Source: Pseudomonas putida (GTDB lineage: Bacteria > Pseudomonadota > Gammaproteobacteria > Pseudomonadales > Pseudomonadaceae). Taken from it: DNA of 64,000 nt. Made by a program: the position numbers and the translations under genes. Positions 1 through 64,000 of this stretch are shown here, one piece after another. The notes beneath the pieces were generated by a model, which was given only the letters and a program-made list of their open reading frames with translations, made no database searches and had not been told where the DNA came from. How positions within the stretch are numbered: position 1 is the first letter of the stretch; every line of letters starts with the position of its first letter. Location: positions 2,728,001-2,792,000 of the forward strand of contig NZ_CP011789.1 in assembly GCF_001636055.1 (NCBI RefSeq), read 5' to 3'.

Positions 1-2
1 CC

Positions 3-227
3 AAGCGTCTGCTCGGTGTGCTCGATCGTCACCTGAAGGGCCGTGAGTGGATGGTCGATGAGTACAGCATCGCTGACATCGCCATTTTCCCCTGGGTGCG
101 CAATCTGGTGGATCGCTACGACGCCCGTGATCTGGTGGGCTTCGAGGCGTTCAAGGAAGTGCAGCGAGTGCTGGCGAAATTCCTGGAGCGTCCTGCGGTG
201 CAGCGTGGGCTGAAAATTCCGGGCTGA
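3..227 (+). CDS. Glutathione S-transferase family protein, C-terminal end (partial)
   Basis: Only the last 74 codons are inside the window; the reading frame is open from base 3 and stops at 227. The visible part is the all-helical C-terminal GST domain, with the N-capping box and following segment (YSIADIAIFPWVRN) typical of bacterial nu-class or YfcG/YghU-like transferases. Such enzymes conjugate or reduce disulfides with glutathione in the cytoplasm. The N-terminal thioredoxin-like domain that would identify the subclass lies outside the window. Confidence 0.8.
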   Translation, partial: KRLLGVLDRHLKGREWMVDEYSIADIAIFPWVRNLVDRYDARDLVGFEAFKEVQRVLAKFLERPAVQRGLKIPG

Positions 228-372
228 CTTGATCGAGGCCGCCCGCGCGGCCTCTTTTCTTGCCCCGGGCGAGGGTTGCGCAGCGGTTGTCTGGTGTTGA
301 TCGAGTGGCTGTTGCGTGACCTTGGTCAATGTAAGTCGTAGGCTGAGGGTGAAAATAGCGCCGGAAAATTCG

Positions 373-771
373 ATGATCTGTTGCAAGCGCGTGTATCAAT
401 CGGTTTCGCCTGAGGACGGACAGCGCGTGCTGGTCGATCGCTTGTGGCCACGCAATATGCGCAAGGATGCCTTGCACGGGCAGTGGTTGCGCGACGTTGC
501 ACCGTCGGATGCGCTGCGCAGGGCGTTTCATGCCGGGGATATGGACTTTGCCGGTTTTTCCGAGCACTACCGTGCCGAACTCGCGGCCCATCCTGAGCAT
601 TGGTATCCGCTGTTGGATCTGGCGGCCAAGGGGACTCTGACCCTGTTGTTCGCAGGCAAGGATACTGCGCACAACAATGCCCGGGTGCTCGCCGACTGGC
701 TGGAAGAAGAGCTCGAGCGAAGGGGGCCGGGCAGTTCACCGGTGTGTTATGCCCAGGAGCCAGGCGGATAG
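373..771 (+). CDS. DUF488 family protein (YeaO-like)
   Basis: 132-residue cytoplasmic protein of the DUF488 family. The hallmark segments are an N-terminal KRVY, then RVLVDRLWPRN, then a block around FAGFSEHYRAEL and the C-terminal TLLFAGKDTAHNNA. The biochemical role of this family is not established. The reading frame opens at an ATG at 316, but the ATG at 373 is preferred because family members begin just before KRVY and it has a purine-rich GGAAAA upstream. Its stop lies 7 bases before the ATG of the next gene, so the two are probably co-transcribed. Confidence 0.8.
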   Translation: MICCKRVYQSVSPEDGQRVLVDRLWPRNMRKDALHGQWLRDVAPSDALRRAFHAGDMDFAGFSEHYRAELAAHPEHWYPLLDLAAKGTLTLLFAGKDTAHNNARVLADWLEEELERRGPGSSPVCYAQEPGG

Positions 772-778
772 AGATGCT

Positions 779-1237
779 ATGACTCAAATATCACTTGAAC
801 TTGTTCCGGCTACCGCAGGCTGTCGTACCTTCGCCCGCGATCTGACGCGGCGCGCCATGCTCCCGTACTACCGCGAGTTCGACCTGTTATGGATCGAAGA
901 GGCATTCGACGAAGCTTGGAGCTGGCGCGAGCAGTGGCTGGTGAAGGCGGAAGAGCAAGTGCTGGGTTTCTGCAGCCTCAGTCAGGACCGCCAGGCTTTG
1001 TTCATTCGCGAACTGCACCTGCTGCCCGAGTACCGCGGGCACGGCGTTGGATCCTGGGTGCTGGGGCAGTTGGCCGGATGGGCAGCGCAACGTCGTTTGC
1101 CGTTACTGCGCCTTATGGTGTTCCGCAGTAACCCGGCCAGGCGACTCTACGCACGGTCGGGCTTTGTCGAAATAGGGGAGGACGACTGTTTCGTTCGTAT
1201 GCAGCGCAATGTCATGGTCACGGGCGCGAGGTCTTGA
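779..1237 (+). CDS. GNAT family N-acetyltransferase
   Basis: 152-residue acetyltransferase of the GNAT fold. The acetyl-CoA pyrophosphate loop is visible as LLPEYRGHGVGSWVL (R/Q-x-x-G-x-G/A), preceded by the beta-strand IRELHLLP and followed by NPARRLYARSGF, the usual motif-B segment. Substrate is unknown. The ATG at 779 is chosen over an in-frame ATG at 677, because the extra residues would overlap the DUF488 gene and carry no GNAT features. Confidence 0.85.
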   Translation: MTQISLELVPATAGCRTFARDLTRRAMLPYYREFDLLWIEEAFDEAWSWREQWLVKAEEQVLGFCSLSQDRQALFIRELHLLPEYRGHGVGSWVLGQLAGWAAQRRLPLLRLMVFRSNPARRLYARSGFVEIGEDDCFVRMQRNVMVTGARS

Positions 1238-1380
1238 TGTCGGTACAGGTTTAGACAAGCGCCGTAATAGTAGCTTGTGTTGGTTGGATCCAATGTGCAT
1301 AGTGCCAACTGGATTCGTGGCTATTCGCCTGGGGGCCGGACGCGCCCAGGGCTATCTGATCGAGAGAGGAAGGGAGTCGA

Positions 1381-1770
1381 ATGAAAGGATTCGGTCTGCG
1401 TTTGAGGGAAGAGCGCGAGCGGTTGGGATTGACCCAGCGAGTGTTCGGCGACATCGGGGGTGTCGAGCCAAACGCCCAAGGCAAGTACGAAAGTGGGGAG
1501 CGCACGCCACGCATCGATTATCTGGCGGCGCTCGCCGCAAAGGGCGTCGATGCTGCGTACGTACTCAGCGGCCTGCGCACGCCAGCGCCATTGGAATGCC
1601 TCAGTGGCGATGAGAGCCGCGTGCTGGGTATGTTGCGACGGCTGACTTCAGCCGATCGGGCAGCGATCTGGCACCTGCTCGGGCGTCTGGCGGCAGATAA
1701 CGAAAGCTACGAAAAGACTCGCCTGCGAAGGGCAGACCGCCAGGCATATGCCAATGACGCTTTGCGCTAG
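1381..1770 (+). CDS. XRE-family helix-turn-helix transcriptional regulator
   Basis: 129-residue DNA-binding protein. Residues 1-60 form a Cro/C1-type helix-turn-helix (LREERERLGLTQRVFG, then KYESGERTPRIDYLAALA). The C-terminal half is a short, mostly helical tail with no recognised ligand domain. A strong ribosome-binding site (GGAAGGGAG) lies just upstream. The gene sits directly before gacA, as short XRE regulators often do in pseudomonads. Its target genes cannot be read from the sequence. Confidence 0.8.
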   Translation: MKGFGLRLREERERLGLTQRVFGDIGGVEPNAQGKYESGERTPRIDYLAALAAKGVDAAYVLSGLRTPAPLECLSGDESRVLGMLRRLTSADRAAIWHLLGRLAADNESYEKTRLRRADRQAYANDALR

Positions 1771-1833
1771 GTTCGTGATGAAATTTTTTGTTAAGGTGGC
1801 CGGATCCAATCGCCCCCATGACGAGGTGTCTGC

Positions 1834-2472
1834 TTGATTAGGGTACTTGTGGTCGATGATCACGATCTGGTGCGTACCGGTATCACGCGCATGCTGGCCG
1901 ATATCGATGGGCTGCAAGTGGTCGGCGAGGCGGATTCGGGCGAAGCCGCCCTCAAGCTTGCCCGTGAGCTGAAACCTGACGTAGTCCTCATGGACGTCAA
2001 GATGCCCGGAATCGGTGGCCTGGAAGCCACGCGCAAATTGCTACGCAGTCACCCGGATACCAAAGTGGTCGCCGTCACCGTATGCGAGGAAGACCCGTTT
2101 CCCACGCGCTTGCTGCAGGCAGGCGCCGCGGGATATCTGACCAAGGGCGCGGGCCTCGACGAAATGGTCCAGGCTATCCGTCTGGCCTTCGCGGGGCAGC
2201 GCTACATCAGCCCGCAGATCGCCCAGCAGCTGGCGCTCAAATCGTTCCAGCCCCAGGGGTCACCGTTCGATGCGCTGTCGGAGCGGGAAATCCAGATTGC
2301 CCTGATGATTGTCGGCTGCCAGAAAGTGCAGATCATCTCAGACAAGTTGTGTCTGTCCCCCAAGACCGTCAATACTTACCGTTATCGGATCTTCGAAAAA
2401 CTCTCGGTCACCAGCGACGTCGAACTGACATTGCTGGCCGTTCGCCACGGTATGGTTGACGCAAGCCTGTAA
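1834..2472 (+). CDS. gacA: Response regulator GacA (UvrY), global activator of secondary metabolism
   Basis: 212-residue NarL/FixJ-type response regulator, partner of the GacS sensor kinase. In pseudomonads it switches on the small RNAs RsmX/Y/Z and so controls secondary metabolites, biofilm and siderophores. The receiver domain shows the acidic pair at D8/D9, phospho-acceptor D54 (VLMDVKMPG) and conserved K104. A LuxR-type helix-turn-helix occupies about residues 145-205 (LSEREIQIAL ... LSPKTVNTYRYRIFEKL). The start is TTG, as is usual for Pseudomonas gacA. Seven bases separate it from uvrC, the conserved gacA-uvrC arrangement. Confidence 0.97.
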   Translation: MIRVLVVDDHDLVRTGITRMLADIDGLQVVGEADSGEAALKLARELKPDVVLMDVKMPGIGGLEATRKLLRSHPDTKVVAVTVCEEDPFPTRLLQAGAAGYLTKGAGLDEMVQAIRLAFAGQRYISPQIAQQLALKSFQPQGSPFDALSEREIQIALMIVGCQKVQIISDKLCLSPKTVNTYRYRIFEKLSVTSDVELTLLAVRHGMVDASL

Positions 2473-2478
2473 TCCCCC

Positions 2479-4302
2479 ATGTCCCAACTCTTTGATGCCA
2501 GCGCGTTCCTGGCGACCTGCAGCGGTCGCCCAGGCGTGTACCGGATGTTCGATGCCGAGTCCCGGCTGCTTTACGTAGGCAAGGCCAAGAACCTCAAGAA
2601 GCGTCTGGCCAGCTACTTCCGCAAGACTGGCCTGGCGCCGAAAACGGCCGCCCTGGTGGGGCGCATCGCTCAGGTCGAAACCACCATTACCGCGAACGAG
2701 ACCGAGGCGCTGCTGCTCGAGCAGACGCTGATCAAGGAGTGGCGTCCGCCCTACAACATTTTGTTGCGGGACGACAAATCCTACCCTTACGTCTTTCTTT
2801 CCGACGGCGATTTCCCACGCCTGGGCATACATCGTGGCGCGAAAAAAGCCAAGGGCCGCTACTTCGGCCCTTATCCCAGCGCCGGGGCGATCCGTGAAAG
2901 CCTGAGCCTGCTGCAGAAAGCCTTCTCGGTGCGTCAGTGCGAGGACAGTTATTACGCCAACCGCACCCGGCCGTGCCTGCAATACCAGATCAAGCGCTGC
3001 AAGGGACCGTGCGTCGGCCTGGTCACGCCCGAGGAGTATGCCGAAGACGTACGGCATTCGGTGATGTTCCTCGAGGGGCGTAGCCAGCAGTTGGGCAATG
3101 AGCTCAACGCCGAGATGGAGCAGGCCGCCATGGCGCTGAATTTCGAGAAGGCCGCCGAGCTGCGCGACCAGATCGCCTTGTTGCGTCGCGTCCAGGACCA
3201 GCAGTACATGGAAGGCGGCTCCGGTGACGTCGATGTCATCGCCGCCTTCGTCAACCCGGGCGGGGCCTGTGTGCACCTGATCAGCGTCCGCAGCGGGCGC
3301 GTGCTGGGGAGCAAGAACTTCTTCCCGCAGGTGGGCATCGAGGAGGAGGTGTCCGAAGTGATGGCGGCCTTCCTTTCCCAGTACTACCTGGGCAACGCCG
3401 AGCGAGAACTGCCAGGAGAGCTGATCGTCAATGTGGTCCACGAGGACTTTCAGGCCATCACTGAAGCAGTACAGACCTTGCGCAGTCGCGACCTGGCCAT
3501 CAGTCACCGAGTCCGAGGGACTCGGGCGCGCTGGCAGCAACTGGCCGTGACCAACGCCGAGCAGGCGCTCAACGCTCGTCTGGCCAATCGCCAGCACATG
3601 GCCGCACGTTTCGAGGCCTTGGCTCAGGTGCTCAACCTGCCGGAGGTTCCGCAGCGCCTGGAGTGCTACGACATCAGTCACTCCAGCGGCGAGGCTACGG
3701 TGGCCTCGTGCGTGGTGTTCGGCCCTGAAGGCCCGCTCAAGTCCGACTACCGCCGTTTCAACATCGAAGGTGTCACCGCCGGTGACGACTATGCTGCCAT
3801 GCACCAGGCCCTGACTCGCCGTTTCGGGCGAATCAAGGACGGCGAGGGCAAGTTGCCCGATGTGTTGTTGGTCGACGGCGGCAAGGGACAGCTGAACATG
3901 GCCCGTGAAGTCATGCAGGAGCTGGCGCTGAGTGACCTCACCTTGCTCGGGGTGGCCAAGGGAGTGACCCGCAAGGCCGGCTTCGAGACGTTGTATCTCA
4001 ACGATGTAGCCCACGAATTCACCCTCAAGGGCGACTCTCCGGCACTGCACCTGATTCAGCAGATTCGTGATGAGGCGCACCGTTTTGCCATCACTGGTCA
4101 CCGCGCACGTCGCGGCAAGGCGCGCCGTACGTCCAGCCTCGAAGACGTCGCAGGGGTCGGACCGAAGCGCCGTCGAGACTTGCTGAAACATTTCGGCGGC
4201 CTGCAGGAGCTCAACCGCGCCAGTGTCGACGAGATTGCAAAGGCACCCGGCATCAGTAAAAAGCTTGCCGAGTCGATTTATGCGAGCCTGCATAGCGAGT
4301 AG
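2479..4302 (+). CDS. uvrC: Excinuclease ABC subunit C
   Basis: 607-residue UvrC, the nuclease that makes both incisions during nucleotide excision repair with UvrA/UvrB. The GIY-YIG domain is at the N-terminus (GVYRMF at about 19, [14 protein letters not shown] at about 31). A cysteine cluster follows ([18 protein letters not shown]), then a UVR domain ([14 protein letters not shown], about 215) that contacts UvrB, the RNase-H-like second nuclease domain ([24 protein letters not shown]) and C-terminal helix-hairpin-helix repeats ([21 protein letters not shown]). Length and domain order are normal. Confidence 0.98.
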
Positions 4303-4335
4303 AATGCCGGGTTCAACTCGCAGCCAGTCGTACCG

Positions 4336-4896
4336 ATGAATATTCCAAATCTGCTCACCGTTCTACGCGTCCTGCTCATCCCGATCTTCATTCTGCTGTT
4401 CTACGTGCCTTATCACTGGAGTTACGTAGCCGCCAGCAGCGTGTTCGCCATCGCCGCCGCAACTGACTGGCTCGATGGCTATCTGGCCCGTCGTCTTCAG
4501 CAGAGCACGCCGTTCGGGGCGTTTCTGGATCCTGTCGCCGACAAACTGATGGTCGCCGTGGCGCTGGTACTGTTGGTGCAGGTGCACGCCAACTTCTGGC
4601 TGACGCTGCCCGCAGCGGTGATCATCGGGCGTGAAATCGTGGTATCGGCTCTGCGCGAGTGGATGGCCGAGCTGGGGGCGAGGGCGCATGTGGCGGTGTC
4701 GAACCTGGGCAAGTGGAAGACCGCCGCGCAGATGCTGGCGCTGGTCATTCTGCTGGGCAATCCGCCGGTGCTGACCTTCTGGGTCGCACTCGGTTACGGG
4801 CTGTTGCTGGTGGCCGCAGGCCTGACTTTGGTGTCGATGGTGCATTACCTGCTGGCGGCCTGGCCGCACCTGCGCGAAGGCTCCGAGCAGAAGTAA
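4336..4896 (+). CDS. pgsA: CDP-diacylglycerol--glycerol-3-phosphate 3-phosphatidyltransferase
   Basis: 186-residue inner-membrane enzyme that makes phosphatidylglycerol phosphate, the committed step to phosphatidylglycerol and cardiolipin. The CDP-alcohol phosphatidyltransferase signature D-G-x2-A-R-x8-G-x3-D-x3-D is complete (D47, G48, A51, R52, G61, D65, D69). Several hydrophobic membrane segments cover the rest. It follows uvrC by 33 bases, the standard Pseudomonas order. Confidence 0.97.
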
Positions 4897-4917
4897 AACT
4901 TTTTTTGAATCAAGGGG

Positions 4918-4945
4918 TTGACCTTCCCTGGCAGTTCGCTAGAAT
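4918..4945 (+). promoter_or_regulatory. Sigma-70 promoter of the tRNA cluster
   Basis: TTGACC (4918-4923) and TAGAAT (4940-4945) are separated by 16 bases and followed by a GC-rich discriminator (GGCACCC) just upstream of the first tRNA. A strong promoter with a GC-rich discriminator is typical of stable-RNA genes under stringent control. Confidence 0.75.
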
Positions 4946-4960
4946 GGCACCCATCACGAC

Positions 4961-5036
<76 letters not shown>

Positions 5037-5128
5037 ATTTTCACGGTGCTGCCTGAGGCAGGGCTGGGAAATAAATCCAGTGCAAGCCGCAAGGCTTTAT
5101 AGCTGGTGCGCTGAAAAGCGTTGGGTAT

Positions 5129-5204
5129 GTCCCCTTCGTCTAGTGGCCTAGGACACCGCCCTTTCACGGCGGTAACAGGGGTTCGAGTCCCCTAGGGGAC
5201 GCCA
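5129..5204 (+). tRNA. tRNA-Glu (anticodon TTC)
   Basis: 76-base cloverleaf with encoded GCCA end. The acceptor stem GTCCCCT pairs with AGGGGAC, and the anticodon TTC sits in CCCTTTCACGG. It lies between the two tRNA-Gly genes; the Gly-Glu-Gly order downstream of pgsA is typical of pseudomonads. Confidence 0.97.
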
Positions 5205-5208
5205 TTTA

Positions 5209-5284
<76 letters not shown>

Positions 5285-5332
5285 AATATCGATCTACAGA
5301 GTTCCATGGAAGTCTGTAGATACTTGAAAATA

Positions 5333-5352
5333 GACGCTTCGGCGTCTTTTTT
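5333..5352 (+). terminator. Rho-independent terminator of the tRNA cluster
   Basis: GACGC-TTCG-GCGTC hairpin with a stable tetraloop, followed directly by six T. It lies downstream of the last tRNA. A second inverted repeat (ATCTACAG ... CTGTAGAT) precedes it. The core recurs exactly at 6169-6191. Confidence 0.9.
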
Positions 5353-5466
5353 CGTTTCAGTCAAAGCCACTCCCATCCATGAGCATCCGGACTTATTGAG
5401 TCCAGAAATTAGTCCATGAAATTCGGGCTTGCGCGGTCGCGCTCATCTCGCGTGTATGCGGGATGT

Positions 5467-5952
5467 TCAAACGCACCCGCGATTGGACTTGAGCGCTGCA
5501 TCACTTTGCGCTGCCGTGCGGTGGAGGAATTCACCCAGCCAGAGCGCTGATGCTGCGTTCTGATAATGCTCTGTAGCAGACACGCTGACGTGAGGCCGCA
5601 ACAGCGCCAGGCAGCTGTGGGCAACGCCTTCATGCAGAGGCTGTAGCCACCCGTGGCGAAGACCGAGGCGCTGGGCCTGGGCCCAGAGCGAGGGCGCTGT
5701 AGCGAACGCCTTGGGCTCCCAGATCAACGGGATGTTTGAGCGCTGCAGGTGATGGGCTCGCAAATCCAGCGCGGCCTGAATAATCGCTTCCGAGCCCGTT
5801 ACCAGATTGCCTGCGCTGACCGCATGCGTGCAGCTTGCAAAGCTGAAACGGTAGTAGTGAAACCCTAGCTCGCGCACCAGCGCGGGCAACGCTTCGAGTA
5901 GCGTCGAGAGGTGGCCCAGACGTTGCCAGTCCTCCGCTGTTCGGTTGAGCAT
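5467..5952 (-). CDS. LuxR-type autoinducer-binding domain protein lacking the HTH
   Basis: 161-residue protein corresponding to the ligand-binding half of LuxR-family quorum regulators (FHYYRFSF near residue 31, IPLIWEP, then LRHGWLQPLHEG). It stops where the LuxR DNA-binding domain would begin, and no helix-turn-helix is found in any frame downstream. The acidic-proline pair that contacts the acyl-homoserine lactone in classical receptors is not evident. A stand-alone domain could be a decoy or ligand sink like Agrobacterium TrlR, or a relic. It is transcribed against the tRNA cluster and sits between two copies of a terminator repeat. Confidence 0.6.
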   Translation of the reverse strand: MLNRTAEDWQRLGHLSTLLEALPALVRELGFHYYRFSFASCTHAVSAGNLVTGSEAIIQAALDLRAHHLQRSNIPLIWEPKAFATAPSLWAQAQRLGLRHGWLQPLHEGVAHSCLALLRPHVSVSATEHYQNAASALWLGEFLHRTAAQSDAALKSNRGCV

Positions 5953-6168
5953 CGAACCTCCTTGTGGTGTCGCTCCTGATTGACGCTACTGCAGGGCGGC
6001 GGGTGGAGGCGCTGCCCGAATTCCGAGTAAATTTTTCAACTATAGAGTGGGAAATATATACGACTAAATAAACATAGCGTTTACTTCCATTTTTTCATTT
6101 TTTCGGGTAGCACATTCCGTGCATAAACCAACGGCCTTTGTAGAGCCTGAAAGGTGCGCGGATGTAAA

Positions 6169-6191
6169 ACGCTTCGGCGTCTTTTTTCGTT
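6169..6191 (+). repeat. Second copy of the 23-bp terminator repeat
   Basis: These 23 bases are identical to 5334-5356 (ACGC-TTCG-GCGT, C, T6, CGTT). The stem is ACGC/GCGT with a TTCG loop and T6 tail, so it should still terminate transcription. The two direct copies bracket the LuxR-like gene. Confidence 0.8.
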
Positions 6192-6306
6192 CCGGGCTCA
6201 ATTCGCTTCCCATTCACCGCACCCGATCTTCCCGCTCGCCAGCACCTCTTTCATCCCGCCCACTGCTCAGAAACAAAAGTTTTGAGGTAATGCTTTTTAA
6301 ATATTT

Positions 6307-6320
6307 CTGGTTATAACCAG
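6307..6320. promoter_or_regulatory. Perfect 14-bp palindrome upstream of the sigma-54 activator gene
   Basis: CTGGTTATAACCAG is fully self-complementary and lies 56 bases before the ATG at 6376. The position fits an operator for a sulfur or global regulator, and TTATAA inside it could also serve as a -10 element. The binding protein is unknown. Confidence 0.4.
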
Positions 6321-6375
6321 GGCTCGCTAAAGTAGTGTCACTTTCCGATCGCCACCTACGCTGGAACTCCTTGCC

Positions 6376-7452
6376 ATGAGCGGCCCCCAGGGACATTCGA
6401 GCCCGATCCTGACCTTCCCCCAAGGTGAAAAGGATCCCCTGTCGATTCGGGCCAAGGCCCTGGTCTTCGCCGATCCGCGTTCGCGCCAACTGCTGGAGTT
6501 TCTGCAAAGGGTCGGGCCCAGTGAAGTGCCCGTGCTGATCAACGGTGAGACCGGCACCGGCAAGGAGCTGGTCGCCCGTTACCTGCATGCGGCCAGCGGC
6601 CGTCGTGGCGCCTTCGTGGCGGTCAATTGCGGGGCGATCAGCGAAACTCTCGCCGAAAGCGAGTTCTTCGGCCATGAGGCCGGGGCCTTTTCCGGCGCAG
6701 CGGGCCGTCGTCCCGGCTGGTTCGAGGAGGCTGACGGCGGCACCTTGTTTCTCGACGAGATTGGCGATCTGCCGCTCGCGCTGCAGGTCAAGCTGTTGCG
6801 TGTGCTGCAGGAGCAGGAGGTGGTGCGGGTCGGCTCGCGCAAGCCCGTGAAGATCGACATCCGCCTGGTAACCGCCACCAACGTCGACCTGGAGCAGGCG
6901 GTGGAGGCGGGCAACTTTCGCCTGGACCTCTTCTATCGCATCAACGTCGCCCAGGTCGCCGTGTTGCCACTGCGCGAAAGGCCCCTCGACATCCTGCCGT
7001 TGGTGGAACACTTTCGGCGGATCTACAGCGCGCGCTTGAACATCAGTGAACCGATGCTCTCCGAGTCGGCGACCCAGGCACTGCTTGACTACCCCTGGCC
7101 GGGCAATATCCGTGAGCTGGAAAACGTTGTGCACCTGGCATTGCTGGTGGCCGGCGACAAGCCGATCCGCCCGGAGCACCTGAAGTTTTCCGCTGGGCTG
7201 AGTGTGGCCAGGACCAGTGCGGGCAACGTGCACACGCTGCCCCAGGAGGTGATGCGCGAACAGTTGCTGCGCTTGTTCGAGGTCCCTGGAGAGGCGTTGC
7301 TGCACGACATCGAAGACCTGATCGTGCGCGAAGCGTTTGCCTATTGCGGCTTCAACCAGCTGCGCACGGCGGCGTTGCTGGGCATCACCCGCAATGCCAT
7401 GCGCACCTTGCTGGTCAATCACGGCATGCTCAAGGGCCGCACGCCGGGCTGA
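6376..7452 (+). CDS. Sigma-54-dependent enhancer-binding protein, SfnR-like, without sensor domain
   Basis: 358-residue transcription activator made only of a central AAA+ domain and a C-terminal Fis-type helix-turn-helix. Walker A GETGTGKE (57-64), sigma-54 contact loop GAFSGA (103-108, normally GAFTGA), Walker B TLFLDEIG (123-130) and the C-terminal [18 protein letters not shown] recognition helix are visible. The lack of an N-terminal receiver or ligand domain resembles SfnR of P. putida, where activity is set by expression under sulfur limitation. Four sigma-54 promoters lie within 12 kb, so it is the likely local activator. Its end overlaps the convergent monooxygenase gene by 23 bases. 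Confidence 0.88.
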
Positions 7453-8554
7453 TCCGCCGCAACAACGGCACCAGCTCGGCCCCCAGGTGAATCGCCTCTT
7501 CCAGATGCGGGAAGCCCGACAGCACGAAACACTCCACGCCCAGTTGGCTGTAGGCTTCGATCCGGTCGGCGACCTGCTGGTAGCTGCCCACCAGCGCAGT
7601 GCCGGCGCCCCCCCGCACCAGCCCGACCCCGGCCCAGAGGTTGGGTGAAACCTCCAGCTCACGCGCCCGTCGTCCACGTCCCTTGACCAGCCCGGTCTGG
7701 CGCGACTGGCCGACCGACTCGTAGGCGGCCATCTGCAGTTGCGCCTGCTCGATGGCTTCCTTGGGGATCTCCTCCAGCAACCGCTCCACATGCGCCCAGG
7801 CTTGCTCATCGGTGGGCGCGGCGAACACGTGCAAACGCAAGCCGAAGCGCAAGGTGCGTCCGCGAGTTGCGGCCAGCTCGCGCATGCGCAGGATGCGTTC
7901 GGCGATCATCTGCGGCGGTTCGCACCACATCAGGTAGGTCTGCGCATGGGCTGCGCCCACCTGTTCGGCGGCGTTGGATGCGCCGCCGAAATAGATCGCC
8001 GGTGCTGCTGCCTGAGGTGCGATCGGGCTGCCGCCCCCGCTGCGGTAGTAGCGTCCGTGATGGGGTTGACCGTGTCCGCTCCAGACGGCCTGGAACACCT
8101 GGAGGAACTCGGCAGTGCGTGCATAGCGCTCGTCATGCTCGAGAAAATCCCCCAGCGAGCGTTGCTCGAAGCGGCTCGATCCGCTGACCACATGCAGGTC
8201 CAGGCGCCCGTTGCTGAGCAACTGCAGGGTCGCGGCGCGGTGGGCGCTGTAGGCGGGCAGTTCGAGCCCCGGACGCACCGTCAGCAGGAAGCGCAGGCGC
8301 TGTACCTCCTGGGCCAGCACGGCCGTGATCAGCCAGGGGTCTTCGAAACCGCTGGCGGTGGGCACCATGATGCCGTCGAAGTTGCCGAGCTCGGCGGCGC
8401 GTACCACCTGGCGCAAATAGTCGAGGGTCGGCGCGCGTTCACCCTGCTGGAACAGGCCGACCTTGGGCAGGCCGCTGCTGGTCAGGTGACGGCCGTCGCC
8501 ATTGGTGGGCAGGAACCAGTCGATCTCGATCGGCCTGTGCGCGGGCTTGTACAT
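7430..8554 (-). CDS. SsuD-like FMNH2-dependent alkanesulfonate monooxygenase (LLM class)
   Basis: 374-residue luciferase-like flavin monooxygenase closest in pattern to alkanesulfonate monooxygenase SsuD. Visible are the N-terminal [32 protein letters not shown] and [15 protein letters not shown] segments and the C-terminal [21 protein letters not shown]. Such enzymes use reduced FMN and oxygen to release sulfite from sulfonates. The SsuE-type reductase partner is not encoded nearby. It is the last gene of the minus-strand operon, one base after the preceding stop, and converges on the activator gene. Confidence 0.88.
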
Positions 8555-8555
8555 C

Positions 8556-9551
8556 TCAGACGCTCTCCTTGCGGGTCAGCAGGGGCAGGACTTGCTCGCC
8601 GAAGCGCAGCACCTCGCTGACCGTCGGCTGGCCCTGGATGACGATATGCTCGATCCCTACGCCGTGCAGCTCTTGCAGGCGGGTGGCGAGTTGCTGCGCG
8701 GTGCCCACCAGGTACAGCGGTTGATCGGGGGCCTGCTGCAGCAGGTTGGGGTGCACCTCGAAGCGGCGTAGCGGGTGGCCATCGCGTTGCAACCGCGTCA
8801 CGCTGTCAGCGCCGTCGGCGGGTGGTGCAGGCAGTTGGCGGGCGGCGGCTTCCCAGGCTTGCGCTTCGGTGTCGGCGAGTATCAGGCCGAGGGTGCAGGC
8901 GAACGTCGGTGCCAACGCCGGTTCGGGGCTGGCGTCGCGCTGTCGGGCAATGGCCTGGCGCAGCCAGGCGGGTGGCGCCGGGCGCAGCAGGCAGGCCTGG
9001 GCGTGGCTGGCGATCAGCGCAGGGCTTTGGCTGTCGTCGAGGACGATGGGCGGTGCGGGCAGGTCGCGCCAGGCAAAGCCTGCGTTCTCCAGCTGAAAAT
9101 AGCGACCGTTGTAGGTGAAGCCCGGGTCGCTGCCGCGCAGCAGGCGCCCGAGGATTTCCAGGTATTCGCCAATACGCTCGTTGCGCTGGTCGCGGTTGAG
9201 CCAGTCGCCGAACGCCTGGCGCAGGCTGTTCTGTTCGCTGTCTGGCAGGTGCAGGCGCACGCGGTTGGCGCTGATCGACTGCAGGCTCTGCACTGTACTG
9301 GCCAGCGCTGCTGGCAGCATCACTTGCGGCGGTATGCTGACGGTCAAGCGCACATGGCGGGTGTGTGCACACAGCGCTGCGGCTATGCCCAGGCTGTCGA
9401 GGCACTGCGCGCCACCGGGAATCCACAGGCCATCGAGCCCGGCATATTCGACCGCCTGGGCCAGTTGAATCCAGTGCCCGGGGCCTGTCACGCCGCCGGG
9501 CGCCGCAGCCGGGCCGCAGAGCGGCAGTTGCCAGCTGAATTCAAGGGCCAT
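8556..9551 (-). CDS. LLM class flavin-dependent monooxygenase
   Basis: 331-residue member of the bacterial luciferase-like fold. Supporting segments are GHWIQLAQAVEYAGLDGLWIP near the start, TRHVRLTVSIPPQVMLPA, and C-terminal VGTAQQLATRLQELHGVGIEHIVIQGQP. It is more diverged than its neighbour and its substrate cannot be inferred. The ATG at 9551 is chosen over the GTG at 9557 because a GGAG lies 7 bases upstream of the ATG. It is separated from the next gene by a single base. Confidence 0.8.
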   Translation of the reverse strand: MALEFSWQLPLCGPAAAPGGVTGPGHWIQLAQAVEYAGLDGLWIPGGAQCLDSLGIAAALCAHTRHVRLTVSIPPQVMLPAALASTVQSLQSISANRVRLHLPDSEQNSLRQAFGDWLNRDQRNERIGEYLEILGRLLRGSDPGFTYNGRYFQLENAGFAWRDLPAPPIVLDDSQSPALIASHAQACLLRPAPPAWLRQAIARQRDASPEPALAPTFACTLGLILADTEAQAWEAAARQLPAPPADGADSVTRLQRDGHPLRRFEVHPNLLQQAPDQPLYLVGTAQQLATRLQELHGVGIEHIVIQGQPTVSEVLRFGEQVLPLLTRKESV

Positions 9552-9587
9552 GACCACGCTCCGTCGGGCGGCAGAAAGAGGTCACCA

Positions 9588-10619
9588 TCATCCCACCGTC
9601 GCCTGCGGCTGAGTAGCCAGCCCGTGCTTCGCTCGCCAGCCGAGCGCGGGTGCGATGTCTTCGGCGATGATGCGCAGGCGTTCGAGCACCTGGGCCTGGG
9701 TCGAGCTTTCGGCCTGGGTGACCACGATCAGGTAGTCGACGTAGCCCAGCAGCGCCGGGTCCTGGCGCAGGCTGTGGACGATGTCGTCGGGGGCGCCGTG
9801 GTGCACGTTCATCAGGCGCAGGTGCGCGTCCAGGTCCAGCGCCTCGTCGATCAACCCTTCACGGCGCAGGCGCGGTACATGCCGTTCGATGTCGATGGCC
9901 AGTTCCGCCTGGGCACTGCCCCGGTCGTGTGCGGGAAACACTGCACGGACCACGCCGATACGTGGCGCTCGGGTTGTATCGCGCCAGGCATGCAGGTAGG
10001 CGTCGGCCAGGGGCTTCTGCACGGTCAGCGGGTCGTGGGTGGCGGTGCCGAGCAGCAGGCCGTTGCCTTGCCGGGCGGCATACGCGGCACCCGCGACACT
10101 GCCGTGGGAGTGCCAGAGGCGCTGGCGCAAGCCGCAGGCGGGCGGTTGCAGGCTTAGGTCGGCGTGCAGGGGCGCGCCTTCGAGCAGTTGCTGCAACTGC
10201 TGTTGCTGGGCTTCGAAGTGCGCCTGGCGTTGTGCTGGATCCAGCCCGAAGGCGGTGAAGTTGTCGAGGTTGGCGCCGCCGCTGCCCAGCCCCAGTTGCA
10301 CCCGCTGGCCGCTGAGGCTGTCCAGCACGCTGGCGTCTTCGGCCAGGCGGATCGGGTCTTCGAAGGGCAGCACGATGACGCCGGTGCCCAGCTCGATCTG
10401 TCGCGTGCGCTCGGCTACCGCGGCCAGCAACACCAGGGGTGAAGGCAGTTGCCCGAAGCCGCTGCTCAGGTGGTGCTGGGCGATCCAGCCGCCGTCGAAG
10501 CCCAGGGCCTCGGCCACTTCGAATTGCTCCAGCAGGTCACGATAGGCCTGCCGTGGGTCCTCGCCGAAGGCGTGGCTGAGAAAGCCCAGCTTGAAGGGTT
10601 TTTGCGGGGATAAGGTCAT
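9588..10619 (-). CDS. LLM class flavin-dependent monooxygenase
   Basis: 343-residue luciferase-like enzyme (LGFLSHAFGEDPRQAYRDLLEQFEVAEALGFDGG split over the first beta-alpha unit, then WIAQHHLSS, IELGTGVIVLPFEDPIRLAED). It closely parallels the next gene upstream in motif layout (WIAQHH, GTGVIVLP versus GTAIIVLP), so the two are probably tandem duplicates. Its ATG overlaps the preceding stop as ATGA (10616-10619), indicating coupled translation. Expected reaction: FMNH2-dependent oxygenation of a small organic sulfur or nitrogen compound. Confidence 0.83.
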   Translation of the reverse strand: MTLSPQKPFKLGFLSHAFGEDPRQAYRDLLEQFEVAEALGFDGGWIAQHHLSSGFGQLPSPLVLLAAVAERTRQIELGTGVIVLPFEDPIRLAEDASVLDSLSGQRVQLGLGSGGANLDNFTAFGLDPAQRQAHFEAQQQQLQQLLEGAPLHADLSLQPPACGLRQRLWHSHGSVAGAAYAARQGNGLLLGTATHDPLTVQKPLADAYLHAWRDTTRAPRIGVVRAVFPAHDRGSAQAELAIDIERHVPRLRREGLIDEALDLDAHLRLMNVHHGAPDDIVHSLRQDPALLGYVDYLIVVTQAESSTQAQVLERLRIIAEDIAPALGWRAKHGLATQPQATVG

Positions 10620-11629
10620 GCTTGCACGGGCTCCTCGAGAGGTCGGTTAATGGCGACGCCAGGGCGCCACCCGAGCGCCGGTGCGATGTGCTGGCGCAGG
10701 ATTTCCAGGGCCCTGATCGCTTCGCGCAGCGGTGTACTGGTGGTTTGCACCTGCACCACCAGTTGGTCGTGCACACCCAGCTGTGGGCCACGGCGCAGCC
10801 CCTCGACGATCTGCGTCGAGCTGCCATGCAGCACGCCGAGGCGTTCGAGCACTGCACCCAGATCGCCGCCCAGGGAGGCGTCGAGCACACCGATGGTTTG
10901 CTGGCGGCGCACATAGGCCTGGATGTCCTGGCGCAGCGCGGTGTCGTCGCCACCCTCGGGGAATACCGCTTGCACCCGCACCACGCGCGGGGCCGTGAGG
11001 TGATCGCTGCGCCAGCCCTGACGATAGCGCTGCACCAGTTCCACGCCGGCCTCGACCGGCAGGTGCGGGTTGGGCGCCATGATCAGGCCGTTGCCACGTG
11101 CGGCCACCTGCTCCACCCGTGAGGTGGCCTCCCACAGGCGTTGGCCAAGCCCGCGAGCCGCAGGGCGCAGTTGCAGCCCTTGGTCGTTGAGCGCGGCGTT
11201 GCCGAGGGCATCGTGCAAGCGTTGCAGGTGGTCTTCGTAGCGGCCGTGGCGCTGCTCGGGGTTCAGTTCGAAGGCGCTGAACGTGTCTGGGTCAAAGCCG
11301 GCACCCAGGCCCAATTCCACGCGCCCGTCGGCCAGCAGGTCGAGTACGGCGGCATCTTCGGCCAGGCGCAGCGGCGGCTCCTGGGGCAAGACGATGATCG
11401 CCGTGCCCAGCCGGATTCTCCGGGTGCGCTGGGCGATGGCCGACAGCAGCACCAGCGGCGAGGGCAGGCGCCCCTGTTCGCTGGCGAAATGGTGCTGGGC
11501 CACCCAGCCACTGTCGAAGCCGAGCTCCTCGGCAACGCGAAACAGCTCCAGGGTGTCGCGGTAGACCTTGGCGTCGAACCGCGGCTGGTAGACGCGGGTG
11601 AGAAAACCCAGTGAAAAACCACCGCTCAT
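10616..11629 (-). CDS. LLM class flavin-dependent monooxygenase
   Basis: 337-residue luciferase-like enzyme. GFLTRVYQPRF begins the fold, then FDSGWVAQHHFASEQGRLPSPLVLL and RIRLGTAIIVLPQEPPLRLAEDAAVLD, the flavin-binding barrel of this subgroup. The frame is open to 11749, but the ATG at 11629 is chosen because upstream residues are basic shadow sequence and the ATG overlaps the surE-like stop as ATGA (11626-11629). Forms a paralogous pair with the downstream gene. Confidence 0.83.
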   Translation of the reverse strand: MSGGFSLGFLTRVYQPRFDAKVYRDTLELFRVAEELGFDSGWVAQHHFASEQGRLPSPLVLLSAIAQRTRRIRLGTAIIVLPQEPPLRLAEDAAVLDLLADGRVELGLGAGFDPDTFSAFELNPEQRHGRYEDHLQRLHDALGNAALNDQGLQLRPAARGLGQRLWEATSRVEQVAARGNGLIMAPNPHLPVEAGVELVQRYRQGWRSDHLTAPRVVRVQAVFPEGGDDTALRQDIQAYVRRQQTIGVLDASLGGDLGAVLERLGVLHGSSTQIVEGLRRGPQLGVHDQLVVQVQTTSTPLREAIRALEILRQHIAPALGWRPGVAINRPLEEPVQA

Positions 11630-12564
11630 GGTGTCTGTCCTCGTTCGGGGGCGGGCAGGGCGCTGAGCCGTTGCAGGGCGGGTGTGGCGGCAGGTGACTG
11701 CAGCAGGCCGCTGAAGGGGCTGATGGTCAGGTAACCTTTGGCCAGCCACACGGCTTCGTCGTCCTGCTCGGTGTCGCTGGCGGGTGCACTGCTGGAAAAG
11801 CCGATGCCGGGTTTACCGGAAAGCGCTGCGCCGAAACTGCCCAGGTCGTCGGTGTATCGCGTGTCGAAACCCACGTAGCGGCCGATGCGAGTCAGGCGAA
11901 TGCCCTTGACCTCGCTGCCGGCGGGTAGATTGATGTTGAGGCCGATGCCAGCGGGCAGCAGCTTGCCGTCGGCCGGGCGCTGTTGCTCCAGCGCCTGCAC
12001 CAGGCGCAGTACGAAGCGTGCGGTGCGCTGAGGGTCGTGATCCTCGAGGTCGGTACTTACCGCCAGGGTCGGCACGCCGGTCTGCAGCGCCGCACTGGCG
12101 GCGTTGAAGGTGCCCGAGGCGAGGTTGATCGCGCCGACATTGTTGCCGGGGTTGGGGCCGACGATCACCAGGTCCGGGTCGGGCATGACCTTCTTCAGGC
12201 CCATGAGCACGGCCATCACCGGTGTTGCGCTGATCTCGATGCTGACGCTCTGGCCGGCACAGATCGGGCTGGTGCAGGGGCCTTGCTCGTGGGTGGAGAG
12301 AAAGTAGCTGTCGGGGTAGGCGGGGTCGTCGTCGCGCCCGATGCTGACTTCGCGTCCGTAGTAGAAGGCACCGCCGCGCGCACTTTGCTCGCTCTTGGGA
12401 GCGGCGATGCGCACGGTGTGTCCGGCGGCCTTGAGGGTGCTGTACAGCGCGCGGATGTTCGGATGCTGATAGCCGTCGTCGTTGCTCAGCAGGATATTCA
12501 GGGCCAGGGCAGGCGATGCACTGATCACGCCCGCCGCCAGCACCAGGCCGGCCAGGGCCTTCAT
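11626..12564 (-). CDS. SurE-like 5'/3'-nucleotidase with signal peptide
   Basis: 312-residue SurE-family phosphatase. The metal-binding start of the fold reads NILLSNDDGY (D29, D30), followed by APKSEQSARGGAF and VGPNPGNNVG. SurE proteins are normally cytoplasmic and begin with this strand; here it is preceded by a clean signal peptide (residues 1-21, ending SPALA), so the enzyme should be periplasmic. Two cysteines in QGPCTSPICAG could form a disulfide. The ATG at 12564 overlaps the upstream stop as ATGA. Likely role: dephosphorylating or otherwise trimming a substrate before import. Confidence 0.85.
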   Translation of the reverse strand: MKALAGLVLAAGVISASPALALNILLSNDDGYQHPNIRALYSTLKAAGHTVRIAAPKSEQSARGGAFYYGREVSIGRDDDPAYPDSYFLSTHEQGPCTSPICAGQSVSIEISATPVMAVLMGLKKVMPDPDLVIVGPNPGNNVGAINLASGTFNAASAALQTGVPTLAVSTDLEDHDPQRTARFVLRLVQALEQQRPADGKLLPAGIGLNINLPAGSEVKGIRLTRIGRYVGFDTRYTDDLGSFGAALSGKPGIGFSSSAPASDTEQDDEAVWLAKGYLTISPFSGLLQSPAATPALQRLSALPAPERGQTP

Positions 12565-13898
12565 GCCGGGGCCCGCGTGCTGAAGCGGTTGGCCGGGCGC
12601 GGCAGGCCCAGGTGTTCGCGCAGGGTGCTGCCGGCATAGTCGAGGCGGAACAGTCCACGTTGCTGCAGCACCGGGATCACCTGGTCGACGAAGGTGTCGA
12701 TGGCGCCGGGAAAGTAGGGGAAGAACACATTGAAACCGTCGCAGGCGCGGGCCTGGAACCACTGCTCGAAGCTGTCGGCGATATCGCTCGGCGTGCCGAT
12801 CACCGGGTTGCCACCAGCCAGGCGCAGGTACAGCTGGCGGATGCTGAGATTGTCGCGCCGGGCCAGTTGCAGCACCTGGTCTCGGCGGCTGCCGCGCTGG
12901 CCGGGCGGGGTGTCGGGCAACGGGCCGTCGAGGTCGTGGCCGGAGAGGTCGATGTCTTCACCCAGGGTGTCGGCCAGCAGGCGCAGGCCCAGCACCGGGT
13001 CGATCAGGGCCTGGAACTGTTCGAACAACTGCTGGGCCTGTTCGCGGGTATCGGCGATGAAAGGGGTGACGCCAGGCAGGATCTTGATGTGCTCGGGATC
13101 GCGGCCCAGGGCTGCAGCACGCTGCTTGATGTCCTGGTAGAAGGCCTGGGCGGCGGGCAACTCGTGGTGTGCGGCGAAGATCACTTCGGCCACCCGCGCC
13201 GCCAGGGCCTTGCCGGCTTCCGAGGCGCCGGCCTGCACCAGCACCGGGTGCCCCTGGGGTGGGCGAGCCACGTTCAGTGGGCCACGCACCGAGAAGTGTG
13301 CGCCCTTGTGGTTCAGGGTGTGCAGCTTGTCCGGGTCGAAGTAGCGGCCGCTGGCCTTGTCGCGGACGAAGGCATCGTCGTCCCAACTGTCCCACAGGCC
13401 CTTGACCACGTCATGGAACTCTTCGGCGCGCTGGTAGCGGTCAGTGTGGTCGATGTGCTGCTCGCGGCCGAAGTTCCAGGCTTCGTCGGCAACCACCGAA
13501 GTCACCAGGTTCCAGGCTGCGCGCCCCTTGGACAGGTGATCGAGGGAGGCGAACTTGCGGGCGATATGGTACGGCTCGTTGTAGCTGGTGGTGGCGGTGG
13601 CGATCAGGCCGATGCGCTCGGTGACCGCCGCCAGTGCCGACATCAACGTCAGCGGCTCGAAGTGCTCGGCGCGCGCGGTGCGGCTCAAGGCATCGAGGTG
13701 ATGGCCCCAGAGCGCCACCACATCGGCAATGAACAGTGCATCGAACTTGCCCCGTTCGGCGCTGCGGGCGATGGCCTTGAAATGTTCGAAGTCCTGGCTG
13801 GCGTCGGCCTGGGCCAGGGGGTGGCGCCAGGCGGCCACATGGTGACCGCTGTTGGCGAGAAATGCGCCCAGCTTGAGCTGGTCGGTGCGACGGGTCAT
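12561..13898 (-). CDS. NtaA/SnaA/DszA family FMNH2-dependent monooxygenase
   Basis: 445-residue monooxygenase of the nitrilotriacetate / pristinamycin synthase A / dibenzothiophene-sulfone family. Diagnostic segments are GAFLANSGHHVAAWRHP, EHFEPLTLMSALAAVTERIGL, TSYNEPYHIARKFASLDHLS, GRAAWNLVTS, HPVLVQAGASEAG and the C-terminal FNVFFPYFPGAIDTFVDQVIPVLQQRGLF. These enzymes oxidatively cleave C-N or C-S bonds with FMNH2 from a separate reductase. Second gene of the operon, 61 bases after the TonB receptor. Confidence 0.9.
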   Translation of the reverse strand: MTRRTDQLKLGAFLANSGHHVAAWRHPLAQADASQDFEHFKAIARSAERGKFDALFIADVVALWGHHLDALSRTARAEHFEPLTLMSALAAVTERIGLIATATTSYNEPYHIARKFASLDHLSKGRAAWNLVTSVVADEAWNFGREQHIDHTDRYQRAEEFHDVVKGLWDSWDDDAFVRDKASGRYFDPDKLHTLNHKGAHFSVRGPLNVARPPQGHPVLVQAGASEAGKALAARVAEVIFAAHHELPAAQAFYQDIKQRAAALGRDPEHIKILPGVTPFIADTREQAQQLFEQFQALIDPVLGLRLLADTLGEDIDLSGHDLDGPLPDTPPGQRGSRRDQVLQLARRDNLSIRQLYLRLAGGNPVIGTPSDIADSFEQWFQARACDGFNVFFPYFPGAIDTFVDQVIPVLQQRGLFRLDYAGSTLREHLGLPRPANRFSTRAPA

Positions 13899-13959
13899 GA
13901 CAGCCTCCGTGCAAGCGTTCGGCAGGGCCCTGCCGCCTGCGGGGCGACAGGGCGGTGGG

Positions 13960-16395
13960 TCAGAAGTTGTAGGTCAGGCCGGTGTACCAGTAGCCGCCAG
14001 TGGTGCCATAAGGCGAGAAGTTGCCATAGGGGAAGGCGCCGGAGCTGCTGGGCAGGTGGGTACGTTCCGGGTAGACGTTGAACAGGTTGTTGGCGCCTGC
14101 GGTCAGGGTCAGGCTGGAGGTGAGGTGATAGTCCAGGTTCAGGTCGGTGATCCAGGTCGGCGAGAAGGTGCGGTCGAAGGCTTCGGTAGTCCCGTACTGG
14201 GTGTACTCGCCGTAGCGGGTCAGGTTCAAGCCGATCTCGAACTTGTCGATGGTCCAGGTGGCGCCCAGCAGCAGCTTGGATTCGGGCAGGCCGTGCTTGA
14301 GGTTGCCCTGACGCTGACGGTCATAGCCACCGGTAGGCCCGAGGGCCTGCTGGGCCACCGGCGAGGCGTGGATATCGTCGATCTCGGTGGTGTTCCAGTT
14401 GAAGCCCAGGGTGTAGCGCACACTGCCGTAGGCGCCCAGCGCCTGACGGTAGTCGCCGACCAGGTCGATGCCGCGGGTAGTGGTGTCCAGGGCATTGGTG
14501 AAGTAGGTCACCGACTGGTTGGTGGGCAGCCCGGCCGCGGCGAGTATCGCAGTGATCTGCGGGGTGCCGCCAAGGTAGCCGGTCTGGGCGATGCGGTCCT
14601 TGATCTTGATCTGGTAGGCATCGAGGGTGATGCTGGTGGCATCGGTCGGCTGCAGGGTCAGGCCCAGGCCGAAGTTGGTGGATTTCTCGGGCTTGAGGGT
14701 GCTGGCCCCCAGTGCCTTGGCCACGGCCGAATCGACCGCTACGTTGCGGTAGTCGAACAGGTTGCCGTTGACGTTGCTCTGCGAAGTCGAGCTGTAGATC
14801 TGCTGGGCCAGCGACGGCGCGCGGAAACCGGTGCTGAAACTGCCGCGCACAGCGAGAATCGGCGTCAGCTGGTAGCGGGTGGCGAACTTGCCGTTGGTGG
14901 TGGTGCCTGAACCGTCGTTGTAGTGCTCGTAGCGCCCCGCCAGATCGACGTGCCATTTGTCGGTCAGGTCCTGGCCGATCTCGCCGTAGCCGGCCAGGCT
15001 GGTGCGGCCTTTTTCGGCGGCGTCGGCGGGTGTGGTGCCGGCACCGGAGATGGTGCCCGGTGCGATCGGGTTGCCGCTGGCGCCGGTGGTGAACGGGCCG
15101 CTGGCATAGGAGGCGTAGTCGCCCTTGCCGATCTTGTAGTTCTCGTAGCGCTGTTCAAGCCCCCAGGAAATCTGCGTCGGCTTGGCCAGGCCGAGGTCGA
15201 AGGCGCGGGTCAGGTCGAGGTTGTTGGTCCACTGGCTGAAGGTCTTCACGCCAGTGTCCACCGAGGTGGGCGAGTCGAGGCCGTAGCTAAGGTTGTAGGT
15301 ATGGCGCAGGGTCGCTTCGGCGTGGTCCTGGCCGTAGGTGCTCGACAGGTCGTAGTCCCAGCCGGCGACGTTGCCCTTGCCGCCGAAGGCCACCTGGAAG
15401 TCGTTTTCGATGAAGCGCAGGGTGTCTTCGATGCCTTCGGGGAAGGGCGTGGCGATACCATCGAAGGTCGATGGCTGGTGGAAGGCCAGGGGCTTTTCCG
15501 AGTTGCGTCGGGTGTAGGTGGAGAACGAGTACAGCGTCAGCGCATCGCTCACGGGGAGTTCGGCGTTGTAGCCCAGGCTGAAGTTGCGCGCTTCGGGCAA
15601 CCCCGTGCCGTAGTAAGTGTGCTGCAGGCTGGTGTTGCCGGCGCTGTCGGTGTAAGGCGCATTGTCGGATCGGTCGGATATCTTCTGGTGCTTGATGTCC
15701 ACGCCCAGGTTGATGAAGCCGTCGTTGGGCAGGGCCAGGCCGACGTTGCCGGTCTGGCGTACGGTTTCGCCGTCACCGTTCTCGTAGTTCTGACCATAGC
15801 TGGTGCTCAGGCTGCCGCCGTGGTCGGTCTGCTTGAGCACGATGTTGACCACGCCACCGATAGCGTCCGACCCGTATTGCGCCGAGGCACCGTCGCGCAG
15901 GATTTCGACGTGGTCGACCAGGGCGGTGGGGATCATGTCGAGATCGACCGGCTGCGAGCCAGAGTTGAGGTAGGTCCCGTTATTGAGCAAGGCGCTGTTG
16001 TGGCGACGCTTGCCGTTGACCAGCACCAGCACCTGGTCGCCGTTCAGGCCACGCAGGCTGATGGGGCGCACCACCGAGGTGGAGCCGAAGCCGGACGATG
16101 CAGGCTGGTTGAGCGAGGGCAGCACGCGGCTCAGGGCGCGGGTCAGGTCAGGCTGCCCGGTGGCCAGCAGTTGCTTGGACGAGATGACATCCACCGGTGC
16201 CGGGCTTTCGGCCAGGGTGCGCGCCTGGCCGCGGTTGCCGACCACCACCACGGTGTCCAGCGGGTTGTCGCTCTTGCTCTCGGCGGCCAGCAACGGGCTG
16301 CCAGCGCCAGCGGCCTCGCACAGGGCGAGGAACAGCAGGCTGTGGGCGAAGGTCTTGCGCGGCCGGCGCAAACCGGTAAGGCGTGAAGAAGTCAT
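13960..16395 (-). CDS. TonB-dependent outer-membrane receptor without signalling domain
   Basis: 811-residue receptor, first gene of the sigma-54 operon. An N-terminal signal peptide (to about residue 38) is followed by a TonB-box-like stretch (LDTVVVVGNRG) and the plug domain (ISLRGLNGDQVLVLVNGKRRHN, VDHVEILRDGASAQYGSDAIGGVVNIVLK), then a 22-strand barrel ending in the aromatic YWYTGLTYNF. No N-terminal STN signalling domain is present. The plug closely resembles that of the receptor at 28258. Context (oxygenases, ABC importer) argues for an organic nutrient rather than a siderophore. The ATG at 16395 is chosen as the start of the signal peptide; the frame itself extends to 16764. Confidence 0.92.
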   Translation of the reverse strand: MTSSRLTGLRRPRKTFAHSLLFLALCEAAGAGSPLLAAESKSDNPLDTVVVVGNRGQARTLAESPAPVDVISSKQLLATGQPDLTRALSRVLPSLNQPASSGFGSTSVVRPISLRGLNGDQVLVLVNGKRRHNSALLNNGTYLNSGSQPVDLDMIPTALVDHVEILRDGASAQYGSDAIGGVVNIVLKQTDHGGSLSTSYGQNYENGDGETVRQTGNVGLALPNDGFINLGVDIKHQKISDRSDNAPYTDSAGNTSLQHTYYGTGLPEARNFSLGYNAELPVSDALTLYSFSTYTRRNSEKPLAFHQPSTFDGIATPFPEGIEDTLRFIENDFQVAFGGKGNVAGWDYDLSSTYGQDHAEATLRHTYNLSYGLDSPTSVDTGVKTFSQWTNNLDLTRAFDLGLAKPTQISWGLEQRYENYKIGKGDYASYASGPFTTGASGNPIAPGTISGAGTTPADAAEKGRTSLAGYGEIGQDLTDKWHVDLAGRYEHYNDGSGTTTNGKFATRYQLTPILAVRGSFSTGFRAPSLAQQIYSSTSQSNVNGNLFDYRNVAVDSAVAKALGASTLKPEKSTNFGLGLTLQPTDATSITLDAYQIKIKDRIAQTGYLGGTPQITAILAAAGLPTNQSVTYFTNALDTTTRGIDLVGDYRQALGAYGSVRYTLGFNWNTTEIDDIHASPVAQQALGPTGGYDRQRQGNLKHGLPESKLLLGATWTIDKFEIGLNLTRYGEYTQYGTTEAFDRTFSPTWITDLNLDYHLTSSLTLTAGANNLFNVYPERTHLPSSSGAFPYGNFSPYGTTGGYWYTGLTYNF

Positions 16396-16548
16396 GTACG
16401 AAGGCTCCAGTGTGTTCCCCGGTTCGCGCCCTGCTGGGTGGCCAACCTTGTCGAGTAAGGCGACGGCTCTGCGTCGCGAAAAGATCAGAGGCGGCTTGTT
16501 GCCGAATGCGCGTGGCTCCGGGCTCAAGCTCTGGTGGCGGAGCCTGGA

Positions 16549-16563
16549 GCAAGGGCTGTGCCA
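16549..16563 (-). promoter_or_regulatory. Sigma-54 promoter for the TonB receptor-monooxygenase operon
   Basis: Read on the minus strand: TGGCAC-AGCCC-TTGC, a full match to the -24/-12 consensus (GG to GC spacing correct), followed by T. Only the minus-strand receptor gene lies downstream. Confidence 0.8.
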
Positions 16564-16706
16564 GGCTGAAAAGGCCTTTCTGGACAAGGGTTTGGGATCA
16601 GGGCGAGGCGTGGACTGGTGTTTTTGTAGCAGTGTCTGGCCAAGGTGTTGGTTTTTGCGCAGTGACGTCGTCCTGGCCATGGGATGCCAGGCAGCACCGC
16701 CGGCAT

Positions 16707-16721
16707 TGGCACACCACTTGC
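16707..16721 (+). promoter_or_regulatory. Sigma-54 promoter for the P1 peptidase gene
   Basis: TGGCAC-ACCAC-TTGC followed by T, a full match to the -24/-12 consensus. The expected start point is about 25 bases before the peptidase ATG. Confidence 0.8.
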
Positions 16722-16757
16722 TCCGGGGCACGAACCCTCTTTCAAGGAATTCATTCG

Positions 16758-17756
16758 ATGCCACGCCCCGGACCGCGCAACTTGCTCACCGACATCCCTG
16801 GCCTGCTGGTCGGCCACGCCCTCGATGAGCGTGTCGCCACTGGCGTCACGGTGATCCGTACCGAACGCCCATGGACGGCGAGCGTCGATATTCGGGGTGG
16901 CGGCCCGGGTGGGCGTGAAACCGCGGCGCTGGAACCGGAAAACATGGTGGGGCAGTTGCATGCCCTGGTGTTTGCCGGCGGCTCGGTGTTCGGGCTGGGC
17001 GCGGCGGACGGGGTGGCTGCCGCTTTGTCTGCGCAGGGTGTGGGCTTGCATCTGAAGGCCGGCGCACCGGCCATTCCCATCGTGCCAGCCGCCGTGCTGC
17101 ATGACCTGGCCAATGGCGGCGACAAGCGCTGGGGGATGGAGCCGCCTTACCGGCGGCTGGGGATCGAGGCGTTGGGCAACTGCACCGCCGATTTCGCCCT
17201 TGGCGCGGCGGGCGCCGGGCGTGGAGCGATGGCAGGTGTGCTCCAGGGTGGCCTGGGTTCGGCATCGCTGGACCTGGGCGATGGCGTGATGGTCGCGGCG
17301 CTGGTGGTGGCCAACCCTATCGGTTCGGTGTACATGCCCGATGGCGAAACCTTCTGGGCCTGGCCGTGGGAAATCGATGGCGAGGCCGGTGGTGTTCGCC
17401 CTCGCGCTGATCAGGATTGCAGCGACCCGATGCCCGAACTGTCACGGCTGGACTCGATGGGGCGTCTTCAGGCTGGGGCGAATACCACGCTGGTGGTGAT
17501 CGCCAGCACTGCACGGATGAGCACTGCCGAGTGCAAGCGTGTGGCGATCATGGGGCAGGATGGCATTGCCATGGCGGTGCGTCCGGCGCACCTGCCATTC
17601 GATGGCGACACCGTGTTCGCCCTGGCCAGCGGCGAGGTCGAATTGAGCAGTGGGGCGCGGCGGCAGGTGGATGTCGGCCGCATCGGCGCGGCGGCGGCCA
17701 GTTGCGTGGCCCGCGCAATCGCCCGGGGGGTGTACGAGGCGCGGCGCGCGCGGTAG
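16758..17756 (+). CDS. P1 family peptidase (DmpA-like N-terminal nucleophile aminopeptidase)
   Basis: 332-residue member of the DmpA/BapA fold, self-processing aminopeptidases and amidases that release N-terminal D- or L-residues or beta-peptides. The processing site is visible as A-N-T-T (N242/T243) in LQAGANTTLVVIAS, with T243 as the expected nucleophile. VGHALDERVATGVTVI and AGGSVFGLGAADGVAAAL are other family blocks. No signal peptide is seen, so it should be cytoplasmic. It is transcribed alone from its own sigma-54 promoter and converges on the TPR gene. Confidence 0.87.
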   Translation: MPRPGPRNLLTDIPGLLVGHALDERVATGVTVIRTERPWTASVDIRGGGPGGRETAALEPENMVGQLHALVFAGGSVFGLGAADGVAAALSAQGVGLHLKAGAPAIPIVPAAVLHDLANGGDKRWGMEPPYRRLGIEALGNCTADFALGAAGAGRGAMAGVLQGGLGSASLDLGDGVMVAALVVANPIGSVYMPDGETFWAWPWEIDGEAGGVRPRADQDCSDPMPELSRLDSMGRLQAGANTTLVVIASTARMSTAECKRVAIMGQDGIAMAVRPAHLPFDGDTVFALASGEVELSSGARRQVDVGRIGAAAASCVARAIARGVYEARRAR

Positions 17757-17762
17757 AGGCAG

Positions 17763-17781
17763 ACACCGGCGTTGCCGGTGT
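17763..17781. terminator. Hairpin between convergent P1 peptidase and TPR genes
   Basis: Perfect 8-bp stem ACACCGGC / GCCGGTGT with a 3-base loop, 6 bases past the peptidase stop and 27 bases past the TPR stop on the other strand. There is no T tract, so it may act with Rho or as a 3'-end stabiliser. Confidence 0.5.
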
Positions 17782-17808
17782 TCGCGGAGCATGCTTGCCG
17801 TCGCCCGG

Positions 17809-19173
17809 CTAGCGCCCGAGCACCTCCTCGACGCGCGCCACCGCAGCCTGCGCCAGCCCTGGCAGCCCCAAGGCTCGATACACCCGCGCCAGCGCTCGAT
17901 TGGTCGGTACGTCCAGCCCGTCGTAGCGCCGTCGCAGTTCCAGCACCTGCTGCGCCCCGGCCCAATCCTGCGCCCCCAGCCGCGCGTCCAGCTCGATCTG
18001 GGCAAACAGATCCCGCTGGGCATGGCTCCCACCAATCTCGTTCAGCCGTGGCAGGGCCACGCCAAGCCGCGCCAACGCCAGCGTATGTTCGCCACGGGCA
18101 TGGGCCAGCAAACCCTCGGCCAGCGGCACTGTCACCTCGGCCCAGACCGCCCGGCTGAACGGCGGTGCCTCGCGTGCGCGTTCGCGCAGTGCCTGCAGCA
18201 GCCTTTGTGCCTCGGGCTTGTCGGCGCGCGCCAGCCCATACAGGTATTGCACACTCAGAAACGGCTGCACCGTGTCGTCGTGGCGCTGTTGCAGGTAGGG
18301 CGCCAACGCTTGCCAGCGCTCGCCCACGTCGACGCCCGCCAGTTCCAGCCGGGCCAGCAACGACACGGCGCCGACCTGGTCCTGCGAGTAGGCGGGCAGC
18401 ACACCCCACACATGCCGGTCATAGATCTCCAGCACCCGCGCCTGGTCGCCACGCCCGAGGTAGAACAGCGCCAGGTGCCACCAGTTGTGGGTGTACATGA
18501 ACGAATTGAGCCCTTGCCAATGTGGGCTGGCGCGCTCAAGAAAGGCGATACCTTCCTCGATTCGCCCCTGGGTCAGCATCACATGGGCCAGCGCATGCTG
18601 CGCCCAGGGTTCGTCGTGCTGCAGTGCCAGGGCCTGGCGTGCGCTGGCCTCGGCTTCCTCGAGCAAATGACACTGCTCGTAGGCGAAGGCCAGCATGCCG
18701 TGGCTCTGGGCGACATCCCCGCAGCCATCGACCGCCTTGAGCGCGATGCGCAGCAAGGCCGGCCAGTTACCGCGATTGAACTGCACATACTGGTTGAGCT
18801 TGGCTGCGAACAGGTCGCGTGGGTAGTGCTCGAGCAGGGTTTCGCTGAGCTGCAGCACCTGGTCCAGGTCCTCGTCCATCCAGGCCTGCAGCAGCGCCAG
18901 GTACAACGCCGCCCGCGGATGCGGTGCGTTCACCCGAGCGGCGACCTGCCGATAGCGCTCGGCCAGGGCCGGGCTTTCGGGCGATTCGCTGAACATCAGC
19001 AGGATGCCGGCCAGGGCATTGCTCAGCGCTGATTCGGGGTGGCGCTCGGCGCTGGCGAGGATGGCTTCGGCGCGCGGGTGGTAGCCGAGAAAGCCACCGA
19101 TGAAATCGTCCAGCGCCTTGCGGGCCTGGGGGTGTTCGGTATCGAGAGGGTTGCCGAGGTAGTCCTGTGACAT
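17809..19173 (-). CDS. Tetratricopeptide repeat protein, TTC38-like
   Basis: 454-residue all-helical protein with repeated TPR-like units (for example ALLRIALKAVDGCGDVAQSHGMLAFAYEQ, LEEAEASARQALALQ, and MYTHNWWHLALFYLGRGDQARVLEIYD, each spread over about 34 residues). The HNWWHLAL motif is typical of the TTC38 group, whose function is unknown. No signal peptide. The ATG at 19173 lies about 28 bases from the predicted sigma-54 transcript start. Its membership of this regulon suggests a role in the island's metabolism, perhaps as an assembly or storage factor; that is inference. Confidence 0.75.
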   Translation of the reverse strand: MSQDYLGNPLDTEHPQARKALDDFIGGFLGYHPRAEAILASAERHPESALSNALAGILLMFSESPESPALAERYRQVAARVNAPHPRAALYLALLQAWMDEDLDQVLQLSETLLEHYPRDLFAAKLNQYVQFNRGNWPALLRIALKAVDGCGDVAQSHGMLAFAYEQCHLLEEAEASARQALALQHDEPWAQHALAHVMLTQGRIEEGIAFLERASPHWQGLNSFMYTHNWWHLALFYLGRGDQARVLEIYDRHVWGVLPAYSQDQVGAVSLLARLELAGVDVGERWQALAPYLQQRHDDTVQPFLSVQYLYGLARADKPEAQRLLQALRERAREAPPFSRAVWAEVTVPLAEGLLAHARGEHTLALARLGVALPRLNEIGGSHAQRDLFAQIELDARLGAQDWAGAQQVLELRRRYDGLDVPTNRALARVYRALGLPGLAQAAVARVEEVLGR

Positions 19174-19212
19174 GGGGCGAGTGTCCGTTGGATTGTCGAT
19201 CTGACAAGCAGG

Positions 19213-19227
19213 GCAAGGGCTGTGCCA
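19213..19227 (-). promoter_or_regulatory. Sigma-54 promoter for the TPR gene
   Basis: Minus strand reads TGGCAC-AGCCC-TTGC, identical over 15 bases to the TonB receptor promoter at 16549-16563. It is 40 bases upstream of the TPR ATG. Confidence 0.8.
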
Positions 19228-19403
19228 GTTGGCTTGCGCGCACATCATGCGCGGTGCGGCGCGGCTGGACGCAGCCGTGGAAAGCGATGCATCGCCGGGC
19301 ACACTGTTGCTTTTTCCACACTCACGCCGCGCGCTGTGGATTTTTCATCAGTGAAGTTGCGTCACGAGCCCCTGCGGCGCCTGTGCGCAGGCGTTGCGCG
19401 CAG

Positions 19404-19418
19404 TGGCACACCCCTTGC
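19404..19418 (+). promoter_or_regulatory. Sigma-54 promoter for the ABC transporter operon
   Basis: TGGCAC-ACCCC-TTGC followed by A, a full match to the -24/-12 consensus, differing from the P1 peptidase promoter only in the spacer. The predicted start is about 44 bases before the ATG at 19474. Confidence 0.82.
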
Positions 19419-19473
19419 AAAAATGCCTGGCAGAGGGGCCTGTGCCCCGTGCAATTATCGCCAAGGAGTCCGC

Positions 19474-21090
19474 ATGCCCCATCAAGCCCACCGCCGTTCG
19501 CCTCACCCCGGGCCGCTGCGTCTTGCCCTGAAACGCCTGGGCCTGCTGGCCGGTGCCGCGCTTCTTGCCGCCAGCGTCCATGCCGCGCCGCGCGACGGTG
19601 GCGTGCTGAACCTGATCGCCCAACCTGAGCCGCCGTCGCTGATGCACGGGGTGGTCACCCACGTTTCCACCCAGTACGTCAGCGGCAAGATCCTGCAAGG
19701 GTTGTTGACCTTCGACACCACGCTCAAGCCCCAACCGGTATTGGCGCGTAGCTGGAGCGTTACGCCGGATGGCCTGACCTACCGCTTCACGCTGCAACCC
19801 GATGTGCACTGGCATGATGGCCAACCCTTCACGGCGGCCGATGTGAAGTTCAGCTTTGGCACCTTCTACCCGGAAGTCGACAAGCGCGTCGGCAGCGTGT
19901 TCGCCGAGTACGTCGACAGCATCGACGCCAGTGATCCGCAACAGGTGGTCTTTCATCTGAAGAAGCCTTTCGCTCCGTTCCTTTCGTTGCTCGGCAGCGG
20001 CCTGCGCCCGGTGGTGCCCGAGCACCTGTATGCCGGCACCGACTTTCGCAGCAACCCTTATAACCTCAAGCCCGTGGGCACCGGGCCCTTCGTGTTCCAG
20101 GAGTGGAAGCGAGGCGCCTACATCAAGCTGGTGAAAAACCCCGACTACTGGAAAAAGGGCCTGCCGCACCTGGATGCCATCGTCTTCCACGTGATCCCCG
20201 ATGGCTCATCGCGCGCGGCCGCTTTCGAGCGCGATGACGTGCAGGTGCTGCGCAGCGGCGATGCCGACTATGCCGACCTCAAACGTCTCGCAGCGTTACC
20301 GGGGGTACACGCCTCCGAGCAGGGCTGGGAGCTGTATTCGGGCCTGGCCTTCCTGCAGTTCAACACGCGCAAAGCGCCACTGGACAACCCCAAGGTGCGC
20401 CAGGCGATCCTCTATGCCTTGAACCGCCCGTTCATCGTCGACAACATTTTCTTCGGTGCCGGCAAGGTCGCGCCGGGCGCCTTCGCTTCGAGTTCGCCTT
20501 ACCACGACCCGCAACTGCCGCAGTACGGCTACGACCTTGCCAAGGCCAAGGCGCTGATCGCCGAGTCCGGGGTGGATGTGGGCGCCGTGCGGATCCGCCT
20601 GCTCAACGGCGAGAAGGGCGGGGCCTGGGAACGGCTTGCCGAATACACCCGTCAGGCCTTGCAGCCGCTGGGCTTCAAGGTGCAAGTGGTGACCTCCGAT
20701 GCGGCCACCTGGTTCCAGCGTGTCAGCGATTGGGACTTCGACCTGACCTACAATTTCATTTTCCAGATCGGCGATCCCTATCTGGTCAATGCCTACCTGT
20801 ACCGCTCCGACTACATCGTCAAGACGTCGCCCTTCGCCAACGTCGGCGGCTACCGCAATGCCGATGCCGACCGCTTGTGGAATCAGGTCGCCGATACGCC
20901 CGAGGGCGCGGAGCGCACCCGCCTGTACAGCCAGCTCGAGCACTTGCTCAACGACGAGCTGCCGGTCGCGCCGATCTTCGAGATGCGCTACCCGACGCTG
21001 TTCCACAGCCAGGTGAAGAACCTGCTGCAGACGGCCACCAGCCTCAACGAAGACTATGAGAGCGTCTACCTGGACGCCCCGGCGCCATGA
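19474..21090 (+). CDS. ABC transporter substrate-binding protein, peptide/nickel (Opp/Dpp) type
   Basis: 538-residue periplasmic binding protein of SBP family 5. A twin-basic n-region and hydrophobic core form the signal peptide (cleavage after SVHAA, about residue 38). Family blocks include PVLARSWSVTPDGLTYRFTL, HWHDGQPFTAADVKFSF, YNLKPVGTGPFVFQEW and a C-terminal APIFEMRYPTLFH. The ATG at 19474 is preceded by AAGGAG; the frame is open to 19222, but upstream residues lack a signal peptide. Fifth-family proteins bind peptides, opines or glutathione-like molecules; the ligand here is not readable. First gene of a tightly overlapping six-gene operon. Confidence 0.9.
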   Translation: MPHQAHRRSPHPGPLRLALKRLGLLAGAALLAASVHAAPRDGGVLNLIAQPEPPSLMHGVVTHVSTQYVSGKILQGLLTFDTTLKPQPVLARSWSVTPDGLTYRFTLQPDVHWHDGQPFTAADVKFSFGTFYPEVDKRVGSVFAEYVDSIDASDPQQVVFHLKKPFAPFLSLLGSGLRPVVPEHLYAGTDFRSNPYNLKPVGTGPFVFQEWKRGAYIKLVKNPDYWKKGLPHLDAIVFHVIPDGSSRAAAFERDDVQVLRSGDADYADLKRLAALPGVHASEQGWELYSGLAFLQFNTRKAPLDNPKVRQAILYALNRPFIVDNIFFGAGKVAPGAFASSSPYHDPQLPQYGYDLAKAKALIAESGVDVGAVRIRLLNGEKGGAWERLAEYTRQALQPLGFKVQVVTSDAATWFQRVSDWDFDLTYNFIFQIGDPYLVNAYLYRSDYIVKTSPFANVGGYRNADADRLWNQVADTPEGAERTRLYSQLEHLLNDELPVAPIFEMRYPTLFHSQVKNLLQTATSLNEDYESVYLDAPAP

Positions 21091-22079
21091 GCGGGTTGAG
21101 GTCTTTCGGTGGGCGCCTGGGGCGTGCGCTGCTGATGATCCTTGGGGTGCTGGTATTGAGCTTTCTGCTGGTGCGCCTGGCGCCTGGCGACCCGGCATTG
21201 CTGATGGCCGGCGAGGCCGGGATCGACGATGTCGAGTACGTTGCCAAGCTGCGCAGCGACATGGGCCTGGACCAGCCACTGCCACAGCAGTTGTGGCGTT
21301 ACCTGGGCCAGGTGGCGCATCTGGACCTGGGTTATTCCTACCGCAACCAGGCACCGGTGTGGGACCTGCTCGCCGAGCGCCTGCCCGCCACCCTGAGCCT
21401 GATGGGCGCTGCGTTTCTCGTCTCGTCGGTGCTCGGGGTCGGCCTGGGCGCGCTGGCAGCGTTCAACCGCCAGCGCCGACCCTGGCTGGACGGGCTGATC
21501 GCCAATGGTGCGTTGCTGTTGTTCGCCACGCCGCCGTTCTGGCTGGCGATGCTGCTGATCCTGTTGTTCTCGGTCCACCTCGACTGGCTGCCGGCGTTCG
21601 GCATGCAGACCGTTGCCCGCGACCTGCACGGCGTCGCCTGGCTGGCGGACCGGCTGCGTCACCTGGTGCTGCCATGCCTGTCGCTGAGCTTTCTGTTCCT
21701 CGCCCTCTACGTGCACCTGACCCGCGCGTCCACCCTTGAAGCACTGCGCCAGGAGCATGTCTATACGGCGCGCGCCAAGGGCCTGCATCCGGCGCGCATC
21801 GTCTTCGCCCATGTGCTGCGCAACGCGCTGCTGCCGGTGGTGACCTTCGCCGGGCTGCAACTGGGGCAACTGGCAAGCGGCGCCTTGCTGATCGAGGTGG
21901 TGTATTCCTGGCCGGGCATTGGCCGCCTGATGTACGACGCCCTGTCCCAGCGCGACTATGGCGTGCTGCTGGGCGGCTTTCTGCTGATCTCGATCCTGGT
22001 GGTCGGCTTCAACCTGCTCACTGACCTGGCCTGCCGTCTGCTCGACCCGCGGATCGCAGCAGGGGGGGCAGCACGATGA
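21087..22079 (+). CDS. ABC transporter permease, Opp/Dpp B type
   Basis: 330-residue inner-membrane permease with about six transmembrane segments. The N-terminal FLLVRLAPGDPA is the DppB/OppB signature, and the EAA loop (ALRQEHVYTARAKGLHPARIVFAHVLRNALLP) contacts the ATPase. Its ATG overlaps the preceding stop as ATGA. Confidence 0.92.
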   Translation: MSGLRSFGGRLGRALLMILGVLVLSFLLVRLAPGDPALLMAGEAGIDDVEYVAKLRSDMGLDQPLPQQLWRYLGQVAHLDLGYSYRNQAPVWDLLAERLPATLSLMGAAFLVSSVLGVGLGALAAFNRQRRPWLDGLIANGALLLFATPPFWLAMLLILLFSVHLDWLPAFGMQTVARDLHGVAWLADRLRHLVLPCLSLSFLFLALYVHLTRASTLEALRQEHVYTARAKGLHPARIVFAHVLRNALLPVVTFAGLQLGQLASGALLIEVVYSWPGIGRLMYDALSQRDYGVLLGGFLLISILVVGFNLLTDLACRLLDPRIAAGGAAR

Positions 22080-22924
22080 GGGATTCAAGCGTGTGGCAAC
22101 GTTTTCTCGGGCAACCCGCGGCACTGGCTGGCGCGGTGTTCCTGCTGCTGTTGGGGCTGCTGGCCTTGGCCGCGCCCTGGATCGGCCAGGGGTCTCCCTG
22201 GGAAATGAACACCACGCCGATGCTCGCGCCCTTCACGCAAGCCCAGCACTGGTTGGGCAGCGACCTGCTGGGGCGCGACCTGGCCACGGGGCTGCTGTAT
22301 GGCGCCCGGGTGTCACTGGCGGTGGGGGCGCTGGCGAGCCTGGCCACGTTGCTTGTCGGCTTGCTGGTCGGTGCACTCGCGGGTTACTTCGGCGGTTGGC
22401 TGGATGCGCTGTTGATGCGCGTGGCCGAGTTCTTCCAGATCATTCCGCAGTTGGTGCTGGCGGTGATCCTGGTGGCGGTACTGGAGCCGTCGCTGGGCAC
22501 CATCGTGCTGGCCATCGCCCTGGTCGCCTGGCCGGGTGTGGCGCGTCTGGTGCGCAGCGAATTCCTCAGCCTGCGCCAGCGTGAGTTCGTCCAGGCTGCG
22601 CGGGTGCTGGGGCAGTCGCCGCTGGCGATCGTGTTCCGGCAGATCCTGCCCAATGCCCTGGCGCCGCTGCTGGTGACGCTCAGCTTCGTCATGGCCACGG
22701 CGATTCTCACCGAGGCGGCGTTGGCGTTTCTCGGCCTGGGCGATCCAGAGGCGATGAGCTGGGGCTACATGATCAACGCCTCGCGTGGTGTATTGCGCGA
22801 GGCCTGGTGGATGAGCCTGTTGCCGGGGCTGGCGATCCTGCTCAGCGTGCTGGCGGTCAACCGCGTCGGTGAAGGCCTGCGTATCGCATTCGAACCTGCC
22901 CGCCGAACAGGAGTGTCGTCATGA
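22076..22924 (+). CDS. ABC transporter permease, Opp/Dpp C type
   Basis: 282-residue permease, second half of the membrane channel. HWLGSDLLGRDLATGLLYGARVSL is the typical OppC/DppC block, and the EAA loop reads REFVQAARVLGQSPLAIVFRQILPNALAP. ATGA overlap with the upstream permease (22076-22079) and with the ATPase downstream (22921-22924). Confidence 0.92.
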   Translation: MRDSSVWQRFLGQPAALAGAVFLLLLGLLALAAPWIGQGSPWEMNTTPMLAPFTQAQHWLGSDLLGRDLATGLLYGARVSLAVGALASLATLLVGLLVGALAGYFGGWLDALLMRVAEFFQIIPQLVLAVILVAVLEPSLGTIVLAIALVAWPGVARLVRSEFLSLRQREFVQAARVLGQSPLAIVFRQILPNALAPLLVTLSFVMATAILTEAALAFLGLGDPEAMSWGYMINASRGVLREAWWMSLLPGLAILLSVLAVNRVGEGLRIAFEPARRTGVSS

Positions 22925-24540
22925 GCCAGCCGATCCTGCTCGATATCGAGCACCTGCGTATCGCACTGCCAGCAGGCGGCGATCGCAGCCATGCGCTTCA
23001 CGACCTGTCGTTGCAGGTGCGCGAAGGCGAGTGCCTGTGCGTGGTAGGCGAGTCCGGCTCGGGCAAGTCGATGCTGGCCAAGGCCCTGCTGCGCCTGCTG
23101 CCGACGCCTTTGCAGGTGGAGCAGGGCGCGCTGCGCTGGCGCGGTGATGACCTTGCCAAACTGGACGATGCGGCCATGCGCGCGCTGCGCGGGCGCGACA
23201 TCAGCATGGTCTTCCAGGAGCCGATGAGTGCACTCAACCCGCTGCTCGGCGTGGGCCGACAGATCGACGAGACACTCCAGGCCCACGGCATGAAGAACGC
23301 TGCCCAGCGTCGCGCGCGGGTTTTCGAGCTGCTGGGCTATGTGGGGCTGCCCGATCCCGAGCGCTTGCGTCATGCCTACCCCTTCGAGTTGTCTGGCGGG
23401 CAGCGCCAGCGAGTGGTGATTGCCATGGCCCTGGCGTTCGCGCCGAAGCTGCTGATCGCCGATGAGCCGACCTCGGCGCTGGATGTGACCACGCAACGGC
23501 AGATCCTCGACCTGCTGCGCCGCATCCAGCACGAGCACGGCATGGCCATGCTGTTCATCACCCACGACTTTGCCGTGGTCGAGGCCATCGCCGATCGCGT
23601 GCTGGTGCTGCAGCAGGGCCATGTGGTGGAACAAGGCAGCAGTACCCAGGTGCTGAGCGCGCCGCAGCAGCGTTATACCCGACAACTGATCGCTGCCGCC
23701 GGTGCCGTGCCGGCCCATCCACGGCCGCCGTTGGGGCAAGGGGCGCTGGCGTTGCAGGCACGACAACTGGAAAAACACTTCAGCCGCCGCATCGGCTGGT
23801 GGGGCCGACGCACGACCCAGGCGTTGGCGGGTGTCGACCTGCAATTGGGCGAGGGCGAAACCCTGGGGATCGTCGGCGAGTCCGGTTCGGGCAAGTCGAC
23901 CCTGGGCCGCTGCCTGGTGCGCCTGCTGCGCAGCGATGCTGGCTGCCTGCAGTGGCACGGACGTGATGTGACAGGGTTGCCCGAGGCGCAGCTACGGCCT
24001 TTGCGTGGCCAGGTGCAGATGATCTTCCAGGATCCCTTCGCCTCGCTCAATCCACGCCAGCGTATCGGCACGCAATTGATGACCGGGCCGTTGGCCCAGG
24101 GGCGCAGCCAGGCAGAGGCGGCGCAGAAGGCGCGCGAAGTGTTGGCCCTGGTCGGGCTGCCGGCCACCGCGCTGGCACGCTACCCCGATGAATTCTCCGG
24201 TGGTCAGCGCCAGCGTATCGGCATTGCCCGGGCGCTGGCGGTGGAACCAAAGGTGCTGATTGCCGATGAGTGTGTGTCGGCACTCGATGCGCTGATCCAG
24301 GTGCAGATCATCGAACTGCTCGAAGACCTGCAGCGGCGCCTGAAGCTGAGCATCGTCTTCATCACCCACGACCTGCGGGTGGCGGCGCGGCTGTGCGACC
24401 GCATCGCGGTGATGCAGGCTGGCCAGGTGGTGGAGCAGGGCGCGACCCGCAACTTGCTCGAACGGCCGGCGCATCCCTACACGCGCAGGCTGTTGCAGGA
24501 CTTCGCGGTGCAGGCGCCAGTGGCCGAGGCCACCCCATGA
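22921..24540 (+). CDS. ABC transporter ATP-binding protein, two fused nucleotide-binding domains
   Basis: 539-residue fusion of OppD- and OppF-like ATPases, as in GsiA and YejF. Domain 1 has Walker A GESGSGKS (43-50), signature [15 protein letters not shown] and Walker [13 protein letters not shown]. Domain 2 has Walker A GESGSGKS near 317, signature [15 protein letters not shown] and Walker [12 protein letters not shown], where the usual P of DEP is C. Both should hydrolyse ATP to drive import. Coupled by ATGA overlaps on both sides. Confidence 0.92.
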
Positions 24541-25760
24541 GCCGGCGGATGATGAGCCTGAACGCCTTCCTCATGGCCACCGGACACCATGTCGCGGGCT
24601 GGCGTCACCCTGATGCCCAGGCCGATGGCGGGTTGGACTTTGCCCATTACAGGCAGTTGGCACGTACCGCCGAGCGCGGCTGCTTCGATGCCCTGTTCCT
24701 CTCCGACACCCTGGCCATGCTGCCCGGCGATCGCGAGGCGTTGAGCCGCATGGCACGCACCGAGCATTTCGAGCCGCTGACCCTGCTGGCAGCGCTGGCA
24801 GCAGTCACCGAGCGCATCGGCCTGGTAGCGACGGTGACCACCTCCTACAACCAGGTCGAGACCCTGGCGCAGGCCTTCACTTCGCTCGAGGCCTTGAGTG
24901 GACAGCGCAGCGGCTGGAACCTGGTGACTTCGAGCAATGCCCAGGAAGCGTTCAACTTCGGGCGTGACGGGCACTTCGAACACGCCCGGCGCTATGAGCT
25001 GGCCCGGCGTTTTCTCGAACAGTTGCAGCGTCATTGGGCGAGCGCTGGGGTGACGCCCGTGCAAGTACTGGCCGGTGCTTCACGGGCGGGGTGCGAGCTG
25101 GCGGCAGCCCATGCCGAGGTGGTGTTCACCGCACAGCCGGAACTGGCAGGTGCCCAGCGTTTCTATCGCGAACTCAAGGCGCTGCTACCGCGCTTCGGGC
25201 GAAGTGCCGAGCAGATGAAAATCATGCCGGGGGTGCTGCCGATCGTGGCCGACTCGCGCGCCGAAGCCCAGGCGTTGTTCGAGCAGTTGCAGGCACTGGT
25301 GCAGCCTGAAGTCGGCTTGTCGTTGCTGGCCGATATTGCCGGGGGTGTCGATCTTTCGGCGTATCCTCTCGACGGGCCGTTGCCGGATCTGCCGGGCACC
25401 GAGTCCGGCGTCAGCCGCCGTGAGCTGTTGATCCGCGTGGCCCGTGAGGAGCGGCTAAGCATCCGTCAACTGTACTTGCGCATGGCCGCAGCACGTGGCC
25501 ATCTGGTGCTGGTGGGTGACGCCCGGCAGATTGCCGACCAGATGGAGCAATGGTTTACCGAGGGCGCCGCAGATGGTTTCAATGTGATGCCGGCGTATCT
25601 GCCCGATGCCCTGGGGGCCTTCGTCGACAAGGTGGTACCTGAGCTGCAGCGCCGAGGGCTGTTCCGGCGTGCCTATCAGGGGAGCACCTTGCGCGACCAC
25701 CTGGGCTTGGCCCGTCCCGATTCATTTGCCTGTAAGGAGGCCCTAGGTGCCCATGGCTGA
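24537..25760 (+). CDS. NtaA/SnaA-like FMNH2-dependent monooxygenase, short form
   Basis: 407-residue paralogue of the monooxygenase at 12561. Shared blocks are ATGHHVAGWRHPDAQ, EHFEPLTLLAALAAVTERIGL, SGQRSGWNLVTS, VLAGASRAG and FNVMPAYLPDALGAFVDKVVPELQRRGLF. About 40 residues are missing between the RFLEQLQRHW helix and VQVLAGAS, the stretch that in the longer paralogue carries DPDKLHTLNHKGAHFSVRGP. That loop lies near the active site in this family, so its substrate may differ. ATG overlaps the ATPase stop (ATGA). Confidence 0.85.
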   Translation: MSRRMMSLNAFLMATGHHVAGWRHPDAQADGGLDFAHYRQLARTAERGCFDALFLSDTLAMLPGDREALSRMARTEHFEPLTLLAALAAVTERIGLVATVTTSYNQVETLAQAFTSLEALSGQRSGWNLVTSSNAQEAFNFGRDGHFEHARRYELARRFLEQLQRHWASAGVTPVQVLAGASRAGCELAAAHAEVVFTAQPELAGAQRFYRELKALLPRFGRSAEQMKIMPGVLPIVADSRAEAQALFEQLQALVQPEVGLSLLADIAGGVDLSAYPLDGPLPDLPGTESGVSRRELLIRVAREERLSIRQLYLRMAAARGHLVLVGDARQIADQMEQWFTEGAADGFNVMPAYLPDALGAFVDKVVPELQRRGLFRRAYQGSTLRDHLGLARPDSFACKEALGAHG

Positions 25761-26631
25761 CCCGAACCGATTCGCCGACTTGCCGCGGGTGCGCGGCCAA
25801 CTCATCGAAGTGCGCCCCGGGCGACGGCTGAGTGTGGCTGTGCAGCCCGGCAGTCATGAGCCCGACACCGTGGTGTTTCTCGGGCATGGCAGTGGTGGCA
25901 ACAAGGATCAGTGGCGCGAGCTGTGGCCAAGCCTGCGCGAGCAGGGTTACACCCTGGTGGCCTGGGACCTGCTCGGCCACGGCGACAGCGACAAGCCGCA
26001 TGACACCAGCGCCTATGCCTGGGAGGCGCTGGTGGCCGACCAGGTGGCATTGCTGCAGCGCCATGCCGGGCGGCGCAACCTGTTGGTGGGGCACTCCTAT
26101 GGCAGCGGCCTGGCCATGAGCACGTTGCTCGAGCTGCCGCGTCAGATGCCGCACGTGCGTATCGACGGCGCGTTGTTGCTGGGCAGCCTGTTGCAACGGC
26201 CTGCGGGGCGCGGTGGCTTGCTGGGCCTGCCGACCTGGTTGTTGAAGCTGTTGCGGCCGATCCTGGCCAAGGACTTTCGTGCGCGGGCCTGGCATCCGCT
26301 GGCCGACCCGGCGCTGATCGAGTACGAGGAGGGCCTGGCCCAGCGCAACCGCCTGGATGTGTTCAAGGCGCTGATGAACAGCGCGAGCTGGCCTGAGCCC
26401 GAGGCGCTTGCCGGGCTCGACCTGCCGGTACAGGTGGTGTCTGGCGACAGTGATGGGCTGACGCCCGCCAGTGGCGGAGAAGCCCTGGCGCGACAGTTGC
26501 CGCGCGCACAGTTCCAGGTGCTGGCCCAGTGCGGCCATCAGTTGATGCTTGAGCGTCCGGCACAGGTGCTGGAGGCGTTTGAGCGTCTGTTGAGGGAGGT
26601 GAAGCGTGACAACAAGCTGGTTATTTCATAA
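25747..26631 (+). CDS. Alpha/beta hydrolase
   Basis: 294-residue alpha/beta-fold hydrolase. Oxyanion-hole segment FLGHGSGGNKDQW (about 45), nucleophile elbow GHSYGSG (S117), and a late CGHQLMLERP that supplies the catalytic histidine. No signal peptide. A GTG at 25747 has AGGAGG six bases upstream; an ATG at 25753 is the alternative. It overlaps the end of the monooxygenase gene by 14 bases and is the last gene of the operon. Probably hydrolyses an ester, amide or thioester made or imported by the pathway. Confidence 0.85.
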   Translation: MPMADPNRFADLPRVRGQLIEVRPGRRLSVAVQPGSHEPDTVVFLGHGSGGNKDQWRELWPSLREQGYTLVAWDLLGHGDSDKPHDTSAYAWEALVADQVALLQRHAGRRNLLVGHSYGSGLAMSTLLELPRQMPHVRIDGALLLGSLLQRPAGRGGLLGLPTWLLKLLRPILAKDFRARAWHPLADPALIEYEEGLAQRNRLDVFKALMNSASWPEPEALAGLDLPVQVVSGDSDGLTPASGGEALARQLPRAQFQVLAQCGHQLMLERPAQVLEAFERLLREVKRDNKLVIS

Positions 26632-26714
26632 AAGAATATTTATCTAATTTTATATTCCTTTTTCGGATTTCCACTTTGAGGCACAGTGCCAGCCTTTAGC
26701 TTGGCAGGTTGGAT

Positions 26715-27224
26715 ATGGATTTGCGGCCGTCATCGACCCAACAACTGCTCGGGCAGTTGTTCGCGCAGAACTACACCTGGCTCTGCGCTCGCCTGCGCAG
26801 CCGCATGGCGTGCCCGCACAGCGCCGAAGACATCGCCTCGGAAGCCTTCGTGCGCATCCTCGGCCTGCCGGATCCGGCGGCCATTCGCGAGCCGCGGGCG
26901 ATGCTCACGACCATTGCCCAGCGCCTGCTGCAAGAGAGCTGGCGCCGCCGCGACCTCGAACGCGCCTATGTGCGCTGGGTTCGCGACCTGCCAGCGCAGG
27001 TGCAGCCTTCTCCGGAAGAGGCGCACCTGGTGATCGACAGCCTGCTGCACCTGGACCGTGTGCTCGACGGCTTGCCCGGCCAGGGCAAGGCGGCGTTCAT
27101 CCACAGTCAGCTCGGTGGCATGACCTACAGCGATATCGCTCATCGGCTGGGTATTTCCGTCAGCCGCGTACAGCAGTACATGAGCGAAGCGTTTCGCCTG
27201 TGCTACCAGGCGCTGGACACATGA
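26715..27224 (+). CDS. ECF sigma factor, FecI type (system A)
   Basis: 169-residue extracytoplasmic-function sigma factor. Region 2 (ENYTWLCARLRSR-like start, SAEDIASEAFVRIL) and region 4 (GGMTYSDIAHRLGISVSRVQQYMSEAFRLCY) are clear. Works with the FecR and TonB receptor encoded next. The ATG at 26715 is preferred over an in-frame TTG at 26709. The upstream 80 bases are A+T-rich and contain an inverted GAATAT/ATATTC pair (26634-26657), but no recognisable Fur box, unlike systems B and C. Confidence 0.9.
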   Translation: MDLRPSSTQQLLGQLFAQNYTWLCARLRSRMACPHSAEDIASEAFVRILGLPDPAAIREPRAMLTTIAQRLLQESWRRRDLERAYVRWVRDLPAQVQPSPEEAHLVIDSLLHLDRVLDGLPGQGKAAFIHSQLGGMTYSDIAHRLGISVSRVQQYMSEAFRLCYQALDT

Positions 27225-28162
27225 GCGAGCAGCCCATGGCCCAGGTGATCGACGAGGCGGCGCAGTGGATGGCGCTGCTGCATTCGGGGCACCTGAGCGA
27301 GGAGGATGCCGCCGCCTTCCAGCGTTGGCACGACGGCGATGCCATGCATGCCCAGGTATTTCGCCGCATGAGCCAGGGGCTGGGCGAGGCCAAGCGGCCA
27401 GGCTTGCAGCGCCTGCCCGAAGAGCAGGTGATCGCGGCATTGCAGCTTCCCTCCGGGCGCCGCCGGTTTCTCAGGAACAGCCTGGGTGCGCTGGGGGGCC
27501 TCGGTGTGGCGGCACTGGCAGCCAAGACCGTTGGCGAGCGCATCTGGGCGCCGGGTGATCTGCTGACTTTGACCGCAGAGCGCCGCAGCTTCGTACTCGA
27601 CGGCGGCAGCCGCCTTACCCTCGATGCGCAGACGCGGGTGAGCCCGCGCCCCCCAAGCACGCTCTACGTGCACCAGGGCGCCTTGCAACTCGAGTGCAGC
27701 GGCCCGTCCCTCACCCTGGAGACTGCGCTTGCCGACATCGAGGTGGAGCAGGGCGGCACGCTGCTGCTTGCGCAGCGTTTCGACGGCGAGGTCAGACTCA
27801 CGGTGCTTGCGCGCCAGAGCGTGGTGCGCACGCGCCAGGGCAATGCGCTGCGGGTGAGGGCGGGGCAACAGGCACGTCTGATCGCCGGGCAGGCGCCCTG
27901 GCTGGGGCGTGCGGACCCTGCGGCGAGCGCCTGGCTCAGCGGGCTGTACGAGGCGCGCGAGAGTACGCTGGGTGAGGTGGTCGAGGCCTTGCGTGCCTAC
28001 CGGCACGGCGTGCTCAGGATTACACCCGAGGCGGCGAAGTTGAAGATCAGCGGGTTGTTTCCACTGGATGACAGCGCGCGGGCATTGCGTTTGATCGCCG
28101 CCGCCTTGCCGATTCGGCTGGCGAGCGTGGGGGCGCTGTGGGTGAGTATCGACCTCGCGTGA
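27221..28162 (+). CDS. FecR-type anti-sigma/regulator (system A)
   Basis: 313-residue FecR-family protein. N-terminal DUF4880 helices in the cytoplasm (EAAQWMALLHSGHLSEEDAAAFQRWHDGDAMH), a membrane segment near residues 88-104 (LGALGGLGVAALAAKT), then a periplasmic FecR domain and C-terminal STN-like contact region (GLFPLDDSARALRLIAAALPIRL). It relays the signal from the receptor to the sigma factor. ATGA overlap with the sigma gene. Confidence 0.9.
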   Translation: MSEQPMAQVIDEAAQWMALLHSGHLSEEDAAAFQRWHDGDAMHAQVFRRMSQGLGEAKRPGLQRLPEEQVIAALQLPSGRRRFLRNSLGALGGLGVAALAAKTVGERIWAPGDLLTLTAERRSFVLDGGSRLTLDAQTRVSPRPPSTLYVHQGALQLECSGPSLTLETALADIEVEQGGTLLLAQRFDGEVRLTVLARQSVVRTRQGNALRVRAGQQARLIAGQAPWLGRADPAASAWLSGLYEARESTLGEVVEALRAYRHGVLRITPEAAKLKISGLFPLDDSARALRLIAAALPIRLASVGALWVSIDLA

Positions 28163-28190
28163 TGCATAAGCTAAGCACCAATCGATCCAA

Positions 28191-28252
28191 GCCTTTTCTG
28201 CAGGTTTCGCCCGCTGGTTGCTCATTAGCGCAAACCCCACTGCAGAAAAGGC
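28191..28252 (+). promoter_or_regulatory. Leader hairpin that masks the ribosome-binding site of receptor A
   Basis: GCCTTTTCTGCAG (28191-28203) pairs perfectly with CTGCAGAAAAGGC (28240-28252), 13 bp. Inside, GTTT/AAAC and CGC/GCG extend the stem, leaving a loop of about 17 bases. The right arm contains the only Shine-Dalgarno candidate (AAAAGG, 28247-28251), six bases before the ATG at 28258. Confidence 0.65.
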
Positions 28253-28257
28253 CAGCC

Positions 28258-30933
28258 ATGCCCAACCCGATTCACGCCACGTTTCGCCACTCCTGCCTTG
28301 CCCTCGCCGTCGCCTTGGGCAGTAGCCTGCTGGCGCCTGGCAGCCACGCACTGGCTGCCGAGCCCCTGGTCGACTACGCCCTGCCGGCTGGCGACCTGGG
28401 CCAGACCCTGGTGCAGATCTCACGCCAGAGCGGCGTACCGATTGCCTTCGACCCGCAGCATGTCGCCGGCCAGCGCGCACCCTCACTGCAAGGGCGCTAC
28501 AGCAGTGACCAGGCTCTGGAACAGGTGCTCCAGGGCAGTGGCCTGGAATATCGCCAGGGCGAGGACGGCGTGGTGATTTCCGCTGCACCTGCCGCCTCCG
28601 CTGCGGCAGGTAAAGCCCGCGCTCAGGGTGCCAGCCAGGACGTCCGCCTGGAGCAAGTGATCGTCACGGGCACCCGTGCCCAGGAGCGCACGGCCAGCGC
28701 GTCGCTGTCGCCGATCGACATCATTTCCGCCGAAAGCCTGGGCGCCACCGGCTCCGAGGAACTGGGCGCAGTGCTGGCGCGGTTGATTCCCTCGATCAGC
28801 TTCCCGCGGCCGAGCCTGGTCGACGGTGCCGAGCTGGCGCGGCCGGCGCAATTGCGCGGTCTGTCGCCCGACCAGGTGCTGGTGCTGGTCAACGGCAAGC
28901 GCCGGCACAGCGGGGCGTTCGTCAACCTCGGCGGCGCCGCTGGGCGCGGTTCGGCGCCGGTGGACCTCAACGCCATCCCGATCTCGGCGATCGACCATAT
29001 CGAAGTGCTGCGCGACGGTGCGTCGGCGCGCTACGGGTCCGATGCCATCGCCGGGGTGATCAACGTGATCCTCAAGCACGATGCCAGCGGAGGTTCGGTC
29101 AGTACCCGCTTCGGTCAATACAACAAGGGCGATGGCATCCAGCGCCAAGCGTCGGCCAACACCGGTCTTGCGCTGGGCGACAAGGGCTGGCTGAACCTCT
29201 CCGCCGAGGGCAGCGACAACGACTACACCAACCGCGCCGGTGATGACCTGCGCCCCGGCAGCCTTGGCTCCACCACCTACGGCCAGCAGGTGTTCCGCCA
29301 GGGCGAGCCGGCCAACGACAACCTCAAGTTCTTCCTCAATGGCCAGCTCGACCTCAACGAACAGGCCCAGCTCTATGCCTTTGGCGGCTACCGCAAGACC
29401 CACGGCCAGACGGCGGCCTTCTACCGCGCCAGCAACAACTCCGGCAACGTGCAGAGCCTCTACCCGAATGGCTTCCTGCCCTTGATCAACGGCACGCTGG
29501 AGGATTCCTCGCTGACCACCGGCCTGCGCGGCGACCTGGGCCAGGACTGGCGCTACGATCTCTCGGCCAGCTACGGTCGCAACGACTACGGCATCAATAC
29601 CCGCACGCTCAACCGCGCGCTGTTCAACGACACCGGCAGCACCCCGCTGAGTTTCGACAATGGCCGCCTGACCAGCGAGCAGAAACAAGTGACCCTGGAC
29701 CTGGCCCGCGATGTCGAACTGGGCTGGCTGCCTTATCCGGTGTCGGTGGCGGTGGGGGCCGAGTACCTGCACCAGGGCTACGAGGTCAACGCCGGGGAGC
29801 CGGCCTCCTACTACAAGAGCGGCAGCCAGGGCTACGCCGGTTTCCGCGATGCCGATGCCGGGCACTGGACCCGGCAGAACTTCGCCCAGTACCTGGACCT
29901 GGAAACCAAGTTCAGCGACAAGCTCGGTGTCTCCGCCGCCGCCCGTCACGAGGACTACAGTGACTTCGGCTCGAACGTCAGTGGCTCGCTCTCGGCGCGC
30001 TACGACTTCACCCCGGCGGTGGCGGTGCGCGGTAGCCTCTCCACGGGCTTTCGCGCACCGTCACTGGCCCAGCAGCACTTCGCGTCGACCTCCTCGCAAC
30101 TGGTCGACGGGGTGATCCAGGAGGCAGGGATCTTCCCGGTGGATGCGCCGGTTTCCCGCCTGCTCGGGGCAGACGAATTGAAGGCGGAAAAGTCGCGCAA
30201 CTACAGCCTCGGCCTGGTCCTGCGCCCGGCCGACGACCTGCAGATCACCGCCGACGTCTACCGGATCGATATCCGCGACCGCATCACCCTGTCGTCGAAC
30301 CTGCGCCTGAACCAGACGGCCATCGACTACCTGCGCGCCGGTGGTGTGGGCGATATCAACTACACCAGCGCCCGTTACTTCACCAATGGCGCGGATACCC
30401 GCACCACCGGCGTGGACCTGGTGGCCAGCTATCGCTACCAGTTCGACAACGGTGTGCGCTGGAGCACCACGGCGGGCTACAACTACAACCACACCAAGGT
30501 CACCGACACCAAGGAAGACCCGGCCATCCTCGCCCAACTGGGGCTGCCGACCACCTCCTTGCTGGAGCGTCGCGAGCGCCTTGGCCTGCTGGGCGATACC
30601 ACGCCCGAACACAAGTTGACCCTGGGCAACGACTTCAACCTTGGCAACTGGACACTGCGCAGCAACCTGGTGCGTTATGGCAGCTATACCAGCTACCAGA
30701 ACGACACCAGCTTCCCGGACCAGACCTTCGCCGCGCAGTGGGTGCTGGACCTGGCGCTGGACTACAGCCATGACAACTGGTTGTTCACCGTGGGCAGCGA
30801 CAACGTGACCAACCAGGTACCCGAGAAGCTGGATTTCGCCAACAGCTCGGGTGGCAACCTCAAGTACTCGACGTTCTCGCCTTATGGCTACAGCGGGGCC
30901 TTCTACTATGCGCGCCTGACCTATGCATGGTGA
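28258..30933 (+). CDS. TonB-dependent receptor with STN signalling domain (system A)
   Basis: 891-residue outer-membrane transducer. A signal peptide (to about residue 35, HALAAE) precedes an STN domain (VDYALPAGDLGQTLVQISRQ, residues about 37-105) that contacts FecR, then a plug with QLRGLSPDQVLVLVNGKRRHSG and IDHIEVLRDGASARYGSDAIAGVINVILK, and a barrel ending YYARLTYAW. The plug is strikingly similar to the island receptor at 13960, so the two likely take related ligands. The frame extends upstream to 28138, but the ATG at 28258 begins the signal peptide. Confidence 0.92.
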   Translation: MPNPIHATFRHSCLALAVALGSSLLAPGSHALAAEPLVDYALPAGDLGQTLVQISRQSGVPIAFDPQHVAGQRAPSLQGRYSSDQALEQVLQGSGLEYRQGEDGVVISAAPAASAAAGKARAQGASQDVRLEQVIVTGTRAQERTASASLSPIDIISAESLGATGSEELGAVLARLIPSISFPRPSLVDGAELARPAQLRGLSPDQVLVLVNGKRRHSGAFVNLGGAAGRGSAPVDLNAIPISAIDHIEVLRDGASARYGSDAIAGVINVILKHDASGGSVSTRFGQYNKGDGIQRQASANTGLALGDKGWLNLSAEGSDNDYTNRAGDDLRPGSLGSTTYGQQVFRQGEPANDNLKFFLNGQLDLNEQAQLYAFGGYRKTHGQTAAFYRASNNSGNVQSLYPNGFLPLINGTLEDSSLTTGLRGDLGQDWRYDLSASYGRNDYGINTRTLNRALFNDTGSTPLSFDNGRLTSEQKQVTLDLARDVELGWLPYPVSVAVGAEYLHQGYEVNAGEPASYYKSGSQGYAGFRDADAGHWTRQNFAQYLDLETKFSDKLGVSAAARHEDYSDFGSNVSGSLSARYDFTPAVAVRGSLSTGFRAPSLAQQHFASTSSQLVDGVIQEAGIFPVDAPVSRLLGADELKAEKSRNYSLGLVLRPADDLQITADVYRIDIRDRITLSSNLRLNQTAIDYLRAGGVGDINYTSARYFTNGADTRTTGVDLVASYRYQFDNGVRWSTTAGYNYNHTKVTDTKEDPAILAQLGLPTTSLLERRERLGLLGDTTPEHKLTLGNDFNLGNWTLRSNLVRYGSYTSYQNDTSFPDQTFAAQWVLDLALDYSHDNWLFTVGSDNVTNQVPEKLDFANSSGGNLKYSTFSPYGYSGAFYYARLTYAW

Positions 30934-31017
30934 GGCCTGCCAGCACGAACCCCGTGCAGGAGGGCGCCGGCCCGCGAACAGGACACCGCGCGCTCTGCCT
31001 CTGGCTCCCGGGCCAGG

Positions 31018-31506
31018 TCAGGCCACGAAGATCTTGCGTGGGCTGTAGTGCGAGATCCAGCCTGCCAGCGAACCGAGGGTGCTGGCGCCGGCCATGTGCG
31101 CCAGGCTCTCCAGCGACGGCTCAAGGTGTGCGGCGAACCAGGCCACCAGGCCCAGGAAGTAGCACAGCAGGTTGTTCATCGCCGGCAGGCCGCGCAGGCT
31201 GACCACGATGACTGCCACCAGGAACACCACCATCGGGATCGCCAGCAATGCGCCGACGCTCGGCGCGAGCAGGCCTACGCCTGCTGCCGCCAGCGCGCCG
31301 AAGACCAGGCCGAGCCAGACGCAGCCCAGGTTCTCCAATGTCGAGCGGGTGGTCAGGCCGCGGGTGAAGAAAGCGATCCAGCCGATGAACATGGCCCAGA
31401 CCGGCACTTGCATGGCCAGGGCTGTGGCGGAGGCTGCGGCGGCGGTGACCGCTGCGACCAGGGTGACGGTCAGGTAGTGGCTGCGGGAAACGGGAAGGTT
31501 GCTCAT
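31018..31506 (-). CDS. DUF1097 domain membrane protein
   Basis: 162-residue integral membrane protein with about five hydrophobic segments and little soluble sequence. The pattern (VPVWAMFIGWIAFFTRG, FLVAVIVVSLRGLPAMNN, ASTLGSLAGWISHY) fits the DUF1097 family, of unknown function. The ATG at 31506 is chosen over the longer frame to 31596, whose extra residues are polar and atypical. Upstream DNA is A+T-rich with an AACAAAT/ATTTGTT inverted repeat (31604-31628). Confidence 0.75.
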   Translation of the reverse strand: MSNLPVSRSHYLTVTLVAAVTAAAASATALAMQVPVWAMFIGWIAFFTRGLTTRSTLENLGCVWLGLVFGALAAAGVGLLAPSVGALLAIPMVVFLVAVIVVSLRGLPAMNNLLCYFLGLVAWFAAHLEPSLESLAHMAGASTLGSLAGWISHYSPRKIFVA

Positions 31507-31656
31507 CGTGTGGTTCCTGTGGGGTGGGTTGACAGCCGGATTCTGGTCCGATTCCCCAGCGGGATAATCACCTGAGCAAGAGCTTGTTAATTCCATTTAC
31601 ATTAACAAATCAATTGTAATAATTTGTTTGTGCTTGGAAATTGAAACAAAAGATGT

Positions 31657-33114
31657 TCATTTGTTTCTGTGTGTTTTGACCCTTCCTGTGTCGTCCAGCG
31701 CCTTCCACACCGCTTCCAACTGGCTTACCGCTGCCATCGCGTCTTCGGCGCAGATGAAATTGGCAAAGCCCATCAGCAGCCCTTGCTCTGGCGAGGGTTG
31801 GGCCCGCCACTCGCCCAGTGCGTGCAGCGCCATGCCCTCCGCTCGTGCGCTGGAGGCGAGCAGGCGCTCGTCGGTTGCATCCAGGATATGCGCCAGCACA
31901 TGGATGCCTCCGGCCTGCTGTTGCACGCTCAGGCGTGTGCCCAGGCGTTCCTGCAAGGCATCGACCAGGTAGCCGCGACGGGAGGCGTACAGCTTGCGCA
32001 TCTTGTTCAGGTGGCGGGCAAAGTGGCCTTGCTCCATGAACTGCGCCACGGTCGCCTGCGGCGCGATGGCCCCAGGGCCTGGCAGGTGACAGGCGCTGTG
32101 GTTGAAGCGCTCGACCTGGGAAATCGGCACCACCAGATAGGCCAGGCGCAGGCCGGGATACAGCACTTTGCTGAAGGTGCCGGTGTAGAGCACGCGTCCT
32201 TCGCGGTCCAGGCTCTTGAGCGCAGGCAGGGGGCGGCCGTGATAGCGGAATTCGCTGTCGTAGTCGTCCTCCACGATCCAGGCATCGGCGCCCATGGCCC
32301 AGTCCAGCAGGTCCAGTCGCCGCTGCAGGCTGAGCGCCACGCCCATTGGGCTCTGGTGGGTCGGTGTGACCACCGCGAACCGCGCCTGCGCCGCCAGGCG
32401 CCGACCTTGCGCGACATCCAGGCCGTCGCGGTCCACCGCCACCGGTTGCAGGCGCATGCCGAGGTGCTCCAGGCACTGGCGCGCGTGCAGGTAGCCCGGG
32501 TCTTCGTACCAGCCCAGGTCGCCGGGGCGCAGCAGGGTTCGGCATACCAGGTCGAGCGCGCCACGGTAGCCATTGGTGACGAACACCTGCTCATGGCTGC
32601 AGTTGATGCCGCGGGAAATGCCCAGGTAGGTGGCGATGGCGCGCCGCAATTGCGTATGGCCGGCGGGCGGTGGTGTGATCATGGCCGGATTGTCGAGGCC
32701 GCGCAGGTGACGCGCTGCCAGACGCGCCCAGGTCTTGCGCGGGAAGGCATCCAAGGCTGGCAGCCCGAGGCGGAAGGGCGGCAGCTCGGTGCGTGGGTCC
32801 TGTTTCTGCTGCGGCGAAGGTGCAGCCTGCTCGAGGTTGATCTGGGCGCTGCCGGACAGTTTGCACAGTCCTGGCGCAACCCTCGTGCCCGCCGCTCCGC
32901 GGGTGATGAAATAGCCTTCGCCGACCAGCATCTGGTAAGCCATCTCCACCGTGCCCCGGGCCAGATTCAGCTCACTGGCCAGGCTGCGCACCGAGGGCAC
33001 TCGGTCACCCGCTCGCAGCTTGCCTTTGGCAATCGCTTCGCGATAGCGCTGGTAGAGCTGCAGGTAGATGGGCGCGGTATGTTCGCGGCTGGGTTTGAGC
33101 TGCTGCAGGTCCAT
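31657..33114 (-). CDS. MocR/PdxR-family transcriptional regulator (GntR HTH plus aminotransferase-like domain)
   Basis: 485-residue regulator. N-terminal GntR winged helix (PIYLQLYQRYREAIAKGKL ... VPSVRSLASELNLARGTVEMAYQML) is joined to a fold-type I aminotransferase domain. The pyridoxal-phosphate lysine is K316 in GTFSK, with VEDDYDSEFRY supplying the PLP-contact aspartate. Such proteins sense PLP or amino-type ligands and usually control a divergent gene, here the acetyltransferase starting 94 bases away. The ATG at 33114 is chosen; another at 33165 is possible. A short inverted repeat (GAAACAAA/TTTGTTTC, 31643-31667) spans its stop codon. Confidence 0.9.
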   Translation of the reverse strand: MDLQQLKPSREHTAPIYLQLYQRYREAIAKGKLRAGDRVPSVRSLASELNLARGTVEMAYQMLVGEGYFITRGAAGTRVAPGLCKLSGSAQINLEQAAPSPQQKQDPRTELPPFRLGLPALDAFPRKTWARLAARHLRGLDNPAMITPPPAGHTQLRRAIATYLGISRGINCSHEQVFVTNGYRGALDLVCRTLLRPGDLGWYEDPGYLHARQCLEHLGMRLQPVAVDRDGLDVAQGRRLAAQARFAVVTPTHQSPMGVALSLQRRLDLLDWAMGADAWIVEDDYDSEFRYHGRPLPALKSLDREGRVLYTGTFSKVLYPGLRLAYLVVPISQVERFNHSACHLPGPGAIAPQATVAQFMEQGHFARHLNKMRKLYASRRGYLVDALQERLGTRLSVQQQAGGIHVLAHILDATDERLLASSARAEGMALHALGEWRAQPSPEQGLLMGFANFICAEDAMAAVSQLEAVWKALDDTGRVKTHRNK

Positions 33115-33207
33115 GGGGCATGTCCCATTCAATTGAGCGATTCTTGCACCTGTGAGGTAGGTCATGATCTTCCTAGAGTGGCGGCCAGACCTCAAGAGAC
33201 ACATGCC

Positions 33208-33639
33208 ATGAATACCTTTCGCCTGGCCCACGTTGAAACCGACGCGCAGTTGCAAGCCTGCTTTGCAGTGATGAGCGAACTGCGACCCCATCTTGCCGAT
33301 ACCGCCGCGTTCATTGACCAGGTACGGCGCCAGGCCGGCCAGAACTATCGCCTGCTGGCGGCCTGGCAGGGCGAGGAGGCCAAGGCGCTGGCCGGTTACC
33401 GGTTGCAGGAGAACCTGCTCTACGGACGCTTCCTGTATGTCGATGACCTGGTCGCCAGCGTCGAGGCCCGCAGCCACGGCCTCGGCGCGGCCCTGATCGA
33501 TGCCTTGCGCGAGGAGGCCCGGGCACAGGGCTGCGCGCACCTTGTGCTCGATACCGCGCTGGGCAACGCCTTGGGCCAGCGTTTCTATTTCCGCCAGGGC
33601 CTGCTGGCCAAGGCCATGCACTTCAGCCAGGCCCTGTAG
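33208..33639 (+). CDS. GNAT family N-acetyltransferase
   Basis: 143-residue GNAT enzyme with the acetyl-CoA loop in the form SHGLGAALIDALREEAR and C-terminal LGQRFYFRQG. It is divergently transcribed from the MocR regulator, which probably controls it. Substrate unknown; small amines or PLP-related metabolites are possible given the regulator type, but this is inference. Confidence 0.85.
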   Translation: MNTFRLAHVETDAQLQACFAVMSELRPHLADTAAFIDQVRRQAGQNYRLLAAWQGEEAKALAGYRLQENLLYGRFLYVDDLVASVEARSHGLGAALIDALREEARAQGCAHLVLDTALGNALGQRFYFRQGLLAKAMHFSQAL

Positions 33640-33676
33640 CCCGACGTTTCGCTTTTCCCACTCCCGGAGACTACCG

Positions 33677-33733
33677 ATGAGCCCGTGTCCACTGGCCTGC
33701 ATCCGCAAGCCCCTGTTCGGAACCCCCGCATGA
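33677..33733 (+). CDS. Possible 18-residue leader peptide coupled to the azoreductase gene
   Basis: A short reading frame starts with ATG at 33677, seven bases after GGAG, and encodes MSPCPLACIRKPLFGTPA. Its TGA overlaps the azoreductase ATG as ATGA (33730-33733). The peptide has two cysteines five apart. The downstream gene has only a weak GGAA of its own, so translation of the small frame may be needed to open it. No homologue is recognised; it could also be chance. Confidence 0.4.
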   Translation: MSPCPLACIRKPLFGTPA

Positions 33734-34347
33734 ATATTCTGCATATCGATTGCAGCACCAGGGCCGACTCCCACAGCCGGGCGCTTTCGGCAGCGCTTGT
33801 CGCCCACTTGTCCAAAGACATGCCCCAGGTGCGGGTGACCCGCCGTGGCCTGGGCCTGGCGCCCATCGCCCATGCGTCGGCAGCCTACGCCGACGGCCTG
33901 CAATCGCCCCAGGCGCTGCAGGAGGCACTGGCTGGCTCGGCCATGACGCTGTCCGAGCAACTGATCGTGGAAGTCGAGCACGCCGACGTGCTGGTGATCG
34001 GTACACCGATGCACAATTTCACCGTGCCATCGGTGTTCAAGGCCTGGCTCGACCAGGTACTGCGCGTCGGACGCACCATCGGTCGTACAGCCGAGGGACG
34101 CAAGACCGGCCTGCTCGTCGATCGCCCGGTGCATGTGGCGATCGCTGCCGGCGGTTTTTTCAGCGGCGAGCGTCCCAGCCAGCCCGACTTTCTCACCCCC
34201 TACCTGAGCGCCGCCTTTGCCTGCATCGGCCTGCATTCGGTGCATTACCTGGCTTTGCAGGGCACCGCGGTACTTGAGCCTGCGCAACTGCGCGTCGAGC
34301 ATGAGCGGCTGCTGGACAGTCTGGCTGAGGGGAGGGCGCGTCCATGA
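33730..34347 (+). CDS. azoR: FMN-dependent NADH:azoreductase/quinone reductase (AzoR-like)
   Basis: 205-residue flavodoxin-fold oxidoreductase. N-terminal phosphate-binding loop LHIDCSTRADSHSRAL, FMN-contact TPMHNFTVPSVFKAWLDQVLRVGRTI and C-terminal GLHSVHYLALQGT match AzoR. These enzymes reduce azo dyes and quinones with NADH and can release reduced flavin. The ATG at 33730 is favoured over an in-frame ATG at 33685, because the family starts right at the first strand. Overlaps the next membrane protein gene by ATGA. Confidence 0.88.
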   Translation: MNILHIDCSTRADSHSRALSAALVAHLSKDMPQVRVTRRGLGLAPIAHASAAYADGLQSPQALQEALAGSAMTLSEQLIVEVEHADVLVIGTPMHNFTVPSVFKAWLDQVLRVGRTIGRTAEGRKTGLLVDRPVHVAIAAGGFFSGERPSQPDFLTPYLSAAFACIGLHSVHYLALQGTAVLEPAQLRVEHERLLDSLAEGRARP

Positions 34348-35357
34348 CCCTTGTCGAACAACCCGCACCGCTGGCGTTCGAGCGCCTGGGCAGCCGCAGT
34401 CCGCTAGCCGTACCGCTGATGGCGGTGCTGGTGTATCCGTTTCTGTTGATGCTGTTCCACGCCTATGTCAGCGAGCCGAGCGGCCTGGATGGCATCGGCG
34501 CGGTGATTGCGCTTGCACTCGCCTTCGCGGTACCGATTCCGGGATTGCTGGTGGCCGGGCGTGCCGAGGTGTCGGTGGGCGTGCGCCGGTTCGCCTATGC
34601 CAACGTGGCTGCGCCGACCCTGTATGTGTTCCTCGGCGTGGTGCAGGCGCTGCTGGGCAGCACGCTGCCCGATCCGCTGGTGTGGTGCGTGCTGTGGCTG
34701 GGGTTGGCTACGCTTGCGCTGCTGAGCGGGCGGCAGCAGGCGGGGGCATTCGTCACCGGGGGCCTCGGTTGCTGGCGCGTGGCCCACGGTGTGAGTGGTG
34801 CGATTCTGTGCCTGTACGTGCTGTTCCACCTGGCCAATCACCTGACCGGGCTGGTCGGGCCTGAGCTGCACGCCCAGGTCATGGACCTCGGCCGTACCGT
34901 TTACCGGGCAGGCTTCATCGAACCGCTGCTGGTGATGGCCTTCGTCTTCCAGGTGGTCAGCGGCCTGCACCTGGCCTGGCGCTGGAGCGCGCGGGTACAG
35001 GATCGGCTGCGCACCTTGCAGGTGGCGTCCGGGGTGTTCCTGTCGTTGTTCGTGCTTGGGCACATGAACTCGGTGTTCATCTACGCCCGCACCTACCTGG
35101 GCATTCCCACCGACTGGAATTTCGCCACCGGCGCGCCCACCGGCCTGTTGTTCGATCCCTGGAACATCCGCCTGGTGCCGCACTACACCCTGGGTGTGTT
35201 TCTGGTCCTGGTGCACCTGCTGCTGGGGCTGCGCGTGGTGATGCAGGCGCACGGCGTGCAGGAGCGGACCGTGCGTCTGATCTGGCGCAGTGGCTTGCTC
35301 GCCTGCGCGGCCATTGCGCTGGCGATCATCGCCGGGATGTGCGGGGTGAGGCTGTAG
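34344..35357 (+). CDS. Polytopic membrane protein, putative b-type cytochrome
   Basis: 337-residue protein with about nine hydrophobic segments. Several histidines fall within or next to helices (RVAHGVSG, LFHLANH, SGLHLAWRW, LGHMNS, PHYTLG, VHLLLGLR). The HGVSG...H arrangement recalls the heme-b anchor subunits of succinate dehydrogenase/fumarate reductase, but no flavoprotein or iron-sulfur partner is nearby. It is translationally coupled to the azoreductase, suggesting a membrane electron-transfer pair. The assignment is tentative. Confidence 0.5.
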   Translation: MTLVEQPAPLAFERLGSRSPLAVPLMAVLVYPFLLMLFHAYVSEPSGLDGIGAVIALALAFAVPIPGLLVAGRAEVSVGVRRFAYANVAAPTLYVFLGVVQALLGSTLPDPLVWCVLWLGLATLALLSGRQQAGAFVTGGLGCWRVAHGVSGAILCLYVLFHLANHLTGLVGPELHAQVMDLGRTVYRAGFIEPLLVMAFVFQVVSGLHLAWRWSARVQDRLRTLQVASGVFLSLFVLGHMNSVFIYARTYLGIPTDWNFATGAPTGLLFDPWNIRLVPHYTLGVFLVLVHLLLGLRVVMQAHGVQERTVRLIWRSGLLACAAIALAIIAGMCGVRL

Positions 35358-35372
35358 CGCCGGGACCGGCGT

Positions 35373-36494
35373 TCAGTTCCCCAGCGAGTCTCGGCCCCTG
35401 ACCTGCGTGAACTGGTTCGAGGCCTCCGGCAAGCCTGTCACCTTGATCGAGCGCGCGCCGACGGCAAACTTGGCGCCGACCTTGGCGAAGCGCTCGAGCA
35501 ACTGGAAGTTGATCGCCTGCTGGATATCCATGTACAGGTTGTAGCCGGGGTCGAGGACGATATAGACGGCCTCGAACTCCAGGGCCTCCTTGCCGAAGCC
35601 ACGCAGGTGGGCGCGGTCGAAGCGCACCTGGCCCTGGGCCTTGATCGACTCTTCGACGATCGCCGGGGCCTTTTTCACCGCCTCCGTGGGCGTGTCGTAC
35701 GACAGGCCGAACTCGAAGACGATGCGTCGCTCCTGCAGGCGCTTGTAGTTCTGGATGGTGCTGCTGATCATGCCGGCGTTGGCCATGACGATCTGCTCGC
35801 CGCCGAGGCTGCGGATGCGTGTGGTCTTCAGGCCGATGTTCTCCACGGTGCCGGCGAGCGAGCCGATGACGATGAAGTCGCCGACCTCGAACGGTTTGTC
35901 GACGGCAATCGACAGCGAGGCGAACAGGTCGCCCAGCACATTCTGCACCGCCAGGGCCACGGCGATGCCGCCGACGCCAAGGCTGGCGACGAAGGCGGTG
36001 ATGTTCACGCCCAGGTTCGACAGCATCGCCAGCAGCACCACCGACCACAGCAACACCCGCGCGCCCCAGCCCGACAGGGTCGCCAGCGCGCTGCCACGGT
36101 AGGTGTTGCCGGTGTCGTGGCGGGCGAAGTAGCGGGTCAGGCCAGTGGCGATGGCGCGGTTGGCCCACAGGCCGATCTGCAAGGCTGCGACCACGAACCA
36201 CAGGCTGCCGACCCGGTCCAGCCAGCGTTCCGGCAGGTCCAGCACGCCAAGGCCGACCAGCAGCGAGGCGAGCATCAGCAGGAAGTTGCTGGTGCCTTCG
36301 AGTACCTGGGTGATGAGCTTGCTGAGCTGCCCGTCATGGCTGGACCACTGGCGGGCGCGGCGCTTGAGGAAACTCAGCGCCCAGCGCGTCACCAGGAAGG
36401 TGATCACGGTCACCGTCAGGGCCAGCAGCAGGTTGAGGATGGAGATGCCGAATACCGTGGTGGTGGTCAGCAACTGCAGAAATCGATCGTCCAT
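35373..36494 (-). CDS. Small-conductance mechanosensitive ion channel (MscS family)
   Basis: 373-residue MscS-type channel. Four N-terminal hydrophobic segments precede the pore helix and beta domain (ITAFVASLGVGGIAVALAVQ, NVLGDLFASLSIAVDKPFEVGDFI, then GTVENIGLKTTRIRSLGGE and NAGMISSTIQNY). The glycine/alanine-rich pore helix is intact. It opens under membrane tension to release solutes on osmotic downshock. The ATG at 36494 begins the first membrane segment. It converges on the putative cytochrome gene with only 15 bases between stops. Confidence 0.92.
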   Translation of the reverse strand: MDDRFLQLLTTTTVFGISILNLLLALTVTVITFLVTRWALSFLKRRARQWSSHDGQLSKLITQVLEGTSNFLLMLASLLVGLGVLDLPERWLDRVGSLWFVVAALQIGLWANRAIATGLTRYFARHDTGNTYRGSALATLSGWGARVLLWSVVLLAMLSNLGVNITAFVASLGVGGIAVALAVQNVLGDLFASLSIAVDKPFEVGDFIVIGSLAGTVENIGLKTTRIRSLGGEQIVMANAGMISSTIQNYKRLQERRIVFEFGLSYDTPTEAVKKAPAIVEESIKAQGQVRFDRAHLRGFGKEALEFEAVYIVLDPGYNLYMDIQQAINFQLLERFAKVGAKFAVGARSIKVTGLPEASNQFTQVRGRDSLGN

Positions 36495-36655
36495 CGGGTC
36501 CCCCTCCGAGGTGGTGTTGATTGCAGGGTGTGCCGTGGGGCACAAACTGTTTAGAAGGGGGAGGTAGGTGAGGGTTTAATCGGATTTTGCCGGTGGCTCT
36601 TGCCGCCGCTTCGCGGGTGGATCACAGCAGAGCACCTTGGCGAGCGCATGAGAAA

Positions 36656-36676
36656 TAATTAGAATCACTCGCATTC
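36656..36676. promoter_or_regulatory. Fur box upstream of FecI system B
   Basis: The stretch TAATTAGAATCACTCGCATT closely follows the pseudomonad form TAATGAGAATCATTCTCATT, differing at four positions. It lies about 30 bases before the sigma gene's ATG (36707), where Fur-Fe2+ would block transcription. Confidence 0.75.
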
Positions 36677-36706
36677 GTATCTCATCCTTCCCCAGTGTGC
36701 CTCCGA

Positions 36707-37222
36707 ATGTCCGACCCCGCCGCGGCACCCGAACCCAGCTTCAACACCCTCTATCGCGACCATCGCAGCTGGCTGCAAGGCTGGTTGCACCGGCGCCTGG
36801 GCGATGCCTGGACGGCGGCGGACCTGACCCACGACACCTTCCTGCGGGTCCTCGCGGCGCAGCAGGCCAAGGCCGTGCCGAGCCTGCGCGAGCCACGGGC
36901 CTACCTGCTGACGGTCGGGCGTCGGTTGCTGGTCAATCACTACAAGCGGCGCAGCCTCGAGCAGGCCTACCTGGACGCCCTCGCCAACCTGCCCGAGGCG
37001 CTTGCACCGTCACCGGAGCAGCGCTGGTTGCTGCTGGAAACCTTGCAGGCCCTGGATGACCTGCTCGATGGCCTGCCTGCCGTGGTACGCCGGACCTTTC
37101 TCTGGTCGCAGCTCGAAGGGCTGGACTACGCCAGCATCGCCGCGCGGCTGGAGGTGTCCGAGCGTACGGTGAAACGCTATATGGCCAAGGCATACGAACA
37201 CTGCCTGCTGGTGGACCTGTGA
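36707..37222 (+). CDS. ECF sigma factor, FecI type (system B)
   Basis: 171-residue iron-starvation sigma factor. Region 2: FNTLYRDHRSWLQGWLHRRL, then DAWTAADLTHDTFLRVL. Region 4: LDYASIAARLEVSERTVKRYMAKAYEHCL. An upstream Fur box indicates iron repression. The ATG at 36707 is preferred over a GTG at 36695. Its TGA overlaps the GTG start of the FecR gene (GTGA). Confidence 0.93.
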   Translation: MSDPAAAPEPSFNTLYRDHRSWLQGWLHRRLGDAWTAADLTHDTFLRVLAAQQAKAVPSLREPRAYLLTVGRRLLVNHYKRRSLEQAYLDALANLPEALAPSPEQRWLLLETLQALDDLLDGLPAVVRRTFLWSQLEGLDYASIAARLEVSERTVKRYMAKAYEHCLLVDL

Positions 37223-38166
37223 GCGCCCCGGCGGAGGTCGGCGCACGCCAGTTGGCCCGTGAGGCAGCGCAGTGGCTGGCCTTGCAGGATGCCGGCCAGC
37301 TCGACACGGAGCAGGCTGCTGCGCTGCAACGCTGGCGCGCCCGCAGTGCCGCCCATGAAGCCTTGTGGCAGAAAGCCGAGGGGCTGCGCCAGCGCTTCGC
37401 CCAGGTACCGGCGCCATTGGCGGTGGCTTGCCTGGACCGCCCCGATCCAGATCGCCGCCGCGTGCTGGGGCAGATGCTGGGTGTTGGCGCGCTGCTGCCG
37501 CTGGCCTGGCTGGGTTATCGGCAGTTGCCGTTGGACGGCTGGCGTGCCGACCTGCGTACCGCCACGGGCGAGCGCCGCGGCTTGACCTTGCCGGATGGCA
37601 GCCGGTTGCAGCTCAACACCGCCACGGCGGTCAATCTGGACTTCGCCGAAGGCCGCCACTGGTTGCAGTTGGTGCAGGGCGAGATTGCCGTCGACACCGT
37701 TGGCCCGCTGCAGGTGCAGACCCGCGACGGCCTGGTGCGCGTGCAGGGGGCTGGGGTGTGCGTGCGTGAGCGTGCGCAGGGCTGTGTGGTGTCGGTCACC
37801 CGTGGCCAGGTCAGCCTGCAACCGCTGGCCGGGCCGGCGGTCCGCCTGGAGGCCGGTCAGCGGGCGACGCTGAGCGCCTCCGGGGTGACCGCCAGCCAGC
37901 CGTTCGATGCCCAACTGCCCGGTTGGCAGCAGGGGTTGTTGATCGTCGACGACCAGCCCCTGGGCGATCTGCTGCGTGAACTGGATCGGTACCGCCCCGG
38001 GCTGTTGCGCTGGGATCCGGCGCTGGAGCAATTGGCGGCGACCGGTACTTTCCAGCTCGACGACACCGACCGCATTCTGGCCCTGCTGGCGGCGAGCCTG
38101 CCGCTTCAGGTGCACTACCGCACCCGCTACTGGGTGTCGCTGACCCCGCGCAAGAAAATTGCCTGA
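37219..38166 (+). CDS. FecR-type anti-sigma/regulator (system B)
   Basis: 315-residue FecR protein with GTG start overlapping the sigma stop. Cytoplasmic DUF4880 part (LAREAAQWLALQDAGQLDTEQAAALQRWRA), a membrane segment near residue 75-95 (MLGVGALLPLAWLGY), then the periplasmic FecR domain (LTLPDGSRLQLNTATAVNLDF, LVQGEIAVDT) and a C-terminal STN-contact region (LLRELDRYRPGLLRWD). Transmits receptor occupancy to the sigma factor. Confidence 0.93.
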   Translation: MSAPAEVGARQLAREAAQWLALQDAGQLDTEQAAALQRWRARSAAHEALWQKAEGLRQRFAQVPAPLAVACLDRPDPDRRRVLGQMLGVGALLPLAWLGYRQLPLDGWRADLRTATGERRGLTLPDGSRLQLNTATAVNLDFAEGRHWLQLVQGEIAVDTVGPLQVQTRDGLVRVQGAGVCVRERAQGCVVSVTRGQVSLQPLAGPAVRLEAGQRATLSASGVTASQPFDAQLPGWQQGLLIVDDQPLGDLLRELDRYRPGLLRWDPALEQLAATGTFQLDDTDRILALLAASLPLQVHYRTRYWVSLTPRKKIA

Positions 38167-38233
38167 CCGCTGTCCCTTTTCTGCCGCCTGCTTGTCATCA
38201 AGGGTATCCACCCCTGATCTGAGAGCGTTCCGG

Positions 38234-40627
38234 ATGTCCCGCACCCCTTTGCTTCGCCCGTTATCCTTGCACCTGATGCGCGCTGGCCTGCTGCTTGCGC
38301 TGGGTCTGCCCGCGTCTGGCTGGGCCGATGAAGCGCGGCGCAGCTATCAGGTGCCGGGCGGCAGCCTTGGCGCCGTGCTGACACGCTTTGCTGGCCAGGC
38401 TGGGGTCAGCTTGTCGGTGGACCCGGCGCTGGTCGCCGGGCGCAGCAGCCTGGGGCTTGCCGGCGAATACGGGGTCGAGGAGGGCTTCGCTGCCTTGCTG
38501 CAGGGCTCAGGCCTGATACTGGTCTCGGCAGGGCCCGGTAGCTTCACCCTGGTGCGGCAGGCCGCGCCGGTCGAGGGCGCGCATGTGCTGCCCGACATCA
38601 ATGTCCATGGCCAGGGCGCCGCGCCGGCAGCAGACGCCTATGCCGGTGGCCAGGTGTCACGACGGGGCAGCCTCGGCATGTTGGGCGAGCGTGACTACAT
38701 GGAGACGCCCCTGAGCATGACCTCCTACACCCGCGAGATATTGCAGAACCAGCAGGCCCGTACCCTTGCCGATGTCGTCGCCAACGATCCCTCGGTGCGC
38801 AGCACCAACCCGGCAGGCGGGCGCTTCGAACAGTTCTCCGTGCGCGGCTTCAGCCTGTACAACAGCGATGTCGCCTACGGTGGGTTGTATGGCGTGCTGC
38901 CGACCTACTCGATCGACATGGAGATGGTCGAGCGGGTCGATATCCTCAAGGGGCCAGGTGCGCTGCTTGGCGGCCTGGCGCCCAACGGCAGCATTGGCGG
39001 CGGGGTGAACATCGAGCCCAAGCGCGCTGGCGAGACGCCGCTGACCGAGTTCACCGCGCTGTACGCCTCGGCGGGACAAGGGGGCGGTCATCTGGACATC
39101 GGTCGACGCTTCGGTGACGACCAACGCTTTGGCGTGCGCCTGAATGCGGTGCGCCAGGCCGGCGACACCGAATGGGATCACCAGCATATGGACCGCGAGG
39201 CGACCGTGCTGGGCCTGGATATGAAAGGCGAGCGCACTCGCCTGTCGCTGGATATCGGCCATCAGGCGCGTGACGTGGATGCGCCAATGGAGCGTGTGGG
39301 CCTTGCCGCAGGGCTCAAGGTGCCGGATGCCAAGGATGTTCACCACAATTTCGCCCAGCCCTGGAGCTACTCGCGGGCCAAGGATACCTTCGGCGCCGTG
39401 CGCGGCGAGTATGACCTGAGCGACAACTGGATGCTGCTGGGCGCCCTGGGGGCGCGCAAGGGCGACTACGACTTCATGCGCCATGCCGTGCAGGTGGTCA
39501 ACGAAGCCGGTCGCTTCACCGTCAGCCCGCGCGCCTTCCAACGCGAGGAAGACGTGGTTACCGGCACCGTCGGCGTGCGCGGCTGGTTCAACACCGGCGC
39601 GGTCGGCCATACCCTCAACATCAGCCTCAATCGCTTCGACCTGACCTTCGACAACAGCGGTGCGCGCTATGCCAACGGCGTCAGCAACCTGTTCGACCCG
39701 GTGACCTTGCCCGCACCGGGCGCGCCGTTGGCCGACGACAACCCGACCCACACCAACACCGTGCTGTCGAGCTTGGCCCTGGCCGATACCCTGAGTTTCG
39801 CTGACGACACCGTGCTGCTCACCCTTGGCGCGCGCCTTCAGCGTGTCGAGGTCGACAGCTCCGAGCCCGGCGAGCCCGACCAGCGCTACGACGAGCGCGC
39901 CACCTCGCCGGCCATGGGCCTGGTGTGGCGCACCACCGAGCAGCTGTCGCTGTACTTCAACTACATGGAGGGCCTGACCCAGGGCCAGGTGGCACCGGAA
40001 ACGGCGAACAACGCCGGCAAGGTCTTCGCGCCTTACCGCAGCAAGCAACTGGAGGTCGGCGCCAAGTACGACATGGGGCGTTTCAGCACCACGGTCAGCC
40101 TGTTCCGCATCGAGAAACCGTCGTACTTCACCGATGCCCAGAACAACCTCAGCGCCGACGGCGAGCAGCGCAACCAGGGCCTGGAAATCAGCCTGTTCGG
40201 CGAACCACTGGACGGGGTGCGGGTGTTGGGTGGGGCGATGTTCCTCGATGCCGAGCAGACCCGCACGGCCAATGGTCGCAACGATGGCAACCGGGCCATC
40301 GGCGCGCCGGTGGTCAATGCCAACCTTGGCGTTGAGTGGGACCTGCCGGCCATCGACGGGCTGACCCTCAGCGCGCGTGTCATCCACACCGGCAACCAGT
40401 ACCTGGATGCCGCCAACCGGCAGAAGGTCGACGCCTGGCAGCGTTATGACCTGGGCGCGCGCTACGCGCTCAAGCTCGGTGACAAGGACGTCACCCTGCG
40501 GGCCAGCGTCGAGAATGTGCTGGACAAGACCTACTGGGCCTCGGCCAACGTCCCCGACGGCACCGCCACCGGCCTGACCCTGTCGACCCCGCGAACCTGG
40601 CTGCTGTCGGCGACGGTCGGGTTCTGA
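38234..40627 (+). CDS. TonB-dependent siderophore receptor with STN domain (system B)
   Basis: 797-residue ferric-siderophore transducer. Signal peptide ends near ASGWA; the STN domain follows (RSYQVPGGSLGAVLTRFAGQ, about 35-100). The plug begins with ETPLSMTSYTREILQNQQARTLADVV in separate short blocks and includes SVRGFSLYNSDVAYGG and VERVDILKGPGALLGGLAPNGSIGG. The barrel ends RTWLLSATVGF. The siderophore is not identifiable. The ATG at 38234 begins the signal peptide, although the frame opens at 38159. Confidence 0.93.
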   Translation: MSRTPLLRPLSLHLMRAGLLLALGLPASGWADEARRSYQVPGGSLGAVLTRFAGQAGVSLSVDPALVAGRSSLGLAGEYGVEEGFAALLQGSGLILVSAGPGSFTLVRQAAPVEGAHVLPDINVHGQGAAPAADAYAGGQVSRRGSLGMLGERDYMETPLSMTSYTREILQNQQARTLADVVANDPSVRSTNPAGGRFEQFSVRGFSLYNSDVAYGGLYGVLPTYSIDMEMVERVDILKGPGALLGGLAPNGSIGGGVNIEPKRAGETPLTEFTALYASAGQGGGHLDIGRRFGDDQRFGVRLNAVRQAGDTEWDHQHMDREATVLGLDMKGERTRLSLDIGHQARDVDAPMERVGLAAGLKVPDAKDVHHNFAQPWSYSRAKDTFGAVRGEYDLSDNWMLLGALGARKGDYDFMRHAVQVVNEAGRFTVSPRAFQREEDVVTGTVGVRGWFNTGAVGHTLNISLNRFDLTFDNSGARYANGVSNLFDPVTLPAPGAPLADDNPTHTNTVLSSLALADTLSFADDTVLLTLGARLQRVEVDSSEPGEPDQRYDERATSPAMGLVWRTTEQLSLYFNYMEGLTQGQVAPETANNAGKVFAPYRSKQLEVGAKYDMGRFSTTVSLFRIEKPSYFTDAQNNLSADGEQRNQGLEISLFGEPLDGVRVLGGAMFLDAEQTRTANGRNDGNRAIGAPVVNANLGVEWDLPAIDGLTLSARVIHTGNQYLDAANRQKVDAWQRYDLGARYALKLGDKDVTLRASVENVLDKTYWASANVPDGTATGLTLSTPRTWLLSATVGF

Positions 40628-40634
40628 GGGACCG

Positions 40635-40687
40635 TTGCCCTGGGGGCGGGCAACAAGCGAGCAAAAATATGCTCAGCCCCCAGGCAA
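40635..40687. terminator. GC-rich stem-loop after receptor B
   Basis: CCTGGGGGC (40639-40647) pairs with GCCCCCAGG (40676-40684), with TTGC/GCAA extending it across one bulge. The loop contains a second small hairpin (GAGCA/TGCTC). It starts about 10 bases after the receptor stop. There is no T tract, so termination would need Rho or this is a 3'-stabilising element. Confidence 0.5.
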
Positions 40688-40779
40688 ATCCTAGGCTGCA
40701 CTGGCCGCACGCACGCCAGCCACTAAGGTAAGGTGAGAGGAAAATTCCGCGCGCCGCCCACGGCGCCCCAGAGGTGCCC

Positions 40780-41685
40780 ATGGCTTCCTACACCTTGCGA
40801 CAACTCAAGTACTTCGTCACCACCGTGGAGGCCGGCAGTGTTGCCGAGGCTTCGCGCCAGCTGTACATCGCCCAGCCGTCGATCTCCACCGCGATCAAGA
40901 GCCTGGAAGAGAGCTTCGGTGTGCAGTTGTTCATTCGTCACCACGCCCAGGGCGTGTCGCTGACCCCCAGCGGCAAGCGCTTCTACGCCAAGACCAAGGC
41001 GCTGCTGCAGATGTCCCATGAGTTCGAGCAGAACGCCCTGGCCGACAACGATACGGTGGCCGGGCAGATCGACATCGGCTGCTTCGAGACCGTTGCGCCG
41101 CTTTATCTGCCCCGGTTGATCGCAGGGTTTCGCGAGCGCTACCCCGGTGTCGACATCCGCCTGCGTGACGGTGAGCAGCAGGAGCTGATCCAGGGGCTGA
41201 CCGCCGGCACCTTCGACCTGGCGTTTCTCTACGACCACGACCTGGACGGCACCATCGAGGCCGAGCCGCTGATGCCGCCGCAGAAGCCCTATGTGCTGCT
41301 GCCCGAGAAGCACCGCTTCGCCAGCCAGGCCCAGGTTTCGCTGCGCGACCTGTGCCCGGAGCCGATGATCCTGCTCGACGTTGCGCCGAGCCGTACCTAC
41401 TTCGTCAGCCTGTTCAACGAGATGGGGCTGACGCCGAACATCGTCTTCAGTTCGCCATCGATCGAGATGGTGCGCGGGATGGTAGGGCAGGGGTTCGGTT
41501 TTTCGCTGCTGGTGACCCGGCCGCATTCACCCTTCACCTACGATGGCAAGCGCCTGGTGACACTGGATATCGCCGAGCCGGTGGCGTTGTCGGGGCTGGC
41601 GGCGGCGCACCTCAAGCGTGTGCAATTGACCAAGCCTGCGCAGTTGTTCGTCGAGTTCTGTCGCGAAGAGTTGGCGAAGCTGTAA
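40780..41685 (+). CDS. LysR-family transcriptional regulator
   Basis: 301-residue LysR activator. Winged helix at residues 1-60 (LRQLKYFVTTVEAGSVAEASRQLYIAQPSISTAIKSLEESFGVQLF), then the two-lobed effector domain. The ATG at 40780 has GAGG seven bases upstream; an in-frame GTG at 40774 is the alternative. It converges on the RidA/flavin monooxygenase pair and is the best candidate regulator of that locus. Effector unknown. Confidence 0.9.
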   Translation: MASYTLRQLKYFVTTVEAGSVAEASRQLYIAQPSISTAIKSLEESFGVQLFIRHHAQGVSLTPSGKRFYAKTKALLQMSHEFEQNALADNDTVAGQIDIGCFETVAPLYLPRLIAGFRERYPGVDIRLRDGEQQELIQGLTAGTFDLAFLYDHDLDGTIEAEPLMPPQKPYVLLPEKHRFASQAQVSLRDLCPEPMILLDVAPSRTYFVSLFNEMGLTPNIVFSSPSIEMVRGMVGQGFGFSLLVTRPHSPFTYDGKRLVTLDIAEPVALSGLAAAHLKRVQLTKPAQLFVEFCREELAKL

Positions 41686-41689
41686 ACGA

Positions 41690-41723
41690 TTCGCGGCGGT
41701 TCGGCTACCCGAACCGCCGCGAA
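41690..41723. terminator. Perfect bidirectional hairpin between LysR and RidA genes
   Basis: A 15-bp perfect stem (TTCGCGGCGGTTCGG with its complement) and a 4-base loop CTAC, 4 bases after the LysR stop and 26 bases after the convergent RidA stop. Suited to ending transcription from both sides. Confidence 0.75.
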
Positions 41724-41749
41724 CAGAACACCGCGGTGGCAATCAGTGC

Positions 41750-42166
41750 TTACTGCTCATCCGGCACCACAGCGATCACATCGATTTCCATCAACCACTC
41801 AGCCTGCGCCAGACCCGCTACCACCAGCCCGGTGGAGATCGGGAACACGCCCTTGAGCCACTTGCCGACTTCGCGGTACACCGGCTCGCGGAAGCGTGGG
41901 TCGGTGATGTAGGTAGTGGTCTTGACGATATGCGACAGGTCGGAGCCGGCCTCTTCAAGCAGTTGCTTGACGTTTTTCATCGCCTGCTCGGCCTGCGCCT
42001 GGGGGTCGCCCAGACCGACCAGGCGGCCTTCGAAATCGGTGCCGACCTGGCCGCGTACATAGATGGTGTTGCCGGCACGCACGGCCTGGCAGAGGTCATT
42101 GTCCAGGGTCTGGTTGGGGTAGGTGGCCTTGGTGTTGAACATGCGGATGCGGGTATGGGTAGGCAT
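41750..42166 (-). CDS. RidA family protein (non-archetypal Rid subgroup)
   Basis: 138-residue YjgF/RidA-fold protein. RidA itself hydrolyses reactive enamines/imines using an arginine in FPARS; here the same position reads FPIST (S111), so the key arginine is missing and canonical deaminase activity is unlikely. Family features remain: YVRGQVGTDFEG, QAEQAMKNVKQLLEEAG, and EIDVIAVV near the end. Its ATG overlaps the stop of the flavin monooxygenase by one base (TGATG), so both act together. It may handle a different imine or carbonyl intermediate. Confidence 0.88.
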   Translation of the reverse strand: MPTHTRIRMFNTKATYPNQTLDNDLCQAVRAGNTIYVRGQVGTDFEGRLVGLGDPQAQAEQAMKNVKQLLEEAGSDLSHIVKTTTYITDPRFREPVYREVGKWLKGVFPISTGLVVAGLAQAEWLMEIDVIAVVPDEQ

Positions 42167-43485
42167 CAGTGGGCTCCGAGGGTGCTGACGTTGCTGATCG
42201 AGGTGTGTGGCTGTTCATCCGCTGCGCGCTGGTCGCGGTCGCGATAGGCCAGGTAGGTGCGCTGGGTGGCGATATGGCCGGCGACGTGCTTGGCGTCGTG
42301 CCATACGCCCCAGATGAACGACGAGCCGCGGCGCGACAGCCAGGGCAGGCCGAGGAAATACACCCCCGGCTCGCGGGCCACGCCGCGCTGGTGCTGGGGT
42401 TTGCCGTTGGCGTCGAAGGTGTCGACCTGCAGCCAGCTGAAGTCCACGCCGTAGCCGGTGGCCCAGATGATGCTGGTGACACCAGCCTTGGCCAGGTCCA
42501 GTTCCAGCAGCGGGTTGCTGACGCAGTCCGGGTCGGCCAGGCGTTGGCGCGCTTCGGGCTCTTCGGGCAGGTCCAGGCCGTTGCGCTCGATGTAGGCATC
42601 GGCGGCATCGAGCAGGGCCAGGTAGTTCTCGTCGCCGCGGTTGATGTTGTCGGCCAGGTTGTCCTGGAAACGCACCACGCCGTCTTCGAACGACTGGGTC
42701 AGGCCGACCAGGGTCATGCCCTGGTGGGCGAGGGCGCGGAAGTCCACGGTATGGCCGCCACGGGCACCGCTGACGGCAATGGTCACGTGTTCGCGGCCTG
42801 GCTTGGCGATTTCTGCGTCCCATTCACCCAGCACGCCCAGCCACCAGCAGAAGTCGCGGTTGCGGTAGGCGCGTGGTGGGCGGTCGTGGGCACCGACCGA
42901 GAGGTAGACCTGGCGCCCGGCGCGCATCAGCTCTTCGGCGATCTGCACCCCGGAAGACCCGGCACCGACGACCAGCACCGCACCTTCAGGCAATTGCTGC
43001 GGGTTGTAGTATGCGGCGGAGTGGATCTGGTGCAGGCGTTCATCCTTTGGCGCAATGGCCGGGATCACCGGTTTCTGGAACGGCCCGGTGGCGGCGACCA
43101 CGCGGTTGGCGCGGATCACGCCTTCGTTGGTTTCGATGGTGAAGCCCGGGCGGTCGCTGTTGCGCACCACGCGCTTGACTTCGATGCCGGTACGCACGGG
43201 CAGGTTGTACTTGCGCACGTAGCGCTCGAAGTAGTCGGCGACCTGGTCCTTGCCGGCGAAGGCGTCGGCGTCGAGGTCGAATTCAAGGCCAGGGAAGCGG
43301 TCGTGCCAGACTGGCCCGTTGGCCACCAGCGAGTCCCAGCGTCCAGTGCGCCAGGCCTCGGCGATGCGGTTGCGTTCCAGCACCAGGTGCGGCACGCCGA
43401 GTTTGCTCAGGTGTTCGCTCATGGCCACGCCGGCCTGGCCGGCGCCGACCACGAGGGTGTCGATTTCGAGATTGTTCAGTGTCAT
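42166..43485 (-). CDS. FAD/NADPH-dependent flavin-containing monooxygenase
   Basis: 439-residue two-dinucleotide-domain monooxygenase of the CzcO/FMO group. FAD motif VVGAGQAGVAMSEHL (about 13-27) and NADPH motif VVGAGSSGVQIAEEL (about 170) are intact. HSAAYYNPQ before the second motif corresponds to the FMO linker, and IIWATGYGVDF is the C-terminal ATG motif. Likely N- or S-oxygenates, or Baeyer-Villiger-oxidises, a small metabolite. The ATG at 43485 starts the FAD strand; the frame itself opens at 43701. Paired with RidA and divergent from DUF1028/ArgE. Confidence 0.88.
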   Translation of the reverse strand: MTLNNLEIDTLVVGAGQAGVAMSEHLSKLGVPHLVLERNRIAEAWRTGRWDSLVANGPVWHDRFPGLEFDLDADAFAGKDQVADYFERYVRKYNLPVRTGIEVKRVVRNSDRPGFTIETNEGVIRANRVVAATGPFQKPVIPAIAPKDERLHQIHSAAYYNPQQLPEGAVLVVGAGSSGVQIAEELMRAGRQVYLSVGAHDRPPRAYRNRDFCWWLGVLGEWDAEIAKPGREHVTIAVSGARGGHTVDFRALAHQGMTLVGLTQSFEDGVVRFQDNLADNINRGDENYLALLDAADAYIERNGLDLPEEPEARQRLADPDCVSNPLLELDLAKAGVTSIIWATGYGVDFSWLQVDTFDANGKPQHQRGVAREPGVYFLGLPWLSRRGSSFIWGVWHDAKHVAGHIATQRTYLAYRDRDQRAADEQPHTSISNVSTLGAH

Positions 43486-43569
43486 GTCCGAGCCCTTGTT
43501 CAGGCGGTTTTTGTCAGGTCGGTTTTGGAGGACCGCCGTTACCTGGGGCCAGACTAGGGATGCACGGAA

Positions 43570-43579
43570 TTTCGCGAAA
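43570..43579. promoter_or_regulatory. Palindrome TTTCGCGAAA in the divergent promoter region
   Basis: A 10-bp perfect palindrome in an A+T-rich patch, about 85 bases upstream of the monooxygenase ATG and 187 bases upstream of the DUF1028 ATG. It is a possible operator for the locus regulator; too short to be sure. Confidence 0.3.
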
Positions 43580-43766
43580 ATAGTATTTAGCTGGGGCTTG
43601 CCGATAAATTGGCGAAGGGTGGCAGCGCTGCAGCGAGCAGCCCGGCAGATTTGCCCAGCAAACCCGCGGTGCCCAGTTTTTTCCTCGCCATTGCCAAGCA
43701 AAATGCTCGTTTCGCCGCCGCCAGGGCTTGCCGAGAATGCCGGTAAACCCAGAAAGGAGCTGCACC

Positions 43767-44444
43767 ATGACCTTCTCCATCATCGGCCGCTGCCAGGAAA
43801 CCGGCCAGGTCGGCATCGCCATCAGCTCGTCCAGCATCGCCGTCGGTGCCCGCTGCCCGTGGGTGCGTGCCGGGGTAGGGGCGGTGGCGACGCAGAACAT
43901 CACCTTGCCGGCCCTCGGCCCGCAGATCCTCGACGCCCTCGAGCAGGGCCAGTTGCCGCCTGCCGCAGCGCTGGACCGGGTGCTCAGCGCCAACGGCTGG
44001 AGCGAGTACCGCCAGGTGACGGTGATCGACAGCCACGGCCAGGTCGCGCTGTTCACCGGCAAAGAAGCACTCGGCGTACATAATGCGGTCGCCGGCGAGC
44101 AGTGTGCAGCCGCGGGCAACCTGCTGGCCTCGCCGCAGGTGATCGAGGCGATGGTGCACGCGTTCGAGCAGGCCGGTGGGCACCTGGCCGATCGCTTGCT
44201 GGCGGCGATGCACGCGGCCATGGCCGCCGGTGGCGAGGCAGGCCCTGTGCACTCGGCCGCCCTGAAGATCGCCGGTGAGCTGACCTGGCCGCTGGTGGAC
44301 CTGCGTGTGGACTGGGCCGAGCACGACCCGATCGGCGAACTCGACCGCCTGTGGCAGGCCTATCGCCCACAGATGCAGGACTACGTCACACGCGCCCTGA
44401 ACCCGACCACCGCACCCAGCTACGGGGTGCCGGGCGATGAGTGA
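43767..44444 (+). CDS. DUF1028 domain protein (Ntn-hydrolase-like)
   Basis: 225-residue DUF1028 protein. The N-terminus MTFSIIGRCQETGQVGIAISSSS and ARCPWVRAGVGAVATQN (in two blocks) is diagnostic; the family has an Ntn-hydrolase-type fold and is often linked to amide or peptide catabolism. The ATG at 43767 has AAAGGAG upstream and matches the family start; the frame opens at 43728. Ends 8 bases inside the ArgE-like gene, so they are coupled. Confidence 0.88.
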   Translation: MTFSIIGRCQETGQVGIAISSSSIAVGARCPWVRAGVGAVATQNITLPALGPQILDALEQGQLPPAAALDRVLSANGWSEYRQVTVIDSHGQVALFTGKEALGVHNAVAGEQCAAAGNLLASPQVIEAMVHAFEQAGGHLADRLLAAMHAAMAAGGEAGPVHSAALKIAGELTWPLVDLRVDWAEHDPIGELDRLWQAYRPQMQDYVTRALNPTTAPSYGVPGDE

Positions 44445-45597
44445 TCTCACCAGCCGCGCCGTGCTGGAGCGCCTGATCGGCTTTGCCACGGTCAGTCGCG
44501 ACTCCAACCTCGAACTGATCGGTTTCATCCGCGATTACCTGGCGGGGCTTGGGGTCGAGAGCGAACTGTTCCTCAACGAGGTGGGTACCAAGGCCAACCT
44601 GTTCGCCACCATCGGCCCGACCGATCGTGGCGGCGTGGTGCTGTCCGGGCATACCGATGTGGTGCCGGTGGACGGCCAGGCCTGGAGCGTCGAGCCGTTT
44701 CGCCTGAGCGAGCGCGATGGCCGCCTGTATGGCCGTGGCACGGCCGACATGAAGGGCTTCATCGCCTCGGTGCTGGCGGCGGTGCCGGCGTTTCTCGCCC
44801 AGCCGCTGAAGACGCCGGTGCACCTGGCATTCTCCTATGACGAAGAGGTCGGCTGCCTCGGTGTGCGCTCGATGCTGGAGGCGCTCGAACAGCGCCCGAA
44901 CAAGCCACGCCTGTGCCTGATCGGCGAACCCACCGAGCTCAAACCCGTGCTCGGGCACAAGGGCAAGCTGGCCATGCGCTGCCAGGTGCACGGCGCCGCG
45001 TGCCACTCGGCCTATGCACCTTATGGTGTCAATGCCATCGAGTACGCAGCGCAATTGATCGGCAAGCTGGGCGAGATCGGCGGCGAGCTGGCCCGTCCCG
45101 AGCAACATGACGCGCGCTTCGATCCGCCGTTCTCTACCGTGCAGACTGGCGTGATCAAGGGCGGCCGCGCGCTGAACATCGTGCCTGAGGAGTGCGAGTT
45201 CGATTTCGAGGTGCGTGCCTTGCCGGGTTTTGAAGCCAAGGTCGTGGCCGAGCGCCTGCATACCTACGCCGAAACCGACCTGCTGCCACGCATGCGTGCC
45301 GTCAGTGATGCCAGCGAGATCCGTCTCACGCCGCTCAGTGCCTACCCTGGGCTGGCAACGCCCGAAGACAGCGAAGCGGCGCGCCTGGTGGCGCTGCTCA
45401 GCGGCTCGGAAGATTTCGGCACCGTGGCCTTTGGCACGGAAGGTGGGCTGTTCGATCAGGCGGGGATCCCGACCGTGGTCTGCGGGCCGGGCAGCATGGA
45501 TCAGGGGCACAAGCCGGACGAGTTCGTCAGCGTCGTGCAACTGCAGGGTTGTGACGCGATGTTGCTGCGCTTGCGTGATTATCTTGTTGGTGACTGA
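44437..45597 (+). CDS. argE: M20 metallopeptidase, acetylornithine deacetylase (ArgE) type
   Basis: 386-residue zinc-dependent deacylase. Metal ligands and catalytic residues visible: SGHTDVVP, GRGTADMKGF, SYDEEVGCLG, IGEPTE, GAACHSAY and the C-terminal QGHKPDEF. The sequence follows the ArgE pattern, but the context (DUF1028, RidA, monooxygenase) suggests catabolic N-acyl-amino-acid hydrolysis rather than arginine biosynthesis. The gene ends directly at a giant palindrome. Confidence 0.85.
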   Translation: MSDLTSRAVLERLIGFATVSRDSNLELIGFIRDYLAGLGVESELFLNEVGTKANLFATIGPTDRGGVVLSGHTDVVPVDGQAWSVEPFRLSERDGRLYGRGTADMKGFIASVLAAVPAFLAQPLKTPVHLAFSYDEEVGCLGVRSMLEALEQRPNKPRLCLIGEPTELKPVLGHKGKLAMRCQVHGAACHSAYAPYGVNAIEYAAQLIGKLGEIGGELARPEQHDARFDPPFSTVQTGVIKGGRALNIVPEECEFDFEVRALPGFEAKVVAERLHTYAETDLLPRMRAVSDASEIRLTPLSAYPGLATPEDSEAARLVALLSGSEDFGTVAFGTEGGLFDQAGIPTVVCGPGSMDQGHKPDEFVSVVQLQGCDAMLLRLRDYLVGD

Positions 45598-45691
45598 GGT
45601 GCTTGCCGAAAGATTTTCAGCGCCTGTGAGATCGAGCGCCGCCCGCGCGGCGCTCGATCTCACAGGCGCTGAAAAACCTCAGGCAAGCACC
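45598..45691. repeat. 94-base near-perfect palindrome between convergent genes
   Basis: Outer 10-bp arm (GGTGCTTGCC with its complement), a symmetrical 6/6 mismatch, then a 29-bp perfect inner arm (45614-45642 with 45647-45675) and a 4-base loop CCGC. It starts one base after the argE-like stop and ends 9 bases before the LysR stop on the other strand. It could act as a bidirectional terminator or REP-like element; single-stranded it would fold into an exceptionally stable stem. Confidence 0.85.
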
Positions 45692-45700
45692 TTTCAGCCC

Positions 45701-46612
45701 TCACGCAACCCCATGCGACCACACCTCCGGCGCACGGGTATGTGACAGCAACACATCCAGCAACGCCTGCGCCGCAGTGGACAACTTGTGGTCGCTCAGG
45801 GCGATGACCCCAATGCGCCGCTCGACAGTGGGCTCGACCAAAGGTACGCAGCGCGCCCCCAGCTCCTGCATCTGGTTGATGCACAGCGCCGGTACGGCAC
45901 TGACCCCCAAACCATTGGCAACCATTCGCCCGACCGTGGACAACTGGTGGCTTTCGAAGGCCACCGCCAGCCGGCCATGCTCGGCGGCCAGGTGTTGCTC
46001 GAGCAGCAGGCGCACCGCCGACGGGCGTTGCAGGGCGATGAAGTCATGAGTCAACAGTTCGCGCCAGCTCACCTGGGGCTGCTGCGCCAAGGGTGAATCG
46101 CCCGGCACCACGGCGACGAACCGGTCCAGGTACAACGGGTGAAACTGCAAGGCATCGCTGCGCTCGGGCTCGAAACCTATGCCCAGTTCGACGCGGCGGT
46201 GGCGGACCAGTTCCAGCACCTGCTCGTTGATCACGTCGTGCACGGTGACGTTGACCTTGGGGTAGCGCTGGCGAAACACCTTCAGTGACTGCGGCAGCAG
46301 GTTGCCGGCAAAGGCCGGCATCGCCGCCACCGACACCCGCCCCAGTTGCAGGGTGAAGCGCTGGCGCAGCATTTCCTCGGTATCGTCCCAGTCGGCCAGC
46401 AGGCGCCGGGCCAGCGGCAGCAGCACCTCGCCCTCGGCGGTGAGGCTGACGCTGCGTGTGGTGCGGGTGAGCAGGGCGCCGCCGAGGTTGTCCTCCAGCG
46501 CCTTGATGGTCAGGCTCAGTGCCGGTTGCGAAATGTGCAGGTGTTCGCCGGCCTGGGCGAAGCTCTGGTACTTGGCCACGGTGACGAAGGCGCGCAGTTG
46601 CTTGACGTTCAT
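45701..46612 (-). CDS. LysR-family regulator, probably of scoAB-atoE
   Basis: 303-residue LysR protein. Winged helix at 1-60 ([40 protein letters not shown] in sequence), followed by the effector domain ([21 protein letters not shown]). It is divergent from the CoA-transferase genes with 121 bases between starts, the usual layout for a LysR activator and its target. The ATG at 46612 matches the family start; the frame is open to 46750. Confidence 0.9.
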
Positions 46613-46733
46613 GGCGGGTCCGCAGGTTGTTTTGCAAAAGTTATCAATCGATGACGAAAACAAAATTAACAAATCAGTCGCCAGCGGTGAAGATGCCTTC
46701 CACACGCTCAAACAACTACAAAGGCGGATCAGC

Positions 46734-47432
46734 ATGGCCGGACTGGACAAGCGCGTAGCAACCTATGAACAGGCTCTCGAAGGCCTGACCGACGACATGA
46801 CGGTACTGGCCGGCGGCTTCGGCCTGTGTGGCATCCCCGAGAACCTCATCGCCGAGATCAAGCGCCGCGGGGTCAAGGGCCTGACGGTGGTCTCCAACAA
46901 CTGCGGCGTCGACGGCTTCGGCCTGGGCGTGCTGCTCGAAGACCGGCAGATCCGCAAGATGGTGGCCTCCTATGTCGGCGAGAACGCCGAGTTCGAGCGC
47001 CAGTTGCTCAGCGGTGAGCTGGAAGTGGAACTCACCCCCCAAGGCACCCTGGCCGAGAAGATGCGCGCCGGCGGTGCCGGTATCCCGGCCTTCTACACCG
47101 CCACGGGCTACGGCACCCCGGTCGCCGAAGGCAAAGAGGTGCGTGAGTTCAACGGCCGCAAGTACATCCTCGAAGAATCCATCACCGGCGACTTCGCCAT
47201 CGTCAAGGGCTGGAAGGCCGACCACTACGGCAACGTGGTGTACCGCAACACCGCCCAGAACTTCAATCCGCTGGCCGCCACCGCCGGCAAGATCACCGTG
47301 GTCGAGGTCGAGGAAATCGTCGAGCCGGGCGTGCTGCTGCCCAGCGAGATCCACACGCCGGGAATCTTCGTCGACCGGGTCATCGTCGGCACCTTCGAGA
47401 AGCGCATCGAGAAGCGCACCGTCAAGGCCTGA
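46734..47432 (+). CDS. scoA: Succinyl-CoA:acetoacetate (3-oxoacid) CoA-transferase subunit A
   Basis: 232-residue alpha subunit. [17 protein letters not shown] near residue 24 is the glycine-rich CoA-transferase family I motif, and [14 protein letters not shown] follows. With ScoB it moves CoA from succinyl-CoA (or acetyl-CoA) to acetoacetate, allowing use of ketone bodies and short fatty acids. The ATG at 46734 is chosen; the longer frame crosses the LysR promoter region. Subunit B follows after 34 bases. Confidence 0.93.
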
Positions 47433-47466
47433 GCGCCGTCCACAGAACAACAAAGAGATCCTGACC

Positions 47467-48123
47467 ATGGCACTGACCCGCGAACAGATGGCTCAACGCG
47501 TCGCCCGTGAACTGAAGGACGGCTACTACGTCAACCTCGGCATCGGCATCCCCACCCTGGTGGCCAACTATGTGCCCGCCGACATGGACGTGATGCTGCA
47601 ATCGGAGAACGGCCTGCTCGGCATGGGCGAGTTCCCCACCGAGAGCACCCTCGACCCCGACATGATCAACGCCGGCAAGCAAACCGTGACCGCCCGCCGT
47701 GGCGCGTCGATCTTCGATTCGGCGCAATCCTTCGCCATGATCCGTGGCGGTCATGTCGACCTCACCGTGCTGGGCGCTTTCGAGGTGGACGTGGAGGGCA
47801 ACATCGCCTCCTGGATGATCCCCGGCAAGCTGGTCAAGGGCATGGGGGGCGCCATGGACCTGGTGGCCGGCGCCGAAAACATCATCGTCACCATGACCCA
47901 CGCCTCCAAGGACGGCGAGTCCAAGCTCCTGCCACGTTGCAGCCTGCCGCTGACGGGTGCTGGCTGCATCCGCAAGGTGCTTACCGACCTTGCCTACCTC
48001 GAGATCGAGAACGGTGCCTTCATCCTGCGCGAGACCGCGCCCGGGGTGAGCGTCCAGGAGATCGTCGAGAAAACCGCCGGCAAGCTGATCGTGCCGGACG
48101 ATGTGAAAGAGATGACGTTCTAA
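47467..48123 (+). CDS. scoB: Succinyl-CoA:acetoacetate (3-oxoacid) CoA-transferase subunit B
   Basis: 218-residue beta subunit. The catalytic glutamate is E47 in LQSENGLLGMG, the family I active-site motif. GKLVKGMGGAMDLVAGA and LPLTGAGCI are further signature blocks. Functions as a complex with ScoA; normal length for the family. Confidence 0.94.
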   Translation: MALTREQMAQRVARELKDGYYVNLGIGIPTLVANYVPADMDVMLQSENGLLGMGEFPTESTLDPDMINAGKQTVTARRGASIFDSAQSFAMIRGGHVDLTVLGAFEVDVEGNIASWMIPGKLVKGMGGAMDLVAGAENIIVTMTHASKDGESKLLPRCSLPLTGAGCIRKVLTDLAYLEIENGAFILRETAPGVSVQEIVEKTAGKLIVPDDVKEMTF

Positions 48124-48141
48124 CGCTATTGCTTTACCTCC

Positions 48142-48255
48142 CCCCTGTAAGGGCGGGCTCGTTGTAGGGGCGGGCTTGCCCGCGAATGCGCCGGTACATT
48201 CACCAACGTATTCGCGGGCAAGCCCGCTCCCACGGCAAGCCCGCGCCTACAGGGG
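48142..48255. repeat. Nested REP palindrome (putida-type), 114 bases
   Basis: Inner arms GCGGGCTTGCCCGCGAAT (48170-48187) and its complement (48210-48227) enclose a 22-base loop. Outer arms CCCCTGTA (48142-48149) and TACAGGGG (48248-48255) share the same centre, as do the partly matching GCGGGCT/AGCCCGC stretches between. The GCGGGC-AAGCCCGC core is the common REP of P. putida-group genomes. Lies between scoB and atoE and may separate their expression. Confidence 0.85.
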
Positions 48256-48311
48256 TTTTGCGTTGATAAACAAGCAACATCCACCAATAAGACCAAAAAA
48301 GGAAAACACTC

Positions 48312-49730
48312 GTGGCCGCTGAAATCCAAGACAGCCGCTCCGCCCGCTTTGCCCTGCGCTGCTCCAACTGGGCCGAACGCTGGTTCCCCGACTCCTGGGT
48401 GTTCGCCGCCCTGGCCGTGATGCTGGTGTGCCTGGGCGCCCTGGCCATGGGCGCCAAGCCCACCGACACCGCCAAGGCCTTTGGTGACGGCTTCTGGAGC
48501 CTGATCCCGTTCACCATGCAGATGGCCTTCGTGGTCATTGGCGGCTATGTGGTCGCAAGCTCGCCGCCTGCTGCGCGCCTGATCGACCGCCTCGCGCGCC
48601 TGCCGAAGAACGGCCGCTCGGCGGTGTGCTGGGTGGCGCTGATCTCGATGCTCGCCTCCTTGCTCAACTGGGGTCTGTCGTTGGTGTTCGGCGGCCTGCT
48701 GGTGCGTGCCCTGGCCCGCCGCACGGACCTGAAGATGGACTACCGCGCCGCGGGCGCTGCTGCCTACCTGGGCCTGGGCGCCGTGTGGGCGCTGGGCTTG
48801 TCGTCGTCGGCTGCACAGTTGCAGGCCAACCCGGCCAGCCTGCCGCCGTCGATCCTGTCGATCACCGGCGTCATTCCGTTCACCGAAACCATCTTCCTCT
48901 GGCAGTCCGGGGTGATGCTGGCCGCGCTGGTGATCGTCTCGCTGGTCGTCGCCTACGCCACCGCGCCCGGACCGAACAGTGCGCGCAGCGCCCAGGACTG
49001 TGGTGTCGATCCGACCTTCACCGCCCCACCTGCGCCGCAGCGCACCCGCCCCGGCGAGTGGCTGGAGCACAGCCCGATCCTGATCCTGCTGCTGGTGGCC
49101 CTGGCGGCCGGCTGGCTGTACCAGGAGTTCGCCACCAAGCCTGCGATCACCGCCATCTCCGGGCTGAACACCTACAACCTGCTGTTCATCATGCTGGGCG
49201 CCTTGCTCCACTGGCGTCCGCGCAGCTTCCTCGACGCCGTGGCCCGTGCGGTGCCGACCACCACCGGCGTGCTGATCCAGTTCCCGCTGTACGGCTCGAT
49301 CGCCGCCATCCTCACCCAGGTCAAGGGCGCCGACGCACAGACCCTGGCGCACCACATCTCGGTGTTCTTCACCCAGATCGCCACCCATGACACCTATGCC
49401 TTGCTGATGGGCGTGTATTCGGCGGTGCTGGGCTTCTTCATTCCGTCTGGCGGCGGCAAGTGGATCATCGAAGCGCCCTACGTGATGCTGGTGGCCAACG
49501 ACCTGCAGTACCACCTGGGCTGGGCGGTGCAGATCTACAACGCCGCCGAGGCGCTGCCGAACCTGATCAACCCCTTCTACATGCTGCCGTTGCTGGGCGT
49601 GCTGGGCCTGAAGGCGCGTGACCTGATCGGCTTCTCCTTCGTGCAACTGCTGGTGCACGTGCCCCTGGTGCTGGTGCTGCTCTGGGCGCTGGGCACCACC
49701 TTGCAGTACGTGCCACCAGTGATGCCGTAG
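48312..49730 (+). CDS. atoE: Short-chain fatty acid transporter (AtoE family)
   Basis: 472-residue inner-membrane protein with about ten or more hydrophobic segments and the AtoE pattern (MQMAFVVIGGYVVASSP, LNWGLSLVFGGLLVRALARR, FFIPSGGGKWIIEAPYV near the end). Imports acetoacetate or butyrate for the ScoAB pathway. The start is GTG at 48312 with AAGGA about 10 bases upstream; no ATG is available near the N-terminus. Confidence 0.92.
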   Translation: MAAEIQDSRSARFALRCSNWAERWFPDSWVFAALAVMLVCLGALAMGAKPTDTAKAFGDGFWSLIPFTMQMAFVVIGGYVVASSPPAARLIDRLARLPKNGRSAVCWVALISMLASLLNWGLSLVFGGLLVRALARRTDLKMDYRAAGAAAYLGLGAVWALGLSSSAAQLQANPASLPPSILSITGVIPFTETIFLWQSGVMLAALVIVSLVVAYATAPGPNSARSAQDCGVDPTFTAPPAPQRTRPGEWLEHSPILILLLVALAAGWLYQEFATKPAITAISGLNTYNLLFIMLGALLHWRPRSFLDAVARAVPTTTGVLIQFPLYGSIAAILTQVKGADAQTLAHHISVFFTQIATHDTYALLMGVYSAVLGFFIPSGGGKWIIEAPYVMLVANDLQYHLGWAVQIYNAAEALPNLINPFYMLPLLGVLGLKARDLIGFSFVQLLVHVPLVLVLLWALGTTLQYVPPVMP

Positions 49731-49750
49731 CCGCGTCACCGCGCACTACC

Positions 49751-49781
49751 GCGCTTGCGGTCCGCAATGGCCCGCAAGCGC
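49751..49781 (+). terminator. Stem-loop after atoE
   Basis: GCGCTTGCGG (49751-49760) pairs fully with CCGCAAGCGC (49772-49781) around an 11-base loop, 20 bases after the atoE stop. No T tract follows. Confidence 0.55.
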
Positions 49782-49826
49782 TGCCCGCCGCTCGACGTCC
49801 TTGTATGTCGATCCGTGAAAAAAGCG

Positions 49827-49850
49827 TAATTTTCCCCCGTCTCCCTTCGT
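49827..49850 (+). promoter_or_regulatory. Candidate PvdS (iron-starvation) promoter upstream of mbtH
   Basis: TAATT-N16-CGT resembles the pyoverdine sigma factor box TAAAT-N16-CGT with one mismatch, and CGT is followed by TTT. It lies 63 bases upstream of the mbtH ATG. Confidence 0.5.
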
Positions 49851-49912
49851 TTTCCTGAGAGCTGCCCTGCGTCCAGGCGGACCGGGCCATCATCACCCCA
49901 AGGAGACAGGCA

Positions 49913-50134
49913 ATGACTTCCGTTTTCGACCGCGACGACATCGTGTTCCAGGTTGTGATCAATCACGAGGAACAGTACTCGATCTGGCCCGACTACAAGG
50001 CGATCCCCAACGGCTGGCGCGCCGCAGGCAAGAGTGGCCTGAAGAAAGACTGCCTGGCCTACATCGATGAAGTGTGGACCGACATGCGCCCCCTGAGCCT
50101 GCGCCAGAAGATGGCCGAAGCTGCGGTGCAGTAA
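49913..50134 (+). CDS. MbtH-like NRPS accessory protein
   Basis: 73-residue MbtH protein. Diagnostic residues are visible: [15 protein letters not shown] near residue 12, [13 protein letters not shown]46, and [11 protein letters not shown] near residue 54. These small proteins bind and activate adenylation domains of nonribosomal peptide synthetases. AAGGAG precedes the ATG. No synthetase is encoded in the window, so it must serve one elsewhere, most likely pyoverdine given the upstream box. Confidence 0.95.
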
Positions 50135-50137
50135 GGC

Positions 50138-50857
50138 GTGACTGCACTCAACCTGCTATGCCTGCCGTACTCGGGCGCCAGTGCCATGGTCTACAGCCGC
50201 TGGCGGCGCAAGCTGCCGGCCTGGTTGCAGGTGCGCCCGGTGGAGTTGCCCGGGCGCGGCGCGCGCCTGGGCGAGCCGCTGCAAACCGACATGCAGGCAC
50301 TGGCCCGGCAACTGGCCAGCGAGCAACGCCTGGCGGCGAGCACGCCCTATGCGCTGCTCGGGCACAGCCTGGGCGCGCTGCTCGCCTTCGAGCTGGCCCA
50401 CGAGCTGCAAGCCTTGGGTTGCAAGGCACCGGTCGCACTGTTTGCCTGCGGCACGGCGGCACCGACCCGACGTGAGGACTACGACGGCAAGGGCTGGCGT
50501 GAAGCCAAGACCGATGCCGAGCTGATCGACGAGCTGCGCCAGTTGCAGGGCACCCCCGAGGAGGTGCTGGCTAACGAAGAGCTCATGGGCCTGACCTTGC
50601 CGATTCTGCGCGCCGATTTCCTCATGTGCGGCCGCTACGACTATCGCCAACGCGCACCGTTGCACTGCCCGTTGCATGTCTTGGGCGGCGAGGCCGACCG
50701 CGCCAGCGAAGAGCAACTGCTGGCCTGGCGTCGCGAAAGCCTGGGCGATTTCTCGCTGGAGGTCTTCCCTGGCGGGCACTTCTTCATCCATGAGCACGAA
50801 GACCGGGTGTTGAGCCTGCTGGCCGCCTCTCTGGAACCTCATCGACTTTCGGCATGA
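50138..50857 (+). CDS. Type II thioesterase of nonribosomal peptide synthesis
   Basis: 239-residue alpha/beta-hydrolase thioesterase that clears misacylated carrier domains. Nucleophile elbow GHSLG (S77), catalytic histidine in FPGGHFFIHEHED near residue 215, N-terminal LNLLCLPYSGASA typical of TEII. GTG start three bases after the mbtH stop, so co-translated. Acts with the MbtH protein on a synthetase encoded elsewhere. Confidence 0.9.
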   Translation: MTALNLLCLPYSGASAMVYSRWRRKLPAWLQVRPVELPGRGARLGEPLQTDMQALARQLASEQRLAASTPYALLGHSLGALLAFELAHELQALGCKAPVALFACGTAAPTRREDYDGKGWREAKTDAELIDELRQLQGTPEEVLANEELMGLTLPILRADFLMCGRYDYRQRAPLHCPLHVLGGEADRASEEQLLAWRRESLGDFSLEVFPGGHFFIHEHEDRVLSLLAASLEPHRLSA

Positions 50858-50918
50858 TTGACGTAGGCCTTTGCCTGGGGGAGGCTGGGGGCTTTCCCAC
50901 AGGACAAGGGTTGTCCCC

Positions 50919-51470
50919 ATGCTGATCGATCCCCGCCAGGCCACGCTGCTGGTCGTCGATATCCAGGAACGCCTCATCGGTGCCATGAGCGACCCCGAGG
51001 GCACCCGCGCGCGGGCCCGCGGGTTGCTCGCCGCCATCGCCGAACTCGAGCTGCCCACGGTGATTTCCGAGCAGTACCCCAAGGGCCTGGGCGCGACCCT
51101 GGCCGAACTCAAGGCCGCCGCTACAGGGGCCGAGATCGTCGAAAAGCTGCACTTTTCCTGCGTGGCCGCCGAATGCCTGCCCGCCAGCCTGCTGGCGCGC
51201 GAGCAGGTGATCGTCTGTGGCATGGAAACCCACGTCTGCGTGCTGCAGACGGTGCTTGGCCTGCTGGGCCTGGGCAAGCAGGTGTTCGTGGTCGAGGACG
51301 TCTGCGACAGCCGCACCCCGGCAAACAAGGCGGCAGGCCTTGCGCGCATGCGCGACGCCGGGGCGCAGATCGTCACCCGCGAGATGGTGCTGTTCGAACT
51401 GCTGGGCAGTGCCAGCCACCCGTTGTTCCGCCATATCAGCAAGACCTACATCGTCGGTGACCCATCCTGA
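50919..51470 (+). CDS. Isochorismatase-family cysteine hydrolase
   Basis: 183-residue cysteine hydrolase. Catalytic triad readable as D14 (LLVVDIQERL), K76 (IVEKLHFSC) and C107 (GMETHVCVLQT). The family includes isochorismatases, nicotinamidases and carbamoylsarcosine amidases; this short form (YcaC-like) has no assigned substrate. The ATG at 50919 is chosen over 50871 because the fold begins at LIDPRQATLLVVD. Confidence 0.88.
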   Translation: MLIDPRQATLLVVDIQERLIGAMSDPEGTRARARGLLAAIAELELPTVISEQYPKGLGATLAELKAAATGAEIVEKLHFSCVAAECLPASLLAREQVIVCGMETHVCVLQTVLGLLGLGKQVFVVEDVCDSRTPANKAAGLARMRDAGAQIVTREMVLFELLGSASHPLFRHISKTYIVGDPS

Positions 51471-52549
51471 ACCCGCGGCTGCTGGGCGCTGGGCTGATGC
51501 TGCTGGCCCTGCTGCAAGGCTGTGCCGGGCGCCGCGAGGAGTCGCCCGAAGTCGACCCTGCCCAGGTCCGCGCCCAGCTCATGCGCCTGCTGCCTGCCTC
51601 GGTCAAGGACCGCCAGGGCTGGGCCGAGGACATCCAGGTCGCGTTCACCGCCCAGGGCATCGCGCCCAGCCGCAGCAATCTGTGCGCGGTGCTGGCGGTG
51701 ACCGAGCAGGAATCCACCTTCACCGCCGACCCCCAGGTGCCCAACCTGGGCCGCATCGCCCGCGAGGAAATCGACCGCCGCGCCGCGCGTCTGCATATCC
51801 CCAGGCTGCTGGTCGATGGCGCCCTGGCGACGCCTTCGGCGAACGGCCAGAGCTACCAGCAGCGCCTGCTGGCGGTACGCAGCGAGAAGCAGCTCAGCGC
51901 CCTGTTCGATGATTTCATCGCCGGCTTGCCGCTGGGCGACAAGTTGCTCGGCGGGCTCAACCCGGTGCGTACCGGCGGGCCGATGCAGGTCAGCATCGAC
52001 TTTGCCGAACGCCATGCCAAGGACTATCCCTACCAGCGCCAGGGCACGATTCGCCAGGAGGTATTCAGCCGTCGCGGCGGCCTGTACTTCGGCATCGCCC
52101 ACTTGTTGGGCTATCCCGCCCATTATGAGCGGCCGCTGTACCGCTTCGCCGATTTCAACGCAGGCTGGTACGCCAGCCGCAACGCCGCATTCCAGGCGGC
52201 GCTGAACAGCGTGACGGGTGCAGCGTTGGCCCTGGACGGCGACCTGATCGCACCGGGTGCGATCCTGCCAGGCACGACCGAGCGCGCGGCGCGCAGCCTT
52301 GGGGTGAAGCTGGGGCTGCGCAATCCGCAGATTCGCAGCCAGCTGGAATTGGAGAACAGTCTGGCGCTCGAGGACAGCGCCTTGTACCGCGGCGTATTTG
52401 CCCTCGCTGACGCCAAGGCGGGCAAACCACTGCCACGTGCGGTGCTGCCGGGGATCGTGCTCAAGAGCCCGAAGATCACCCGCAAGTTGACCACGGCGTG
52501 GTTTGCGGGGAGGGTGGACGAGCGCTACCAGCGCTGCATGACGCGTTGA
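51467..52549 (+). CDS. DUF1615 family lipoprotein
   Basis: About 360-residue protein with a lipobox (LLQGC) and DUF1615 body (EDIQVAFTAQGIAPSRSNLCAVLAVTEQESTF in blocks; GGPMQVSIDFAERHAKDYPY). Function unknown; the family looks distantly lysozyme-like. The first ATG (51497) would give a signal peptide of only 9 residues with no basic n-region. In-frame CTG at 51467 gives M-NPRLLGAGL..., a proper lipoprotein leader, six bases after GGTGA and overlapping the previous stop as CTGA. A stop codon at 51458 prevents a longer start. Confidence 0.75.
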   Translation: MNPRLLGAGLMLLALLQGCAGRREESPEVDPAQVRAQLMRLLPASVKDRQGWAEDIQVAFTAQGIAPSRSNLCAVLAVTEQESTFTADPQVPNLGRIAREEIDRRAARLHIPRLLVDGALATPSANGQSYQQRLLAVRSEKQLSALFDDFIAGLPLGDKLLGGLNPVRTGGPMQVSIDFAERHAKDYPYQRQGTIRQEVFSRRGGLYFGIAHLLGYPAHYERPLYRFADFNAGWYASRNAAFQAALNSVTGAALALDGDLIAPGAILPGTTERAARSLGVKLGLRNPQIRSQLELENSLALEDSALYRGVFALADAKAGKPLPRAVLPGIVLKSPKITRKLTTAWFAGRVDERYQRCMTR

Positions 52550-52560
52550 CCGACGCAAGC

Positions 52561-52587
52561 TGCAGGGGCCGCAACGCAGCCCCTGCA
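52561..52587. terminator. Hairpin between convergent DUF1615 and MFS genes
   Basis: TGCAGGGGC (52561-52569) pairs perfectly with GCCCCTGCA (52579-52587) around a 9-base loop. It lies 12 bases after one stop and 5 bases from the other. Likely bidirectional. Confidence 0.6.
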
Positions 52588-52591
52588 AGGC

Positions 52592-53818
52592 TCAGGCAGG
52601 CTGGGCTGCCAGGCTGTTGCTGACGTTACGCCCCAGTACCAGCACGGTGACGAATCCGCAACCGACCAGCGCCGTGGCCAGGCTCAGCAGCACCGAGCTG
52701 CCCAGTTGGTCGACGATCCGCCCACCGAAGAACGAGCCCAGTGCGATGATCACCTGGAACATGGCCACGAACAGCGGCATGCCGCGTTCGACATCCTTGG
52801 GCGCGACCACGAACATCCAGATGCTGGCACAGGCCGGGAAGGCACCGAAGGCAAAGCCCCACAGTGCGATCAGCATCACCGCCCCAGTCATGCCGGTGGC
52901 GAAGTAAGGGAACAGTGCGGTGCTGATGCCGATCAGCAAGGCCACCAGCAGCAGGGTGTAGCGCACGCTGCGGTTGGCGGCGAAGCCGGCGAACAGGTTG
53001 CCGATGACGCCGGCTACGCCGTAGAGCAGCAACAGCGAGCCGATGGTTGCGCCGTCGAAGCCCGAGCTTTGCTTGAAGAACGGTGCGACATAGGTGTACG
53101 CGGCAAAGTGCGCCAGGCCAATCAGCAAGACCGCGATCAGGCCGACCCGTGCCAGCGGATTGATGAACAGCGCCGGCAAGTCACTGATGCGGATGGCCTT
53201 GTCGGGATTGAGCCGTGGCAGCAGGAAGACCTGCGCGAGCAGCACCGGCACACCCAGCAGGGCGGTCACCAGGAAGGTCATGCGCCAGCCCATCAGGCCG
53301 CTGAGCCAGGTGCCGACCGGCACGCCCAGCACCGTGGCCAGGGTGACCCCGACCATGATGATCGAAGTCGCCTGGGCCACGCCCACCCCCTTGGGCGCCA
53401 GGCGCCCGCTCAGGGCAATGGCCGTGGCCCAGAAGCCACCGATGCTGATACCCAGCAGCACGCGGCCGAACAGCAGCAGGCTGAAGTCGCTGGCATAGGC
53501 CACCACCGAGTTGGCGATGATCATGATCAGCGTCAGGCCGATCAGCAGGTAGCGGCGGTCCATGGCACCGATGCCCACCGACAGCAGCGGAGCGGCGAGG
53601 GCGGCCATGATACCGGGCAGGGTGACCATCAGGCCGGCTTGCCCGGCACTGATGCCCAGGTCGCTGGCCACATCGTTGAGAACGCCTACCGGGAGGAATT
53701 CACTGGTCACCAGGGCGAAGGCGCCCACGGCAACCGAGAGAATCGCCAGCCACTGCTGTTTGACGCTCTGTTGGTTATGTTCAAGAAGGCCATCGGGGGC
53801 CTGATTGACGCTTGGCAT
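52592..53818 (-). CDS. MFS transporter, drug/nucleoside efflux (DHA1) type
   Basis: 408-residue major-facilitator protein with 12 hydrophobic segments. VGAFALVTSEFLPVGVLNDVA is the DHA1 helix-1 motif shared by AraJ, YdhP and NepI exporters; GALMDRRYLLI-like loop (GIGAMDRRYLLIG) follows helix 2 and GVPVGTWLSGLMGWRMTF is motif C. Substrate unknown, probably efflux of a sugar, nucleoside or drug. Confidence 0.87.
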   Translation of the reverse strand: MPSVNQAPDGLLEHNQQSVKQQWLAILSVAVGAFALVTSEFLPVGVLNDVASDLGISAGQAGLMVTLPGIMAALAAPLLSVGIGAMDRRYLLIGLTLIMIIANSVVAYASDFSLLLFGRVLLGISIGGFWATAIALSGRLAPKGVGVAQATSIIMVGVTLATVLGVPVGTWLSGLMGWRMTFLVTALLGVPVLLAQVFLLPRLNPDKAIRISDLPALFINPLARVGLIAVLLIGLAHFAAYTYVAPFFKQSSGFDGATIGSLLLLYGVAGVIGNLFAGFAANRSVRYTLLLVALLIGISTALFPYFATGMTGAVMLIALWGFAFGAFPACASIWMFVVAPKDVERGMPLFVAMFQVIIALGSFFGGRIVDQLGSSVLLSLATALVGCGFVTVLVLGRNVSNSLAAQPA

Positions 53819-54025
53819 GGTACGGATTCCAAGTGTTGTCGCCTGGAGCAGGCGCAGGAGGCGGGAAAATAGGAGGGCGATTATAGAAGTGGGTTCCGAA
53901 AGGCCTATAGGCAGGCCGTTCGATAGTAATCATCAGTGTGATCGATGGATCGCTCGGCTGACCTCATCCAGCGCGGCATTCCCAATCTCCCCTTCACTGA
54001 GTACACTTGCGACATGTTCTTATTT

Positions 54026-54044
54026 GCATCTAATAATCTTTTTC
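54026..54044. promoter_or_regulatory. Fur-box-like site upstream of FecI system C
   Basis: GCATCTAATAATCTTTTTC matches the 19-bp Fur pattern (GATAATGATAATCATTATC family) at roughly 13 positions and lies 13 bases before the sigma gene ATG. Confidence 0.45.
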
Positions 54045-54057
54045 GGGGAGGAGCGTG

Positions 54058-54573
54058 ATGTCCACCGTTGTAGCTGACGGCGCCGCGCACATGGGTTTGG
54101 AAACACTGTACCGCGAGCACAGCGGCTGGCTGCACGGCTGGTTGCGTCAGCGCATGAATAACGCCGCCGATGCTGCGGACTTGGCCCAGGACACGTTCAT
54201 CCGGGTGTTGCTGGCGCGCAGTGCAGGCATGCTCAACGAGCCACGGCATTATCTGGCGACCATCGCTCGCGGCCTGGTCATCGATCTCTACCGGCGTCGC
54301 AGCCTGGAAAGCGCCTACCTCCAAGCCTTGGCGCAACAGCCCGAGCACTATGCGCCCAGCGCTGAAACCCGTGCTGCCGTGCTGGAAACGTTGATGGCCA
54401 TCGACCGTATGCTCGATGGTCTCGGCGAGCGCACGCGGGCGATCTTCCTGGCCGTACAGCTTGACGGCCTGAGCTACGAAAAAGCCGCCACCCGGCTGGG
54501 TGTTTCGGTCAGTACCGTGCGCAAGCACCTGGCCCGTGGGCTGATGCATTGCTTGCTGATCGACGACGCATGA
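54058..54573 (+). CDS. ECF sigma factor, FecI type (system C)
   Basis: 171-residue iron-starvation sigma factor. Region 2: LETLYREHSGWLHGWLRQRM, then ADAADLAQDTFIRVL. Region 4: LSYEKAATRLGVSVSTVRKHLARGLMHCL. A GGGAGGAG ribosome-binding site precedes the ATG at 54058 (an in-frame GTG lies at 54055). Ends in ATGA overlap with the FecR gene. Confidence 0.92.
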   Translation: MSTVVADGAAHMGLETLYREHSGWLHGWLRQRMNNAADAADLAQDTFIRVLLARSAGMLNEPRHYLATIARGLVIDLYRRRSLESAYLQALAQQPEHYAPSAETRAAVLETLMAIDRMLDGLGERTRAIFLAVQLDGLSYEKAATRLGVSVSTVRKHLARGLMHCLLIDDA

Positions 54574-55490
54574 AGGCCATTCTAGCCGATGCTGTGAACT
54601 GGTATGTGCGCCTGCACGACAGCGACGTCGATGAAGCCACTCGCGTCCAATGGCAAGCCTGGTACGCCGCCGACAACCGTCATGCCGAAGCCTGGGCACG
54701 CCTGGAGCAATTGCAGTACCGCCTGGGCAACGCCCCTCGTGGTGCGGCGCAGACACTGCAGGCCGCACGCTGGGATCGACGTTCCGCGGTGAAGGCCCTG
54801 GCGCTGCTGCTCGGGGTCGGAGCGGTGGGGTGGCAGGGCTATCGGGTCTCGCCCTGGCGTGCCGATTACTGGACTCGGGTGGGTGAGCGGCGGCAATTGA
54901 CGCTTGCCGACGGTACGCGGCTGGACCTCAACACTGACAGCCGAGTGGACGTCGTGTTCGACGCCGGGCAGCGCCTGATTCAACTGCGCCAGGGCGAGAT
55001 TCTGGTGGACACTGCCCAGGATCCGCGTCCGCTCAGCGTGTGCACCGCCGAAGGCGACATCCTGGCCCTTGGCGCCCGCTTCAGCGTGCGCCAGGACGCT
55101 GGCGTAAGTCATGTCACGGTGGCCACCCAGGCCGTGGAGGTGCAAGCCAAGCGCATGTCGCAACGGCTGCGCATCGATACCGGCTACAGCCTGAGCTTCA
55201 CTGCCGACAGTTTCGGGCCGCTGCGACCGATGGAGCCCGATGCCCAGGCCTGGGTCCAGGGCATGCTGGTCAGCGTCGATTGGCGCTTGGGTGATGTGGT
55301 GCAGGCCTTGGCCCGCTACCGGCCTGGTTATCTCGGCTGCTCGAAGGAGGTCGCCGGGCTGCGCTTGTCCGGCGCCTTCAACCTCGATGACACCAACGTT
55401 GCGCTGGCCAGCCTGGAAGACGCCTTGCCGATCCGCGTCCGACGCATGACCGACTACTGGGTGCGCCTGGAGCCCTCCGGGCTGGGGTAA
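54570..55490 (+). CDS. FecR-type anti-sigma/regulator (system C)
   Basis: 306-residue FecR protein. Cytoplasmic DUF4880 helices (AVNWYVRLHDSDVDEATRVQWQAWYAADNRHAEAW in two blocks), a membrane span near residues 72-90 (ALALLLGVGAVGWQGY), then FecR domain (LTLADGTRLDLNTDSRVDV, LRQGEILVDT) and C-terminal receptor-contact region. Couples system C's receptor to its sigma factor. Confidence 0.92.
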   Translation: MKAILADAVNWYVRLHDSDVDEATRVQWQAWYAADNRHAEAWARLEQLQYRLGNAPRGAAQTLQAARWDRRSAVKALALLLGVGAVGWQGYRVSPWRADYWTRVGERRQLTLADGTRLDLNTDSRVDVVFDAGQRLIQLRQGEILVDTAQDPRPLSVCTAEGDILALGARFSVRQDAGVSHVTVATQAVEVQAKRMSQRLRIDTGYSLSFTADSFGPLRPMEPDAQAWVQGMLVSVDWRLGDVVQALARYRPGYLGCSKEVAGLRLSGAFNLDDTNVALASLEDALPIRVRRMTDYWVRLEPSGLG

Positions 55491-55614
55491 GCGGGTCATA
55501 GGCGTTGCCCGAATTTTTTTTGCCTCGGGGTAACAGATTTCTTTTGCTGGCTCGGCCCTTGAGGGAGCGCGCATCTGGCGCGCCCATGCCAACCAGATCA
55601 GGAACCCCAATCTC

Positions 55615-58026
55615 ATGTCCGCACGCCGTTCCTCGCTAGCCAGCAGCATTCGCCAGGCGACCCTCGCGCTGAGCCTGTGCAGCGCCGCACTGGCGACTTC
55701 GACCGCCTGGGCTGCCCCACAGCACTACGATATTCCCGCTGGCAGCCTGGCCGCTGCGATCAGCCAGTTCGCCGCGGCCAGCGGCGTGACCATCAGCTTC
55801 AGCCAAGAAGAGGCGGATGGCCTGCGGTCATCGGGGCTGCACGGCAGCTTCGAGCTGGAGCAGGGTTTCGCCCACTTGCTGCAAGGTACCGGATTACGGA
55901 TCCAGCAGATGGGCGAGAAGCGCTACGTGCTGAGCAAGGCGCCAGCCGAAGGCACGGTGGAACTGGGGGCCACCAGCATCGATGCCACGGGGCTGGGCAG
56001 CACGACCGAGGGTACTGGCAGCTATGCGACGGGCTCGGCGAGCACCGCGACCGGCCTGCGCCTGTCGGCACGCGAGACGCCCCAGTCCATCAGTGTGGTC
56101 ACCCGCCAGCGGATCGAAGACCAGAACCTGACGGACGTTGCCCAGGTGCTTGAACAGACCCCTGGTGTGGTCGTCGACAGCATGGGGCCGGCCGGTAGTG
56201 ACGGCAACAACATTTATGTCCGTGGTTTCCAGGTGGGCAGCTACCAGGTCGACGGCGTCAATCGACCTGACAGCTACGGTTTTCGTGACGACCTGGCCGA
56301 TATGGTGAGCTACGACCGCGTCGAGGTGGTTCGCGGCGCCACGGGGCTGATGTCGGGTACCGGTGATCCGGGCGCCACCATCAACCTGATTCGCAAGAAA
56401 CCGACGCTGCAGACCCAGCGCAAACTGACGCTCAAGGCCGGCTCCTGGGACAACTATCGCACCGAGCTGGACGTGTCCGGGAAGCTGTCCGAAAGCGGCC
56501 ATGTCCGTGGGCGCTTCGTGGCGTCGACCACCGACAGCCAAAGCCATATCGACCGCCAATCGCTGGAGCGCCAGGTGGCCTACGGCGTGGTGGAGTGGGA
56601 TGTCACCGACAGCACGATGCTGACCGTAGGCGCCGAATACCAGGAGATGGACAACGACGGCGCGGGCAACCATGGCTTCCCGATGTTCAATAGCGATGGC
56701 AGCCACTTCAAGCCTTCGCGCTCGTTCAACTCGGCGTCCGACTGGAGCTATCACAAGCGCCGCACGAAAACCCTGTTCACCACCTTGGAGCACCAGTTGG
56801 ACAACGGCTGGCAGCTGAAACTGAACGCCGAGCACAGCCGCCGCAGCTATGACGACGCCTTCGCCACCGCCGCCAACGGCACCGTAAACCCCGACGGCAG
56901 CGGCATCAGTACCTGGACCGGCCGTTGGGCGGGGGACCCCCGGCAGACGTCGTTCGATCTCTCTGCCTCTGGCCCCTTCGAGTTGCTGTCGCGCGAGCAC
57001 CAGGCGTATGTGGGCGCCAGTCATTACCGGGCGTATTACCGCAATGACGGTTATCCGCTCTGGTCTTTCCAGACCATCGACAACATCCATACCTGGGACG
57101 GCTCGCTGGCGGTTCCGGATGCCATCCACACCAAGTCGTCGCGCGATGCGCTGGACGAAACCCAGGATGGCCTGGTGGCTTCGGTGCGCTGGAGCCTGGC
57201 CGATGACCTGTCGCTGATTACCGGTGCGCGGGTGATCGACTGGAAACGTGACGAAGCCAACACCAACCTCTCGAGCGGGGCGACCCGCCGGACCTCGCGC
57301 AGCGAAACCGGCGTCGTCACGCCATACATCGGGCTGGTGTACGACCTGGCCGAGAACTGGTCGGCCTACGCCAGCTACACCACCATCTTCAAGCCGCAGA
57401 ACAGCAAGGATGTGGGCGGCAACTACCTCGACCCGCTCGAAGGCGTGAACTACGAGCTGGGTATAAAGAGCGAGTTCTTCGACAAGCGCCTGACCACCGC
57501 GCTCAGCGTTTTCGAAGTGCACCAGGATAATCTCGCCGTGGCCGACGGCAGCAACCTTGCCCCGGATGGCAACCAGGCTTACCGCGCCGAGTCCGGCACC
57601 AAGACCCGTGGTTTCGAAATGGAAATGACGGGGGAGATCCTGCCTGACTGGCAAGTCTCCGCGAGCTACACCTACGCGGTGAGCAAGAACGCCGATGGCG
57701 ATCGCCTGCTCACCGAAGTACCACGCGATACCCTCAAGCTGTTCACCAGCTACCGCCTGCAGTCGCTGCCGCAGTTGAAGGTTGGCGGGGGCGTGCGCTG
57801 GCAGGGCATGGAGTACTACAAGGATGCCGGGCCCAACAACGAGACCTTCACCCAAGGCGCCTACAGCATCGTCGACGTAATGGCGCAATACGCCTTCACG
57901 CCGCAGACCAGCGTGTCCTTGAACCTCAATAACCTGTTCGACGAGAAGTACTACACCGCGATCGGCTCGCGGGGCTGGTATGGCACGCCGCGCAGCGCAA
58001 CGGCCACGCTGGTGTATGCGTTCTGA
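55615..58026 (+). CDS. TonB-dependent siderophore receptor with STN domain (system C)
   Basis: 803-residue ferric-siderophore transducer. Signal peptide ends at TAWAA (about 34); the STN domain follows (QHYDIPAGSLAAAISQFAAAS). The plug shows RETPQSISVVTRQRIEDQ, VYDRVEVVRGATGLMSG-type block (YDRVEVVRGATGLMSGTGDP) and ATINLIRKKPT; the barrel ends SATATLVYAF. This pattern is that of FpvA/FoxA-like receptors for pyoverdine or hydroxamate siderophores. A 124-base leader separates it from FecR. Confidence 0.94.
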   Translation: MSARRSSLASSIRQATLALSLCSAALATSTAWAAPQHYDIPAGSLAAAISQFAAASGVTISFSQEEADGLRSSGLHGSFELEQGFAHLLQGTGLRIQQMGEKRYVLSKAPAEGTVELGATSIDATGLGSTTEGTGSYATGSASTATGLRLSARETPQSISVVTRQRIEDQNLTDVAQVLEQTPGVVVDSMGPAGSDGNNIYVRGFQVGSYQVDGVNRPDSYGFRDDLADMVSYDRVEVVRGATGLMSGTGDPGATINLIRKKPTLQTQRKLTLKAGSWDNYRTELDVSGKLSESGHVRGRFVASTTDSQSHIDRQSLERQVAYGVVEWDVTDSTMLTVGAEYQEMDNDGAGNHGFPMFNSDGSHFKPSRSFNSASDWSYHKRRTKTLFTTLEHQLDNGWQLKLNAEHSRRSYDDAFATAANGTVNPDGSGISTWTGRWAGDPRQTSFDLSASGPFELLSREHQAYVGASHYRAYYRNDGYPLWSFQTIDNIHTWDGSLAVPDAIHTKSSRDALDETQDGLVASVRWSLADDLSLITGARVIDWKRDEANTNLSSGATRRTSRSETGVVTPYIGLVYDLAENWSAYASYTTIFKPQNSKDVGGNYLDPLEGVNYELGIKSEFFDKRLTTALSVFEVHQDNLAVADGSNLAPDGNQAYRAESGTKTRGFEMEMTGEILPDWQVSASYTYAVSKNADGDRLLTEVPRDTLKLFTSYRLQSLPQLKVGGGVRWQGMEYYKDAGPNNETFTQGAYSIVDVMAQYAFTPQTSVSLNLNNLFDEKYYTAIGSRGWYGTPRSATATLVYAF

Positions 58027-58080
58027 TATGACCCCTTGAGGCAACCGATGCTGATCCGCGTGATCATCTGGCGCACTGCC

Positions 58081-58896
58081 TCACGCAGTTGACCTGCTGA
58101 CCTGAGCGCCACGCCTTGCCGGGCGCTCGGGCAGTACGGCGGCCTGCAACTGGCGCCCCGCGGGATGCTCGAACGACAGTTCACCCTCCACGGCCCGATC
58201 TTCGACGATGCGCCCTGCGTCAAGCACTACAACCCGCTGGCAGAAGTACCGCACCAGGCTCAGGTCATGGCTGATCAGCAGGAAAGCCGTGCCGTTGTCG
58301 CGACGCAGTGCGTCGAGCCGTTGCAGCAGTTGCAGTTGCAGCACGCGATCGAGGTTCGAAAGCGCCTCGTCGAGCACCACCAGCTTTGGCGAGATTGCCA
58401 GCGCCCGGGCGATGTTGGCGCGCTGTAGCTGGCCGCCGCTCAGTTGCTGTGGCAAGCGTTCGGCATGCTCGGCGTGCAGGCCCATCTGCTCCAGCAGCTC
58501 GATGGCCCGTAGGCGTTGGGCTGCCTCACTCAGATCGCTCAGGTGCCGCAGTGGCTCGGCAATGCTCCAACCGATGCTGCGCTGTGGGTTGAACGCCCCC
58601 GGCGCGTCCTGGAACACCAACTGCACGGTCCGCTGGAAGGCCCGTGCCGGTTCGCCGCGCAGTTGGCTGACCGCTTGCCCGGCGAAGGTAACCTGCCCCT
58701 GGCTCGGAGTTTCGAGCCCGAGCAGCAGGCGGGCGAGGGTGCTTTTGCCACTGCCGCTGCAGCCCAGCAAACCAATGGATTCGCCCGCTTGAAGTTGCAG
58801 GTCGATACCGTCGAGCACCTGCAGCCAGCCGCGTTTGCGCAGCAAGCCGCCGGTGCGGTAGCGATGGCTCAGTTGCTGGACATGCAGCAGGCTCAT
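58081..58896 (-). CDS. nikE: Nickel import ATP-binding protein NikE
   Basis: 271-residue ABC ATPase. Walker A GCSGSGKS, signature LSGGQLQRANIARAL, Walker B LVVLDEALSNLD (DEA where DEP is usual), H-loop LLISHDLSLVRYFC. Last gene of the nickel importer operon and convergent with receptor C. Overlaps nikD by ATGA. Confidence 0.9.
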   Translation of the reverse strand: MSLLHVQQLSHRYRTGGLLRKRGWLQVLDGIDLQLQAGESIGLLGCSGSGKSTLARLLLGLETPSQGQVTFAGQAVSQLRGEPARAFQRTVQLVFQDAPGAFNPQRSIGWSIAEPLRHLSDLSEAAQRLRAIELLEQMGLHAEHAERLPQQLSGGQLQRANIARALAISPKLVVLDEALSNLDRVLQLQLLQRLDALRRDNGTAFLLISHDLSLVRYFCQRVVVLDAGRIVEDRAVEGELSFEHPAGRQLQAAVLPERPARRGAQVSRSTA

Positions 58897-59663
58897 GCTT
58901 GGCTCCCGCAGAGGATTCGATGGGCTTTGAGCAAGGTGCGAGCAGTGTCGCTGACAGGGCGGTCGAACAGTGCATGCACGGCTTGGCGCTCGACGATGCG
59001 GCCGGCATCCATCACCGCTACCTGATCGGCGCAGCGCGCCACCACCCCCATGTCATGGGTCACCAGCAGCACCCCGAGGCCATGCCGTCCAACCAGCTCC
59101 ATCAGCACGTCGAGAAAGCGTGCCTGGCTTACCGCGTCGAGATCGCTGGTGGGCTCGTCGGCCAGCAGGAACGGAGTTTCGGCCATCAGCGCCAAGGCGA
59201 TCATCATGCGCTGCAGCATGCCGCCGCTGAGCTGGAAGGCGAACGCTTGCAGCACGCGGGCGTGATCCGTCAGGCCCACGGCCGCCAGGCAGTCGGCCAT
59301 GCGCTCGCGGGCGGCGGCGCCGGTGATACCGTGCTGGCGAAGGGTTTCGAGCCCGTGGCTGGCCATGCTGCTTACCGGGTTGAAGGCACTGCGCGGGTTC
59401 TGCAGCACCAGGCCGGCCAGGCGGCCACGCACCTGGGCGGCGCTCACCGGTTGGCCGTCGAGCAGCAACTGGCCCTGGGTACGCACAAGGCCCGCAGGCA
59501 ACAGGTCGAGCATGCCCAGGCAGCTCAGGGATTTGCCCGAACCACTGGCCCCGACCAGTGCGCAGACCTCGCCGCGGCGCAACTGCAGGTCGACGCCATG
59601 CACCAGCAAACCGGCGTGGGACGCTATGAGCAGGTCCTGGATTTCGAGGGTCGCTGGCATCAT
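58893..59663 (-). CDS. nikD: Nickel import ATP-binding protein NikD
   Basis: 256-residue ABC ATPase. Walker A GASGSGKS, signature LSGGMLQRMMIALAL (the SGGMLQR form is typical of NikD), Walker B LLADEPTSDLD. Pairs with NikE to power nickel import through NikBC. Starts directly after the nikC stop. Confidence 0.91.
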   Translation of the reverse strand: MMPATLEIQDLLIASHAGLLVHGVDLQLRRGEVCALVGASGSGKSLSCLGMLDLLPAGLVRTQGQLLLDGQPVSAAQVRGRLAGLVLQNPRSAFNPVSSMASHGLETLRQHGITGAAARERMADCLAAVGLTDHARVLQAFAFQLSGGMLQRMMIALALMAETPFLLADEPTSDLDAVSQARFLDVLMELVGRHGLGVLLVTHDMGVVARCADQVAVMDAGRIVERQAVHALFDRPVSDTARTLLKAHRILCGSQA

Positions 59664-60509
59664 CTAGTGGTGCTCCCGGGTCGGGTCGAGGCGGTCGCGC
59701 AGTGCGTCGCCCAGCAGGTTGAAGGCCATCACCGAGAAGAAGATCATCAGCCCCGGCAACAGCAGCAGGTGGGGGTGGCTCCAGATGAACTCCTTGGCAT
59801 CGTTGATCATCACGCCCCACTCGGCCGTAGGCGGTGCCACACCCAGGCCGAGAAACGACAGGCCCGAGACGTGCAGCATCATGTGGCCGATGTCCATGGT
59901 CGCCAGTACCAGCAAGGGGCCTGCGATGTTCGGCAGCACGTGCTGGCGCAGGCGGGTGCTGCGCGAGGCACCGGCCAGGCGCGAGGCCAGCACGTATTCA
60001 CGACCACGCTGGGCAATCACCATGCCGCGCACCATGCGCGCATACCACGCCCAATGGGACAACGCGATGGCGATGATCACGTTGGTCAGGCCGGTACCGA
60101 GCAGCGTGACGAAGAAGAACGCCAGCACCAGGGTCGGAAAGGTCATGAACATGTCGCACAGGCGCATCAGCAGCAGGTCGGTGCGCCCGCCGACAAAGCC
60201 CGCGAGGCCTCCCACGGCGAGTCCGAGCGCCAGTACCAGGGCCAGGGTCAACATCACGCTGCCCAGCGACAGGCGGGTACCGACGATCAAGCGCGACAGC
60301 AGGTCGCGGCCCAGGTGATCGGTGCCCAGCCAGTGGCTGGCATCGGGTGGCATGAGGCGCTGGCCGAGGTCGACCAGATCGGGGTCGTGCGGGGTCAGCC
60401 ACTGGCCGAATACGGCCAGTACCGCCAGCAGGCCAACCAGCACCAGGCCCAGGACCAGCCCCGCATGGCCGGGCACGGCCGGCCGACGAATTGCCCAGCG
60501 CGTACTCAT
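59664..60509 (-). CDS. nikC: Nickel ABC transporter permease NikC
   Basis: 281-residue permease with five to six membrane spans. [25 protein letters not shown] and the EAA loop ([29 protein letters not shown]) are typical of the DppC/NikC branch. The ATG at 60509 overlaps the nikB stop by ATGA; the longer frame to 60614 duplicates nikB sequence in another frame. Confidence 0.91.
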
Positions 60510-61447
60510 GCGCGTGCGCCCTCCAGCCGGCTGCGTGGGTCGAGCCAGGCGTAGCACACGTCCACGACCAGGTTGCAGAGCATCAACAGGCCGGTCAGCA
60601 GCAGGGTGAAGCACTGCATCACCGGAAAATCGCGGTTAAGCACCGCCGAGACGGCAAAGCGCCCCACGCCGGGCCAGGCGAAGATGGTCTCGATCACCAG
60701 CGCACCGCCGATCAGTTCGCCCACGTGCATGCCGGTGGCGGTGACGAACGGCAGCCAGGCGTTGCGCAGCACGTGGTCGCGCCACACCCGGCGTTCGGGC
60801 AGGCCCCGGGCGCGGGCGTAGGTGACATGGCGCTGGCCGCTGGCTTCGAGCAGGCTGGCGCGCAACAGGCGAGCATTGATCGACATCGACATCAGGGCAA
60901 TGGTCAGTACTGGCATCACCAGGTGCCCGGCGCGCCCTCGACCGAGCGGCGGCAGCCAGCCCAGCGACAGCGAGAACAGTGCAATCAACAGGAACGCCAG
61001 CCAGAAATTGGGCATCGACACGCCCAGGAAGGTCACCGCCCGGACTGCATGGTCGGGCCAGCGACCCTGCCAGCGCGCGGCCATGAGCCCCAGCGGGATC
61101 GACAGCAACAACGTGCAGGCCAGCGCCAGGCCGCCCAGTTGAAGGGTCGCCGGCAGGTAGTACAACAGGTCGTCCAGTACCGGTCGGCCGGTCAGGTAGG
61201 AAACACCGAAATCCAGATGCAACGCATTCCACAGCCAGTTCAGGTACTGCTCGTACAAGGGCCGATCCAGGCCCAGGGCATGGCGCACTTCGGCAATGGC
61301 CGCATCTGTCGGCGGGATGTGCGACAGGCGCAGGTAATCCAGGGCCGGGTCCGTGCTGCCCAGGTGCAGCAACACGAACACCAGCAGCGACACACCGAGC
61401 ATCACCGGGGCCAGCAATACCAGGCGCAGCAGAATGTAGCGCAGCAT
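60506..61447 (-). CDS. nikB: Nickel ABC transporter permease NikB
   Basis: 313-residue permease of the DppB/NikB branch: N-terminal [25 protein letters not shown] and EAA loop [30 protein letters not shown]. It is one base from the nikA stop. With NikC it forms the membrane channel. Confidence 0.91.
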
Positions 61448-61448
61448 G

Positions 61449-63023
61449 TCAGTGGGCCTGCTTGGGGGTCATGGCCTCGAAGGGCACATCGAACAAGGTG
61501 CTGCCGAATTCGACGTGATCGACCGAATCGCGGTGCACGCTGATGGCGGTGAGGTGGGAGATGGGCAAGTACACCGCCTGCTCGTGCAGGGTGGTCAGGA
61601 TGAAGCGGTACTGCTCGGCGCGTTGTTGCTCGTCGGTGCTGGCCAGCACCTGGCCGATGCGCCGGTCCAGTTCATCCTTCATCGCAAGCCCGCGCTGGGC
61701 CATGTAGTCGGCGTGGCCGGCATAACGCATGGAGCTGACGAACGAATGCGGATCATACGGGGCGCCCCAGGTGTCGGCGAAGATCATGTCAAAGTCACCC
61801 TCGCGCTGGCGCCGCACCAGGGCGCCTTCTTCAACGGCCCGCAACTCGACATGGATACCGACCTTGGCCAACTCGCCCTGCAGGACTTCAGCCAGGCTTT
61901 TCTGCAAGGCACTGGTGCCGAGGAACACCAGCTCGATCGACAGCGGCTCACCGCCCTTGCTGCGCACGCTGGCACCGGGAGCCAGTGTCCAGCCTGCGGA
62001 CTCCAGCGCCTGCCTGGCCTGTGCAGGGTCGTATGGATAGAGTTTCAGGCCGATGTCCGAGTACGGCATGTTGCTGGCGAACAGGGTGTCAGCCCGCGGT
62101 TCCAGGCCGTAGAGGATCTTGTCGATGATCGCCTGCTTGTCCACCGCCTCGTTGATCGCCTGGCGCACCGCCAGGTCGCGCGTGGCGCCACGGCCGGTGT
62201 TCATGGCCAGCGTGCGGGTAGCCAACGGCGCCGACAGGGCAGTGGCGTAGCCTTGGTCGCGCAGGCGCACGAAGGTGGCGGCGCTGATCTCGCCGGCGGC
62301 ACCCTGGATCAGCTCGATTTCACCGGCCTGCAAGGCCAGGGCACGGCTGTTGGGGTCGGGAATGACCTTCACCATGACTTCGCCGTAGGCCGGTTGCGGC
62401 CCCCAGTAGAAAGGGTTGCGCACGAAGCGGTCGAACTCGCCCAGGCGCGACTCGACCCGCATCCAGGGCCCGGTCCCGACTGGCTGGCCGGGCTTGGCTG
62501 CAGGGGCGCCGAAGCGCATCGGGCGGACCTGGGCCAGCTCCATCAGCGTCGGGTAGTAAGGGTGCTTGAGCACCAGGCGCAAGGTCAGGTGATCGGGGGC
62601 CTCGACATGGTCGAGGGTGCTGACCAGCTCCATCCAGCAATGGCGTTGGCTGTTGGCCAGGACCGCATCCAGGTTGGCCTTGGCGACCGCGGCATCGAAC
62701 GGCGTACCGTCGCTGAAACGCACGCCGTCGCGCAAGGTGAAGGTGTAGGTCTTGCCGTCCTCGGACACTTTCCAGCCCGTCGCCAGCCACGGCTCGACGG
62801 TGCCGGCGTGGGTGTAGCGGACCAGCGGTTCGTAGACCATGGCCTGGGCGTACATCTGATTCGGCGCATATCCGCGCGGGTCAATGGGGCCGGCGTTGAC
62901 CGGCCAGGAGTACACCAGTGTCTGACCCGGCGCCGTGGGGGCGGCGGCCTGCGCGAAGGCGCTCATCGCGAGAAGAACAATGCCCCACAGGGCAGGCTTT
63001 CGTTTGCCAGGCTGCTGCTTCAC
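61449..63023 (-). CDS. nikA: Nickel ABC transporter substrate-binding protein NikA
   Basis: 524-residue periplasmic binding protein of SBP family 5, the same length as E. coli NikA. The start is GTG at 63023 with GGGGGA upstream, followed by a signal peptide ([20 protein letters not shown]... AQAAAP). Blocks [32 protein letters not shown] (in two parts) and [23 protein letters not shown] match NikA. Binds Ni2+ with an organic chelator in the periplasm. First gene of nikABCDE; the NikR operator lies between it and nikR. Confidence 0.92.
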
Positions 63024-63069
63024 ACTGCGTCCCCCACTTCGATGGAGGCCGTAGGCTAAAGAGCGGTGG

Positions 63070-63097
63070 GTATGATGTCTATAAAAAATCATCTTAC
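63070..63097. promoter_or_regulatory. NikR operator between nikA and nikR
   Basis: GTATGA (63070-63075), 16 bases, then TCTTAC (63092-63097). E. coli NikR binds GTATGA-N16-TCATAC, so only one half-site base differs and the spacing is exact. It lies upstream of both nikA (start 63023, minus) and nikR (start 63109, plus), allowing nickel-dependent repression of both. Confidence 0.85.
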
Positions 63098-63108
63098 TGG
63101 AAGTGAAA

Positions 63109-63528
63109 ATGCAACGGATCACCATCACTCTGGATGAAGAGCTGCTCGGTCTGATCGATCGACGGGTTGAAACGCAGGGCTATCAAGGGCGTTCGGAGGC
63201 CATCCGCGACCTGCTGCGCAACGGCCTGCGCGAAGCCGAAGCCTTGCCGGAAGATGACCCCTGCGTGGCGGTGGTCAGCTACCTGTATGACCACACCACG
63301 CGTGAGCTTCCCAAGCGCCTCAACCAGACGTTGCACGCGCACCACGACCTGACCCGCTCGACGCTGCACGTGCACCTGGATGCAGGACATTGCCTGGAGG
63401 TTTCGGTGCTTCAGGGCCCCAGTGGGCGTATCGGCGAGTTGTCGCGTCAATTGATGGTCGAGCGCGGGGTGGAGCATGGACAGGTGCAAGTGATACCGGC
63501 GCCACTGCCCCCTGCAACGACGCGATGA
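63109..63528 (+). CDS. nikR: Nickel-responsive regulator NikR
   Basis: 139-residue ribbon-helix-helix repressor with ACT-like metal domain. The ribbon MQRITITLDEEL and helix GRSEAIRDLLRNGL match NikR. All four high-affinity nickel ligands are conserved at the E. coli positions: H76, H87, H89, C95. The ATG at 63109 matches the family start; a GTG at 63103 is the alternative. Represses nikABCDE when nickel is plentiful. Confidence 0.96.
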   Translation: MQRITITLDEELLGLIDRRVETQGYQGRSEAIRDLLRNGLREAEALPEDDPCVAVVSYLYDHTTRELPKRLNQTLHAHHDLTRSTLHVHLDAGHCLEVSVLQGPSGRIGELSRQLMVERGVEHGQVQVIPAPLPPATTR

Positions 63529-63624
63529 ATGCGCCGAGCTGACTCATCCTTTCTGCGCTCGACACCGGCGGTTCAATCCCGGACCATCAAGGCCCCGGCA
63601 TAACGGTACTCAGGAACGACCGCC

Positions 63625-64000
63625 ATGGATTGCCTCGCGACGCTGTATACAGAACGCCTTGTGCTCACCCCCCTTCAACTGGAAGACGCGCCAGCGATCC
63701 AGCAGTTGTTTCCCCAGTGGGAGGTGGTCCGTTATCTCGATCGCCGTGTGCCCTGGCCCTATCCGCAAGACGGCGCGTTGGTCTACGTGCGTGACATGGC
63801 GTTACCGGCCATGGCGGCGGGCCGTGAATGGCACTGGATGATCCGCCTGCGCGGCGCAGAGCAACCCATCATCGGCAGCATCAGCCTGTACGACCAACCC
63901 GGGAACAACCGGGGTTTCTGGCTTGCACCGCAGTGGTGGGGGCAGGGCTACATGCGCGAAGCCTGCCGGGTGGTCAACGCCTATTGGTTCGAGACATTGT
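63625..64000 (+). CDS. GNAT N-acetyltransferase, RimJ/RimL type (partial, runs off window)
   Basis: The first 125 codons are visible. TERLVLTPLQLEDAPAIQQLF is the typical RimL-like start, PQWWGQGYMREACRVVNAYWF contains the acetyl-CoA loop (W-G-x-G-Y-M). It probably acetylates a protein N-terminus, antibiotic or small molecule; the subgroup cannot be fixed without the missing end. Base choice and direction are unremarkable. Confidence 0.82.
   Translation, partial: MDCLATLYTERLVLTPLQLEDAPAIQQLFPQWEVVRYLDRRVPWPYPQDGALVYVRDMALPAMAAGREWHWMIRLRGAEQPIIGSISLYDQPGNNRGFWLAPQWWGQGYMREACRVVNAYWFETL

Follow-up and report, generated by a model that had tools for sequence, protein, structure and literature searches.

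Soil sulfur is mostly organic, and little is known of how its larger, linked forms are accessed. Among the described systems nearest to the locus studied here is the SfnR regulon of Pseudomonas putida DS1 (sfnECR and sfnFG, for dimethyl sulfone); SfnR of P. putida was reportedly found by Endoh in 2003 to be regulated by CysB. To our knowledge, sfn and msu loci lack import and hydrolysis genes. In SsuD, Arg and His residues (R-x-H, R and H) presumably hold the sulfonate. At loci of the KPN_01854-KPN_01858 type, a TIGR04028 binding protein is, as we understand it, paired with a TIGR04027 monooxygenase. A further system is S-alkylcysteine salvage by CmoO/CmoJ, in which two flavoenzymes cleave the C-S bond of N-acylated cysteine thioethers (PMC10863075).

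The locus lies in a window of 64,000 nucleotides, the whole stretch of P. putida DNA that was analysed, and comprises 16 genes (Table 1). Sequence comparison makes it quite likely that this block of soil-type Pseudomonas is a local, self-contained organosulfur-scavenging regulon. Sulfur scavenging as its predicted role is well supported, and an amide-linked thioether or sulfonate, suggested by the enzyme families, is the substrate class that fits best. Such a block would cover every step of a candidate pathway, beginning with a receptor at the outer membrane and ending with C-S cleavage, all controlled by a single activator through a defined enhancer; it would offer a ready test system.

Genes of the block and their conservation

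The gene content agreed with that described in a sequence-only reading: six Bac_luciferase proteins, SurE, a TonB receptor, an S58 peptidase, a TPR protein, an importer and a hydrolase. Gene overlaps and strand also point to the seven-gene minus-strand operon and the six-gene plus-strand operon that it had proposed.

Table 1. Positions of genes and regulatory features in the window
Feature	Position	Strand	Basis
act, sensor-less sigma-54 activator (AAA+ and Fis-type HTH), SfnR-like	6376..7452	+	Pfam, paralogues, co-occurrence
M1, SsuD-like FMNH2-dependent monooxygenase, core	7430..8554	-	TIGR03565, SsuD structures, residues
M2, degenerate SsuD-like partner, core	8556..9551	-	SsuD residues absent
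M3, luciferase-like monooxygenase, KPN_01858-like, accessory	9588..10619	-	TIGR04027
M4, luciferase-like monooxygenase, M3 paralogue (46%), accessory	10616..11629	-	
SurE-type phosphatase/nucleotidase, signal-peptide-like N-terminus, accessory	11626..12564	-	PF01975
M5, NtaA/DmoA-family monooxygenase close to YtnJ/CmoJ and DszA	12561..13898	-	TIGR03860
TonB-dependent receptor, leads minus operon	13960..16395	-	PF00593 and PF07715
Sigma-54 promoter, receptor operon	16549..16563	-	Perfect TGGCAC-N5-TTGC; conserved
Enhancer element A1	16613..16634	.	Palindromic motif, predicted
Enhancer element A2	16643..16664	.	30 bp from A1
Sigma-54 promoter, P1	16707..16721	+	Perfect TGGCAC-N5-TTGC; conserved
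P1 (S58), N-terminal-nucleophile amidase/peptidase, ThnT-like	16758..17756	+	PF03576
TPR-repeat protein, many invariant His	17809..19173	-	Weak TPR matches, below cut-off; alignment of 22
Sigma-54 promoter, TPR gene	19213..19227	-	Perfect TGGCAC-N5-TTGC; conserved
Enhancer element B1	19302..19323	.	Palindromic motif, predicted
Enhancer element B2	19332..19353	.	30 bp from B1
Sigma-54 promoter, ABC/M6/hydrolase operon	19404..19418	+	Perfect TGGCAC-N5-TTGC; conserved
Family-5 solute-binding protein	19474..21090	+	PF00496
ABC permease 1 (Opp/Dpp type)	21087..22079	+	
ABC permease 2 (OppC type)	22076..22924	+	
Double ABC ATPase	22921..24540	+	
M6, NtaA/DmoA-family monooxygenase, 50% identical to M5, accessory	24537..25760	+	TIGR03860
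Alpha/beta hydrolase, core	25753..26631	+	Kept in 28/28 loci

M1 scored 374 bits against TIGR03565, under the SsuD family cut-off of 518, and matched SsuD structures with E values of 1e-88 to 1e-94. The R-x-H, GLVRGG and SG[FY]PH motifs were found in all 32 M1 orthologues, which thus keep the SsuD Arg and His residues. M2 reached only 97 bits in its SsuD match and 117 bits against the same cut-off of 518, and its orthologues lacked these residues (GLVRGG and SG[FY]PH in 0/32, RLHV in 1/32). M5 and M6 exceeded the TIGR03860 (NtaA/DmoA) cut-off of 280 with 588 and 424 bits. The top PDB match of M5 was 7e36_B (427 bits), labelled only as an NTA-monooxygenase-family oxidoreductase, and DszA followed at 343 bits. 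No flavin reductase was found in the block.

SurE was well above the PF01975 cut-off (133 bits against 22) and under that of TIGR00087 (109 bits against 135); its N-terminal stretch resembles a signal peptide as judged by eye. The receptor had 39% identity with another receptor, whose locus has an SsuD-type gene under a perfect sigma-54 site. In P1, T243 was invariant (17/17) and aligned with the NTT of ThnT, which together with PF03576 places it among S58/P1 enzymes; weaker PDB matches were a polyamide hydrolase (114 bits), an aminopeptidase/esterase (102) and NylC (70). The TPR protein had no match among PDB sequences, and its predicted structure is all-helical, with 24 helices and a mean pLDDT of 96.3.

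Comparison of loci addressed the claim that the gene set is conserved together, which would fail if the neighbours were not. The claim held for ten genes, shared by all 28 full-length loci (M1, M2, receptor, P1, TPR, ABC importer and hydrolase), but not for the accessory genes M3 (20/28), M4 (20/28), M6 (13/28), SurE (19/28 and one partial) and M5 (25/28 and three partial), which some loci lack or carry in broken form. Outside this set, a P1-ABC module, in most cases accompanied by the TPR gene, is found with none of these monooxygenases and with almost no sigma-54 sites; Roseateles and Nitrospirillum are among the examples, and some of these loci also have an M20 hydrolase. The origin of this half of the cluster is therefore not specific to sulfur.

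Promoters, paired element and activator

The four perfect TGGCAC-N5-TTGC sites were recovered at the places and on the strands first reported, facing the seven-gene operon, P1, the TPR gene and the six-gene operon. The statement that promoters face every unit stood for these four units but not for act, for which the search of the window found no perfect site. As in an SfnR-type regulon, sigma-54 promoters are thus found at the target units. Four sites were reached in none of 100 dinucleotide-shuffled versions of the window (mean 0.41), and the genome contained 31 such sites, compared with 8 occurrences of the reversed pattern. At the genome rate, four sites in 2.9 kb have a Poisson probability of about 2e-9, for a stretch chosen post hoc. 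With one mismatch allowed, the window showed no excess (8 found, 9.58 expected), so the sigma-54 case depends on the perfect matches and their conservation. Across the Pseudomonas loci, both the sites and the gene order were conserved.

In both divergent intergenic regions a palindromic element, CTG-N4-TTTT-N4-CAG, is present twice, with its copies 30-31 bp apart. By weight matrix, none of 33 loci (L001-L032 and L074) lacked a pair, the 29 loci holding both intergenic regions had at least two pairs apiece, and shuffled L001-L032 had none; spacing was 30 or 31 in 67 of 72 pairs (L001-L080). The motif was derived from the loci in which these counts were made, and the independent evidence is that of the whole-genome searches. 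In the 5.8-Mb genome of this strain, the double element with 30-bp spacing and 0 or 1 mismatch occurred only as the two cluster pairs, and a strict zero-mismatch pair was present in 9 of 12 P1-bearing genomes and 1 of 137 others. The element pair is most likely a conserved, private enhancer of the cluster, and would provide a sequence tag for finding the regulon.

The activator had been described as sensor-less and SfnR-like. In this 358-residue protein the AAA+ domain begins at residue 31 (Sigma54_activat, residues 31-194), leaving no sensor domain, which bears the description out; a Fis-type HTH was also matched (HTH_8, under the family cut-off). Three sensor-less paralogues in the same genome were 53-55% identical to act and scored 376, 347 and 309 bits, whereas the remaining 17 matches scored at most 243; by bit scores within this genome, act groups with SfnR-like paralogues over other sigma-54 activators. 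One paralogue (53%) closes an FMN-reductase/acyl-CoA-dehydrogenase/activator run, whose order we take to resemble sfnECR, and another is close to a run that we labelled sulfate-transporter-like. P1 was found in 12 of 149 Pseudomonas genomes. With the best 13 candidates per genome scored, act was present in 11 of these 12 and in 0 of the 137 others; the twelfth carries an 86% fragment. In one genome (G059), act lies 70 kb away from P1, and a strict element pair still adjoins the cluster. Orthologues were 84-88% identical, against 52-58% for the other matches listed (the G048 fragment aside), and by sequence they are a clade separate from other SfnR-like activators. Three observations back the proposal of a single regulon: the promoters are conserved, so is the private tandem enhancer, and act strictly co-occurs with the cluster.

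Proposed sulfur scavenging and competing explanations

The 810-residue receptor contained a single Cys and a single Met, with neither in the 441-residue barrel match, and the binding protein 2 Met in 537, with no Cys or Met in its 342-residue matched domain. These domains independently point to use during sulfur starvation. Of 6 receptor barrels free of Cys and Met, 5 were no more than 7 kb away from a luciferase-like gene, whereas none of the 28 other PF00593 receptors was; most receptors examined beside other luciferase-like genes were likewise free of both residues. At locus L089, a receptor adjoining luciferase-like genes had no PF00593 match and fell outside the barrel test; its Met content is low but not zero (4 in 850). 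Depletion was not general: M1, M2, SurE, P1, the permeases, the ATPase and M6 were not poor in Cys and Met; P1, the permeases and the ATPase were even richer than their relatives outside the cluster, and the 15-gene set differed marginally, towards lower content, from 126 other proteins (p=0.04). Receptors free of Cys and Met might allow a simple pick-out of receptors and binding proteins for sulfur starvation, perhaps some now filed as iron receptors. The sulfur reading, originally a guess, draws on the receptor barrels and binding-protein domain without Cys and Met, on the neighbours of the act paralogues, on the residues of M1, on the nearness of M5 to CmoJ and DszA, and on the receptor relative at the SsuD-type locus.

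Under this reading, sulfate starvation would lead to production of act, which would bind the paired palindromes in each divergent intergenic region and switch on the two flanking promoters. The receptor may let a compound that exceeds the size limit of porins enter the periplasm, where in some strains SurE (and PhoD in a relative) would remove phosphate. The Opp-type importer would carry it to the cytoplasm, and P1 and the alpha/beta hydrolase could break an amide or ester bond. With FMNH2 from a reductase presumably encoded elsewhere, enzymes of the M5, M6, M3 and M4 type would release sulfur by cleaving the C-S bonds of thioethers or sulfones, and M1 would convert a sulfonate to sulfite, M2 probably being a non-catalytic partner. 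We infer the order of steps from the enzyme families. A more specific version, in our view rather unlikely, is that the regulon salvages sulfur from CoA-derived, pantetheine-like or peptide-bound thioethers. Exported SurE (and PhoD in a relative) would then dephosphorylate in the periplasm, the importer would take up the pantetheine-like core, and P1 would yield S-substituted cysteamine or cysteine, whose thioether the monooxygenases would cut, finally acting on a taurine-like sulfonate. The amide itself would stand in for N-acetylation, the step with which the Bacillus CmoO/CmoJ route has to begin.

Carbon catabolism of peptides or amides under a co-opted sigma-54 catabolic activator, with monooxygenases serving the side chain and sulfur incidental, would suit the ABC-P1 module found without these monooxygenases in Roseateles, Nitrospirillum and others. 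We consider it unlikely, since all 28 full Pseudomonas loci keep M1 and M2, act has no ligand-sensing domain, usually needed by a substrate-induced catabolic operon, and the Cys/Met depletion would be left unexplained.

Quite improbable is a nitrogen-scavenging regulon with an NtrC-like sigma-54 circuit, in which C-N bonds (NTA, EDTA, pyrimidine) are cleaved and P1 and the ABC importer handle peptides. Nitrogen genes widely use sigma-54, M5 and M6 belong to the NtaA family, whose type of enzyme also acts on C-N compounds (NTA, EDTA), and EDTA monooxygenase and RutA were among the weaker matches. However, the closest act paralogues are at sulfur-type loci, the paired element differs from the NtrC site (GCAC-N7-GTGC), the core monooxygenase M1 is SsuD-like with its sulfonate residues kept, and neither Cys nor Met occurs in the main domains of the receptor and the binding protein. 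The sites might also be real and the receptor/monooxygenase operon and P1/ABC module be unrelated neighbours sharing a regulator by proximity, as the solitary P1-ABC-TPR modules and the variability of M3-M6 and SurE between loci could suggest. The same element pair on both halves, their association in 28/28 full loci and the strict pair remaining where the activator moved away make this very improbable.

Relation to described systems

The block shares with the SfnR regulon a sensor-less activator of the same subfamily, FMNH2-dependent luciferase-like monooxygenases and sigma-54 promoters, but differs in its separate activator clade, in a tandem enhancer of its own and in having genes for import and hydrolysis. 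M1 aligns with SsuD/MsuD over almost its whole length and keeps R-x-H, R and H. It differs in its score below the family cut-off, the degenerate M2 alongside, and the replacement by Phe of the SsuD Cys and also, at 28 of 31 loci, of the Tyr; the roles of these two residues in SsuD are assumed here.

The closest named structure to M5 is YtnJ (386 bits), which we take to be CmoJ of the Bacillus subtilis CmoO/CmoJ pair, yet the block lacks an N-acetyltransferase gene and has an S58 amidase in place of the deacetylase. P1 aligns with ThnT, the pantetheine hydrolase of thienamycin biosynthesis, at 159 bits, including the nucleophile stretch, a nearness that holds among PDB entries only; it lies beside an importer and monooxygenases rather than in antibiotic biosynthesis. 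The block resembles KPN_01854-KPN_01858 type loci in combining a family-5 binding protein with a related luciferase-like enzyme, but all three matches are well below the cut-offs (TIGR04027, LLM_KPN_01858: M3 246 and M4 220 of 413 bits; binding protein 96 of 469).

Promoter pairs and a paired element

The window spans positions 2,728,001-2,792,000 of a genome made up of a single 5.81-Mb contig, whose P1, an S58 peptidase/amidase, shares 90% identity with the P1 of Pseudomonas entomophila WZ006. The sixteen genes of the block are arranged in the units listed in the table. Four perfect TGGCAC-N5-TTGC sites lie in two intergenic regions, each with one outward-facing pair, and stand 36 (P1), 39 (TPR-repeat protein), 55 (SBP, the family-5 binding protein) and 153 (TonB receptor) bases from the start codons. 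None of 100 shuffles reached four perfect sites. With a slightly relaxed sigma-54 pattern, both sites were present in 31 of the regions between receptor and P1 and in 30 of those between TPR and SBP among the cluster loci L001-L032, the window counted; the remaining regions were ended by contig ends, except in L022, where extra DNA split the region. This conservation across loci is more telling against chance than the shuffles, and both bear out the sequence-only reading, which had described perfect promoters facing all the units.

Features of the block and of related loci (window positions unless a locus or contig is named)
Feature	Position	Strand	Content
Activator	one end of block	+	sensor-less, SfnR-like
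Minus-strand operon		-	TBDT-M5-SurE-M4-M3-M2-M1
P1		+	single gene
TPR	17809-19173	-	TPR-repeat protein
Plus-strand operon		+	SBP-perm1-perm2-ATP-M6-ABH
tRNA block	4961-5284
Genes after block	26709-30933		FecI-type sigma factor, FecR-like protein, second TonB receptor
Receptor barrel	G000:C1:3694883-3696217		no Cys or Met
Receptor barrel	G000:C1:3143300-3144469		no Cys or Met
L090	G000:C1:3779001-3799000		two receptors, ABC permeases, two perfect sigma-54 sites
PhoD-like phosphatase	L036:5700-7277
PhoD-like phosphatase	L038:5749-7326
Class-III aminotransferase	L033:8653-9969

Counting short word pairs common to both regions across the loci yielded the palindrome CTG-N4-TTTT-N4-CAG. Each region of the window holds two palindromes, 30 bp apart between the divergent promoters, and one copy in each carries a mismatch. 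The spacing elsewhere is 30 or 31 bp, about three helical turns, and 67 of 72 pairs detected by weight matrix had one of these values. A search of the window's own genome for the double pattern, allowing up to 3 mismatches, gave 47 matches, against 23 in all for the reversed control; the two block pairs were the only ones with 0 or 1 mismatch, two further matches had 2, and the 31-bp form gave no match below 3. P1 is present in 12 of 149 Pseudomonas genomes, and a stricter double pattern without mismatch occurred in 9 of these 12 versus 1 of the 137 others; allowing one mismatch added four genomes without P1.

A weight-matrix scan detected at least one pair in all 33 cluster loci (L001-L032 and L074) and at least two in all 29 that contain both regions, the pairs being weakest in L014-L016. 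Among the 47 non-cluster loci (L033-L080 without L074), L038 alone was positive, with one weak pair, and shuffled L001-L032 contained none. An enhancer common to other SfnR-like loci was rejected, since no pair was found in ten own-genome stretches covering other sulfur-type or sigma-54 loci (L089-L098). Nitrogen control through NtrC was also put aside, because the element is unlike the NtrC consensus. The paired enhancer is newly described here.

Activator, core genes and origin

The sequence-only reading had assigned the SfnR-like activator to the block. Scored on the best 13 candidates per genome, the full-length activator was present in 11 of the 12 genomes with P1 and in none of the 137 without it (p about 1e-15, uncorrected for shared ancestry), and the assignment held. 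The twelfth genome (G048) has an activator fragment of 86% identity over residues 168-355. The orthologues, own genome aside, are 84-88% identical, and the best identity in five genomes without P1 that were scored in full was 57%. In one genome (G059) the activator lies 70 kb away from P1, and a strict element pair is kept 2.2 kb from P1; the link between activator and cluster therefore looks functional, beyond mere adjacency. This co-occurrence is newly described here.

Gene content was counted in the 28 of 33 cluster loci with more than 20 kb of sequence. All 28 contain the SsuD-like monooxygenase M1, its degenerate partner M2, the receptor, P1, the TPR protein, SBP, both permeases, the ATPase and the alpha/beta hydrolase. 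The other luciferase-like monooxygenases are less constant (M5 in 25 loci and partial in 3, M3 and M4 in 20 each, M6 in 13), as is SurE (19, and 1 partial). The activator is whole in 10, partial in 7 and absent from the available flank in 11. The proposal that the gene set is conserved together thus stood for ten core genes and fell for SurE and M3-M6; this split into core and accessory genes is newly described here. In L074, SurE is down to 39% and M3 and M4 are absent, which is the pattern of a deletion.

M1 retains R-x-H, GLVRGG and SG[FY]PH in 32 of 32 loci, and these residues align with SsuD residues that we take to hold the sulfonate. In M2, GLVRGG or SG[FY]PH was found in none of the 32 and RLHV in one; we read M2 as a putative non-catalytic partner. 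Alignment of the TPR protein with 21 relatives gives identities of 49-85% and shows the invariant stretches THxWWH, GGSHAQRDLF and EPWAxHALAH; the predicted structure of the protein is all helical (mean pLDDT 96.3). These features suggest an enzyme or a metal site more than they do a scaffold. The protein presumably resembles TTC38. The available passages on a human metabolite locus offered no usable function for it.

Outside the cluster, P1 is accompanied by ABC genes in 22 of 45 loci (L033-L080 minus L036, L038 and L074) and by the TPR gene as well in 18. Of all 48 loci L033-L080, 16 had the receptor family, 16 the alpha/beta-hydrolase family and 7 an M20 hydrolase, counted as blast-linked ORFs that include some antisense artefacts. 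The 47 loci without L074 contained five perfect sigma-54 sites, and no monooxygenase of the block's set was found there outside L036 and L038, which have M4, SurE, M5, receptor genes and a PhoD phosphatase near P1. Since P1, the ABC genes and the TPR gene mostly occur without monooxygenases or sigma-54 sites outside the cluster, it seems that in Pseudomonas an older module of importer and amidase was combined with a receptor/monooxygenase operon, both coming under a common switch. In L036 and L038 (Stutzerimonas kirkiae, Pseudomonas flavescens) the PhoD-like phosphatase adjoins SurE, M5 and P1. In a Pelomonas locus (L033) the aminotransferase gene lies immediately 5' of P1 and was judged by eye to be of the beta-alanine type.

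A plasmid origin was rejected, as 72,556 plasmid records held no P1 match at E 1e-60. The window contains a tRNA block. The idea that the cluster generally sits in a tRNA-linked island was rejected, with no tRNA in 12 of 13 other loci scanned; the thirteenth (L032) gave one tRNA call, within its perm1 stretch.

Sulfur-related relatives and composition

Three sensor-less paralogues of the activator in the same genome are 53-55% identical to it. One (L091) is the last gene in a run of FMN reductase, acyl-CoA dehydrogenase and activator that we take to be sfnECR-like, another (L089) lies between a presumed metH-like gene and SsuD-like genes, and the third (L092) is near what is presumably a sulfate-transporter-like run. 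The cluster receptor is 39% identical to a receptor of another own-genome stretch, L090. There, a perfect sigma-54 site precedes an SsuD-type gene whose product is 39% identical to M1; next come an NMT1-type protein and a similar one that lacks a Pfam match. L090, which does not carry the private enhancer, is a second locus of organosulfur type; its SsuD-type gene encodes no Cys and only the start Met. M5 has YtnJ and DszA among its close relatives. These relationships, together with amino acid composition, support the initial guess of sulfur scavenging. An excerpt on Pseudomonas donghuensis reports only that root exudates lower sfnR along with genes of the ssu and tau systems.

It is well established that sulfur amino acids are spared in proteins produced during sulfur starvation. 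When only Pfam-matched stretches are compared, Cys and Met are missing from all 342 residues of the cluster SBP, the lowest count among 14 such proteins of the genome, and from all 441 of the receptor barrel, one of six zeros among 34 (a 35th PF00593 match, below the cut-off, was left out). M4, M5 and M3 occupy ranks 5 to 7 among 20 luciferase-like proteins; 20 of 22 rows were used, since two partial matches, both from a single gene at 3517126-3517959, were dropped. With the zero class defined after the table was seen, a luciferase-like gene lies within 7 kb of 5 of 6 zero receptors versus 0 of 28 others (p=2e-5); leaving out the two window receptors makes this 3 of 4 versus 0 of 28 (p=8e-4). 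The L089 receptor, beside luciferase-like genes, has 4 Met in 850, which is low, not zero; it has no PF00593 match and so falls outside this test. Counting against the sulfur reading, M1, M2, SurE, P1, the permeases, the ATPase and M6 show no depletion. P1, the permeases and the ATPase exceed their relatives outside the cluster in Cys+Met (the M6 row, containing M5 cross-hits, was left out), and taken as a whole the genes fall just marginally below others (p=0.04). The depletion falls on promoter-proximal products, which are presumably abundant, and this signature is newly described here.

Two other Cys/Met-free barrels of the genome differ in their surroundings: that at 3143300 has a luciferase-like gene 224 bases away, and that at 3694883 has none within 33 kb. 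The second window receptor, 38-39% identical to that of the cluster, likewise has a barrel without Cys or Met; it may therefore serve sulfur starvation under a FecIR-type switch, rather than iron uptake.

Candidate substrate and known systems

The nearest solved structure to P1 is ThnT (159 bits), followed by a polyamide hydrolase (114) and others lower. ThnT cuts a pantetheine amide, and a CoA or pantetheine substrate for the block is in our estimate improbable. We tentatively favor an amide-linked thioether or sulfonate as a possible substrate class. Such a compound, phosphate-bearing in some strains, would leave no gene of assigned family without a role.

Judged by its sequence, the block is a real, conserved and dedicated sigma-54 regulon among the SfnR-type organosulfur systems. 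No description of this cluster was among the matches listed in our searches of the open-licence PMC literature. According to excerpts of the respective reports, MsuE supplies the FMNH2 for SfnG, MsuC and MsuD (PMC8234197), and one flavin reductase alone drives several monooxygenases of this kind in Acinetobacter (PMC13352529); the missing reductase in the block is therefore no objection. The passages available on CmoO/CmoJ describe the dealkylation of N-acetylated S-alkylcysteines via sulfoxidation and C-S cleavage (PMC10863075), and those on related Bacillus clusters describe acetylation, then breakdown, then deacetylation (PMC12757645).
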